A stretch of 43,550 bases of DNA from a virus (IMGVR_UViG_3300037189_032011:1-43550); one strand, 5' to 3'; counted from the stretch's first letter, positions 1-43,550 are shown. The notes: a model not told the origin generated them from the sequence alone. Program-made: numbers and translations.

Positions 1-281
1 AACACCAACACCAACACCAACACCAACACCAACACCAACACCAACACCAACACCAACACCAACACCAACACCAACACCAACAGAAACACCAACTCCCACA
101 CTAACAGAAACACCAACTCCCACACTAACAGAAACACCAACTCCCACACTAACAGAAACACCAACACCCACACTAACAGAAACACCAACACCCACACTAA
201 CAGAAACACCTGAACCAACCTCAACAGAAACACCTACGCCAACACCAACAGAGACACCAACACCAACACCAAACCTTGTAA
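1..281 (+). repeat. Tandem ACACCA-type microsatellite encoding Thr-Pro repeats (upstream block)
   Basis: The hexamer-like unit aacacc repeats from the first base. From about base 80 it becomes an 18-24 base unit that adds GAA or CTA codons (TETPTPTL). It is coding and in frame with the protein that ends at 850. A second block of the same type lies at 673-847. Such repeats can change length by slippage. Confidence 0.9.
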
Positions 282-850
282 CATATGGTCCCGAAGTTAG
301 TTTCACAAGACCTAACAACGGATCGGGTACAGATGTTATAATACCAGGAGTATTGGAGATTTCCAGAAACTATGGCGGCGGCATCTATAACAGCGCTATT
401 GAAAGCTCATACGGCTCTAGTCGTTCTCCATCAAATACAGAATGGAATAGAGATGGATGGAGTAATATTTGTAATTATTATCAGCGAACATATGGATATA
501 TGTATATCATTGTTAACCCTAATGACTATATGCCCGATATTGTGCGTTATGAATTAATAATGAGGCACATCCCCACAAATAGATACTGGTTAATTAAATT
601 TACATCATGGCAAGCGCACGGCGGCGGAGGTTTTGCCTATACCAGAAAAGAATTATTATATTGTAACGAACCCACACCAACACCAACAGAGACACCAACA
701 CCAACAGAGACACCAACACCAACACCAACAGAGACACCAACACCAACACCAACAGAGACACCAACACCAACAGAGACACCAACACCAACAGAGACACCAA
801 CACCAACAGAGACACCAACACCAACACCAACACCAACACCAACACCATAA
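2..850 (+). CDS. Thr/Pro-repeat structural or adhesin-like protein, 5' end outside the window
   Basis: The reading frame is open from base 2 to the TAA at 848-850, so the true start lies before the window. The visible part has three segments: a TPTPT/TETP repeat (about bases 2-271), a globular segment of about 130 residues (about 272-673) rich in Gly, Tyr, Trp and Asn and ending in a GGGGFAYTR-type motif, and a second TPTPTE repeat running to the stop. Thr/Pro-rich repeats of this kind are extended linkers and are typical O-glycosylation acceptors. A run of glycosyltransferase genes follows at once. I infer a virion surface or fibre protein in which one globular unit is held between rod-like linkers. 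I do not recognise the globular domain. Reading frames on other frames and strand here are by-products of the repeat. Confidence 0.75.
673..847 (+). repeat. Tandem Thr-Pro/Glu repeat (downstream block)
   Basis: In-frame repeats of ACACCA and ACAGAGACACCA encode TPTPTETP units up to the stop codon of the first gene. The same repeat type flanks the globular domain on both sides. Confidence 0.9.
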
Positions 851-865
851 AGTATTAGTATAATT

Positions 866-2023
866 TTGATCACCACAATAATCCCAGTTTTTTCTTTGGA
901 CTTAGATAGAAAAAGAAATTTAGAGTTTGTTTGTGATAGGTTACATGAGCAACTTGGTAGTGATAATAAAACGATAATGGCAGTACAAGATGAAAAACTA
1001 GACTATTATTACAATAAGTTTCCTAATGTTGTACTATGCTATGATAAACGCTATAAAAAATTTAACAAAAGTTTTGTTTTTAATTCAATATTAAATACTA
1101 AAATTGAAAGTGATTTTGTTCTTCTTTTAGACGCAGATATTTATCTTCCTTTCAAAGATATAAAAAAACAACTAGAGATAAAAGATAAAGTAATAAAGCC
1201 TTTTAAAGAATGTGTTTATTTGGACAAAGACACCACCAATGAATTCATTTATCAGAAAAAGTCAAGACTAAGATCTGATTTTAAAAGTTTGTCAGCTATA
1301 GGCGGCGGGGCTGTGATAATAAACACAAGCATACTTGAAGATAAAAGCATTAGGTTTGATGAAAATTTTGAAGGTTGGGGATGGGAAGATATTGATTTTG
1401 GAGACAACCTTAGATCTAAGTTCAAGATAAAAACTCTTGATCATACTGCTATTCATCTTTATCACGAGCCTTTAGACAATAAACAAAATTTAAAGAATTT
1501 TTCACATTATCAAATAAAGAAAAAACCTCAAAACAAATTAGTTCATGTCTTTACATACTTTTGTACAGATGATAGTTCTTTTTATTTAGCTCAAAAAGAA
1601 GCTGTAGAATCTTTTGTTGATTCTAAATCTTCTGATGTTTTACTTGTTAATGCATATTTAGATTTTTGCTTTGATGATGATAATATAAAGCATTTAAAAG
1701 CAAAAAAAGTTGGTAACAATGAGATTTTGTTATTCTTTGACGACTTGATTAAAATGATTGTTCCTTACGCAAATGACGATGGATGGATATTTTATTCCAA
1801 TTCTTGTTTTAAACTAGATTCTTCCTTATATTCCTTTATTATTCAAAACAAAGATTTTGATTATATAGAGTTTAAAAAAGGAGACATAAAAGCTTTTGCT
1901 TTTAAAAAAGAGTTAGCTTATTCCAACTTTTCTGGTTTATTTGTAGGCCCAAAACTACCAAACGAACCAATTTGCAATTTTTTATCTCAATTGTGTAAAA
2001 AAAAGTTAGAATTTAAAGTCTAA
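866..2023 (+). CDS. GT-A fold glycosyltransferase, two-domain, TTG start
   Basis: The 385-residue product begins with the ITTIIPVFSLD beta-strand typical of family 2 and galactosyltransferase-like GT-A enzymes. It has a DAD metal/nucleotide-sugar motif at residues 89-91 and, near residue 150, a GGGAVIINTS segment followed by FEGWGWEDIDFGDNLR, which matches the acceptor-side C-terminal region of galactosyltransferases. A second domain (about 225-385) is homologous to the middle domain of the next gene, but where that one has NSD this one reads NSC (312-314), so a metal-binding acid may be lost. There is no ATG near the start. TTG at 866 aligns with the ATG of the downstream paralog, and no Shine-Dalgarno site is visible. 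Donor and acceptor cannot be deduced. Confidence 0.8.
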   Translation: MITTIIPVFSLDLDRKRNLEFVCDRLHEQLGSDNKTIMAVQDEKLDYYYNKFPNVVLCYDKRYKKFNKSFVFNSILNTKIESDFVLLLDADIYLPFKDIKKQLEIKDKVIKPFKECVYLDKDTTNEFIYQKKSRLRSDFKSLSAIGGGAVIINTSILEDKSIRFDENFEGWGWEDIDFGDNLRSKFKIKTLDHTAIHLYHEPLDNKQNLKNFSHYQIKKKPQNKLVHVFTYFCTDDSSFYLAQKEAVESFVDSKSSDVLLVNAYLDFCFDDDNIKHLKAKKVGNNEILLFFDDLIKMIVPYANDDGWIFYSNSCFKLDSSLYSFIIQNKDFDYIEFKKGDIKAFAFKKELAYSNFSGLFVGPKLPNEPICNFLSQLCKKKLEFKV

Positions 2024-2030
2024 TATTATC

Positions 2031-4199
2031 ATGCTCACGATTATAATACCAACTTATAAGTTGTCAAAATTTAGAAGAATAAATTTAGAGTTTTTGTATC
2101 ATCGTTTAGAAGAACAAATTCCAAATTGCAGAGTTGTAATAGCCAATCAGTACAGCCACGAAGATGAAGACTACTACAAAAAGTTTGATGAAGTTATTTA
2201 TTTAAAAAATGATTCACAAAAGTTCAACAAAAAATTCTTAATAAATCAAACTCTAGGCAGCATAAAAGAAGACAAGAATGAATTTTTAATGTTCTTGGAT
2301 TGTGACATATATTTTAGGTTTAAAAATTTAGAAAGTCATTTAAATAATTTATTACAAGAAGAAAAAATTGTTAAACCATTTAAAGAGTGTATCTACCTAA
2401 CAAAAAAGCTTACTTCTGACTTTATGAAGAAAAGAAAAATCGCTCTCCCAGAGAGCTTAAAAAAGGTTGTTTCTTTTTGGAGAGAAGCCTTAATTGTTAG
2501 AAAAAGTTTAATGAAAGAACAAAAGTTTTTTGACGAAAAAATAAGCCTTGGTTGGAACTGTTTACCTGTTTATAAAAATACTGGAATTAAGGTTGTTGAT
2601 GATTTCTCTGTCCACCTTTATCACCAATCAGATTGTTTTAACGAGTCCAAATCTAAAATTGTACACGTTTTTAATATTGCATGTTTAACTTCCTCACATA
2701 GATTGCATAAAGCCCAAACTAAATCCATAGAGTCTTTTCAGACAGCAAGAAAAAAACTAGATGTTACCTTTATTAATGTTTCTCAAAAAGACTGTCTTAA
2801 AAAAAACAACATAAAAAACATAGCAGTAAGTAGGACCGCACTGGATTTGGGTCATAATAAAGACTTTCCATTTTTAAATGACGTAGTTAATAGTGCCATT
2901 CCATTTGTCAAAGAAGATGACTGGGTACTCTACACCAACTCAGACTGTAGTGCTAGTAAAACACTGTATCAGACGATATTAAAATGTAATGCTGATTACA
3001 TAGAACTTAAAAGACAAGACGTAGATGAAAGAGGAACACACATAAGAACTATAGAAAGGGGAACAGATGGTTTTGCTATAAAAAAAGGCTTATTAAAAAA
3101 AATACCAATCCCGGATCTTCTTATAGGTGCCCCTTATTGGGATGATGTAATCTCTAAACTGTATTCATCTTTTGAATCAACAATAGTTAGCAACGAACTT
3201 ATTCATGTCGAGCACGAAACTACATATGATTTAAATAAACTAGATATCGCAGGACAAACAAACTATAATCAATTCTTAAAAATAAACTGTACTGCAAAAA
3301 AAGAGCTTGTAGAAAGTCCAAAACCTTTGAAAGTTTCTGATTATATTGATTTTAATAATTTGTTTCATTTCAAAAATAAACTAGAGTGCATATGCCTGCT
3401 TGTATGTGATAGAGAGCTATCAGATAAATATTTTTATAACTTTATAAATCAAATAGTAAAAAAAACTCCTAAAGAACACACAAAAGATATAAGCTTTAAA
3501 ATATTTATAAATAAGAGTTCAAGCTTAATTCCTAAAGAGGCCGTAGCTAGTTTGAAACAAGTATTTGAATTTGTTGATGTAATTAACCTAAACTTAGAAA
3601 AACATGAAGATCTCTACCTAAAAAGGGATTTACCAACAAAAGAACCACTCCCAGAACTTGGATATCTTAGCGGTCCTAACAAAATGTTTTATGATGCGAT
3701 AAAGGTTTGTAGCGAGTACAATACAACTTTGCTTTTAGAAACAGATTGTCTTCTGGGCAAAAATTGGCTCCATAGAATAAATGACTATATAAGAACTTCA
3801 AATGGTTTTTGGATTAGTGGAAGCATGTATGATGGCAATGCAAACTTTGAAAAGTATATGAAAAGCCATATAAATGGCGGAACATGCTTGTGTGCAACAG
3901 GTGATTCTAACTTTCAAAAATTTTTAGATTTATTTTATGATTGGTTTAAAATAACAGTAAAAACAGATAATTATTTAGCTTATGATTATGGGATTAAGAA
4001 GTTTATCATGAGCAACACAGAAGTTTATCAAAATATAGAAAAAGAGAGAAAAATTTGGCAATTTATTGATAGGATGTACGCAAGAAATAATCTAATATTT
4101 AACCTTTCAGTTCATGTTGATAAATTAGAAGACATTAAAAGATTTAATGAATTATTTAATTTTGCTATTCTACACACGAAAGCTTCTTGTGATTTTTGA
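2031..4199 (+). CDS. Three-domain GT-A glycosyltransferase
   Basis: The 722-residue product starts MLTIIIPTYKLSK and has three GT-A-like modules. Module A (about 1-205) has DCD at residues 90-92 and is a paralog of the N-terminal half of the preceding gene. Module B (about 210-420) starts at KIVHVFNIAC, has NSD at 303-305 and is a paralog of the second domain of the preceding gene. Module C (about 445-722) has LLLETDCLLG with its acidic motif at 570-572 and is absent from the neighbour. The two genes therefore arose by tandem duplication plus gain or loss of a module. The start is the only ATG after the preceding stop, seven bases away, with no visible ribosome-binding site. Multi-module enzymes of this kind often build a short glycan in successive steps, which is inference here. 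Confidence 0.8.
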   Translation: MLTIIIPTYKLSKFRRINLEFLYHRLEEQIPNCRVVIANQYSHEDEDYYKKFDEVIYLKNDSQKFNKKFLINQTLGSIKEDKNEFLMFLDCDIYFRFKNLESHLNNLLQEEKIVKPFKECIYLTKKLTSDFMKKRKIALPESLKKVVSFWREALIVRKSLMKEQKFFDEKISLGWNCLPVYKNTGIKVVDDFSVHLYHQSDCFNESKSKIVHVFNIACLTSSHRLHKAQTKSIESFQTARKKLDVTFINVSQKDCLKKNNIKNIAVSRTALDLGHNKDFPFLNDVVNSAIPFVKEDDWVLYTNSDCSASKTLYQTILKCNADYIELKRQDVDERGTHIRTIERGTDGFAIKKGLLKKIPIPDLLIGAPYWDDVISKLYSSFESTIVSNELIHVEHETTYDLNKLDIAGQTNYNQFLKINCTAKKELVESPKPLKVSDYIDFNNLFHFKNKLECICLLVCDRELSDKYFYNFINQIVKKTPKEHTKDISFKIFINKSSSLIPKEAVASLKQVFEFVDVINLNLEKHEDLYLKRDLPTKEPLPELGYLSGPNKMFYDAIKVCSEYNTTLLLETDCLLGKNWLHRINDYIRTSNGFWISGSMYDGNANFEKYMKSHINGGTCLCATGDSNFQKFLDLFYDWFKITVKTDNYLAYDYGIKKFIMSNTEVYQNIEKERKIWQFIDRMYARNNLIFNLSVHVDKLEDIKRFNELFNFAILHTKASCDF

Positions 4200-4223
4200 C
4201 TATTTTAAACTATAGATAAAATT

Positions 4224-4859
4224 ATGAACATTGTTTATACGTACTATGAAGACGTGCCGGAAATTACCAATTGCCCTTCTAGAAATAGCTCCCAACAAGA
4301 TCTAATAGAGATTTGTTCTAAATCTTGGGCAAACCATGGATGGAATCTTTTAGTTTTGAGTGAAAAAGATGCTGCGACTCACCCTTTATATGAAAGTTAT
4401 AAAAAAGTAGTTTTGTCTTTTCCTAGTGCGAACCCTTTTCCATATGACTATCATTGTTATATGAGATGGCTAGCTATGGCTAATGTTGGTGGTGGAATAA
4501 TGATAGATTATGATGTAGTTAATCTAGGAGTAAAAAACTTAGACTTCTTTGATTTTTCTCGGTTAACTCTTTATCAAGGACATGTTCCTTGTGTTGTTTC
4601 TGGAAATAGTGAACACTACTTAAATTTGGTAAAAGAGTTCATAAAAATTAAAGATAAAATAAAAGACTACATTTGTTTGATTAATGATAAACCTCACACA
4701 TCGGACATGTTATTTTTGGCTAGTGGAGATATAAAATTCAATAAACTGAATAAAGTTGAAAACTATCCAAAAAGAAGTGCATTAGTTCATTGCTGCCAAT
4801 ACGTTTGTAACGACAAAAATAAGTTTGAAATAATGAAAGAATTATTGCAAGATGCTTAA
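4224..4859 (+). CDS. DXD-motif sugar transferase (GT32/capsular polysaccharide type)
   Basis: The 211-residue protein has an RWLAMANVGGGIMIDYDVVN segment around residues 77-98, with the DYD motif at 95-97. This is the hallmark of the small DXD glycosyltransferases related to yeast OCH1 and the sugar-binding domain of large clostridial toxins. The aromatic-rich N-terminus (MNIVYTYYED) is also usual for the group. It lies within the glycosyltransferase run and overlaps the next gene by eight bases, suggesting cotranscription. A TATAGATA element at 4211-4218 ends only five bases before the ATG, and there is no Shine-Dalgarno site. The sugar is unknown. Confidence 0.75.
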   Translation: MNIVYTYYEDVPEITNCPSRNSSQQDLIEICSKSWANHGWNLLVLSEKDAATHPLYESYKKVVLSFPSANPFPYDYHCYMRWLAMANVGGGIMIDYDVVNLGVKNLDFFDFSRLTLYQGHVPCVVSGNSEHYLNLVKEFIKIKDKIKDYICLINDKPHTSDMLFLASGDIKFNKLNKVENYPKRSALVHCCQYVCNDKNKFEIMKELLQDA

Positions 4860-5670
4860 TAACGATATAGAAGATCTAAACAAAGCTCATAATTTTCTCG
4901 CCTACAAAGGCACATCAGATAGTAATGTACTATTCTTAGGCAGTTGTAGAATGACGCCTATAATGTACTATTTAAATACTTTGTGTCCGCAATACAATTT
5001 GTATTGCATATACTGTCCTTTTTGGGGCAATCAATTTGAACAAAATAATGGTTTTCCTAAAGAAAAAATAGACTTGATTTTGCCTAAAGCTGAATTGTTT
5101 ATAACAGAAACAATACGTAATTATAAGATATTAAACACTGATCGGTGTTCTTCTGAAAACTTTTTTTCATCATTTGACGCTAGCCATTTGAAAGAAATAA
5201 GGTTAAGTAACTTAGAGTTAAGAATGTATTTTTATGATTTAATAAATACTTATAAACATAAAATTGAAGATGTAGATAGTGTTTTTTTAGAATCTAAAAA
5301 AAGATTAGATGAATCTCTTGCTAAATATGGTTTTCCCGAAATCACCAGTTTTATAAATAACAATTTTACTAAAACTAAGCTGTTTTCAACTCATAACCAT
5401 CCATGTAGAATACTTAGCTTGGCTATGTTTAAAAATATAGCAAACAGATTAAATTTAAAAGTAACATTTGATTTTTTAAAAAACGTTTCTCTTAAAAACT
5501 TCCTTGAACAAAATTCAAGTCCTATTACAAAGAGTGATATTAAAAAATATAAATTTGAATTTTATACTCAATTATTTGATGAAGATATTCTGAACAATCC
5601 TTCTTTTTACTACTCTCCTAGTGAAGAAGAAAACACCAAACTGGACCAATTTATTGAACAAATATTATGA
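4852..5670 (+). CDS. WcbI-like polysaccharide biosynthesis protein (putative acyltransferase)
   Basis: The 272-residue protein carries VLFLGSCRMTP near residues 26-36 and a NHPCRILSLAMF segment near residue 180. The G-[NS]-C-[QR] motif followed by a distant His-Pro resembles the WcbI family of capsule proteins, thought to be CoA-dependent acyltransferases acting on sugars. The match is by motif only. The start codon overlaps the end of the upstream gene, and the stop codon overlaps the next ATG (ATGA), so it sits inside a translationally coupled glycan operon. No signal peptide is seen, so a cytoplasmic location is likely. Confidence 0.5.
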   Translation: MLNNDIEDLNKAHNFLAYKGTSDSNVLFLGSCRMTPIMYYLNTLCPQYNLYCIYCPFWGNQFEQNNGFPKEKIDLILPKAELFITETIRNYKILNTDRCSSENFFSSFDASHLKEIRLSNLELRMYFYDLINTYKHKIEDVDSVFLESKKRLDESLAKYGFPEITSFINNNFTKTKLFSTHNHPCRILSLAMFKNIANRLNLKVTFDFLKNVSLKNFLEQNSSPITKSDIKKYKFEFYTQLFDEDILNNPSFYYSPSEEENTKLDQFIEQIL

Positions 5671-7397
5671 GCAATAATATTAACATCGAAGAATTTTATA
5701 AACTAAATGATATTGACAATAGATTCGATGAGGATTTTTATCAAACCATCTTCCCAGACACAAAAGATTTCTATCAACCATACTGTAGAGAAAATGGTAT
5801 AAGTGAAAAACAAAGGTTATATTATCATTATATAAACTACAATCCGCACTATACAAAAGAAGATTATTATTTCAAAGATCGTAAAAATAAAATTTATATA
5901 AAAGTAGAAAACGGTCTAGCTAATAGACTTAGAACTTTAGATTCTTTTTACAATTTTGCCATCTTTCATGATAGAGATTTACATGTCTGCTGGGATAAAG
6001 GTCCGGGCTGGGGAGAAGAGCATTTTTTAGATTTATTTGATCAAGTAGAAAAAATAAATTTTATATCATTAGAAGAGTATGACAATTTTAGTAAAAGTCA
6101 TATTAACTTAGATAAATTAGTTACTAAGAACCCTAACAATCCTGAATCCTATATTTTTGGTGTCGCTAATGCCCAACTTATTGAAATCATAAACAAAGAA
6201 GATTTTTGTTACTGTGGGGATTTTGCTCTTGAGTTTTATTTGCCAAGCATAAAAACGAATTCTGTTTTTTTTGATAAACTATTCCCTACCAAAAGAATTG
6301 CAGAAAAAATTAAATCTATAACAAGTATTTTTAATGAAAATACAATAGGGGTGCACATCAGAAGAGGGGATGCATGGACAAGTCCTTGGAGAAGCTTTTT
6401 TGAAAGATCAAATGATGAAGCTTTTATCAAGGAAATGAATAAAAGAATTCAAGACAACCCAAATACAAATTTTTATTTGTCTACAGATTGCGAAGAGACG
6501 CATAAAAAGTTTGTCAATACGTTTAATAACAAAGTAATCTGGTGTGAAAAGGAATTCGTTAATAGTAATGATTATATGAAGCCCAAGTACGGGCAAGAGG
6601 CCGCAGTAATAGATTCTTTTTGTTTATCTAAAACTAGTGAAATTATAGGTTCAGAATGGAGTAGCTTCTCACAGCTTGCTTCTAAGCTGGGAAAGAAACC
6701 TATTTCTATCGCTCGCTCAGACACAGCTAATAAGCCTAATATCAAAACACAGGAAGTTTCTGTTGTATGTGCGGTTAAGAACAGAACCAAGTCTTTGTTG
6801 TTGTCATTACAATCTTGGTTAATGTTCCCGCAAATAAAAAATATAGTTATAGTAGATTGGTCCTCTGATGTTCCTGTTGAGGAAGAAATTAAAGTTAACT
6901 CTAAGATTAAAATTGTAAGAGTTGAAGGTCAGAAATACTATAACGTATCTAAAGCTCTTAATTTGGCTTTTAAAAACGCCCCCGATGGTTTGATATTAAA
7001 GTTAGACGCAGATTATATACTGAATCCTTATTTTAACTTTTTTGAAAAATACAGCATATCAGAGAAAGAGTTCTTAACTGGTTGTTGGAGGGATACGGCC
7101 CTTGATGGTGATTCTGGTTTTTTGCAATTTTTACATGGTCTTCTTTTTATAGACAAAGAAGACTTTCTTTTATCCGGCGGATACAATGAAGAATTCGAAG
7201 GTTATGGATATGAAGATTGTGATCTCTATAAAAGCTTAGAAGATTCTGGGTTAAAGCACAAGTATTTAAACCATCAAGTCCTATCCGTGTTTCACATTCC
7301 ACATTCTGATAATTACCGCAGTGCTAATTACGAAAGCAAAAATATACATCATTCATTGAATCAAAATTTGATTATATCAAAAAAAAAAGTAAGATAG
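5667..7397 (+). CDS. Bifunctional fucosyltransferase-like / GT2 glycosyltransferase
   Basis: The 576-residue protein looks like a fusion. Residues 1-60 contain a short FDEDFYQTIFPD module. Residues about 70-345 contain ENGLANRLRTL and the VHIRRGD motif (H230-D234), which is the GDP-fucose-binding signature of the GT11/GT23/GT65-type fucosyltransferase fold. Residues about 365-575 form a GT2 domain with VSVVCAVKNR, a DAD motif at 447-449 and the acceptor-side GGYNEEFEGYGYEDCDLY segment. The start overlaps the previous stop as ATGA. The last codons lie on a run of ten adenines (7379-7388); a -1 slip there would join this frame to the next gene. Fucose as donor is an inference from the HxRRGD-type loop. 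Confidence 0.75.
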   Translation: MSNNINIEEFYKLNDIDNRFDEDFYQTIFPDTKDFYQPYCRENGISEKQRLYYHYINYNPHYTKEDYYFKDRKNKIYIKVENGLANRLRTLDSFYNFAIFHDRDLHVCWDKGPGWGEEHFLDLFDQVEKINFISLEEYDNFSKSHINLDKLVTKNPNNPESYIFGVANAQLIEIINKEDFCYCGDFALEFYLPSIKTNSVFFDKLFPTKRIAEKIKSITSIFNENTIGVHIRRGDAWTSPWRSFFERSNDEAFIKEMNKRIQDNPNTNFYLSTDCEETHKKFVNTFNNKVIWCEKEFVNSNDYMKPKYGQEAAVIDSFCLSKTSEIIGSEWSSFSQLASKLGKKPISIARSDTANKPNIKTQEVSVVCAVKNRTKSLLLSLQSWLMFPQIKNIVIVDWSSDVPVEEEIKVNSKIKIVRVEGQKYYNVSKALNLAFKNAPDGLILKLDADYILNPYFNFFEKYSISEKEFLTGCWRDTALDGDSGFLQFLHGLLFIDKEDFLLSGGYNEEFEGYGYEDCDLYKSLEDSGLKHKYLNHQVLSVFHIPHSDNYRSANYESKNIHHSLNQNLIISKKKVR

Positions 7398-7405
7398 ATA
7401 TATTT

Positions 7406-8884
7406 TTGTTCAATGATAGCAGCATTTTGAGTTCATGCTTTAAAAAAAATTGCATTGATTTCAAAGTAATAGATAGAATGTTACCTCAATCAGATTTCAT
7501 CGACGGAAGCAACTTATTGATTTTCCACGATTTAAATGGTCCTATTGACTTTGATTTAGTAGAAAGAGTACACAGAAAAAACAAGAATAATAAAATTTAT
7601 TTTATATCAAACGATTTAAATTTTTTATCTAAATATTGGGAGCTGTACTTTAAGCCTCAATCTGTTTTTGATGTTTCAAAAGAAAGTATGTTTAAGGTTT
7701 TGGCATTTAGTTCTCCAGAACAAGACTTTGTTAGGTTTTCAAGGTGCGTAATATTAGATGTAAGTTTAATTATTGACATTGATGAAGACTTTGATGAGAA
7801 ATTTTATTTTAACCAATTAAATGAAGAAATAAAAATAAATTTAGACCCTTTAGATCGTAGGTCTTTATTTTCAAATTATTTTCGTGAGGGAAAAATAATG
7901 TATAGAAGCAAAAACTACAAAGATTATTGTGTGGAGCACACCAAGAACATTATGAATGAAAAAAAACACTTAATAGAGTATATTCCTGAAGACTGGCAAT
8001 CACCGGCAATAACAGAAAAGTTTGCATTTCTTAGTCATCAAATTGATTTAAAAACAGACAACTACTATTTTGCTTTTCCTTGGGCTTCTTTAATTGATAA
8101 TTTTTTAAGAGGTAGAATTAGTATTGATTTTTATAAAGATTCTATAAAAGAAAAAATTTCATGTTTAGATTCGAATAAAAAAATACACACTGTGTGCCAA
8201 CATATATTTTGGAAAGAGCTTATAAAACTTTGGGAGGATGTTGGTATAACCGACATTCACCTATCGCACTGCACCGATTCTAGCCAAAAGGCAACAAATA
8301 AAATAGTTCTTCACAGTTGGCCATTATTAGCTGTTAACTATGAACTTAAAGATCGTTGTAAAAAACTATTGTTAAAACCCTATAATAAGAAAAAATATTT
8401 GTTATCATTTGTTGGATCTTATATGAGTTTTCACAGATCAGATATAAGACTGAAAATAAAAAAAGTTTTAGAAAAAACTCCAAATGAAAAAATATATTTA
8501 AAATATTATGATGAATGGCATTACCAAAAAATAGTATATGAGCCGGACAGTTTTGTAAAAGAAGATGATGACATCAAAACCTTTAATTATAATGAGGTTA
8601 TATCTGAGTCAGTTTTTTCCTTGTGTCCAGAGGGAACAGGTCCTAATTCACTTAGATTATGGGAAAGTATGGCTGTGGGTTCGATCCCAGTTTTGTTTGA
8701 GAACGATTGGATCCCCCCAGAAATAGAAGGACTAGGATGGTCTGATTTTTCAATAAAAATAAAAAATGAAGAGATCTGCGATATTTATGAAAAATTATCG
8801 AACATTCCAGATGACGTATTGCAATCGATGCAGTTTAACTGTTTAAACGCATATAATCAGTTTAGGAAAAAAACTTGCTTTTGA
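7406..8884 (+). CDS. Exostosin-like glycosyltransferase (GT47), start uncertain
   Basis: The 492-residue reading frame ends in a GT47-like block: FSLCPEGTGPNSLRLWESMA, then GSIPVLFENDWIPP, the nucleotide-sugar-binding region of exostosin-type GT-B enzymes. The first ATG-like start is problematic. TTG at 7406 has no Shine-Dalgarno site, and the frame stays open upstream through KSKIDIFLFND, which reads like the genuine N-terminal strand. Either an ATA or TTG start is used, or the protein is made by a -1 shift on the ten-adenine run at the end of the preceding gene, or there is an indel error in that homopolymer. The product probably works with the neighbouring transferases on the same glycan. 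Confidence 0.7.
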   Translation: MFNDSSILSSCFKKNCIDFKVIDRMLPQSDFIDGSNLLIFHDLNGPIDFDLVERVHRKNKNNKIYFISNDLNFLSKYWELYFKPQSVFDVSKESMFKVLAFSSPEQDFVRFSRCVILDVSLIIDIDEDFDEKFYFNQLNEEIKINLDPLDRRSLFSNYFREGKIMYRSKNYKDYCVEHTKNIMNEKKHLIEYIPEDWQSPAITEKFAFLSHQIDLKTDNYYFAFPWASLIDNFLRGRISIDFYKDSIKEKISCLDSNKKIHTVCQHIFWKELIKLWEDVGITDIHLSHCTDSSQKATNKIVLHSWPLLAVNYELKDRCKKLLLKPYNKKKYLLSFVGSYMSFHRSDIRLKIKKVLEKTPNEKIYLKYYDEWHYQKIVYEPDSFVKEDDDIKTFNYNEVISESVFSLCPEGTGPNSLRLWESMAVGSIPVLFENDWIPPEIEGLGWSDFSIKIKNEEICDIYEKLSNIPDDVLQSMQFNCLNAYNQFRKKTCF

Positions 8885-8903
8885 AGAAAGCACCATCAAT
8901 TAA

Positions 8904-9611
8904 ATGATATCATTCTATTCGCAAGTAAAAAATAGATACTCACAGTTAGAGCAAACAATTCATTATAATCTAGAGCAAATTAGCAAAAACAAAAATACTG
9001 AGTGGGTCATTGTCGATGCTGGCTCGAACGACGGGTGTGTAGGGCTCATTAAAGACAACTTGTTAGGGAAGGAAAGAACTTCTTTTTATCAAGCTTTAGA
9101 CTTTTATGATTATTCACAACCTATATTTAAAAACTTTGCTGCGAGGCTAACATCCGGGGACTATATTTTTAACTTAGATATCGATAACTTTATTGATATG
9201 AAGTCTATTAAGGATTTATCTAAAGGTACAATTTGTTCAACACAAGAAAGACGTGGTTGCCACGGCAGGATTGGGTGTTCACGAGAAATATTCCAAAAAG
9301 TTGGTGGCTACAATGAATCTCTTCACCCCGCAGGTTGTCAAGACTTAGATCTTATATCTAGGTGTCAAATGATTGGCTATGAATTTATAGAACATATACC
9401 TAGCATTATGCCAATTCAAAACACTAAAGAAGAAACTATAAAGAACATTAACAACCCGTATGGATTAACTTGGGACCAAATTAATGAACTAAATAAAGAA
9501 ATAATGAATAAAAACATTAGAGAAAAAAACTTTTGTCCTAATAAGAAGTTTAGTCCTTGTAAGTTTCTATACAACTCAACCTTTATTAAAGAACTTACAG
9601 AATCGTTTTAG
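8904..9611 (+). CDS. Small GT2-like glycosyltransferase
   Basis: The 235-residue protein has a compact GT-A core: EWVIVDAGSNDG around residue 35, LDIDNF with acidic residues at 92 and 94, and GGYNESLHPAGCQDLDLISR near residues 136-155, the usual acceptor-side element. It is the last gene of the glycosyltransferase run, twenty bases after the exostosin-like gene, and converges tail-to-tail with a minus-strand gene, overlapping it by four bases. Only a weak purine stretch precedes the ATG. Donor and acceptor are unknown. Confidence 0.75.
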   Translation: MISFYSQVKNRYSQLEQTIHYNLEQISKNKNTEWVIVDAGSNDGCVGLIKDNLLGKERTSFYQALDFYDYSQPIFKNFAARLTSGDYIFNLDIDNFIDMKSIKDLSKGTICSTQERRGCHGRIGCSREIFQKVGGYNESLHPAGCQDLDLISRCQMIGYEFIEHIPSIMPIQNTKEETIKNINNPYGLTWDQINELNKEIMNKNIREKNFCPNKKFSPCKFLYNSTFIKELTESF

Positions 9612-10120
9612 TTCAGAAATAAAAGGTATATTAACCCAAATATTTGTAAAACAACTAAACAAGATAAGAATATATTCTTTAGATCATATTTATTGTTATT
9701 GCCACTGCTTATCTCTTGGACTAGTCCAAGGCTATTAATTTTGCACTCTTTTGTCTTATTGTCTTTTGATGACTTAATTGCGTTTACTATAGCATCAACC
9801 ATTTCTTTTCTAGTTACATAATCTTTTTCTGTACTATTCTCGGAATCACTTTGTTGTGCACATGTTTCTTCTGTTGAACTTTCAATTTTAACGTCTATCA
9901 CCTTCCCAGTATCAGGATCTATGGTTTCTATTTTTCTTTCATATACAAATGGTTTATAACGCTCTACTATTCTTTGCTGTACGCTCAGTGGTCGTTCGTT
10001 TTCAATCTTTATTTCTATGACCCTTTCTACCTCTTCGTTTTCAAGCTTTTTTTCTACTACTGTCTTTTCTGCTTTTCTGCCATCCTCCATTGTCCATTTT
10101 TCTACTTTATTTGGTTCCAT
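9608..10120 (-). CDS. Unknown protein with C-terminal membrane helix
   Basis: The 170-residue protein is highly charged and rich in Glu and Lys over its first 145 residues. It ends in one hydrophobic segment (about residues 148-169, NIFLSCLVVLQIFGLIYLLF), so it is probably tail-anchored in the inner membrane with its bulk in the cytoplasm. AAGGAG lies seven bases before the ATG. It is the last of three minus-strand genes that appear to form one transcription unit starting near 10995. I do not recognise a family. A role at the host membrane is possible but unsupported. Confidence 0.65.
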   Translation of the reverse strand: MEPNKVEKWTMEDGRKAEKTVVEKKLENEEVERVIEIKIENERPLSVQQRIVERYKPFVYERKIETIDPDTGKVIDVKIESSTEETCAQQSDSENSTEKDYVTRKEMVDAIVNAIKSSKDNKTKECKINSLGLVQEISSGNNNKYDLKNIFLSCLVVLQIFGLIYLLFLN

Positions 10121-10129
10121 ATTTTCTCC

Positions 10130-10477
10130 TTAGTTTGAAAACTTTGGCTTAACCTTAACTTCAATAATAGAGTTTCCTAGTATTTTTTCTGCTTCTTGCT
10201 CAGCAATTACTTTTGCATCTTCTTTTGTTGAAGCAAATATAACAGGCAGATTTTTATACTCTATACCTAAACCTTTATTGTATCTTATAATAGTTTGCCA
10301 TTCTTTTTGCATATTCAAAAAGTCGTTTGAAGCTTTTAATGCTTCTTCAAAAGAAGCATATTCTTCTTGGGATCTTGTCCTTTTGTCTAAAAAGGTTTCT
10401 TTTTTTTCAAATATAAATGTTCCTCCTTTATTTGAGAATATTAATATTCCCAAATACGCTGCTTCTTTTAATTCCAT
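10130..10477 (-). CDS. Unknown small cytoplasmic protein
   Basis: I place the start at the ATG at 10477 because it forms a TAATG overlap with the stop of the upstream gene; a longer version beginning at 10489 would overlap more. The 115-residue product begins MELKEAAYLGILIF, has a Lys/Glu-rich middle and ends with a STKEDAKVIAEQEAEKIL helix. It has no signal peptide or membrane segment. No family is recognised. It is coupled between the two other genes of the minus-strand unit. Confidence 0.6.
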   Translation of the reverse strand: MELKEAAYLGILIFSNKGGTFIFEKKETFLDKRTRSQEEYASFEEALKASNDFLNMQKEWQTIIRYNKGLGIEYKNLPVIFASTKEDAKVIAEQEAEKILGNSIIEVKVKPKFSN

Positions 10478-10995
10478 TATACACCCCATTTATCTTTCAA
10501 TTGTTGAATTAATTTGTTTTTTTGTTTTTCATTTTGTTCTTTAATTAATTCTTTTTCTATTGGTTTATTTATATTTTGAACTCTTTTTGCCATATTGTAA
10601 AGCTTATCAATTATATCTTCCCAATCTTTTTGGGGATTATAGCCTTCAAGCTCCCCTGATACCTCTTTAAACACTGTGCGTCCTTCCCAAATAACCTTTA
10701 TTTCCGCTAAATGATGCATTATTAATATAGAAATATTCATCCCTCTAGAAAGTCCATCAAACTGTAGCCCAACCTCAGTTGTGGGTTCGTCTATTTCCAT
10801 AGTTTCAATTTCTTCTAAATCGAATTCCTTGAAAGGATCATCAATCTCTGTTGAGTCTGCATAAACTCCACCCTGTCTGACAATGGACGATCCAAGCTTT
10901 TTTGCAATTAAGCAGAACTTGCCACCCATCCCCATATAACCTTTTCTCATCGCCTCTATGGTTCTAGCTTCTTTGATTTTTTGTTCGTAATTCAT
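10477..10995 (-). CDS. Unknown protein, first gene of a three-gene minus-strand unit
   Basis: The 172-residue protein has a helical, Lys/Glu-rich C-terminus (about 140-172) and a central part with alternating hydrophobic residues around GMNISILIMHHLAEIKVIW. No catalytic motif or family is recognised. The ATG at 10995 has only AT-rich sequence before it. An alternative start at the internal Met of MRKGYMGMGG is possible. Its promoter must lie in the 60-base divergent region shared with the metalloprotease gene. Confidence 0.6.
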   Translation of the reverse strand: MNYEQKIKEARTIEAMRKGYMGMGGKFCLIAKKLGSSIVRQGGVYADSTEIDDPFKEFDLEEIETMEIDEPTTEVGLQFDGLSRGMNISILIMHHLAEIKVIWEGRTVFKEVSGELEGYNPQKDWEDIIDKLYNMAKRVQNINKPIEKELIKEQNEKQKNKLIQQLKDKWGV

Positions 10996-11013
10996 TTTAT
11001 GTTCTTAAATCGA

Positions 11014-11023
11014 TATATAAATA
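11014..11023 (+). promoter_or_regulatory. T4-type late promoter candidate
   Basis: The sequence TATATAAATA contains an exact copy of the T4 late promoter octamer TATAAATA (11016-11023). It is followed after about 20 bases by AAAGGAG and the ATG at 11057, the expected spacing for a late transcript. Confidence 0.6.
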
Positions 11024-11056
11024 TATCTAGTGGTACACAAACAAAAGGAGTTGTAT

Positions 11057-12790
11057 ATGTTACATAAATTACTAAGCTGGATCAAAAATTCTTTCAGGAA
11101 GACAGGGTTTTTGAATTTATCTAGTTTTAGCACAAAAGCCACACCAGCAATTAGTGATGGGAGCGGTAAAACAAAATTTTATATTAATGACCCAATTACA
11201 CCTAACTTAATTGCCTCACAAAGTCCACCAAGTTCTTGTTTATTGACCATGACAAGCTCCGGTGACAAAGGAGCAGGATACCCACTAGGAAGTGCAGAAC
11301 AACAAGCTAATGCTTGCAAATTGGTTCTAAATAATGCTTTATCTTATATGCTAGCCTCCTATAGGCTAATAAGCCCAAAAAAGATAAGCAAATGGAGCTA
11401 TACTTCGAATTTAAATATATCGAGTAGAGCTGGGGTCGATATTAACGCCTACTATGACAGAGGATCTTTAAGATTCTTCTACTTTAACGACCCAGTTAGA
11501 AAAAAGACAGTATATGCTTGTGACTCAACCCCAGTAGTTGCACATGAATTTGGACATGCATTCTTAGACATACTACGACCAGATTTTTGGAATACTACTT
11601 CTCAAGAAGTTTGGGCATTTCATGAGGCTTTTGGGGACATGGTCGCTTTGATAAATTCTCTGCAATATGATTCAGTCATAAAATCAGCCTTGGAAGAAAC
11701 AGGCGGAAATTTAATGCTTTCTAATGTTTTGACTAGGGTGGGTGCTGAAATGGGTGCTGGCCTTTATAATGTTTCTAAAAATAAAACAGGCATTAATCCA
11801 AGAGCAATTAGAGACATATCTGTTAATTTTGATTATGTAGCCCCAGAAACAATATCTTCTAGTGGTCCAGATAACGTCTTAACTAGCGAGTCCCACAGTT
11901 TTAGTAGAGTTTTCAGTGGAGCCTTCTATGAAGTAGTTGTTAAAATAGCTGATTACCATATTAAAGCAAATGTACCACCTGTTGATGCAATGAAGATCTC
12001 TAGAGACGTAGCTTCAAGATATCTTTTAAAGGCAGTGACAACAGTTCCTGTTGCCACTAGGCTTTTTGACGCAATGGCCAGACAGATGTTACAAGCCGAC
12101 CTAGCAGAAGGTGGAAAGTACAAAGATGTTTTAAGAGGAATATTCACAAGAAGAAACATACTAATTCCTAAGCTATTTGCTATGAATGATATGAATTTAA
12201 CCGATGTAAGAAGAACTATAAAAGATTCGTACGAAATACAGTTATTTGGTGACAATAAAGTACTAAGAACTTTTTCAAACAAAACTGTAAAACTAGCTAA
12301 TAGCGGAGTTTTTGCTTTAAATAATAATCCTTTATTGTCTTTAAATGTAGAAATTCCATCTCAAACTGGTTACTATTTTGATAGTAACAATAAATTAATT
12401 GATGTAGTGGAATCTTCAGAATCTGATACTTTAAGTTCGGCTTATGATTGTTTAGAATTCTTAAATTCTAATAATTTGGTTGGCAAACACCAAGAAGCTT
12501 TGTTTGAAATTAAAGGCAATAAATTAGTTAGAACAAGAATAGTTTGTAAGTGTGGGATGCCAAATTACTGTGATCCAAATGCACCTGAATACGGCAAGCC
12601 ATGGAAGCCAAAGAACAACGCTGGCTGTTCACAGTGTGTAAATAATAATTGTCTGCCTAGAAGCTGCGATTGTAATGAAACTAAAGTTGCTACACCCACT
12701 AAAAGCTACTGCTCTACTACCGTAAAGAACTGTTTTTCAAAGGTTTACAAAGTAGGCCAGAGCCTAAGTCGAAAGGTTTGTTCAAATTAG
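11057..12790 (+). CDS. M4/M36-like zinc metalloprotease (HExxH) with Cys-rich tail
   Basis: I choose ATG 11057 over a GTG at 11030 because AAAGGAG sits six bases before it. The 577-residue protein has HEFGH at residues 163-167 and, 22 residues later, HEAFGDM with the candidate third zinc ligand Glu190. This arrangement is that of gluzincins such as thermolysin (M4) and fungalysin (M36), whose HExxH is followed by NEAxSD or EGxSD. No classical signal peptide is visible; the N-terminus is basic. The last 75 residues are Cys-rich (CKCGMPNYC, CSQC, CDC), suggesting disulfides or metal binding outside the cytoplasm. The role could be virion-associated proteolysis of host surface layers, or structural. 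It ends four bases into the convergent lipoprotein gene. Confidence 0.7.
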   Translation: MLHKLLSWIKNSFRKTGFLNLSSFSTKATPAISDGSGKTKFYINDPITPNLIASQSPPSSCLLTMTSSGDKGAGYPLGSAEQQANACKLVLNNALSYMLASYRLISPKKISKWSYTSNLNISSRAGVDINAYYDRGSLRFFYFNDPVRKKTVYACDSTPVVAHEFGHAFLDILRPDFWNTTSQEVWAFHEAFGDMVALINSLQYDSVIKSALEETGGNLMLSNVLTRVGAEMGAGLYNVSKNKTGINPRAIRDISVNFDYVAPETISSSGPDNVLTSESHSFSRVFSGAFYEVVVKIADYHIKANVPPVDAMKISRDVASRYLLKAVTTVPVATRLFDAMARQMLQADLAEGGKYKDVLRGIFTRRNILIPKLFAMNDMNLTDVRRTIKDSYEIQLFGDNKVLRTFSNKTVKLANSGVFALNNNPLLSLNVEIPSQTGYYFDSNNKLIDVVESSESDTLSSAYDCLEFLNSNNLVGKHQEALFEIKGNKLVRTRIVCKCGMPNYCDPNAPEYGKPWKPKNNAGCSQCVNNNCLPRSCDCNETKVATPTKSYCSTTVKNCFSKVYKVGQSLSRKVCSN

Positions 12791-13215
12791 TTAATTAAAT
12801 TCCATTTTTTTAATTTGGACCTACCTTGTCGGTCATATTCTATGCTATTTAGATTTAGATCAATTTGGTCGAAAATAGTCTGAGCGTAGGATTCATCGAC
12901 AGGGGGGTCCATTTTAATTTTAACCCCCATGATGTGTGATTTTTCACTTTGAATAGTAATAAAAACCTTTTTATTGCTATTTGCCGCAGTGATTTTATAA
13001 GAATCTTCCTCTTTGACTTCATTTTCAATAACCATATCCATATCTTTTATTGCTGTTTTTACTGATTTACACAGTTCATCTAAGCCCTCATTGTAGTACT
13101 TTATGGCTTCGTTTTTTCTCCATGTTGTCAAACCTATTATCGGACTATTGACGAACGGCTTGAATGAACAACCGGATAAAAGCAAAAAAAATAAAAAAAT
13201 CTTTAAAATTTTCAT
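12787..13215 (-). CDS. Predicted lipoprotein of unknown function
   Basis: The 142-residue product begins MKILKIFLFFLLLSGCSF, a short signal peptide with an LSGC lipobox, so Cys16 would be lipidated and the mature protein anchored in the envelope. The remainder is polar with alternating strands (YKITAANSNKKVFITIQSE) and no known motif. GGGAGG precedes the start by five bases. A phage-encoded lipoprotein can act in superinfection exclusion or lysis control, but nothing here shows which. Confidence 0.65.
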   Translation of the reverse strand: MKILKIFLFFLLLSGCSFKPFVNSPIIGLTTWRKNEAIKYYNEGLDELCKSVKTAIKDMDMVIENEVKEEDSYKITAANSNKKVFITIQSEKSHIMGVKIKMDPPVDESYAQTIFDQIDLNLNSIEYDRQGRSKLKKWNLIN

Positions 13216-13266
13216 GTTGCCTCCCTATAATTATGTATTGGAACTTCACAAAAAAGGAGAATAATT

Positions 13267-13677
13267 ATGCCCTTCCAAAATGATTTAGAACACTCCACAA
13301 ATTATGATTTTGTGAAGTACTCACACCCAGTTGCCGAAAGCTGGGATGATTCTGACGATGATTACGAAGAAGAAGATGACTATGACTATGCAGAGGAAGA
13401 AGACGATGAAGATTTAGAAGAAGACGAAGATAGAGATTACTCTTGGAAAAGCTATGAAGAAGATGACGATGATGACGATGATGACGATGATGACGATGAT
13501 GACGATGATGACGATGACGATGACGATGACTGGGATGATGAGGAAGACGACGACGACGATGATGATGATGAAGACGAAGATGACTGGGAAGATGATGAAG
13601 ACGAAGACGAAGATGATGACTGGGACAATGACGACGATGAGGACGAAGAAGAAGACGATGAAGATGAAGATTGGTAA
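13267..13677 (+). CDS. Extremely acidic poly-aspartate protein
   Basis: About half of the 136 residues are Asp and much of the rest is Glu. One run of 23 Asp codons lies at 13462-13530, punctuated later by DW and EDDW units. The first 25 residues (MPFQNDLEHSTNYDFVKYSH) are ordinary. The gene has a strong AAGGAG seven bases before ATG, so it is probably translated well. No fold can be assigned. Comparable acidic phage proteins include DNA mimics and head-core components that balance charge. A cation-binding or nucleic-acid-mimic role is inference only. The minus-strand reading frames here are artefacts of the repeat. Confidence 0.75.
   Translation: MPFQNDLEHSTNYDFVKYSHPVAESWDDSDDDYEEEDDYDYAEEEDDEDLEEDEDRDYSWKSYEEDDDDDDDDDDDDDDDDDDDDDDDWDDEEDDDDDDDDEDEDDWEDDEDEDEDDDWDNDDDEDEEEDDEDEDW
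13462..13674 (+). repeat. GAT/GAC/GAA microsatellite in coding sequence
   Basis: A period-9 unit gatgacgat repeats at 13462-13530 and decays into mixed GAC/GAT/GAA triplets downstream. It encodes the poly-Asp tract. Alternation of the synonymous codons GAT and GAC limits the length of perfect homotriplet runs. Confidence 0.85.
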
Positions 13678-13720
13678 GATGCTTAATGGCAAAAAACCTA
13701 TAAAAACAGATTATAAAAAT

Positions 13721-13756
13721 GCTATATAATATAGCAGCCTTAACAGGAGGTTAAGG
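13721..13756 (+). promoter_or_regulatory. Promoter-like palindrome plus hairpin exposing an AGGAG loop
   Basis: A perfect palindrome gctatataatatagc (13721-13735) contains TATATAAT (13723-13730), the local late-promoter-like element. It is followed directly by a 7-bp stem, ccttaac (13738-13744) with gttaagg (13750-13756), whose five-base loop is AGGAG. The true ribosome site of the next gene, AAGGAGG, lies further down at 13773-13779. The hairpin would sit in the 5' leader of the C39-like peptidase mRNA and could stabilise it or modulate translation. Confidence 0.45.
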
Positions 13757-13782
13757 AATACCTAGTCAAGACAAGGAGGTCT

Positions 13783-14475
13783 ATGAAGACATTGGTACTC
13801 GCTGTTTTTATTCTTATAAATGCAAGCTTACCCCTTGCAGCCGAACAGGTATACCCTAGTGTACTCAGTCTTCAAAACCCTATAGAGGCATATGAGGGTT
13901 CTCCAGACGAAGATTTGTCTGATGTGATGGTGCCTATACCCATAGAAGATAGAGTTTATAATAGAACAGGAATTCAATGTGTTTGGTGCTCTGTTGAGTG
14001 TCTAGGAAGATATGCAAATGAACCCAAATTAATAGGACTTACAGATCATAGAGACTGTAAAAGCTACGCTAGCCCTTCATCTCTAGCAGCAAAGTTAAAT
14101 AGTTTAAATGTTAAGTACGAGCAGACCACAAGCAGATCAGACAAAAGCTTGTTGATAAAATCTGTTGTAAAAGAAAGAAGAGGATGTTTGTTTGCTGTTC
14201 CTGGCCACGCTATGACTTTAGTTCACTACGATGAACTAAAAGGGATAGTTAAATATATCAACAACAGTGACAGAAGTTTGAAGGTTAGAACTTGGAGCAT
14301 CAAAGAGTTCAATCAAAGATGGGATGGTTGGATATGTGCAATATATGCAGATAATGATATAATACCTAGAAAATATACAAAAACTTATCCTTTGCCTATT
14401 ATTGATAGAAATGAAATCCAAGGTAACTACAATCAAGATTATATTTTGCAGCCTGTACTTTCAATCTTATTCTAG
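13783..14475 (+). CDS. Secreted C39/papain-like cysteine peptidase
   Basis: The 230-residue protein starts with a signal peptide (MKTLVLAVFILINASLPLAA, probable cleavage after Ala20). The catalytic set can be read as Gln65 and Cys69 in TGIQCVWCSVECLGRY, His142 in VPGHAMTLVHYD, and Asn160 or Asp163 in the YINNSD strand. This order (Q, C, H, N/D) is that of papain-fold and C39-like peptidases. AAGGAGG lies three bases before ATG. The product would act in the periplasm or outside the cell. It lies next to a carboxypeptidase with a secretion signal, so the two may cooperate in envelope peptide cleavage. It ends four bases into the convergent small gene. Confidence 0.65.
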   Translation: MKTLVLAVFILINASLPLAAEQVYPSVLSLQNPIEAYEGSPDEDLSDVMVPIPIEDRVYNRTGIQCVWCSVECLGRYANEPKLIGLTDHRDCKSYASPSSLAAKLNSLNVKYEQTTSRSDKSLLIKSVVKERRGCLFAVPGHAMTLVHYDELKGIVKYINNSDRSLKVRTWSIKEFNQRWDGWICAIYADNDIIPRKYTKTYPLPIIDRNEIQGNYNQDYILQPVLSILF

Positions 14476-14714
14476 CTTCTAATATTTTTATTGCCAAAAC
14501 CAAGATTTGGTTTTTGGCTTGAACGATTAGTTTTGTTAGATCTATTCTTTTTGGTTATTGGCAAGTCATCACCATAAGTTGGAAAAGCTCCAGGTTTTTC
14601 CAACTTATTTGCCAATGCATCACCACCATCTCCTTCATCCTCAACACCAGAAGGAAAGTTAGCCGAACCTCCATAGTTTTCTTTTTTTAACAACCAATTT
14701 TTGAAAGATACCAT
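14472..14714 (-). CDS. Small protein with capsid-targeting-like N-terminus
   Basis: The 80-residue protein begins MVSFKNWLLKKE, matching the M-x-x-F-x-x-W-L pattern seen at the start of several other minus-strand genes here and resembling the capsid-targeting peptide of T4 internal proteins. The remainder is Gly, Asn, Lys and Ser-rich and probably disordered. AGGTGA precedes the ATG. Unlike its relatives it lacks an exact L/I-x-E protease site after the motif. No enzyme domain is present, so it could be a small DNA-binding internal protein. Confidence 0.5.
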   Translation of the reverse strand: MVSFKNWLLKKENYGGSANFPSGVEDEGDGGDALANKLEKPGAFPTYGDDLPITKKNRSNKTNRSSQKPNLGFGNKNIRS

Positions 14715-14744
14715 ACTTCACCTAAAAATTATTTTTCTACAACA

Positions 14745-14752
14745 TATATAGA
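14745..14752 (+). promoter_or_regulatory. Late promoter-like element
   Basis: TATATAGA lies about 38 bases before the GTG start of the M14 carboxypeptidase gene, with AAGGAGGG between them. It resembles the TATATAA elements found before other genes in the window. Confidence 0.35.
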
Positions 14753-14789
14753 GTAAAGGAATTTTTCTTAAACATCCAAGGAGGGTATT

Positions 14790-15839
14790 GTGAGTAGGCT
14801 TTCTTTAACAAGACTCATTTTTATTCTAAGTGCTTTTTTGCTCTTAGTTTTAGGTTCAAAAGTAGGTTGTTTCAGGTTAGAATCTAAAAAGATCCACGTC
14901 TCTCCGCCTATTAATAAACCTGATGTCCCTCAGAAAAAAATAAGTATCACCACAGTAGTACCAAATTATTTAGGGTACGAAGAGATAATCAATCAGTTAA
15001 ATGAATGGCAAGAAGAAGCCAGACCAATAACAGAAGTTGGAGTACTTGGTAAAACTACTAAGGGTAAAGACATCTATTATCTTAAAATTTCTAGAAAGAA
15101 TACCACTGCAGAACTTCCTAAGGTTTTAGTTACAGCGTGTATACATGGAAACGAACCATGGTCAACAGGCTGTATAATGGCTTATATTGGTAATCTTTTA
15201 GCTGACTATGATAGGAACCAATCTATAAAAGAAATAATTGATTCAAGAGAACTATACTTTGTTCCTGTGGTCTCACCAGATAGCTATCCAAATAGTAGAA
15301 TGGTTGATAACGTTGACCCAAATAGAAACTTTCCCACGCCTGATAACCAGAATCATGTTTCTATAAAACCTATAAAAGAACTACAAGACTTTTTTTATAG
15401 AATCAATCCAGACGCAGTTTTTTCAGGACATACTTTTGGAAGAGTCTATTTAATACCATATGGTGATAATAAGGGTTTGTGTCCCAACAATAGTGACTAT
15501 GAAGATCTAGTGGGTAGAATGGCAAAACTTTCAAAATATAAATATAAGCGTTGCTGTTTTCTTTACTCAAAGCCAATAAAAGGCAGTGAAATTGATTGGT
15601 ATTATCGTAATGGTGCACTATCCATAGTGGCAGAGTTCGGTATTCACCAACAAAGACCAAGTCACGAACAAATTGTCCAAGAATTCAATAGAACTTGGGA
15701 AGCATTTAAGTTGTTTATAAAAGAGGCGCCTTTAATTCAGATGAAGGCAGGATTTGAATATAAAACAACTCCAAAAATCAATGCTGGAATAGAAGAAAAT
15801 TATTATCTTTATCAAAGAAGCTTACCAATAGCTCAATAA
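14790..15839 (+). CDS. M14-family zinc carboxypeptidase, membrane-anchored or secreted
   Basis: The 349-residue protein has an N-terminal hydrophobic signal or anchor (residues 8-23). Its zinc ligands read as His119 and Glu122 in CIHGNEPW and His214 in SGHTFG. Arg179 in DPNRNFP is the substrate-carboxylate residue, and Glu282 in SIVAEFG is the general base. This is the full M14 set (HxxE...R...H...E). GTG at 14790 is chosen because AAGGAGGG lies four bases upstream. Family members include murein tetrapeptide-cleaving enzymes such as MpaA, so trimming of peptidoglycan peptides is plausible, but substrate choice is not shown by sequence. Confidence 0.8.
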   Translation: MSRLSLTRLIFILSAFLLLVLGSKVGCFRLESKKIHVSPPINKPDVPQKKISITTVVPNYLGYEEIINQLNEWQEEARPITEVGVLGKTTKGKDIYYLKISRKNTTAELPKVLVTACIHGNEPWSTGCIMAYIGNLLADYDRNQSIKEIIDSRELYFVPVVSPDSYPNSRMVDNVDPNRNFPTPDNQNHVSIKPIKELQDFFYRINPDAVFSGHTFGRVYLIPYGDNKGLCPNNSDYEDLVGRMAKLSKYKYKRCCFLYSKPIKGSEIDWYYRNGALSIVAEFGIHQQRPSHEQIVQEFNRTWEAFKLFIKEAPLIQMKAGFEYKTTPKINAGIEENYYLYQRSLPIAQ

Positions 15840-15840
15840 T

Positions 15841-16452
15841 TTAATCTATTAGTTTTTTTACGTTTTTAAGTTGAGACAAATAATAGAAATGTCTTTCATA
15901 ACAATCTTCTGCTGATTTGATACCTTCGAAGGAAATAAGGTTATTTTTCCATTCTTTTTCTATTGTTCTTAAAGATGAAGGCAAAAAATCTATTTTTGTT
16001 TTTAGTCCTAAAATTGACTCCAATAAGCATAAGGGTTCTGGTTTTTTAAGATCCTCATAAGTAAAAAGAATACTATTGCTTGTTCTTTTTGCGATCTCAC
16101 AAATTCTTCTTAGACGGAAGCAATAGTGCCTTAAAGCAAAAGAAGGAGACATTTTTTCTTCACTTATAAGAAAGTTCAAAGTATCAATCGGTCTTCTAAT
16201 AATATGTATAAAAAATACTTTGGAGTAATCCATTTTTGTGGAAAGATACTGATTACTTAAAATCTCCCGTAGATAAATAGCAGATTTTGCTTTTATTTTA
16301 TGGGAAAATCTATTGAATTCTAATAAGTCAAATGTTGTAAAATAAGTTCTTTTTTCATCATAGCCTTGTATTAAAGAATGATTACACATTGCTTGATACA
16401 ACAATGTCGATCCTGAGTACCTATGACTGTTTATTATGACTATTTTTTTCAT
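15841..16452 (-). CDS. Sulfotransferase-like protein
   Basis: The 203-residue protein has a P-loop-like 5'-phosphosulfate-binding motif near its start (SHRYSGSTLLYQAM, residues 9-22) and a 3'-phosphate-binding region around residues 85-95 (IIRRPIDTLNFL), the two hallmarks of PAPS-dependent sulfotransferases. It is somewhat shorter than typical family members (about 250-300). It would transfer sulfate from PAPS to a sugar or tyrosine. With many glycosyltransferase genes nearby, a sulfated glycan is the natural guess. It is divergent to the portal gene and ends one base from the carboxypeptidase stop. Confidence 0.65.
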   Translation of the reverse strand: MKKIVIINSHRYSGSTLLYQAMCNHSLIQGYDEKRTYFTTFDLLEFNRFSHKIKAKSAIYLREILSNQYLSTKMDYSKVFFIHIIRRPIDTLNFLISEEKMSPSFALRHYCFRLRRICEIAKRTSNSILFTYEDLKKPEPLCLLESILGLKTKIDFLPSSLRTIEKEWKNNLISFEGIKSAEDCYERHFYYLSQLKNVKKLID

Positions 16453-16498
16453 TCTAATCTGACTATTAATTTGGGAAAAATCGGCCTAACTTTCCTAT

Positions 16499-16506
16499 TA
16501 TAGATA
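16499..16506 (+). promoter_or_regulatory. Late promoter-like element before the portal gene
   Basis: TATAGATA lies 37 bases before the portal ATG and differs from the T4 late octamer at one position. A purine-rich leader (GAGAGAGAAGAAGG) follows it. Confidence 0.4.
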
Positions 16507-16543
16507 AGAGAACACCACATTAAGAGAGAGAAGAAGGTTCAAA

Positions 16544-19081
16544 ATGCCAATCTGGAGTGATTTTTTTAAACTTTTTACTTATGCTGGCGAGCAGGATCCA
16601 TTATCCAAGGTAAAAGACTCTAGACAGTTCCAAGGTGCCGGTATTGCCCAGCCAGAGGCAATTGGTGTCGATTTCGCTGCCGGTGGACCAAACTCTGGTA
16701 TGCCGAATTTCCGTCAAACAACGGATATGATTGATACTACGACCTTAACAAATAGGTCGATGAGATATAAAGAATACGAACGTCTAAGAAATGTCCCAGA
16801 AATAGAAATGGCAATGACCGTTTTTTCAGATGAAGCATGTGTTTCTGGTGACACCAAAATTGCTACCCCTTTTGGTTTTATAAGCATCAAAGAATTAGCT
16901 GAGTCAAAAGGAGATGAGAGATTTTTAGTTTATTGCTACGATTTTGATAAAAAAGATTACACATTAGGCTGGGCTTTTGCTCCTAGACTTGTTAGAGAAG
17001 CAGAGACTCTAACAATAATTTTAGACAATGGAGCAACCTTAACATGCACAAGCGACCATAGAATTTTGAAAAAAGACGGTACTTGGTGCGAAGCAGGTAA
17101 GCTCAACATGGGTGATTCTTTGATGCCTTTTTACAGGAAACCAGCAAATCAAAGACTTACAGAATTAAAACAAAAACAATATCCAAGAATATTCACGTTC
17201 AATAAAGGTTGGATTAATGAGAGACAATTTGTAGACGATTGGAAAACTGGGAAAACTGATCCAAAGCTAGAAGAAATAAACAGAGTAATAAGAATGGTAG
17301 GAGCAGGCCTATCAGTTAGAAAAATAAAAGAATTAACAAACCATGACTGGCAAACTTTAGACGGATGGATAGCTTCACAAGGATTTACACACAAAGAGAT
17401 CAAGCATCTTTATAAACTAGAAGAAGAAAGAAAAATAATAGGGATACATGAGAATCCACACAAGCAGCCCGTTTATGATCTCTCTGTAGAAAAACATTTA
17501 TGTTTTGCAACAGATAGTCTAATTGTACACAACTGCCAGAAAGATGAGACCGGTAACATTCTCAAGGTTCAGGTTTCGAATGAAGATATAAAGCAAGAGG
17601 TTGAATTTTTGCTTCTACACAGAAGAATGTTGAACTTAAATAAGACTGGTTGGAATTGGTTCAAAAACCTTTGCGTCTTTGGGGACTTATTCTTGGAGAT
17701 TGTAATAAATCCAGACAATCCAAAAGAAGGAATATACAAAACAGTACCACTCCCACCAGAAACAATGTACCGGATAGAAACTGTAAAAGGCAAGGTTCTA
17801 GAATTTCAACAAGCCAAAGAAGGCCCAGACTACCAAGCAATAATCAGAGCCCCAGCAACAGACTTAGAATCACCAGATATAAACCAAAGCACTGCAATTC
17901 GTTTTGCTGCCAATCAAATAGTTCACTTCAAAATTGGTGATGATAGAAAAACTTTCTATCCTTATGGTATTTCTTTGATAGAACCCACAAGAGGACCAGC
18001 TCATAATTTAAGATTGTTAGAAGATGCAATGGTTGTGTATAGACTAACAAGAGCACCAGAAAGAAGAGTTTTTTATGTAGACGTAGGACAGCTACCGCCA
18101 TTTAAAGCAGAAGCTTTCTTAGATAGAATCAAAGATCAATTCAGAAAGAGAAAGATAACAAATGGTAAGGGAGCTACTGGAGCTAATCAAGTAGAAGAAA
18201 GATGGCAACCACCAGCACAAGATGAGGATTACTGGCTCCCAATCAGACCAAATAGCAACACAAGAATTGAAACTTTACCGGGAGCAGAAAACTTAGGTGA
18301 AATTGATGATGCAATATATTTTAGAAATAAACTGTTAACAGCTTTGAACTTCCCTAAAAACTATTTTAATAATGAAGATCCAAGTGCAACTAGAATAACT
18401 TTGTCTTCACAAGATGTAAAGTTTGCAAGAATGATAGAAAGATTACAAAGTAATTTTGAAGATGGTTTATTGGAAATAGTAGAAAGACACTTACACCTAA
18501 GAGGCTTCCCAGAAAAGTCTTATCAAGATCTAAAAATTAAAATGACTCCTCCTTCTGATTGGCGAGAACTATCAAGAGCAGAAGTTATAACTTCAAGATA
18601 TGCTAATGCTAGTACACTTAAAAGTGGCATCTTAATGTCAGATTACGACATTATGACTAGAATTTTAAAATACACCGAAGATGAAACAGATGAAATGCTT
18701 TCTAGACTTAAAGTTCAAAAACTAGAAGACCTAAAGCTACAGGTACTTGCACAGAACCCACAATTACTTGGTGTTGGTATTCCTGGTCAAGAAGATCAAA
18801 GCAAGGAACTAGGTACAGAAGCTGGCGGTCCATCCGCCATGCCAGGAGAAGATCAAACACAAAATTTAGAAGGCCCAGATAGTGGACAAGGCCCAGATAA
18901 TTCAGCAGAACAACAAGGTAATGCAGAGCCCGTACAAGAACCAGAAGATCAAAAAAGACCACAACCTGTTTCTCTCAAGAAACCATCAGAAGAAGAAATT
19001 AAGAAATATGATTTGGAAATCCAAGGTTATGAGTCTGAACAAGACTTCGAAGACATTGACTACAGCGTAGGTGACAACTAG
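16544..19081 (+). CDS. 20: Portal vertex protein (gp20-like) interrupted by an intein
   Basis: The 845-residue reading frame encodes a T4-type portal. The C-extein contains RLTRAPERRVFYVDVGQLPP, LPGAENLGEI and ALNFPKNYF, characteristic of gp20. The N-extein (1-98) ends at VFSDEA and the C-extein resumes at Cys331 (CQKDETG). Removal of residues 99-330 leaves 613 residues, somewhat longer than T4 gp20 (524) because of a Gln/Glu/Pro-rich C-terminal tail. The portal is the dodecameric head-neck connector through which DNA is packaged, and initiates prohead assembly. The start follows a GAAGG purine tract. The next gene starts at the last base of the stop codon. Confidence 0.92.
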   Translation: MPIWSDFFKLFTYAGEQDPLSKVKDSRQFQGAGIAQPEAIGVDFAAGGPNSGMPNFRQTTDMIDTTTLTNRSMRYKEYERLRNVPEIEMAMTVFSDEACVSGDTKIATPFGFISIKELAESKGDERFLVYCYDFDKKDYTLGWAFAPRLVREAETLTIILDNGATLTCTSDHRILKKDGTWCEAGKLNMGDSLMPFYRKPANQRLTELKQKQYPRIFTFNKGWINERQFVDDWKTGKTDPKLEEINRVIRMVGAGLSVRKIKELTNHDWQTLDGWIASQGFTHKEIKHLYKLEEERKIIGIHENPHKQPVYDLSVEKHLCFATDSLIVHNCQKDETGNILKVQVSNEDIKQEVEFLLLHRRMLNLNKTGWNWFKNLCVFGDLFLEIVINPDNPKEGIYKTVPLPPETMYRIETVKGKVLEFQQAKEGPDYQAIIRAPATDLESPDINQSTAIRFAANQIVHFKIGDDRKTFYPYGISLIEPTRGPAHNLRLLEDAMVVYRLTRAPERRVFYVDVGQLPPFKAEAFLDRIKDQFRKRKITNGKGATGANQVEERWQPPAQDEDYWLPIRPNSNTRIETLPGAENLGEIDDAIYFRNKLLTALNFPKNYFNNEDPSATRITLSSQDVKFARMIERLQSNFEDGLLEIVERHLHLRGFPEKSYQDLKIKMTPPSDWRELSRAEVITSRYANASTLKSGILMSDYDIMTRILKYTEDETDEMLSRLKVQKLEDLKLQVLAQNPQLLGVGIPGQEDQSKELGTEAGGPSAMPGEDQTQNLEGPDSGQGPDNSAEQQGNAEPVQEPEDQKRPQPVSLKKPSEEEIKKYDLEIQGYESEQDFEDIDYSVGDN
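16838..17533 (+). mobile_element. Intein inside the portal gene (232 residues, no LAGLIDADG seen)
   Basis: Block A begins at Cys99 (CVSGDTKIATPFG). Block B has TSDH with Thr169 and His172. Block F/G reads VYDLSVEKHLCF and ends in IVHN, with His329 and Asn330 followed by extein Cys331. All residues for standard class 1 splicing are present (Cys1, TxxH, His-Asn, Cys+1). At 232 residues it is larger than a minimal intein (about 130-150), but I see no LAGLIDADG or HNH motif. The extra central part (about 185-300) is basic and has a helix-turn-helix-like stretch near 246-281 (GAGLSVRKIKELT...LDGWIAS), perhaps a degenerate or different DNA-binding element. Confidence 0.9.
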
Positions 19082-19320
19082 TGATAAATCTATTTCCTAG
19101 GTTGGCAATGAAGAATAAAAAAGTTATTGAACAATCTGCAAACGTAGGTTGCTATTGTTGTTGTAAAATTTTTGATCCCAAAGAAATCAAGCAATATACA
19201 GATGGGGATCAAACTTGCATATGTCCCCACTGCAACGCAGATTGTTTAGTCGGTGATAAATCTGGTTTTATACTTAACGAAGAAATATTAAATTCTGCTA
19301 AGAAGTATTGGTTTAAATAA
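19081..19320 (+). CDS. Small zinc-ribbon protein
   Basis: The 79-residue protein starts at a GTG that shares one base with the portal stop codon. Cysteines at 24/26/27/28 and 46/48/51/55 form two CxxC-like clusters separated by EIKQYTDGDQT, and the C-terminus reads ILNSAKKYWF. This pattern resembles a family of small uncharacterised zinc-ribbon proteins found in bacteria and phages. The function is unknown. Tight coupling to the portal suggests late expression. Confidence 0.6.
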   Translation: MINLFPRLAMKNKKVIEQSANVGCYCCCKIFDPKEIKQYTDGDQTCICPHCNADCLVGDKSGFILNEEILNSAKKYWFK

Positions 19321-19321
19321 C

Positions 19322-20065
19322 TTATTTCTTTTTGGACTTCTTTTCCCTAAGCATTCTTGAGAACCAACCATCCTTGTGCTCTTGTTCTTTTGCCTTATCT
19401 TTATTCTCTGCTTCTTCTCTTGACTTCCTAGCTTGTATTCCCTTTGTAGCTTTTTCAACACGATCAGCAGCGGCCTTTTTCTCTAGATCATCAATTGTAG
19501 AGTTCCATTGTGCAAATTGTGCATTTAAGCCCTTTTTCTTTGCAGGCTTTTTGTCAACCATGGCACCACAGTGTTTGCACTTAGCCTTACCAGCATTTAT
19601 TTCATATTGTGAAGCACTTCCTTCTTTTTTGCAATCTCTACAAATTACTTTTGCTTCATTCAAATAAGCTTCACCCTTCATTCCCATTGAATCAGCGGAA
19701 TTTGCACTGACCATATCGTTGCCGGATTGAACGTCGCCTAATCCCTTGGAAATCATAGGAGCTATTCTCTTACCAGCTTTGCCAGCAGCGGTTCTTAGAT
19801 CTGTAAGTGAATCATAATCATGCTGTGATAGCATTTGTTCTACTTGATCCTTAACATCAGGTATACCTTGAACAACGTTCTTTAAAGCACCTATTGTTTT
19901 GCTTGGACTTGCACCTAAAGCTAGTAGAAATGCTTGAATTGCTGTGTCCATGGCAGCTTCAGAATTTGGATCCAAGTTTACATTGGAAGCACCTCCCATT
20001 AAAGATTTGCCCATATTCATGGCAGATGTCTCTTGTAATTTTACATAATCAACAAATTTTTGCAT
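19322..20065 (-). CDS. Putative head-internal protein with capsid-targeting-like N-terminus and zinc ribbon
   Basis: I take ATG 20065 as the start because AGGAG lies ahead of it; an upstream frame to 20098 lacks support. The 247-residue product begins MQKFVDYVKLQETSA, which fits the capsid-targeting pattern and contains LQE, a gp21-type (L/I-x-E) cleavage site after residue 12. Near residues 142-165 is CRDC...CKHC, a single zinc ribbon. The C-terminal 60 residues are Lys/Glu/Arg-rich and helical, ending in a strongly basic tail suited to DNA binding. It lies on the minus strand between portal and core genes. I infer a packaged internal protein. Confidence 0.55.
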   Translation of the reverse strand: MQKFVDYVKLQETSAMNMGKSLMGGASNVNLDPNSEAAMDTAIQAFLLALGASPSKTIGALKNVVQGIPDVKDQVEQMLSQHDYDSLTDLRTAAGKAGKRIAPMISKGLGDVQSGNDMVSANSADSMGMKGEAYLNEAKVICRDCKKEGSASQYEINAGKAKCKHCGAMVDKKPAKKKGLNAQFAQWNSTIDDLEKKAAADRVEKATKGIQARKSREEAENKDKAKEQEHKDGWFSRMLREKKSKKK

Positions 20066-20099
20066 TTTAACTCTCCTATTTTTTGATGGTTGGTGCATA

Positions 20100-20107
20100 A
20101 CTATATA
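20100..20107 (-). promoter_or_regulatory. Late promoter-like element, minus strand
   Basis: Read on the minus strand this is TATATAGT, 34 bases before the ATG at 20065 with the AGGAG site in between. Confidence 0.35.
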
Positions 20108-20161
20108 TCAGAGCAACAAAAAAATTGAGTTATATTTGTAAAATTTTTTGCCAAGTTTTGC

Positions 20162-20169
20162 TATATAAC
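20162..20169 (+). promoter_or_regulatory. Late promoter-like element
   Basis: TATATAAC lies 44 bases before the ATG at 20214, followed by a GAGGGAG ribosome-site-like stretch (20195-20202). Confidence 0.45.
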
Positions 20170-20213
20170 TCATTAGGAATTATATTAACAATACAGAGGG
20201 AGTCAATTGACCT

Positions 20214-22067
20214 ATGAAAAGAAAACTAATTAGTTTCGATGTATTCAAAAAAATCGAAGAACAATCTCTCGCAAATACTCAAAATGAACTAATAGAAGCC
20301 CAAGAAGTTTTAGCAGAGGCTCTAGGTCTTGAAGACCTCAAGTTGTTCACTTTTAGCGAGTCCGATGTTACCTATGAAACACCCGATGGAACATTCATCC
20401 ACGCAACATACGTTATCAAAGACGACAAAGTAATTCTTGAGAATATCGAGCAATTAGTCATTGACGAAGAAAGCGAAAAGAATGGCACTCGTCAAATAAT
20501 TTCAAATATGATTGATTCCATCATTGATGGCGACGATATAAATGCAACCAATCAATTTGAACAATACATCGACGCCCCTAGCACCAAGAGATCACTATCA
20601 GAAGCTGTATTCTCAGTAACTGCTTCAAAGCCAACTGGCAAAAGAAGCAAGCTCTACCACAAAAAGAGAAACAAAGCAGCTGTTCGCAAGGGTGTTATAT
20701 CAAGACTAAGAACACTTAATTCCTTGTCTCCAAGTAAAAAAGCTTCTCTAAAGAGAGAACGAAGTCGCACAGCAAAAAAACTCGGTAGCAGAGGAAGCTC
20801 AAAACGTGCCCGTGTTTACGTTAGAAAAGTAAAGTCCAGCCTAAAGGAATGGACAAACCTCTGTGAGAACGTTTTTGGTTACTTGAACTTCAGAGAATTC
20901 GGCCCAGTTATTAATGAGTCATTTTTCAAGCACGACAAGAGCGGTGACCTAACAGGAGTCGCTTTCCCAACTCTACAAAAGAGAAATGAAGGCAAGATAC
21001 TTTCATTGAATTACGATATTCTAGATACAGAAGTAAAAGTAGTTCGTGGCAAAATGAAGAATCTCAAAGAAGATCAAAACTTTGTCAAGGCTATGGCAGA
21101 ACTCAAGAGATATAACAATATTTCTGACAACGAAGGTCTTGAAACAACTCTAGAAGCTATTGCTAAGTTCTGGCCAGATGTACTCTATGTCACCGAAGGT
21201 GAACTAGCTGCACACATCTCTGCTGCTTTAGATTCTGCAAATGTAAAGAATTATGATGATCAAATTTGTGCTTTTATGGCCGAAGCTATCCTAAGAACAG
21301 CCCATAATGCATATACTGATCGTGTTAAGAAGATAGGTGTTTTAGCCGGTTCAGAAAAAGACTTAACATCTGAATGCAAAGAATGTGAAGATGCTTACAA
21401 TGATTTTAAGACCGTTGCCGAGCAATTCTACGCCAGAGTAGACGAGTCAGAAGATAGAGAACTACAAGTATTTGCTGATCTCTACAAAGCACTTCGTCAA
21501 GTTCACGAATTGGCTGTAGAAGCTGATGACGCAGAAATCGCTAATGAAGCTGCTGAGCTAATCACTCAATGTGCTTCTATTCTAAACGGAGAAGAACCAG
21601 CTGACTTTGAACTAGCTGAAGCAGTTGCCGAATACTTGGCCTCTATCGTAGAAGCCAACGTTGAAGGTGCCTCAGAAGATTGGGATGTAGTTACTACACC
21701 ACATCACACTGTAGTGGGCGACCACCCAGTGCTAGCTAAGAAGGCCAAGGTTGATGGCGTTCCTTCTATGCATTCAGGTGATTGGAAAAGCCCAGCTCCA
21801 GTGAGCGACGGCAAGAGTTATAGTGGCAATCTAGACGACGAAATGCAGAGCGATGGTTGGAGCAACGTCGGTGGCAATGACACATGGCCAACTCTAGATA
21901 ACCCATATGTACCAAAAGCAGATACATTCAAGATGAAGGAAAAGTCTGTTGTTGATGATGGCGATGAACTCGCCCACAATCAATCAAATGACACATGGCC
22001 AAATCTAAAGAACCCTTACTCCCCCGATGCCGAGGGTGGTAATCATATGCCCGGCGACGTTAAATAA
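20214..22067 (+). CDS. Prohead core-like protein at the gp67/gp68 position
   Basis: This 617-residue protein lies between portal and protease genes, where T4 encodes the small core proteins gp67 and gp68, but is far larger. The N-terminus (residues 1-20, SFDVFKKIEEQSL) has a candidate I-x-E protease site. Residues about 140-210 are very basic (KKRNKAAVRKG, KKASLKRERSRTAKK), like a DNA-binding or core-interaction segment. Residues 280-480 are acidic and helical. The C-terminus holds two copies of an NDTW-P-L-NPY unit (about 560-610). I infer a scaffold or internal structural protein processed by gp21. The identity rests on position and composition, not on recognised homology. Confidence 0.55.
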   Translation: MKRKLISFDVFKKIEEQSLANTQNELIEAQEVLAEALGLEDLKLFTFSESDVTYETPDGTFIHATYVIKDDKVILENIEQLVIDEESEKNGTRQIISNMIDSIIDGDDINATNQFEQYIDAPSTKRSLSEAVFSVTASKPTGKRSKLYHKKRNKAAVRKGVISRLRTLNSLSPSKKASLKRERSRTAKKLGSRGSSKRARVYVRKVKSSLKEWTNLCENVFGYLNFREFGPVINESFFKHDKSGDLTGVAFPTLQKRNEGKILSLNYDILDTEVKVVRGKMKNLKEDQNFVKAMAELKRYNNISDNEGLETTLEAIAKFWPDVLYVTEGELAAHISAALDSANVKNYDDQICAFMAEAILRTAHNAYTDRVKKIGVLAGSEKDLTSECKECEDAYNDFKTVAEQFYARVDESEDRELQVFADLYKALRQVHELAVEADDAEIANEAAELITQCASILNGEEPADFELAEAVAEYLASIVEANVEGASEDWDVVTTPHHTVVGDHPVLAKKAKVDGVPSMHSGDWKSPAPVSDGKSYSGNLDDEMQSDGWSNVGGNDTWPTLDNPYVPKADTFKMKEKSVVDDGDELAHNQSNDTWPNLKNPYSPDAEGGNHMPGDVK

Positions 22068-22084
22068 CTTAAAAGGAGACGTCA

Positions 22085-22774
22085 ATGGAGCAAAAACAAA
22101 TACTATTCGTAGATTGCTGCAATAATTCCGGATTTACCATGAGCCTAAATGAGTCTGCCGATAGCGGACTCACAAGGTTCAGAGGTAAATTTCAGGAAGC
22201 AGAAGCAGTCAATAAAAATAAAAGAAGTTATCCTTACGCTGTTTTAGATGAAAATGTCAAGAAATTGGTACCAATCATCGAAGCAAGAGGATTAGTAGGT
22301 GAATTAGACCATCCAACAGATAGCATAATTCACTTTGAAAAATGCTCCCACGTAATCACAAAATTATGGTGGGAAGGCAATAGCCTTATGGGAGAAGGCG
22401 AAATTCTTAACACCCCACACGGTAGAATCCTCAAGAGCCTACTAAATGACGGTGTTAGAATTGGAATCAGCAGCCGTGGCGTAGGAAACGGCAGAAATGA
22501 TGAGAATGGAATTTTGGTAATTGGCGAAAGCTATAAGTTAATTACTTTTGATGCTGTAGCCGATCCAAGCACCTACTCTGCTTTTCAGGAGAAAGTAGTA
22601 GGAAAGAAAGAGCACTATTCACCCAATGCAACAACAAGCACATCTAATGCAGAAAAATCTTCGACAAAAAACGAGACCAGCTGCATACATAATGTTAACA
22701 AAGAAGCACTTATTGCTTGCTTAGGTGGAATAATCGAACAACAAACATGTAACTTAAAAGCGAGGTTAGGCTAA
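22085..22774 (+). CDS. 21: Prohead protease (gp21-like)
   Basis: The 229-residue protein contains RFRGKFQEAEAVNKNKRSYP, then GELDHP with the catalytic His76, and RIGISSRGVG with the catalytic Ser at 129 or 130. This matches the T4-type prohead serine protease family (related to herpesvirus assemblin), which cleaves head proteins after L/I-x-E. The last 50 residues are low in conservation and probably removed by autoprocessing. AAAGGAG precedes the ATG by seven bases. Its stop shares a base with the scaffold start (TAATG), so the two are translationally coupled. Confidence 0.88.
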   Translation: MEQKQILFVDCCNNSGFTMSLNESADSGLTRFRGKFQEAEAVNKNKRSYPYAVLDENVKKLVPIIEARGLVGELDHPTDSIIHFEKCSHVITKLWWEGNSLMGEGEILNTPHGRILKSLLNDGVRIGISSRGVGNGRNDENGILVIGESYKLITFDAVADPSTYSAFQEKVVGKKEHYSPNATTSTSNAEKSSTKNETSCIHNVNKEALIACLGGIIEQQTCNLKARLG

Positions 22775-23667
22775 TGGAAAAGATTGTAGAAGCATTAAAA
22801 AAACTTTTGCCCGAAACTGAAATCAATGAAGTATCCTCAGCTGTTCAAACGATGTTAGATCAAGCAAAGGCAGATCTAGAGGCTGAATTCAATCAAAAAC
22901 TTGAAGAAGCCTATGCCGAGCTTTCTGAAGAAGTTGCAACAGCAGAAAAAACAGCAGAACAAGGTTATGAAGAAGCATATGCAATTATTGCTGACCTTCG
23001 TAATCGTCTAGAACTCCAAGGTGAGGAATACAAGTCTGCTTTGGAAGAAGGTTATGAAGAAGCATATCAAATGCTCAAGCAAGAAAAGGACAAGAATCAA
23101 AAGCTAGAAGTCGAAATGTACGAAGAGTACGACCAAAAGCTTGCCGAAATGAAGGAGTATATTGTTGATAAGGTTGACCAGTTCCTACAGTTCAAGGGCA
23201 AGGAAATCTATGAACAAGCCAAGCGTGATATCGTTAATGATCCACGTATGGTTGAACACAAGATTGCACTTGACAAGATTGTGGGCATAACTGCCAACTA
23301 TCTCTCCGATGATGATTTCAACACAGTTACATCTTCAAAGATTGAAGAAACAAATAAAGCCATTGAAGAAATGAAGGGCCAGCTCCGTATTATGGAAGCT
23401 CGCAATATCAGACTTTCAACGGAAAACACAAAACTTAATGAAGCTGTTCGTCACGCTCAAGAAGTTATAACCGAAAGCAAAAAGGTTGTAGCCGAGAGCA
23501 AGAAGGAAGCTGTCATTAATGAACAGAAAGAAAGAGCAACGAAAGCAACGAATGTAACGGGGAGAGGAAAGACGGATGAAGGTACTGTCATAGCGGAATA
23601 TGCAGCACCACAAAGCTCAGGTATGGACCAATTGTTGGTCCTATCAGGATTAAAACAGGCTCAATAA
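22774..23667 (+). CDS. 22: Prohead scaffold core protein (gp22-like)
   Basis: The 297-residue product is almost entirely helical and acidic, with predicted coiled coil from about residue 25 to 150 and again from 180 to 250. A short unit GYEEAY recurs (about residues 69-74 and 90-95). Position between protease and major capsid protein, length and composition match T4 gp22 (269 residues), which forms the prohead core and is degraded by gp21. The C-terminus (MDQLLVLSGLKQAQ) is likely the capsid-interaction end. Start by TAATG overlap with the protease gene. Confidence 0.85.
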   Translation: MEKIVEALKKLLPETEINEVSSAVQTMLDQAKADLEAEFNQKLEEAYAELSEEVATAEKTAEQGYEEAYAIIADLRNRLELQGEEYKSALEEGYEEAYQMLKQEKDKNQKLEVEMYEEYDQKLAEMKEYIVDKVDQFLQFKGKEIYEQAKRDIVNDPRMVEHKIALDKIVGITANYLSDDDFNTVTSSKIEETNKAIEEMKGQLRIMEARNIRLSTENTKLNEAVRHAQEVITESKKVVAESKKEAVINEQKERATKATNVTGRGKTDEGTVIAEYAAPQSSGMDQLLVLSGLKQAQ

Positions 23668-23709
23668 GTTAACTCTTACTAATTTTAGAAGAAGAAGGAT
23701 ATAATTTTT

Positions 23710-25152
23710 ATGAACGCAAATGCACAATTTCTAAATGAGGCTAAAGAGCTAGAAACTCGCTGGGCGCAGACCGGTCTCCTCGAAGGTATTCAAGACCGTT
23801 ACGTTCGCTCTGCAACAGCAGTTCTACTCGAAAACCAAAGACTCATGAACGAAGCATCAACCGACACCGGTGACGTTGCCCAGTTCAAGAGGATCTCAAT
23901 TCCACTAGTCCGAAGAATCTATCCACAGCTAATCGCCAACAAAATTGTTAGCGTTCAGCCACTACTCGGACCAACAGGACTCGTTTACTACTTAAGATTC
24001 CGCTATTCCAGCAACAAGGGTGCAACCCGTGGTGCTGACAATCTAGCCGGATTTCCAGGTGACGATGTCAACAGTTTAATGCAAAGAGCTGATGGTACCG
24101 CAAACCTTGATGTCTTTTATAGCCATCAATTTGTTCAGAATGAGACTTCCTCAACTGATGCCGGTTCCACAACAAGTGCAGCTTACTCACCACTAGAACA
24201 CACACCTGTTCTAGCCGGTACAGTAACAGGTACTGTGTATGACGGAGCTGTTGCTGTTCAGACTTTCGTAGTCTCATCAGCTGGCACCTTCACATTCACA
24301 GATATTGGTGTACCTACAAACAAGGCACTCACCTCAGGTAGCTCAATCGACCTAGCTACCGGCGAAGTTACCTTGGCTTGGAACAATGCTCCTGGTGCCA
24401 ACCATGTCGTAGTTAGCTATGAATACAACATGGAATGCAATCAGGATCTACCTGAAATCAACCTCGTGATCGAGTCAGAAGAAATCGCTGCCAAGACACG
24501 TAAGTTGAAGGCTGTTTGGAGCTATGAAGCTCAGCAAGACCTCCGCTCACAGCACAATCTTGATGCTGAAGCTGAGCTAACCGCTGTTCTAGCTCAAGAG
24601 ATCAATCTAGAAATCGACCGTGAGGTTCTAGGTGATCTTCGCAACAACGCTGGTACAGTATCAGCTTGGGACTTCAATACCGCCCTCGGTGACACCATCA
24701 AGGAAAAGTATGAATCCCTCTATGTTAAGGTTGTTGAAGTAAGCAACGTAATTCATCGTAAGACATTACGTGGTGGTGCCAACTGGCTAGTAACAAGTCC
24801 TGAAGTTGCTTCAATATTCGAAACAGCAACAGCCGGTTTTGCCCCAGCCCCAAGTGAAACTTTCACAAGCTCACTTGGTGTTCAGTACGTCGGCACTGTT
24901 AACAACAGATGGAGACTCTACAAGGATCCACTATTCCCAAGCAATCAAGTATTGATGGGATATAAGGGTGACAGCTACATGGACAGCGGATATTTCTATT
25001 GCCCATACGTACCACTCACTCAGACACCAGTCGTCCTTGATCCAGAATCCTTCTGCCCACGCAAGGGAATTCTAACAAGATACGGCAAGAAGTTGCTCCG
25101 AGAAGGGGCAAAATTTTATGCAAGATTGAGTATCGCTAATTTCGTAATATGA
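23710..25152 (+). CDS. 23: Major capsid protein (gp23-like)
   Basis: The 480-residue protein has the T4-type capsid signature: DRYVRSATAVLLENQRLM, DVAQFKRISIPLVRRIYP and LLGPTGLVYYLRFRY, plus the C-terminal YVPL..TPVVLDPESF..RKG block. It is shorter than T4 gp23 (521). Two candidate gp21 sites exist: LNE at residues 8-10 and LLE at 23-25. An inserted beta-rich segment (about 140-250) contains LATGEVTLAW. Codon usage shifts to C-ending and AAG/CTC/GCC codons compared with neighbours, as expected for a highly expressed gene. AAGGA precedes ATG at a rather long distance, and a perfect intrinsic terminator follows. Confidence 0.95.
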   Translation: MNANAQFLNEAKELETRWAQTGLLEGIQDRYVRSATAVLLENQRLMNEASTDTGDVAQFKRISIPLVRRIYPQLIANKIVSVQPLLGPTGLVYYLRFRYSSNKGATRGADNLAGFPGDDVNSLMQRADGTANLDVFYSHQFVQNETSSTDAGSTTSAAYSPLEHTPVLAGTVTGTVYDGAVAVQTFVVSSAGTFTFTDIGVPTNKALTSGSSIDLATGEVTLAWNNAPGANHVVVSYEYNMECNQDLPEINLVIESEEIAAKTRKLKAVWSYEAQQDLRSQHNLDAEAELTAVLAQEINLEIDREVLGDLRNNAGTVSAWDFNTALGDTIKEKYESLYVKVVEVSNVIHRKTLRGGANWLVTSPEVASIFETATAGFAPAPSETFTSSLGVQYVGTVNNRWRLYKDPLFPSNQVLMGYKGDSYMDSGYFYCPYVPLTQTPVVLDPESFCPRKGILTRYGKKLLREGAKFYARLSIANFVI

Positions 25153-25172
25153 AATTAATTTGATCGCAAACT

Positions 25173-25204
25173 AAACCTCGACTGGAAACAGTCGAGGTTT
25201 TTTT
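25173..25204 (+). terminator. Intrinsic terminator after the major capsid gene
   Basis: A perfect 12-bp stem (25173-25184 with 25189-25200) closed by a GAAA tetraloop is followed by a run of T to 25204. It closes the head operon 20 bases after the capsid stop. Confidence 0.92.
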
Positions 25205-25246
25205 GTATACTTTGATATTGAAACTTACGCATGAATAGGAGGCTTT

Positions 25247-26044
25247 ATGCCTAGTGGCGGACACAATAAGTTCTCTTACCAAACTGTTAGATCCATTATT
25301 GAATTTCATGGATTTGTCCTGTTAGAAAAAGATTATGTGAACAATAATGAGAAAATTCGAGTGATTTGTATTTGTGGTAATGAGACGGAAATGAGGTTGT
25401 GCGATATAAAACGAGGAAGAAAATGCCAAAAACATTGTATGGCCAAATCTAATTCGATAAGATTCAAAACCAAAGACGAAGAAATCAAAAAAATATGTGA
25501 AGATAATGGATGCAATTTTGTTAAGTCCTGGATTCAAAGTAAAAAAACCCGTATAAAATATATTTGTAAATGTGGAAATGATTGGGAAGCTTATCTTTGT
25601 AACTTTAAACGTTGTCCCAACTGTAAAAAGTGTGGAAATGCAAAAGTATCAGGAGAGAATTGTTATATGTACGATCCTGATAGAGATGCTGTTAAATTAA
25701 GAAAAAGATTCCGTAAAATGTGTGGTCAATATATTAAACGGTTTATGGATGCCACAGGGCAACGTAAAACACGTCATACGCACGAATTATTAGGTTATAC
25801 TCCACAGCAATTGCAAGAGCACATATTGAATCATCCTGACTATGAAGCTCTTAAAAATGAAGAGTGGCACGTTGACCACATCATTCCTATTCAAGCATTT
25901 TTAGATCACGATATATTAGACTTAAAGATAATTAATGCTTTGGATAATTTGAGACCAATGAAGGGATTAGAGAATTTATCAAAAGCTGATGAATATTCTG
26001 AGGAAGAATTTAAAAACAAATACATTAAGATGGTAAAAAGATAA
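25247..26044 (+). CDS. HNH homing-type endonuclease with zinc fingers
   Basis: The 265-residue protein has a zinc-ribbon-rich N-terminal half (CICGNETEMRL, CKCGNDWEAYL, CPNCKKCG) and an HNH domain with WHVDHIIPI around residues 207-215 and DNLRPM...N downstream, the usual His-Asp-His-Asn arrangement. Treble-clef repeats like these occur in free-standing homing endonucleases of T4-like phages. AGGAGG lies a few bases before ATG. Placement directly after the capsid gene terminator suggests a mobile insertion next to a conserved late gene. No intron is seen in the adjacent capsid gene. Confidence 0.82.
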   Translation: MPSGGHNKFSYQTVRSIIEFHGFVLLEKDYVNNNEKIRVICICGNETEMRLCDIKRGRKCQKHCMAKSNSIRFKTKDEEIKKICEDNGCNFVKSWIQSKKTRIKYICKCGNDWEAYLCNFKRCPNCKKCGNAKVSGENCYMYDPDRDAVKLRKRFRKMCGQYIKRFMDATGQRKTRHTHELLGYTPQQLQEHILNHPDYEALKNEEWHVDHIIPIQAFLDHDILDLKIINALDNLRPMKGLENLSKADEYSEEEFKNKYIKMVKR

Positions 26045-26061
26045 CTAGATTAATTCTAGTT

Positions 26062-26424
26062 ATGAAAAAATGTAGCAAGTGTGATAACCTTTTAGACGAA
26101 TCGTTTTTTTCTCCTGCAAATGGTGGCAAGTATCTACGCCCAGAATGTAGGAGTTGTGCAAACACGCTTGCTAAGAAGAGAAAGTCTTTAAAAGAAATTC
26201 ATTCATATCCTGATGAGGGTTATGAGTGTCCAATTTGTCTTAGAAAAGAGTCAGATTTGTTGGGAACTGGTGGCAACGCAAGCGTTTGGGTGTTAGATCA
26301 TGATCATGAGAATGACTTGTTTCGTGGGCATATTTGTCATCAATGTAATAGGGGAATTGGTTTATTTCAAGATAATATAGATAATTTAAAAAGGTGTATA
26401 GAATATTTAACACCAAAGTCTTAA
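26062..26424 (+). CDS. Recombination endonuclease VII-like (homing-type) nuclease
   Basis: The 120-residue protein has CSKC (4,7) and CRSC (29,32) forming an N-terminal zinc site. The active-site region reads LDHDHE (79-83), FRGHICHQCNRGIG (87-100) and LFQDN, the His-Me finger signature of the T4 gp49 endonuclease VII family. It is shorter than T4 gp49 (157), and small stand-alone versions of this kind are frequently mobile. It starts 17 bases after the HNH gene without a clear Shine-Dalgarno site. A role in resolving DNA branches during packaging is the alternative to a homing role. Confidence 0.8.
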   Translation: MKKCSKCDNLLDESFFSPANGGKYLRPECRSCANTLAKKRKSLKEIHSYPDEGYECPICLRKESDLLGTGGNASVWVLDHDHENDLFRGHICHQCNRGIGLFQDNIDNLKRCIEYLTPKS

Positions 26425-26426
26425 AT

Positions 26427-27125
26427 TTATTTTTTACTCAACCATTCTTTGAATGATTCACTTTGATACATCATTGCTCTAGTTCTAGCACTTGGGTAAT
26501 CTGGTGATCTAGAACCGAATTGAGCTTTATCCAGTCCTAGATCTTGTTGCATTTGCTGTCTTGCTGGTCCCGGTGTCATGGTGTGAACTTTAGAAGGATC
26601 TATTTTTCCAGTTAGGTTTATTTTTCCTGTATTAAAACTATCAAAATCTATTGTTTTGTTGTTTACATCGTAAACAAATTCGTTTGGTTGCCCGAATTTT
26701 TCTATGAATTTGATTATTTGATCTTTTAGTTGAAGCACTTTATTTGGAGGATTCCAGAAGCTGATTGCTTTGTCTTGCGTCCATAATCTTCCTAATATTA
26801 TATCTGGCACTGTTGCTATTACTTTTTCTCTATTAAATGTTGGGGCATTTAATAAAGGTTGCATTATTGCTAGATTCTTTTGATTAGGCTCACCCTCTAT
26901 GCTTATTCCGCTTGCTTTTATGTCTTTTGCTATTGAATCTCCTCTTTTAAACAACATTATTAAAGCTGCGGTGAGTGTATCGTGAGTAAACTTTCCATAT
27001 ACACAGAGCCCATCGATCATTGAAAATCCTATAGCGTCTGGGTCTTTAAAATGCTTGTATTTTCCATTTACGCCCACTTCATTTGGGTCTTCCTTAAGAA
27101 GCAAATATTGTTTATATTTTAGCAT
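26427..27125 (-). CDS. Putative head-internal protein, capsid-targeting-like at both ends
   Basis: The 232-residue protein begins MLKYKQYLLLKEDPN, fitting the capsid-targeting pattern with an LKE (L-x-E) cleavage site at residues 10-12. It ends in SESFKEWLSKK, which closely resembles the N-terminal FKEWL of the HAD-like gene at 36532-37362. The body is globular (a KIDPSKVHTMTPGPARQQMQ segment near residue 180) with no family I recognise. A promoter-like TATATAAC sits two bases before ATG on this strand. I infer packaging in the head; what the globular part does is unknown. Confidence 0.55.
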   Translation of the reverse strand: MLKYKQYLLLKEDPNEVGVNGKYKHFKDPDAIGFSMIDGLCVYGKFTHDTLTAALIMLFKRGDSIAKDIKASGISIEGEPNQKNLAIMQPLLNAPTFNREKVIATVPDIILGRLWTQDKAISFWNPPNKVLQLKDQIIKFIEKFGQPNEFVYDVNNKTIDFDSFNTGKINLTGKIDPSKVHTMTPGPARQQMQQDLGLDKAQFGSRSPDYPSARTRAMMYQSESFKEWLSKK

Positions 27126-27127
27126 AA

Positions 27128-27135
27128 GTTATATA
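27128..27135 (-). promoter_or_regulatory. Late promoter-like element, minus strand
   Basis: TATATAAC on the minus strand ends two bases before the ATG at 27125, so transcription from it would give a leaderless mRNA or start inside the gene. It is back to back with the plus-strand element at 27147. Confidence 0.35.
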
Positions 27136-27146
27136 CCTTTTACTCA

Positions 27147-27154
27147 TATATAAT
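27147..27154 (+). promoter_or_regulatory. Late promoter-like element
   Basis: TATATAAT lies 24 bases before the ATG at 27179, with AAAAGGGG between them. Confidence 0.45.
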
Positions 27155-27178
27155 TACATTACTTTAAAAGGGGCAGAA

Positions 27179-27922
27179 ATGAAAAAACAAAGTTCAAATG
27201 ATTTTTTTGATTCTTTAAATAGAATGTTGGGTAAAAAGGAAGAGCAAAAAACTGCTCAAACCGTTGTGGAATCAAAAAACTATAATTTGTTTTTATCAGG
27301 TTTAATAAATGAAGAAGCTTATACTGAAGCTGAACAGCAGGCTCAAAACGCTCAGCAAGCTCCACAGGCTCAGGCTCCTCAGGCTCAGGCACCAAATGCC
27401 CAAACTCAACAACAGGCCCCACAAGCCCAAGCTCAGCCTCAACAGGTTGATATAAATCAGGTTGCTTCTCAGTTGCAATTTCAGCCTACTAGCAAGAAGA
27501 AATTAATGTATCAATTTGTACAATCTACAGATAATATGCCTGCTATGAGTTATGCTGTAGCACAGCAACAGATGCCAGTTGTTACTATGACTGCTGATGG
27601 CAAAGAGACACAGAATACTGCTGAGCCTAATGATGTGGTTATGAGTGGTCCTAGCCGTGAGCAGTATGTAATAAAGTCAGCTAAGTTTCCAAAGTTGTAT
27701 CAGGGTCAAATTGGTGGTCCAGTACATCCCGAACAAGGCCCTAGAAATGTTGCTATTTACAATGGAAAAGAGCAAGTTAATTTTACTGCACCTTGGGGTG
27801 AGAATATGGTATTAAAACCAGGTGATTATTTAGTAAAAGAAAAAGAAGCTGAAGGTAAGTATTATCGTATCGCTAAGCAAGAATATGAACAAACTTATAA
27901 TGCTCTCGGTAAGGTTGGTTAA
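27179..27922 (+). CDS. Unknown protein with Pro/Gln/Ala linker, possible head protein
   Basis: The 247-residue protein has three parts. Residues 1-50 include NYNLFLSGLINEEA, a capsid-targeting-like stretch with an I-x-E site at about 43-45. Residues about 52-90 form a PQAQ-type low-complexity linker. Residues 105-247 are globular and end in KPGDYLVKEKEAEGKYYRIA plus a YEQTYN helix, a PGDYLV domain seen in various phage proteins. AAAAGGGG precedes ATG. Function is unknown. An internal or decoration protein would fit the neighbourhood. Confidence 0.5.
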   Translation: MKKQSSNDFFDSLNRMLGKKEEQKTAQTVVESKNYNLFLSGLINEEAYTEAEQQAQNAQQAPQAQAPQAQAPNAQTQQQAPQAQAQPQQVDINQVASQLQFQPTSKKKLMYQFVQSTDNMPAMSYAVAQQQMPVVTMTADGKETQNTAEPNDVVMSGPSREQYVIKSAKFPKLYQGQIGGPVHPEQGPRNVAIYNGKEQVNFTAPWGENMVLKPGDYLVKEKEAEGKYYRIAKQEYEQTYNALGKVG

Positions 27923-27923
27923 C

Positions 27924-27957
27924 AAAAAAAGCCGGGAAGGATTGCTCCCGCCCGGCT
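27924..27957 (-). terminator. Intrinsic terminator for the minus-strand gene at 27981-28415
   Basis: GCCGGG (27931-27936) pairs with CCCGGC (27951-27956) around a 14-base loop. On the minus strand the stem is followed by seven T. On the plus strand no T run follows, so it serves mainly the minus-strand gene. Confidence 0.8.
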
Positions 27958-27980
27958 CCTGTTAAATTTATCAGCTAAAT

Positions 27981-28415
27981 TCAGTCAGGAATTGTGTAAC
28001 CTGGTGTGTTGTTGATCTTGACGACCATCCACATAAATCTGCGTGATTCATTGTCGCCTGTGTGAACGATAAATGCACCAAATCCACCGGTGTAACCATC
28101 ATCTTCGTTATTGCCTTCAGCATCGAGCTTTTCGATGTGAGCTGGATATTGGTTACGACCATCATTATTGGCATAGTCATCTTGTTGTGTCATTACGACA
28201 TAGCTGTGTGGTTCACCTGAGAATGGTACATCAAACACTACTCTTTGTTGCCAGTTACCGGCTCCTTCGCTACCTTCTGTATATAAATGGCCAGCGGCTA
28301 CCACTTGTGGTGCTGTTGCTGGAATATATCCACCATTGAGTCTTCTGCCACCGTCTGGACCTCTTGAAGTCCTAGCTGCACCAGGACCTGTGCCCTGATT
28401 TGTTGTTGCTCCCAT
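27981..28415 (-). CDS. Small, strongly signalled late protein, possible virion surface protein
   Basis: ATG 28415 is chosen because AAAGGAG lies six bases upstream; the frame continues to 28475 without support. The 144-residue product has a Gly-rich N-terminus (GATTNQGTGPGAARTSRGP), then a beta-rich body with VVFDVPFSGEPHSYVVMTQQ, TGGFGAFIVHTG and RRFMWMVVKI. The alternating strands and final aromatic strand resemble small lectin-like or fibre-tip domains, but I cannot name the family. It has its own promoter-like element and a strong terminator, suggesting independent high expression. Confidence 0.6.
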   Translation of the reverse strand: MGATTNQGTGPGAARTSRGPDGGRRLNGGYIPATAPQVVAAGHLYTEGSEGAGNWQQRVVFDVPFSGEPHSYVVMTQQDDYANNDGRNQYPAHIEKLDAEGNNEDDGYTGGFGAFIVHTGDNESRRFMWMVVKINNTPGYTIPD

Positions 28416-28490
28416 AATTACTCCTTTAATTAAAAAAATACTTAACACTAAGTTGGCGTCTCCTCCTGAGATCACCTATTCTGTGCTATA

Positions 28491-28498
28491 ATTATATA
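28491..28498 (-). promoter_or_regulatory. Late promoter-like element, minus strand
   Basis: TATATAAT on the minus strand, 75 bases before the ATG at 28415, leaving a leader that contains AAAGGAG. Confidence 0.45.
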
Positions 28499-28505
28499 TC
28501 TGAAT

Positions 28506-29270
28506 TTAAAACAATTCTTGAAAAGGGATGTTGATGTTTGGAGATACTTTGCTTTCCATAAAAAATTTATAGGCTGTTAAATCTTCTATTTCATTAAAAT
28601 TATGTTTATCAAATTCTTCTAATTTTCTAAAAGTATTTGAATCAGATCTTCCTCTGTTTATCTTTTCTAGGAACTCTTTTTTTGTTTTGCAAAAGTAGTG
28701 GTTTATTTGTGCTACATTGTCTAGGCCTTTATCATTAAAAGCTCCATAAAACTTTTTGAAGTCTGTGTTTACTATTTCACAATTTGGGTGGTGTACGAAC
28801 ATTTTTGTACATGCTTTTGTTTTAATTATGGATTTTACATAAGAATTAATTGCTTTCTGCCTCATTGTAAATCTTTTTAAAAGGCTATATTCGTTTGTGG
28901 GTTCTGGCTGTTTGTTATCTCCAAACAGTACCCAATTAATTCCTATACCATCATATTCTGCGTAATCGGCTATGAAATCTTTAATATTTTTATGTTTTTT
29001 CAATACTAAGAATTCATCTACATCGAAGAAAGCCGTCCATTCGTATTTTGATCCGTAATTTTTGAGAAAATTATTGTAGCTTTCGAGTTGTTTAGTTTTT
29101 CCATCAAATTTTATTTTTGTAACGTAATCTTTTTCTATCTTTGTTCGCCAATCATTTTGATATACAAATATGTGATCGAATCCTAATTTTTTGTTATAAA
29201 GCAACCATTCTTCTATGTAGTTTTCTTCGTTTTTGGCAATGCATACTAAGGCTACTTTATTTTTTTGCAT
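28506..29270 (-). CDS. GT92/DUF23-type glycosyltransferase
   Basis: The 254-residue protein starts with VALVCIAKNEENYIEEWLLY and GFDHIFVYQND, has FFDVDEFL with DVD at residues 83-85, and near the C-terminus INHYFCKTKKEFLEK followed by RGRSD. All are hallmarks of the GT92 (DUF23/Glyco_tranf_2_4) family. It starts just beyond a terminator that closes the upstream minus-strand gene, and has no visible Shine-Dalgarno site, so its expression signal is unclear. It is separated from the main glycosyltransferase run by about 19 kb. Confidence 0.82.
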   Translation of the reverse strand: MQKNKVALVCIAKNEENYIEEWLLYNKKLGFDHIFVYQNDWRTKIEKDYVTKIKFDGKTKQLESYNNFLKNYGSKYEWTAFFDVDEFLVLKKHKNIKDFIADYAEYDGIGINWVLFGDNKQPEPTNEYSLLKRFTMRQKAINSYVKSIIKTKACTKMFVHHPNCEIVNTDFKKFYGAFNDKGLDNVAQINHYFCKTKKEFLEKINRGRSDSNTFRKLEEFDKHNFNEIEDLTAYKFFMESKVSPNINIPFQELF

Positions 29271-29273
29271 AAT

Positions 29274-29309
29274 AAAAAAACCAAGGTGCGGTTTTTAATC
29301 GCACCTTGG
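29274..29309 (-). terminator. Intrinsic terminator after the minus-strand delta-60 gene
   Basis: A perfect 10-bp stem (29281-29290 with 29300-29309) with a nine-base loop is followed on the minus strand by seven T. It lies 13 bases past the stop of the gene at 29323. Confidence 0.88.
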
Positions 29310-29322
29310 CCTCAATTTTTAG

Positions 29323-31512
29323 TTAGAATAATCTGTGTGAACATACTGTAACAGCAGGAACATAAGCTCCTGATTTACCACTGCAAATTCCTAAAGCTTG
29401 TTGTAGTCTGCTGCATTTTGGATAGAAGTACTTCCACTTTCTGCAGGAGCATTTAGAATTTGTCAAGCAGCCCATTCCGGTTGATCCACATGTTTGACCG
29501 CAAGTCTTAACAACAGGTGTTTGTCCGCTGACTGTGTCTAAGAACTTTTGGGCCAAATTTGTATACTCTTCTGTTGTAAAAAGAGTTCCATCTTTCTTAG
29601 AAACGGTTAAGGCGTACAACTCTGTTCTACCGCTTATTCCTTCGACGGCATGATCGTCATACTGAGTTGACTCATCATAGTAGTGATTTATTCCGTCGCT
29701 AGTTCCGGGTACTATTATCAAGTGAGTTGGAGCAGTTTCATTATTCTCTGCTTCGACAGTTTTAACAAATACAGAGTATAAGTTTCCTTTTGATGTTAAT
29801 GAAAGCACATCCACGGCATAATTGGTTTCGCCATCTGCACCAATATTTCCTGTTATAGAGAATTGACTAACATTTACGCCTGTGGCGACCAAAACAAACA
29901 TTCCGGGATACATGTTAGTAAAGTAGCTGCTCCCTGCACCAAAATAATCTGTTCCGTCCATTACACTTCCATCAGGATTGCTAGGTAGATAAGCATAACC
30001 CATTGAATCTTCAGGATTATCAGCTACGTCAATTGTCATTTGTGTATGTGTCGATGGAATAGATAGATCGCTATCTACATCATCTTCAGTTATACTATTA
30101 TAAACTTGTGTTAAATCTGTATTATAGAAATTACCATCATCATACATGTCAAAGTTACTATCGTTGATTCCTGTTGTGCGAATCTTGAATGGGCTGCCAA
30201 AGCTTGCAACTCCTGATCCATTGAGCTTGGCATAGTATCTCTTTGGCTGTATAAAATAGCCACCAACCCATATTTCGCTAGATGACACAATGCACACATC
30301 AAAAATAGAATTGTAGTAATCCCAACCATCAATTTCTTGTTGATAAAAATTTGAATTATCATTATAGAAATCAGTTGGATTTCCAAAAGACGAATCCAAA
30401 CCACCATTAGCAGTCAATCTGCAAATATAGTTTCTTGTGCTCTCGTCATATGAATTAAAGTCTCCGGCAACGATTAGTTTGTTATCTGGCTGAACCTTAA
30501 TCTTGGAAACATATGGATAATAAAAACCGTCACCGTCATCTGGGTTACTATAATACTGAAGTGGATAGCGGAGGCTTGGGGCAAAAGTATTATCATACGC
30601 TCCAGTGGAGCTTAATCTAGCAATAGAAACTGCGTTATTTGAATCTACTAGATCAAAAATACCGCCAATGATAATTTTATTGTCACTTTGTACGGCCACA
30701 GTTTTGACAAAACAATCATAACAGCAAGCATCAACAACAATACTTGGAGCCGTGAAGCCTCCATCTAATGTTCCATCACTATTTAGTTTGGCAATAAAAC
30801 CTGTGTTGTTGCTGTATCCACCTACTACAATAATTTTTCCTGTTGAATCTACAGCAATATCATAAAGAGCACTAACGTCAAAATTACTTGCTGCAACATT
30901 GTTGGTAAATGTTTCATTTAGAGTGCCATCACTATTTAATTTAACTAATCTCGTGTGATCTGCATCTGCATTATAATCAAATCTTCCACAGACTAAAATT
31001 GAATCATCTTCTAAAACAAGTACTTTGTTTACAACATTATTACCATTTTCAAATATGTTGCCTACGTTTGTATCAAATGTGGTATCAACGGTTCCATCTG
31101 AATTTAATCTTGCAATTCGACGAGAATTTAAGCTCATCCAACCAGAGCCAGAATTATATCTTGTAAACCAACCAGCGGCTATAATTTTGCCAGTTGACTG
31201 GACACCAAGTGTATAGATGGTGTCGCCAAACCAAGTTTTTGTAAAGCTTTCATCTGTTACGTTTGAACTGCTTACTTTGGTAACATAGCTAAAGCAGCAA
31301 TCACCACCATCGTTGATGTCTAAAAAGCCTTCTCCTGCGAGAATCATGTCTCCACTAGTGTGTTTGGCTACAGCCATAACTGCTTGGCCATTACAGTCGC
31401 AGTCTAAAGTCACAGATCTTTCGTCTGTAAAGTAGAACAGATCATTTACGGTATCAGTAATCTGGCCATGGCCAGAATTTAGTTTAGAAAGTACGGAATT
31501 AATATTTACCAA
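29323..31512 (-). CDS. Delta-60 repeat beta-propeller protein with Cys-rich tail, TTG start
   Basis: The 729-residue protein consists of about seven repeats of the delta-60 type (for example GKIIAAGWFTRYN then ARLNSDGTVDTTF), giving a predicted beta-propeller over about residues 20-440. It is followed by a domain (about 460-665) shared with the plus-strand gene at 32706, marked by IPSTHTQ, YFGAGSSYFTNMYPGMFVLV and SQFSITGNIG. The last 60 residues are Cys-rich. The TTG at 31512 is preceded by AAGGAGG at six bases and fits a real TTG start. Delta-60 proteins in phages are probably adhesins or baseplate/fibre components, which I infer here. Confidence 0.75.
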   Translation of the reverse strand: MVNINSVLSKLNSGHGQITDTVNDLFYFTDERSVTLDCDCNGQAVMAVAKHTSGDMILAGEGFLDINDGGDCCFSYVTKVSSSNVTDESFTKTWFGDTIYTLGVQSTGKIIAAGWFTRYNSGSGWMSLNSRRIARLNSDGTVDTTFDTNVGNIFENGNNVVNKVLVLEDDSILVCGRFDYNADADHTRLVKLNSDGTLNETFTNNVAASNFDVSALYDIAVDSTGKIIVVGGYSNNTGFIAKLNSDGTLDGGFTAPSIVVDACCYDCFVKTVAVQSDNKIIIGGIFDLVDSNNAVSIARLSSTGAYDNTFAPSLRYPLQYYSNPDDGDGFYYPYVSKIKVQPDNKLIVAGDFNSYDESTRNYICRLTANGGLDSSFGNPTDFYNDNSNFYQQEIDGWDYYNSIFDVCIVSSSEIWVGGYFIQPKRYYAKLNGSGVASFGSPFKIRTTGINDSNFDMYDDGNFYNTDLTQVYNSITEDDVDSDLSIPSTHTQMTIDVADNPEDSMGYAYLPSNPDGSVMDGTDYFGAGSSYFTNMYPGMFVLVATGVNVSQFSITGNIGADGETNYAVDVLSLTSKGNLYSVFVKTVEAENNETAPTHLIIVPGTSDGINHYYDESTQYDDHAVEGISGRTELYALTVSKKDGTLFTTEEYTNLAQKFLDTVSGQTPVVKTCGQTCGSTGMGCLTNSKCSCRKWKYFYPKCSRLQQALGICSGKSGAYVPAVTVCSHRLF

Positions 31513-31542
31513 AGTTAACCTCCTTGATTGAATTGGATGTAT

Positions 31543-31550
31543 TTTATATA
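31543..31550 (-). promoter_or_regulatory. Late promoter-like element, minus strand
   Basis: TATATAAA on the minus strand, about 30 bases before the TTG start at 31512, with AAGGAGG between. Confidence 0.45.
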
Positions 31551-31609
31551 TTTTTTTAAGTTAAACTTATTTTAATAATTTTACCAATTCCACTTCACTA
31601 CTATAAAAT

Positions 31610-32653
31610 ATGCTTAATAACAATAAAGTAACTGAAAACGTACAACATCTTCTAGACATATTTGAAGAGTCACAATGGAATCATGTTGTCAATTTTGAAT
31701 ACGCTTCTAGTTTTAATATTATGACAAGAAGTGATCTACGAAATTTAAAAATGAAAAAACACTTATGTTCTACTAGAACTTCTGGATCTACCGGTGAGTC
31801 TGTTACTGTAGAAAAGACTATTCTTGATCATATTTGGTATATTGCTACAAACATCAGAGAGATTAGATGGAGAAAGTGGGATGTAACAAAGAATATAGCT
31901 ATAGTAAGACCCGGTCGTGAAAGACAAGATAAGAAGTCTTGGGGTATTCCTAATATCATTAATAAAGAACAAGGCAAGTCATTTGTTAATGGTTACGCCC
32001 CAATATCAGAACTTCAATGTTGGTTAGAAGAAAAGAATCCTCATTATTTGCATTGTGCTCCGTCTATAGTTGCCCAGTTAGATTTGTCTAAGATACCTAA
32101 TTTAATAGATATTAAAGGTACTGGAGAAGCTGGTGGTTCAATGTATTCAAGCGAAGAGTGTGGGACTATATCTATAAGATGTCCTGATAATCCTGATTTT
32201 CATCATGTCATGGAAAATCATATAGTAGAAGTGGACTCTGACGGTGGGATAATAATAACTACTACCACTAATCCTTATATTAAAAGATACAAACATGGAG
32301 ATCATGTAGAACTCGGAGAATGTACATGTGGAAGAAAGCTACAAACCATTAAAAAGATTAATGGAAGAGTAAGAAATATGTTCGTTCTTCCAAATGGCGA
32401 CAAAAAATGGCCTCTTTTTGGTTCGAGAGATTATTATGAAAGATTCGGAATTAAAAGATACAAGATAGTACAAACTACTTTGCATGATTTAGAAGCCCAA
32501 ATTATTTCAGATCCTTTAGGGGACAAAGAAGAAGATTTTATTGGCTTGATTAAAGATACTTTAAATTCACCAATAAACGTTAAAATAAAGTATGTAAATG
32601 AATTTCCAATGTACAAATTTGAAGAATTTGTTTCTTTAGTGAGTGTTTTTTAA
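31610..32653 (+). CDS. CapK/PaaK-like adenylate-forming enzyme
   Basis: The 347-residue protein has RTSGSTGES (56-64), the ATP-binding A3 loop of the ANL superfamily, a GTGEAGGSMY segment (about 170-180), YKHGDHVEL (A7-like) and CTCGRKLQTIKKINGR, the Cys-x-Cys-Gly-Arg pattern of CapK/phenylacetate-CoA ligase relatives. It is shorter than PaaK (about 430 residues) and may lack part of the N-terminal domain. Such enzymes activate carboxylates as adenylates, and CapK proteins are found in polysaccharide loci. Its place between two adhesin-like genes suggests modification of a glycan or fibre. No Shine-Dalgarno site is seen before ATG. Confidence 0.72.
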   Translation: MLNNNKVTENVQHLLDIFEESQWNHVVNFEYASSFNIMTRSDLRNLKMKKHLCSTRTSGSTGESVTVEKTILDHIWYIATNIREIRWRKWDVTKNIAIVRPGRERQDKKSWGIPNIINKEQGKSFVNGYAPISELQCWLEEKNPHYLHCAPSIVAQLDLSKIPNLIDIKGTGEAGGSMYSSEECGTISIRCPDNPDFHHVMENHIVEVDSDGGIIITTTTNPYIKRYKHGDHVELGECTCGRKLQTIKKINGRVRNMFVLPNGDKKWPLFGSRDYYERFGIKRYKIVQTTLHDLEAQIISDPLGDKEEDFIGLIKDTLNSPINVKIKYVNEFPMYKFEEFVSLVSVF

Positions 32654-32673
32654 TAATTATTGCTTAACAATAA

Positions 32674-32681
32674 TATATAAT
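32674..32681 (+). promoter_or_regulatory. Late promoter-like element
   Basis: TATATAAT lies 24 bases before the ATG at 32706, with AGGAG at 32696-32700. Confidence 0.5.
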
Positions 32682-32705
32682 TAAAAGCATTTTTTAGGAG
32701 ATTCC

Positions 32706-35700
32706 ATGAAAACATATACCAGTGACCTCACTTCTAAACCAGATTGGCTCGGAACCTATGGTGAAGCAACCGGCAAAACCCTAGATACCGACTTTGGCTT
32801 TGGTCCTGATGGTATGTATTTCGTTGGGAGTGCTGGAGAAGAAGCCCCAGTTACTGGATATAGTGTGAGAACTAATTTTAATATACTAGGGCATCAAGCT
32901 TGTGAAGTCATTTTCACTGTTAATCATAGCATTTGCTCGGATCAAGGTATATGTTTTTATAATGATGGGCAATCACCAAACTGGAATTGGAATCCAGATT
33001 CTTCAAGAATAGCATTTCAAATAAATTGCCCAGTGCCTTTTCTTTACGGAACAAATAAATTTGTAAATAATGATGGTGAGCATTATGGAAATTCCACAGT
33101 CCAATCAGGTTCTGAGGTTCTAGGGAATGGCATCTATACCTTTAAGGTCACCTACAACCCAGTAGCCAGAACCGTCACTGCCGTCACCTATGAAGGCGAT
33201 GACACCTTAGGAACTGTTCTTGACACCATAGTATTGCATGAGAAATTGATGGATGGCGGTTCTTACAGAATTGGATTTGATGCTGACTATGATGAAGGCA
33301 CGGCGTACTTCAAGGGCGTCATGATCAACATTTATGAAGCAAATGGTGCCTCGGACGACACAGAATTAAATGCACAGCTTGCTGGTCTCAAGACCGGTTA
33401 TTCTCAAATTACGGATCTTGTTGAGGGTCCATTTTTGTTCTCAGACGACGCTGACATAGACATGGGAGAAGGAAATCCAGATGGAGATGGAGTAGATCCC
33501 AACTTCTTTGAATTGGGATTTGGCAGTGCAATATGCATCCAAGATGATGGCAACATTGTGGTTGCTGGATATTCTGGGAACGCTGACTTATCAAAAAGTA
33601 CTAGAAGAATAGATGTTTCTGGCAAAGAAGACGAATCGTTTAGTCCTCCTGTTTTTAATGCTCCATTAACTAGTGTTGTTCAGATGAGTGATGGAAGATT
33701 AGTTGTGGGTGGTTTGTTTACTAGCTTTGAAAGGTTTGACGGGCCATCTAACAGTGGAAGCTGGAGTCCCACCATAGACGGCAACCTAGTAAATATTGGA
33801 GGAATGGTTTGCTTAAATCCGGACGGATCAATAAGCAAAAGAGATGGTGGAGATATTGGTTTTGAAGACAGAGCCATAAGTGGCGTCCCCGTATCTGTTT
33901 ATACCATAAAATTACTAGGCGATGATAGCGTTTTGGTAGGAGGACATTTTACTCATTATGACGATGTAGAATCCCCTTATTTGGCAAAAATAGATAGCGA
34001 TGGAGTTATAGATGAAGTTTTTGCCGCCAATATTTTAAGCCTAGGTTTGAGTGATTCTGTATCCGCAATTACTGTTGATGATAGTGGAAAAATACTAATT
34101 GGGGGCGGATTTACAAAAGGAATCGCTAGGCTCAACGGCGATGGATCTTTGGACAATTCTTTTGATCCGGGAGCTGGTTTCACTGGCAATTTCCAGAATA
34201 CTGGGGTTTTTGCGATACTTCCATTATCAAGCGGAAAGATATTGGTTGGACATTCCGGCTCAGATTATGACGGGTCATCTTGTAACCGTGGACTGGCAAG
34301 ATTGAACAGTGACGGATCCTTGGACAACACATACGCCCCGGACCTTTACGGGTCTGATGGATTTGGAGTTGTGCTTGCCATTGCCCAACAACAAGATGGA
34401 AAGGTGCTTGTCGGCGGATCTTTTGCAGCATTCGAGGGAGGCAGTCTTAACAAAATAGTCAGATTGAATACTGACGGTTCTTTGGATGAAAGCTTTAGCA
34501 ACGGATTTGGCTTTACTCCTGCTGGTTACAATTGGGGTCCCGTAACACAGGATATTAAATTAGATTCAGTTGAAAACATATATGTAGCTGGAAGCTTTAC
34601 TGACTACAACCACGCCGCAAGATTTCATTACGCCAAGTTGAATACAAATGGGGTGCTGCAAGAGTGGAGCGTTCTGCCTGCTTTCAAGCAGATGGGAATA
34701 AATGATGGCATGGACGACATGTACGACGGAGCAAATTATTTAAATACTAATCTGACGCTTCCTTATCTTTACATTAAGTGCTATGGAGGCAATAATATTG
34801 TCAGCGGCGGCGAGGGAGCTTGTGGGTGTCCCGAACCAGGGGTTATTTGCGGACTCAACACTAACAGCAGCATACCTTCTACTCACACTCAAGCATGGGA
34901 TGATGATCCAGAACAAGATTTCTATGATCCAGATTTGGATGAGCACAGATATCTTCCTGTTTGCGACAGCCGTGTTATGGTCGGGGATGGATATTTCGGT
35001 GAAGGCAGCAGCTACTTCACAGCTATGTTTCCCGGCATGTTCGTGCTTGTGGCAAACAATATCAACATCACGCAGTTTTCAATAACCGGCAATATAGGCA
35101 CGGATGGAGATGGTGTCGATGCAGTTGATATCTATCCAATAAATGCTGGTGGTAACACTTACACCGCCTATTTTAAAACTAATTATGGTGCTGGTGATCC
35201 TTCGATAAACCACATCATAATCGTTGATGGCAATGGAGATGGAATTGATCAGTTTTACGATCCAACTTCTAGAGGTGACGAGCATTGTATCACCGGGCTT
35301 GAGGGCAAGACAAAACTCTTTTTTCTTTGTGTGGGCAAGGCCGATGCAGTGGCAATGACAACCGAAGAGGCAAAAGCTATTGCAGCTAAGTTCTTGGAAA
35401 TAATAGGGCTAGGTACTAATGAGTGCAGCACAGCAACATATGAATTGGATTTGAGTCCAGATAATCCTGATAAGTATCCAAACTATAGGTTTGATGGTGA
35501 GGGCAACATGGATACTTCATTAGTGATTGACCCGATAACCGGCAAACGTGTTTCTACCCAAAGAACTGGTTATTTTGAAATTGTTGATAGTTGCGGAAAC
35601 AGAAAAGTTGTTTCAAACAAAGACGGAGAAAGTTTTGGAGAAGTTCCTAAAACTTGGGCCGATGCACTTGGTTCAATTATAAAAGCTGCCCCAGAAGTCA

Positions 35701-36332
35701 AAGATATTCGCATACTAATTAATAATAATTATGTTGATTATGTAGAAAATGTTCAAAATAGTTGGTCTGAGGCAAATAACCTTATGGCTTTTATGGACAG
35801 TGTCAGTATCTCTTACACAACATTTACAGATGTTAGCGAATCAAGTTTCTCCAGTTTATCTGAAGGATTTTTATTGATACCTGAGATAGAAGAAGAGGAT
35901 TTAAATCCCGATCTCACCAGTGGAGCTAGATCTGCTATCGCAAGTTTTGTTGCCAATGGCGGAACGCTAATTATGTTTCATCCAAGCAATGGCGATGTGC
36001 CAGAAGTGTTAAATGCGGTTTTTGGCTTTAGTTTAGATTCTAACGGTGCAGATGAACCAATCAACTTAACACAGGGTGGGGCAATGCTTTTTCCTGAGGC
36101 TAGCTCTACACTCGATGATCTTAGTGCTACGTCATCGATAAACACAAGCACTTTACCACAAGATGCAGTTGTTATTTATCAAGGAGATGGAGAAAATCAA
36201 TCAGTAGTAACCATGATTCCTTATGGATTTGGCAAGATATATATTCTAGGCTGGGATTGGTACAATGCTCTACCTATTGGCGAAGAAGACGGTGGTTGGA
36301 ATCCTTTGCTTGAATCAATACTAAAATCTTAA
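32706..36332 (+). CDS. Large delta-60 beta-propeller adhesin-like protein
   Basis: The 1208-residue protein has four visible parts. Residues 1-220 form a lectin/LamG-like beta domain (GYSVRTNFNILG, GSYRIGFDADYDEGTAYFKG). Residues about 235-660 hold delta-60 repeats (GKILIGGGFTKGIARLNGDG). Residues about 720-905 are the domain shared with the minus-strand paralog (SSIPSTHTQ, YFGEGSSYFTAMFPGMFVLV, TQFSITGNIG). The C-terminal part (about 995-1208) resembles a GATase1/ThuA-like Rossmann fold (SFVANGGTLIMFHPSNG, YGFGKIYILGWDWYNA). A role as a tail-fibre or baseplate adhesin is inferred. A Shine-Dalgarno AGGAG precedes ATG. Confidence 0.7.
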   Translation: MKTYTSDLTSKPDWLGTYGEATGKTLDTDFGFGPDGMYFVGSAGEEAPVTGYSVRTNFNILGHQACEVIFTVNHSICSDQGICFYNDGQSPNWNWNPDSSRIAFQINCPVPFLYGTNKFVNNDGEHYGNSTVQSGSEVLGNGIYTFKVTYNPVARTVTAVTYEGDDTLGTVLDTIVLHEKLMDGGSYRIGFDADYDEGTAYFKGVMINIYEANGASDDTELNAQLAGLKTGYSQITDLVEGPFLFSDDADIDMGEGNPDGDGVDPNFFELGFGSAICIQDDGNIVVAGYSGNADLSKSTRRIDVSGKEDESFSPPVFNAPLTSVVQMSDGRLVVGGLFTSFERFDGPSNSGSWSPTIDGNLVNIGGMVCLNPDGSISKRDGGDIGFEDRAISGVPVSVYTIKLLGDDSVLVGGHFTHYDDVESPYLAKIDSDGVIDEVFAANILSLGLSDSVSAITVDDSGKILIGGGFTKGIARLNGDGSLDNSFDPGAGFTGNFQNTGVFAILPLSSGKILVGHSGSDYDGSSCNRGLARLNSDGSLDNTYAPDLYGSDGFGVVLAIAQQQDGKVLVGGSFAAFEGGSLNKIVRLNTDGSLDESFSNGFGFTPAGYNWGPVTQDIKLDSVENIYVAGSFTDYNHAARFHYAKLNTNGVLQEWSVLPAFKQMGINDGMDDMYDGANYLNTNLTLPYLYIKCYGGNNIVSGGEGACGCPEPGVICGLNTNSSIPSTHTQAWDDDPEQDFYDPDLDEHRYLPVCDSRVMVGDGYFGEGSSYFTAMFPGMFVLVANNINITQFSITGNIGTDGDGVDAVDIYPINAGGNTYTAYFKTNYGAGDPSINHIIIVDGNGDGIDQFYDPTSRGDEHCITGLEGKTKLFFLCVGKADAVAMTTEEAKAIAAKFLEIIGLGTNECSTATYELDLSPDNPDKYPNYRFDGEGNMDTSLVIDPITGKRVSTQRTGYFEIVDSCGNRKVVSNKDGESFGEVPKTWADALGSIIKAAPEVKDIRILINNNYVDYVENVQNSWSEANNLMAFMDSVSISYTTFTDVSESSFSSLSEGFLLIPEIEEEDLNPDLTSGARSAIASFVANGGTLIMFHPSNGDVPEVLNAVFGFSLDSNGADEPINLTQGGAMLFPEASSTLDDLSATSSINTSTLPQDAVVIYQGDGENQSVVTMIPYGFGKIYILGWDWYNALPIGEEDGGWNPLLESILKS

Positions 36333-36342
36333 AGGAGAATGA

Positions 36343-36516
36343 ATGTTTAATTTATATGTAGAAACTACAAAGCTTGGAAAATTACGAGAGCTTTTGAATG
36401 AGGTAAACTCAAACTACAGAGTAGGCGAAAAAAATGAGCAAGGCTCTGTAACTACTTTAAAATTTAAAAGTCAAGAAGAATTGGATAAAGCAAGCGAAAT
36501 TTTAAAAAAAATATAA
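36343..36516 (+). CDS. Small unknown protein, 57 residues
   Basis: AAAGGAG at 36331-36337 begins in the stop codon of the large delta-60 gene and precedes this ATG by five bases. The product MFNLYVETTKLGKLRELLNE... is helical and charged with an alternating C-terminal half ending in SEILKKI. No family is recognised. The good ribosome site and tight spacing support that it is real and cotranscribed with the gene above. Confidence 0.6.
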   Translation: MFNLYVETTKLGKLRELLNEVNSNYRVGEKNEQGSVTTLKFKSQEELDKASEILKKI

Positions 36517-36531
36517 ACTTTATAATTAAAC

Positions 36532-37362
36532 TTATAGAGTTTTGCCTTTGTTACCAGGAATCTTCATGCTTGGACGTTCTACGTTTGCTTGTCCTTTAGC
36601 GAATTCACCTGGCCCGTAAAGATAAAGATCAGCAGGAATTTTACCGCCTAAAGTTCTTGCTACATTATTGATGTTCTTAGGTAAGTCATCATAAAAATGG
36701 ATTTCTTCAGGTTGTTCTGGGGCTACTTTATTATATAAAATATTTCCTTTGTCTCCACCTGTTGTTCCGACTATGCCCAAAGATGGTGCTGCTCCTTGTT
36801 TGCTTAAAAAGTTATGTATATCTTTTTTGTTAGTTGGCTCTAATTCTTTTCCATGAATTGATTTACCTTTTCCTTCGCCTCTTCTAGCTGTCAAAACCAT
36901 TGTATCAGCACCAGAAGCGTTAGCTTTTTTAATTTTATCAATAGTTTGTTTAATCGGAACCACAGTATTTTGATTTACTCCGAATGACGCAGTGAAATCT
37001 ATGAGTACGTTTGGTCCAGTTGGACTTGGTTCGGACATTCCTGTTATAGATTCTTTTCCGGGATAGTTTGTTTGTATTTTTGCTAATCCGCTAGAGCTAA
37101 CATATGCAGCATATCCCCCTCTAGAAGGAACGGGCTCTACTGATTTACCGTGTGGTCCTTTAATGAGTTCGTTACTCTTCAAACCATTTTGGTTAAGCCA
37201 TTGTAGGACTTCTTGTTCTGATTTGTGTGCTGCTTGTCCATCATTAAAGAACATGACTATATTCGGGCTATCAGTTACAGCTATGGTATCATCAAAGTCA
37301 AAAACATGAGCTTGCTTTTCTGGAGCAGCTTCTTCCCTAATTAGCCATTCCTTGAAATTCAT
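36532..37362 (-). CDS. HAD-superfamily phosphatase-like protein with capsid-targeting-like N-terminus
   Basis: I start at ATG 37362 because it forms an ATGA overlap with the stop of the upstream ParB-like gene. The 276-residue product begins MNFKEWLIREEAAPEKQ, a capsid-targeting-like peptide with an I-x-E site. HAD motif I is VFDFDDT (Asp22, Asp24), motif II is MVLTARRG and a late acidic motif is HFYDDLPKNINN. All are consistent with a phosphatase or nucleotidase fold. An internal HAD protein could be ejected into the host with DNA. Polynucleotide 3'-phosphatase relatives share the fold, but the substrate is unknown. Confidence 0.65.
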   Translation of the reverse strand: MNFKEWLIREEAAPEKQAHVFDFDDTIAVTDSPNIVMFFNDGQAAHKSEQEVLQWLNQNGLKSNELIKGPHGKSVEPVPSRGGYAAYVSSSGLAKIQTNYPGKESITGMSEPSPTGPNVLIDFTASFGVNQNTVVPIKQTIDKIKKANASGADTMVLTARRGEGKGKSIHGKELEPTNKKDIHNFLSKQGAAPSLGIVGTTGGDKGNILYNKVAPEQPEEIHFYDDLPKNINNVARTLGGKIPADLYLYGPGEFAKGQANVERPSMKIPGNKGKTL

Positions 37363-38435
37363 TTTTTGATACCGGCTAAAATCGCCCATTCATTGAGATT
37401 AGGACCATTATAATCTGTGTGAGCTACTTGTCTCTGAGGTTGTTGTTGTGGAAACTTTTGAACAGTCTGCTGTTTATTTTGCTGATTTGGTAAATTTGCC
37501 CCAACATTAATCTGCCCAGTTCCTGGTGCATTCATATTTGCACCAACATTTTGTTGGTTTGCATTTGGAGTTGCCACAGCATTTCCTGAGTTATTTGGTG
37601 TTGCTTGAACATTTGCTCCAACATTTTGATTTGTAGCACCAGCAGCTATTAAAGTATTATTGCTTAGAGGAACATTCCAGTCTATTTCCCCGCTCATTAG
37701 TTTTTTTATAACATCATCTATTTCTTGTTTATTTTTGACCACAGGCATATCTACTCTTTCAGGAGCATCTGGGTGTCTATCTGTTGGAAGCTTTTGAGCG
37801 TTTCCAATCATAACTTGTTTTCCATTGTCTAAATTGCCTCCACCAAGTTTAGTTAAAGATGCAACAACTTCTTCTGCACTTAAATTTGGCCATTGATCTG
37901 TTCCATTTTGAATAAATTGTTCGAGTACTTGCGGAACCGATGCGGCAAATTGTTTAATATCACCTTTTCCTGGATTTCCTGCTCTTCCTTTTGATTTTGT
38001 CCAAAGGTTTAACGCAGTTGTCAAATTAGAAGCTGGAAGTCCCACTCTAGCAACTTTAACGGATGCTGAGGGGTCTATGAGTATTCTGGCTGCCCATCTA
38101 TGATGTCCGTCCATTATGTAATTATCACTTGAAACTATTGCTTCCATATCATTTAGGTCTGGTTTTCCATCTCTTAAAAAACCTAGTGCAAAAGCAACTG
38201 CTTTTGAAGGAATTACTTCTTTTTGCATGGGTTTTAAACTACCAACCGCTACAGGGTCATCAATTTTTGCAGTCGGCGCAGCATCCTTGTTTTGATTAGG
38301 GGGATCGCTGTCGGCAGTTCCTTGTGTCACAGCTACTTTAGCTAGTTCAGGGGTTATCTTGCTCAAAGGAGCAGGTTTGTTTGTGCCTAGTTCTGCTAGT
38401 TCTAAAATGTTCCACATCTGTAAAAAACTTTTCAT
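37359..38435 (-). CDS. ParB-like nuclease-domain protein, possible head-internal
   Basis: The 358-residue protein contains IMDGHHRWAARILID (near residue 108-122), the D-G-H-H-R-W-A core of the ParB/Srx-like N-terminal domain. The N-terminus is MKSFLQMWNILELAELGTN, with overlapping L-x-E sites (ILE, LAE), like the capsid-targeting peptides of nearby minus-strand genes. The rest of the N-terminal 100 residues and a 90-residue Asn/Gln-rich segment (NQNVGANVQATPNN, 265-345) are low complexity. GGAGGT precedes ATG. It is coupled to the HAD gene by ATGA. The ParB fold may be a DNase or CTPase; which one is not decidable here. Confidence 0.65.
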   Translation of the reverse strand: MKSFLQMWNILELAELGTNKPAPLSKITPELAKVAVTQGTADSDPPNQNKDAAPTAKIDDPVAVGSLKPMQKEVIPSKAVAFALGFLRDGKPDLNDMEAIVSSDNYIMDGHHRWAARILIDPSASVKVARVGLPASNLTTALNLWTKSKGRAGNPGKGDIKQFAASVPQVLEQFIQNGTDQWPNLSAEEVVASLTKLGGGNLDNGKQVMIGNAQKLPTDRHPDAPERVDMPVVKNKQEIDDVIKKLMSGEIDWNVPLSNNTLIAAGATNQNVGANVQATPNNSGNAVATPNANQQNVGANMNAPGTGQINVGANLPNQQNKQQTVQKFPQQQPQRQVAHTDYNGPNLNEWAILAGIKK

Positions 38436-38455
38436 GATACCTCCAAAAACTTTAA

Positions 38456-38463
38456 CTTATATA
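38456..38463 (-). promoter_or_regulatory. Late promoter-like element, minus strand
   Basis: TATATAAG on the minus strand, about 20 bases before the ATG at 38435, with GGAGGT between. Confidence 0.45.
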
Positions 38464-38533
38464 TTGTTCGACATCTAAATTTATATTTTATAATGTTGCT
38501 TAAAATTTTGTTGCAATCTTCGTCAAAACTGTT

Positions 38534-38881
38534 ATGATTGATGTTTTCGTTAGGGGTCAGCAAATGAAATGTATTAGTCTTGGTGGCAGCGATTTAAATG
38601 TTTGGTTTGAAAGAGTTCAGTCCAAGTTCTCTCCAGAAGAAACTACGATCTTACATGACACAAGAGAATGCAATGAAGAGGCTAGAAAGTTAATCTGGAA
38701 TGATTTTCAAAAGAGATCTATCAAAATTGCATCCATAGAAGATGCTTCTGTTGCTCAAGAAATTTATGAAAAGAATACAATTAAAAATTCTGAATTAATT
38801 GCAGTGAATATTATTTTTCCTAGTTTGCATGGTAATATAAACTGCAAAATAGGAAATGAATATAAAAATATTCGTTTTTAA
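38534..38881 (+). CDS. Unknown small protein, start uncertain
   Basis: The frame gives 115 residues from ATG 38534. A second ATG at 38564 (MKCISLGG) has an AGGGG stretch seven bases upstream and may be the real start, giving 105 residues. The product is a mixed alpha/beta sequence (SDLNVWFERVQ, KRSIKIASIEDASVAQEIYEK) with no motif I recognise and no signal peptide. It is followed after 14 bases by a small lipoprotein gene, so the two may be cotranscribed. Confidence 0.45.
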   Translation: MIDVFVRGQQMKCISLGGSDLNVWFERVQSKFSPEETTILHDTRECNEEARKLIWNDFQKRSIKIASIEDASVAQEIYEKNTIKNSELIAVNIIFPSLHGNINCKIGNEYKNIRF

Positions 38882-38895
38882 AAACTAAATAAAGT

Positions 38896-39057
38896 ATGAA
38901 AATACTATTACTTTTAATTTGTCTATTATTTATTGGATGCAAGCCTGTTTGCGAATGTATGAATCCAAATTGTGGTCCTTCATGTCGCAATCAGTGTGAT
39001 GGTGTCAGATGTGTTCCTGGCGAGCCTTGTTGTGAAAAGTGCATTTGTAAAAAATAG
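38896..39057 (+). CDS. Cys-rich mini-lipoprotein, 53 residues
   Basis: The product MKILLLLICLLFIGCKPVC... has a signal peptide with a FIGC lipobox (Cys15). The 38-residue mature chain holds ten more cysteines, as CEC, CGPSC, CC and CIC clusters, probably disulfide-bonded or metal-binding in the envelope. No clear Shine-Dalgarno site is seen, only AT-rich sequence (ctaaataaagt) before the ATG. Tiny phage lipoproteins of this size can act at the periplasm, for example in exclusion. This is inference. Confidence 0.65.
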   Translation: MKILLLLICLLFIGCKPVCECMNPNCGPSCRNQCDGVRCVPGEPCCEKCICKK

Positions 39058-39059
39058 AT

Positions 39060-39518
39060 TTAATTTTCCCATACCACTATGGCTATGTTTTCTTGTGTAG
39101 GTATTACTAAACTTGCACCGGGAAATTCGTTTGGAAAATAAGTTGCATATTTCATTCCATCTAATTTCTTTAAGAAAACTCTACAAACAACTTTATTGCC
39201 AATACTTAATAGTTTTTTTACTAAATCTAGGCTGGTTAAATTTATAACACCATCGCCAATAAAAGCTTCTGCTTCGTTTGTAATACAAAACCAGTCATTT
39301 TTTATGACTGGTTTTGTTTGTTTTATAGGATTGGCATCAACCATAAAGTCACAAAGAGGTTGTAAGTCTTTTGTCATTCCAAGAAGACAAATTGGTCCGT
39401 ATCCACGAATGTGATGTTTGTATATTTCAATTTCATATTTATTCGGAGCTAAAGGAGGAACAACATTCTGCCAATGAGCTGTGTCCTCTAACATTTTATT
39501 TTTAACATGCTCTTCCAT
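39060..39518 (-). CDS. Unknown protein, possible SAM methyltransferase-like fold
   Basis: The 152-residue protein has GPICLLGMTKDLQPLCDFMV near residues 41-60 and FIGDGVINL around 86-94, which resemble motif I and a later strand of class I SAM-dependent methyltransferases, but it is much shorter than a full enzyme and the match is weak. A 14-bp inverted repeat lies inside the coding sequence (39285-39317). No Shine-Dalgarno site is visible. If a methyltransferase, the target is unknown. Confidence 0.4.
   Translation of the reverse strand: MEEHVKNKMLEDTAHWQNVVPPLAPNKYEIEIYKHHIRGYGPICLLGMTKDLQPLCDFMVDANPIKQTKPVIKNDWFCITNEAEAFIGDGVINLTSLDLVKKLLSIGNKVVCRVFLKKLDGMKYATYFPNEFPGASLVIPTQENIAIVVWEN
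39285..39317. other. 14-bp perfect inverted repeat inside a coding sequence
   Basis: Bases 39285-39298 and 39304-39317 are perfect reverse complements with a five-T loop. Stems of this length are unusual inside coding sequence. It has little GC (a CCAGTC core), so it is not a classical terminator. Confidence 0.7.
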
Positions 39519-39523
39519 ACCAA

Positions 39524-39531
39524 TATATAAT
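39524..39531 (+). promoter_or_regulatory. Late promoter-like element upstream of the collagen-like fibre gene
   Basis: TATATAAT lies 95 bases before the fibre ATG. A second candidate, TATATAAC, lies at 39615-39622, only three bases before the ATG. No Shine-Dalgarno site is seen before that ATG. Confidence 0.35.
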
Positions 39532-39625
39532 ACAAATAATTTACTTTATTTTTTAGGTAAATAACTTTGTCTTAGATTTAGCCGTTTTACTTTAAAAACA
39601 GCCCACCCAGACAATATATAACCAT

Positions 39626-42600
39626 ATGAAAAAAATTACTCAATTACCTGCTGCTCAGAGTCTTACTAACGATGACCTGATAATCATTGTAAATGATCCA
39701 AATGGCAATCCAACCACACAAAAAGCCACAATTCAGCAAGTAATGGGCTTAATAGGTGACGGTAGTCAGGGCCTACAAGGCATCCAAGGATTTAATGGAG
39801 CTCAAGGCACTTCCGGTACTTCTGGTTCTCAAGGTACACAAGGTAGACAAGGAACAACTGGAACAGCAGGTTCACAGGGTACACAAGGAAGGCAAGGCAC
39901 AACCGGAACAGCGGGTTCACAGGGCACGCAAGGAAGACAAGGCACACAAGGTTTAACAGGAGCAGGAACCCAAGGGATACAAGGTTTTGCTGGAATTGGA
40001 ACCCAAGGTATACAAGGTTTAACAGGATCAGGCTCTCAAGGCATTCAAGGTTTAACAGGAACTGGAACTCAAGGTGTACAAGGTTTAACAGGAACTGGAA
40101 CTCAAGGCACACAAGGCAGACAAGGAACACAAGGGTCAACTGGCAGCGGCTCCCAAGGTGTTCAAGGTTTGCAAGGAGCAATTGGAATACAAGGACCATC
40201 AAATGGACCACAAGGAGTACAGGGTGTCCAAGGTGGAAGAGGAATTCAGGGATCTCAAGGTACACAAGGAACTAGCATACAAGGTACACAAGGAAGACAA
40301 GGTACTACTGGGTCTGGTGCACAAGGCTTACAAGGCTTACAAGGTTTAATAGGCATACAAGGTCCGGCAGATGGACCTCAGGGAACTCAAGGCTTAATAG
40401 GTCCGCAAGGAACACAAGGCTTACAAGGTATTCAAGGTCTTCAAGGAAGAACAGGTGATTTCACTACAACCACAGAACTACTCGCAGGTTCAAATGTAAC
40501 AATTTTGTATGACTCTGTTCAGGATATAATTACTATATCTTCTTCTGGAGATGGAGGTGGAGGTGGAACTGGTTTAGATGGTCCACAAGGTATTCAAGGT
40601 TTAGATGGATCCCAAGGTATTCAAGGCATACAAGGTCCATCCAATGGTCCACAAGGAACTCAAGGCTTAACTGGGCAAGGCACACAAGGAATACAAGGAA
40701 CTCAAGGTGTTGCTGGATCTGGCACTCAAGGTGTCCAAGGTTTAACTGGCATTCAGGGTCCAGCAGATGGTCCACAAGGAACACAAGGTTCACAAGGACT
40801 ACAAGGTGGTCAAGGAATACAAGGTTTATTAGGAATTGGAGCACAAGGAACGCAAGGTGTACAGGGTCTAATTGGTGTGCAGGGTCCTGCCGATGGTCCC
40901 CAAGGAACTCAAGGTTTACAAGGAAGGGATGGATCTCAAGGAATCCAAGGAAGACAAGGAATACAAGGCGGCAGAGGAATTCAAGGATCTCAGGGGCCGC
41001 AAGGTCGCCAAGGAACTCAAGGTATACAAGGTTTAATAGGACAAGGCATACAAGGTTTACAAGGTTTAATAGGTATACAAGGTCCAGCCGATGGCCCTCA
41101 AGGAACACAAGGCTTACAAGGTTCACAAGGTGGTCAAGGTTTACAGGGTCCAATAGGATCTGGAGCTCAAGGTACTCAAGGTGTTGTTGGTGCTCAAGGT
41201 TTAATTGGCACTCAAGGTCTAATTGGTATTCAGGGTCAGGCAATACAGGGATTACAAGGTATTCAAGGTTTAATTGGCTCTCAAGGGCCAGCTGATGGTC
41301 CACAAGGAACACAAGGAAATCAGGGCCTACAAGGATTACAAGGTTTATATGGAAATCAAGGTGTTCAAGGTTTAGTTGGAACACAAGGTTTAGTTGGAAC
41401 ACAAGGTTTAACAGGAACCAGTATACAAGGTTCTACCGGATTACAGGGAATTCAAGGAGATCTAGGACTACAAGGAACACAAGGCATACAAGGTCCAGCC
41501 GATGGTCCGCAAGGAACACAAGGCTTGCAAGGTGCTCAAGGCTTTACCGGTGCTGGAACTCAAGGTACTCAAGGTACTACCGGAATTGGTGCTCAAGGTG
41601 CTCAAGGTATTACTGGTGATGGAACTCAAGGTGTCCAAGGCTTACAAGGTACTCAAGGAATATCAGTTCAAGGATCTCAAGGTTTACAGGGCGTACAAGG
41701 CGGAGGAAGCGACTACAAGTTCATATCAGACTTAGTTGTATCACTAGCCAACAACAAAACTTTTGGTAAATACCAAAATGGCGATACTATACCCTCAACA
41801 GGTAAAACACCAGCAGAAGTTATTCAGTTAGCAATAATTGAAGCTTTGGAACCAACTGTGTCTTTAACTTCTTCCACTAGTATTGCTTTTAATCAAACTG
41901 CAATAAGTAATATTTTAAATTTTAGTTATACAATTAATAGTTTGATTGCTTCTATATCTACTGTATCTTTAGAGTGGAGGAGAGGAAACTCTGGTTCTTG
42001 GACTGTACTTTCTTCTTCTACATCTGCATCAGGTTCTTATACTCATAGTTTGACTGATTCTAATTATAACACTTCCCAATTTAATTATAGATATATAGTA
42101 ACTGATTCTGTGGGTGGAACTAAAACTGCAACTTTGGATTTAACCCCAAGTTCTTATGTGGCTCCTTCTGTTTCTTTAACTACGGCAGGTGTTTCTTTAG
42201 GTGTTTGGGAAAGTAATACAAATAGAGAAATAGGAAATGTAAGTACTAATTTAAGTGGCTCTATTACAAGGAATAGTTCTAACGTAGCTTTGTCTAGTTA
42301 TACTTTACAATACAGTGTAGACAATGGAGCTTGGACAGATATTGGATCATCTGTTTCAATAGGACCTGGAACTTCATCTATATCTTTAACTAACCATAAC
42401 CCTGTAGCTTCTAATAGTGCATCTTCTATAAGATACAGGGTTAAAGTTGTCGATGCCTATCAGACTTATTTGAGTTCTCAGACTTATTCTTCAACCTACA
42501 CAATTAATTTTTACTATTTAATATTTTATGGAACATCTTCATCTGGACCTTCTAGTTCTACGCAGGTCAGAGGTCTGGGCAATAAAATGTTTACAACTGG

Positions 42601-42847
42601 TAGTAATCCATTTAATTTATTAACAGGTACTACAGACACATACTACACAGTAGCGGTTCCAGCAAGTATATCAGTTACAGATGTAGTAGATTTAGATGCT
42701 TTAAATGCGAATATAACTAGCAACTATGTCAGTAGTACATTTAACGTAATCGATGCAGGCAGCACAAATAGATCATATAAAGTATATATTATGAGTAATG
42801 CAACACCTTATGGAACTTCCCATAGACACCAAATAACAAGAGCATAA
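39626..42847 (+). CDS. Collagen-like tail fibre or adhesin with Ig-like C-terminal domains
   Basis: The 1073-residue protein has an N-terminal 45-residue segment (ITQLPAAQSLTNDDLIIIV) typical of virion-attached fibre heads. A collagen-like Gly-X-Tyr region of about 650 residues follows (about 45-695), unusually rich in Gln at the third position (GTQG, GIQG, GLQG). A short beta segment (GDFTTTTELLAGSNVTI, about 277-310) and eight GPADGPQ/GPSNGPQ units interrupt the triplet phase. Residues about 745-920 look like two FN3/Ig-like domains, and the last 150 form a distinct tip ending in HRHQITRA. It probably forms a trimeric fibre. No Shine-Dalgarno site is seen. Confidence 0.85.
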   Translation: MKKITQLPAAQSLTNDDLIIIVNDPNGNPTTQKATIQQVMGLIGDGSQGLQGIQGFNGAQGTSGTSGSQGTQGRQGTTGTAGSQGTQGRQGTTGTAGSQGTQGRQGTQGLTGAGTQGIQGFAGIGTQGIQGLTGSGSQGIQGLTGTGTQGVQGLTGTGTQGTQGRQGTQGSTGSGSQGVQGLQGAIGIQGPSNGPQGVQGVQGGRGIQGSQGTQGTSIQGTQGRQGTTGSGAQGLQGLQGLIGIQGPADGPQGTQGLIGPQGTQGLQGIQGLQGRTGDFTTTTELLAGSNVTILYDSVQDIITISSSGDGGGGGTGLDGPQGIQGLDGSQGIQGIQGPSNGPQGTQGLTGQGTQGIQGTQGVAGSGTQGVQGLTGIQGPADGPQGTQGSQGLQGGQGIQGLLGIGAQGTQGVQGLIGVQGPADGPQGTQGLQGRDGSQGIQGRQGIQGGRGIQGSQGPQGRQGTQGIQGLIGQGIQGLQGLIGIQGPADGPQGTQGLQGSQGGQGLQGPIGSGAQGTQGVVGAQGLIGTQGLIGIQGQAIQGLQGIQGLIGSQGPADGPQGTQGNQGLQGLQGLYGNQGVQGLVGTQGLVGTQGLTGTSIQGSTGLQGIQGDLGLQGTQGIQGPADGPQGTQGLQGAQGFTGAGTQGTQGTTGIGAQGAQGITGDGTQGVQGLQGTQGISVQGSQGLQGVQGGGSDYKFISDLVVSLANNKTFGKYQNGDTIPSTGKTPAEVIQLAIIEALEPTVSLTSSTSIAFNQTAISNILNFSYTINSLIASISTVSLEWRRGNSGSWTVLSSSTSASGSYTHSLTDSNYNTSQFNYRYIVTDSVGGTKTATLDLTPSSYVAPSVSLTTAGVSLGVWESNTNREIGNVSTNLSGSITRNSSNVALSSYTLQYSVDNGAWTDIGSSVSIGPGTSSISLTNHNPVASNSASSIRYRVKVVDAYQTYLSSQTYSSTYTINFYYLIFYGTSSSGPSSSTQVRGLGNKMFTTGSNPFNLLTGTTDTYYTVAVPASISVTDVVDLDALNANITSNYVSSTFNVIDAGSTNRSYKVYIMSNATPYGTSHRHQITRA
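39761..41712 (+). repeat. Collagen-like coding repeat (GGxxxxCAAGGx units)
   Basis: A degenerate 9-18 base repeat such as GGTACACAAGGT encodes Gly-X-Gln triplets throughout. Minus-strand and +1 frame open reading frames here are repeat artefacts rich in Leu or Lys/His. Confidence 0.9.
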
Positions 42848-42851
42848 AAAT

Positions 42852-43550
42852 ATGTCATTAACAACAGGATTACAATTACCTTACGGAGTTCAACCGGTTA
42901 ACCCGGTTCCTGTAGACTCTTGGTCTGGACCTTATTCGGGCACAGACTCTTCGACTGCAAAAACCGTAGCAAATGCAGCAATACCAAGTGCAATCAGATT
43001 TCAGTCTATGGAAGTTAGATTGATAATCAATGGCTCAGCTTATAAATATTGGTATAAAGACGGCATAGCAGATAGTGATTTAGTGGAATTTGCTGGTTCA
43101 GGCGGAGGCACTCAAGGCACCCAAGGTACGACCGGTGATGGTTCTCAAGGCATACAAGGAACACAAGGAACACAAGGAACACAAGGATTAACCGGTATTC
43201 AAGGTTTTACTGGAACCGGATCTCAAGGTACTCAGGGTGTTACTGGAACTGGAGCTCAAGGTACTCAGGGTATTCAAGGTCTTTATGGACCTCAAGGAAC
43301 TCAAGGCATACAAGGTACAACTGGTGACTTCTCCACAACAACAGAAATTTTAGCTGGTTCCAATATAAACATATCTTATGATGCATTCCAAGATACAATT
43401 ACAATATCTTCTCAGGTTGCTCAAGGAATACAAGGTGCCACTGGTGCAGGAACTCAGGGTACACAAGGTACACAAGGTATTACTGGAACTGGTACTCAAG
43501 GTACACAAGGTATTACTGGAACTGGTACTCAAGGTACACAAGGTATTACT
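42852..43550 (+). CDS. Second collagen-like fibre protein, 3' end outside the window
   Basis: The frame is open from ATG 42852 to the window end (233 codons). The N-terminus reads LTTGLQLPYGVQPVNPVPVDSW followed by a short domain with SMEVRLIINGSAYKYWYKDG, a typical head of phage collagen-like fibres. From about residue 86 the sequence is Gly-X-Gln triplets, interrupted by GDFSTTTEILAGSNINISY (about 158-176), a close copy of the interruption in the upstream fibre. It begins four bases after the upstream stop, so the two are cotranscribed, and no Shine-Dalgarno site is visible. Confidence 0.85.
   Translation, partial: MSLTTGLQLPYGVQPVNPVPVDSWSGPYSGTDSSTAKTVANAAIPSAIRFQSMEVRLIINGSAYKYWYKDGIADSDLVEFAGSGGGTQGTQGTTGDGSQGIQGTQGTQGTQGLTGIQGFTGTGSQGTQGVTGTGAQGTQGIQGLYGPQGTQGIQGTTGDFSTTTEILAGSNINISYDAFQDTITISSQVAQGIQGATGAGTQGTQGTQGITGTGTQGTQGITGTGTQGTQGIT

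Follow-up and report, generated by a model that had tools for sequence, protein, structure and literature searches.

The internal proteins IPI to IPIII of bacteriophage T4 and their capsid-targeting sequence were described by Mullaney and Black in 1996 and have been reviewed (PMC9026906, PMC3012670). In IPIII, residues 4 and 7 are involved in targeting and residues 8 and 10 in processing, and the two functions are separable (PMC9026906). Giant phages such as SPN3US and phiKZ carry a large load of internal proteins, with propeptides cut after glutamate by a gp21-related protease (PMC5694885, PMC9026906). For the T4-like cyanophage S-CREM2, 52 virion proteins have been listed by mass spectrometry (PMC10665884, Table 3), in a paper that makes no mention of targeting (PMC10665884).

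Here we analysed a virus record of 43,550 bp, called the window below, in which an initial annotation had noted minus-strand proteins with similar N-termini and proposed that they are packaged in the head. The window capsid protein shares 79.7% identity with its counterpart in LR756511.1, an uncultured phage of 595,163 bp; against capsids of IMG/VR contigs, which reach 532,729 bp, the identity is 87-91%. The head genes lie in T4 order (portal, probable core protein, gp21 protease, gp22 scaffold and gp23; Table 1). On the basis of these capsid identities and this gene order, we consider the window to be a fragment from a T4-type phage that has huge phages as its nearest long relatives. The source phage may itself be huge. 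The protease at 22085, already named gp21-like in the initial annotation, was confirmed by both profile matches and is presumed to remove the tags described below. The 617-residue protein upstream of it found no match in the PHROG search and is, from its position, probably a prohead core protein.

We read the N-terminal peptides of five window proteins as capsid-targeting sequences resembling those of the T4 internal proteins, with their bearers packaged as cargo, and give this reading a probability of roughly 0.86. For this phage, packaging is strongly inferred, whereas ejection into the host is plausible but less firmly inferred; cleavage is likewise inferred, and there are no virion data for this phage or its near relatives. 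As far as sequence alone can tell, the tag has the testable features of a T4-type capsid-targeting sequence, with a cut site that is shifted and optional.

Table 1. Features of the window, with tags, profile scores and supporting matches
Feature	Coordinates	Strand	Details
80-aa protein	14472..14714	-	tag MVSFKNWLLKKE at 14679-14714; profile 17.5
TATATA upstream of 14472	14745..14750	-	36 nt before start
247-aa zinc-ribbon-like protein	19322..20065	-	tag MQKFVDYVKLQE at 20030-20065; profile 13.0
TATATA upstream of 19322	20102..20107	-	42 nt before start
617-aa protein, portal/protease interval	20214..22067	+	relatives in 73 loci; basis position
gp21-like prohead protease (Peptidase_S77)	22085..22774	+	PHROG 207 5.9e-47; PF03420 1.2e-24
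gp22-like scaffold	22774..23667	+	position between gp21 and gp23; C-terminus kept in relatives
gp23 major capsid protein	23710..25152	+	PHROG 138; used for placing the phage
232-aa protein	26427..27125	-	N-terminal tag MLKYKQYLLLKE at 27090-27125; profile 15.6
TATATA upstream of 26427	27147..27152	-	27 nt before start
247-aa PGDYG-like protein	27179..27922	+	internal NLFLSGLINEE
276-aa HAD-type phosphatase	36532..37362	-	tag MNFKEWLIREE at 37330-37362; profile 18.2
358-aa ParB/Srx-like protein	37359..38435	-	weak N-terminal tag MKSFLQMWNILELAE at 38391-38435; profile 7.3
TATATA upstream of 37359/36532	38458..38463	-	28 nt before start

The reported N-termini were all found at the beginning of the proteins at 14472, 19322, 26427, 36532 and 37359, gene starts being taken from a simple gene caller in the window and six relatives. 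The start of 36532 (37362) overlaps the stop of 37359 (ATGA), which supports it, and an AGGAG ribosome-binding site lies directly upstream of the 19322 start at 20065, which was preferred over an upstream ATG at 20098. The aromatic pattern said to be common to all five holds for four of them in the form M-x(1-3)-[FY]-x-x-[FWY]-[LIVM], but not for 37359, which has M at the second aromatic position (residue 7) and scores close to the profile threshold (7.3 vs 6.4). An L/I-x-E within about 16 residues had been claimed for four proteins and is present in four of the five: LQE in 19322, LKE in 26427, IRE in 36532 and ILE/LAE in 37359. The protein at 14472 has KKE, without a canonical L-x-E, and the site is missing in most of its family. 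Relatives of 14472 and 19322 were found in 14 and 18 loci, respectively, and the tag is kept in related loci of both families (for 14472 including L001, L013 and L035); those of 19322 retain M..F..Y[VIL]..[LIVM]xE, with [LIVM]xE at residues 10-12. No relatives of 26427 were found in viral contigs. In PHROG and Pfam searches, neither 14472 nor 26427 obtained a function, 19322 had no more than a weak zinc-ribbon match, and none of the five mature proteins matched the IPI-III families. The protein at 26427 has a tag-like stretch, SFKEWLSKK (26430-26456), at its C-terminus; copies of the N-terminal motif at C-termini, as here and in the Cas9-like ORF12 of S-CREM2, showed no clear overall enrichment.

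We scanned the relatives W01 (LR756511), G001, G002, G003, G004 and G010, which together with the window make up the profile set. A narrow regular expression found three window proteins, compared with 0.06-0.09 in shuffles. Against composition-preserving shuffles, it found 18 vs 1.3 in W01 (595 kb), 10 vs 0.5 in G001 (532 kb), 10 vs 0.3 in G002 (343 kb), 10 vs 0.23 in G003, 9 vs 0.22 in G004 and 8 vs 0.10 in G010. When gapped triplets were searched without supervision, the leading N-terminal patterns included F..W.E, K.F..W and F..WL. F..W[L].E was recovered in this way from W01, G001 and G002 (in W01, F..W.E 15 vs 0.7 and F..WL 11 vs 0.9), and F..WL from G003, G004 and G010 together (19 vs 0.8), while mid-protein control windows yielded nothing comparable. 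A motif profile, as proposed in the initial annotation, was iterated over the window and the six relatives at 5% false discovery and returned 187 tagged proteins, with 8 in the shuffled control and about 9 false hits expected. These were distributed as 63 in W01, 30 in G002, 28 in G001, 24 in G004, 20 in G003, 17 in G010 and 5 in the window, the last being exactly the five proteins above. The inclusion of these five in their own profile is a mild circularity, of which the de novo result is free. The first aromatic site is F/Y/W in 181 of the hits and the second W/F/Y in 176. Two low-scoring DNA primases (G002 273366, G004 213233) were judged false positives of the profile, and a low-scoring Mpo1-like protein is probably another.

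The scan with the narrow regular expression showed no tag enrichment in S-PM2, immuto, G023 and G024; as S-PM2 and immuto lack it, not every T4-type phage has the tag. None of the five window proteins was returned by a start-independent scan that required E in the T4 register, since their E is mostly at position 12; the start-anchored enrichment was still seen in several relatives. A DNA-level regular expression for the tag had no match in the window because its codon choice was too narrow. The motif is short, and the earlier reader had permitted shifts in it, so that the similarity might be thought a by-product of amphipathic N-terminal helices (M-K plus aromatics) or of a bias at translation starts. 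This explanation is barely tenable, however: neither composition-preserving shuffles nor internal windows reproduce the motif, the four phages just named lack it, and orthologues conserve it.

Among 69 proteins chosen on the targeting residues alone, 33 have [LIVM]xE shortly after the tag, compared with a shuffle mean of 22.1 (33 was reached in 5 of 2000 shuffles); the frequency in untagged proteins is 13.9%. Positions 10 and 12 show coupling between the hydrophobic residue and E (34 vs 15.6 expected). The usual register, L10-x-E12, thus lies two residues past that of T4, and about half of the tags have no site. As [LI]-x-E is enriched yet optional, cleavage is likely for many of the tagged proteins, but not for all.

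The likeness to the T4 internal proteins includes the N-terminal 10-12 residues with aromatics at 4 and 7, a hydrophobic residue followed by E at the presumed cut in about half of the tags, the gp21 protease, and the use of a single tag type on unrelated mature proteins. The huge relatives differ from T4 in having about 20-63 predicted tagged proteins per long record, compared with three named in T4, in preferring W at position 7, and in a cut mostly at 10-12 instead of 8-10. Their mature proteins are unrelated to the T4 internal proteins and are often enzymes. A control scan of T4 recovered IPII and IPIII and, unexpectedly, gp61.1 (MKTFKEFIKE).

For S-CREM2, 219 annotated proteins were rebuilt for a motif test. 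Four of them carry the strict pattern M..F..F[LIMF].E: a SAM hydrolase, an APH-like kinase, a cytidylyltransferase and one hypothetical protein. Each of the four is listed as a virion protein (Fisher p=0.003). When the motif could lie anywhere in the first 30 residues, 6 of 7 proteins were in the virion, with a Cas9-like protein and ORF13 as the additions (p=0.0008), whereas a looser expression without the cut site gave only 4 of 7 (p=0.057); several patterns were tried, and the p-values are not corrected for that choice. In S-SZBM1, a virion cytidylyltransferase begins MRFRQFIIEA, and the product of a second tagged gene, 191 (MKSFKSFLSE), is absent from the detected virion proteins of this phage. 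The virion SAM hydrolase, APH-like kinase and cytidylyltransferases of the two cyanophages share an M..F..F[LI].E type start with our proteins, but have F instead of W at position 7 and few tagged proteins per genome. SPN3US and phiKZ are similar in their large internal load and gp21-related cleavage after E. Their propeptides are not known to be the short aromatic tag.

A cut site on just about half of the tags, and the lack of measurements in these phages, would also fit an N-terminal peptide that binds some other phage structure (a compartment, a membrane or a portal-bound complex) in place of the prohead scaffold. We hold this to be very unlikely, given that the residues match the T4 capsid-targeting sequence, that the strict S-CREM2 proteins are all in the virion, and that known head cargo of T4 is tagged.

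The mature parts of the 187 proteins fall into 145 sequence clusters, and 24 multi-member clusters retain the tag. In locus L318, two unrelated adjacent proteins, one of them a NUDIX hydrolase, begin MNFKEWLISEE and MNFKEWLILKEE, close to the tag of 36532. Most tagged proteins of the relatives have no known domain; others match NADAR, tRNA nucleotidyltransferase, HAD_SAK_1, the phosphodiesterase domain of tRNA ligase, C39 peptidase, PrkA and ParB. A tagged 2H protein has 2'-5' RNA ligase as best match and also matches Acb1, the latter being secondary to the general 2H family. One tagged protein matches SAM lyase at 18.8 bits, under the family cut-off of 28; a stronger match to this family (3.8e-6) also occurs in the set and was not traced to a protein. 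Compared with untagged proteins, the mature parts of the tagged ones are slightly more basic. The cargo list is compatible with early action in the host, function being inferred. As one label is found on dozens of unrelated proteins, these viruses probably carry a large ready-made protein toolkit in the particle. The initial proposal of capsid targeting is supported by the restriction of the motif to N-termini, its unsupervised rediscovery, the approximately 145 unrelated mature domains, conservation within families, the association with L/I-x-E, the protease gene and the match of the strict pattern to virion proteins of S-CREM2, and no available test spoke against it.

The HAD phosphatase-like assignment of 36532 also stood, the full catalytic set of the DxDDT, TAR, K, DD type (here DFDDT, TAR, K and YDD) being invariant in six relatives. 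HAD relatives in other T4-type phages, at about 44% identity, keep the enzyme and have different N-termini; a sequence search found no solved structure for 36532. In 37359, DNYIMDGHHRW, a GHHR-type motif, is invariant, and the model core has a pLDDT above 90. The best PDB matches in a fold search were ParB-N domains, at a non-significant E of 0.19. Most ParB-like relatives align to 37359 only from residue 16, right after LELAE. In 16 of the 26 loci that could be tested, the ParB gene is no more than 3 kb from the capsid gene, usually some 200 bp downstream of it.

It is possible, though we consider it unlikely, that the proteins, perhaps only some of the five, enter the head as structural or maturation components (core or DNA-condensing) without delivery to the host. 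The small proteins at 14472 and 19322 are conserved alongside the head cluster, and the basic character of tagged mature parts would suit such a role. The invariant active-site residues of the HAD protein argue against it, as do the NADAR, tRNA nucleotidyltransferase, 2H/Acb1-like, C39 protease and NUDIX proteins of the relatives, which have no obvious role in assembly.

Besides its weak N-terminal tag, 37359 has a C-terminus, LNEWAILAGIKK (37362-37397), that resembles the end of the gp22 scaffold (L[AS]G[IL]xK), which is DQLLVLSGLKQAQ in the window (23626-23664) and SEWTAMASLAGIKKD in one relative. An end of the [ED]xWxxLAG[IL] type is also found on HAD or ParB-like proteins of G023, L121, L307, L309 and L310, which, unlike gp22, are not scaffolds. 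The scaffold of the distant phage G023 has DRWARLAGINK at its end, and ERWQRLAGL closes three proteins encoded downstream of the capsid gene, two of them ParB-like and one a HAD protein; the corresponding pair in L121 is DRWAVLAGIKS and ERWQRLAGILK. Such ends occur in 60 of 1,381 distinct proteins (0.6 expected), of which 51 are scaffolds, 8 ParB-like or HAD proteins and one another protein. This count includes near-identical relatives, and capsid, ParB and HAD proteins are over-represented among the 1,381 because the loci were fetched with these queries. The end is missing from most ParB relatives in other phages, and is therefore not needed for the link of the ParB gene with the head cluster. 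We infer that such cargo may resemble the scaffold so as to co-assemble with it. No papers on mimicry of the scaffold C-terminus turned up, though no search was aimed directly at them. The G010 protein at 17740-18771, of which only the last 25 residues aligned, was first read as unrelated to ParB; its counterpart in L031 matches ParB-like proteins by blastp, and we therefore do not take it to prove that C-terminal tags are swapped.

The protein at 27179 had been cited as a sixth candidate. The related stretch is present (NYNLFLSGLINEE), but it is internal (residues 34-46), without an N-terminal tag, and is closer to the gp22 C-terminus (LLVLSGL) than to the N-terminal tag. In G010, the relative of 27179 (17231-17737) begins MKTFHQWLEN, exactly at the start of the conserved part.

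All four tagged transcription units, as well as core and fibre genes, have TATATA 27-42 nt upstream. This element precedes 13 of 39 genes, compared with 1.3 expected from random windows and 4.2 from shuffled upstream regions, which suggests a shared, probably late, expression of tagged, core and fibre genes.

In the mechanism that we propose, the aromatic pair at residues 4 and 7 would bind the scaffold core during prohead assembly and pull the attached protein inside. Where [LI]-x-E is present, mostly at residues 10-12 as opposed to 8-10 in T4, gp21 would cut after it and release the mature cargo, and the scaffold-like C-terminus of 37359 would probably co-assemble with gp22 or its partner. 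The cargo would ride in the head and, most likely, pass into the next cell together with the DNA; there the HAD and ParB-like enzymes, and in relatives the RNA-repair, NADAR and Acb1-like ones, could act ahead of new phage protein synthesis.

What is new here is the scale of the repertoire in the huge relatives and the scaffold-like C-terminus of 37359. In our estimation the odds are even that these huge phages direct tens of different proteins into each virion by the T4 tag, used as a general sorting code that extends to counter-defence and RNA-repair types, and that a second, independent code copies the scaffold C-terminus. A sequence rule for the proteins that ride in the head turns unknown virion content into a list of some 20-60 candidates for each long record, of which some have identifiable enzyme domains, and it places counter-defence-like folds at the onset of infection. 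It also explains in retrospect the SAM hydrolase, kinase and cytidylyltransferases in cyanophage virions; should the scaffold-like C-terminus be functional, it would offer a second route for loading the head.

The N-terminus of T4 gp61.1, MKTFKEFIKED, matches the full T4 capsid-targeting pattern, and no mention of this product was found in the T4 papers searched for gp61.1. In ORF12 of the T4-like cyanophage S-CREM2, RFASFMAEA starts at approximately residue 18 and the C-terminal end is KTFRDFLN. It is possible that this protein carries targeting motifs at both ends, or else that its start is misplaced.

Features and their coordinates
Feature	Record	Position	Strand	Product
Gene 61.1	T4 NC_000866 (L255)	18966-19130	minus	gp61.1, 54 aa
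ORF12	S-CREM2 (L262)	7704-10313	minus	Cas9-like, virion protein
Acidic protein	window	13267-13677		136 aa
Portal gene	window	16544-19081		portal, with intein-like insertion
Fibre-like protein	window	29323-31512
Fibre-like protein	window	32706-36332

The capsid-targeting sequence is absent from the distant T4-type phages G023 (L213-L219) and G024 (L220-L227). A different N-terminal pattern, L..[LI]I..E[IV], is present on several head-cluster proteins (6 versus 0.3 in G023) and perhaps represents another targeting peptide. At the C-termini of about 18 called proteins of G001 (L164-L190), a long relative of the window phage, an RSIDD-type peptide is shared; it remains unexplained, perhaps reflecting a dispersed DNA repeat.

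Within the window, the portal gene insertion reads CVSGDTKIATPFGFISIKEL ... VHNC, and the acidic protein, composed almost entirely of Asp/Glu, is preceded by a ribosome-binding site. The two fibre-like proteins, encoded on opposite strands, have related stretches in common, namely repeated LNSDGT-type units followed by an FGxGSSYFTxMFPGMF block. TATATA lies upstream of 13 of the 39 window genes (structural, fibre and tagged genes), with none upstream of the glycosyltransferase cluster, and is a candidate late promoter.
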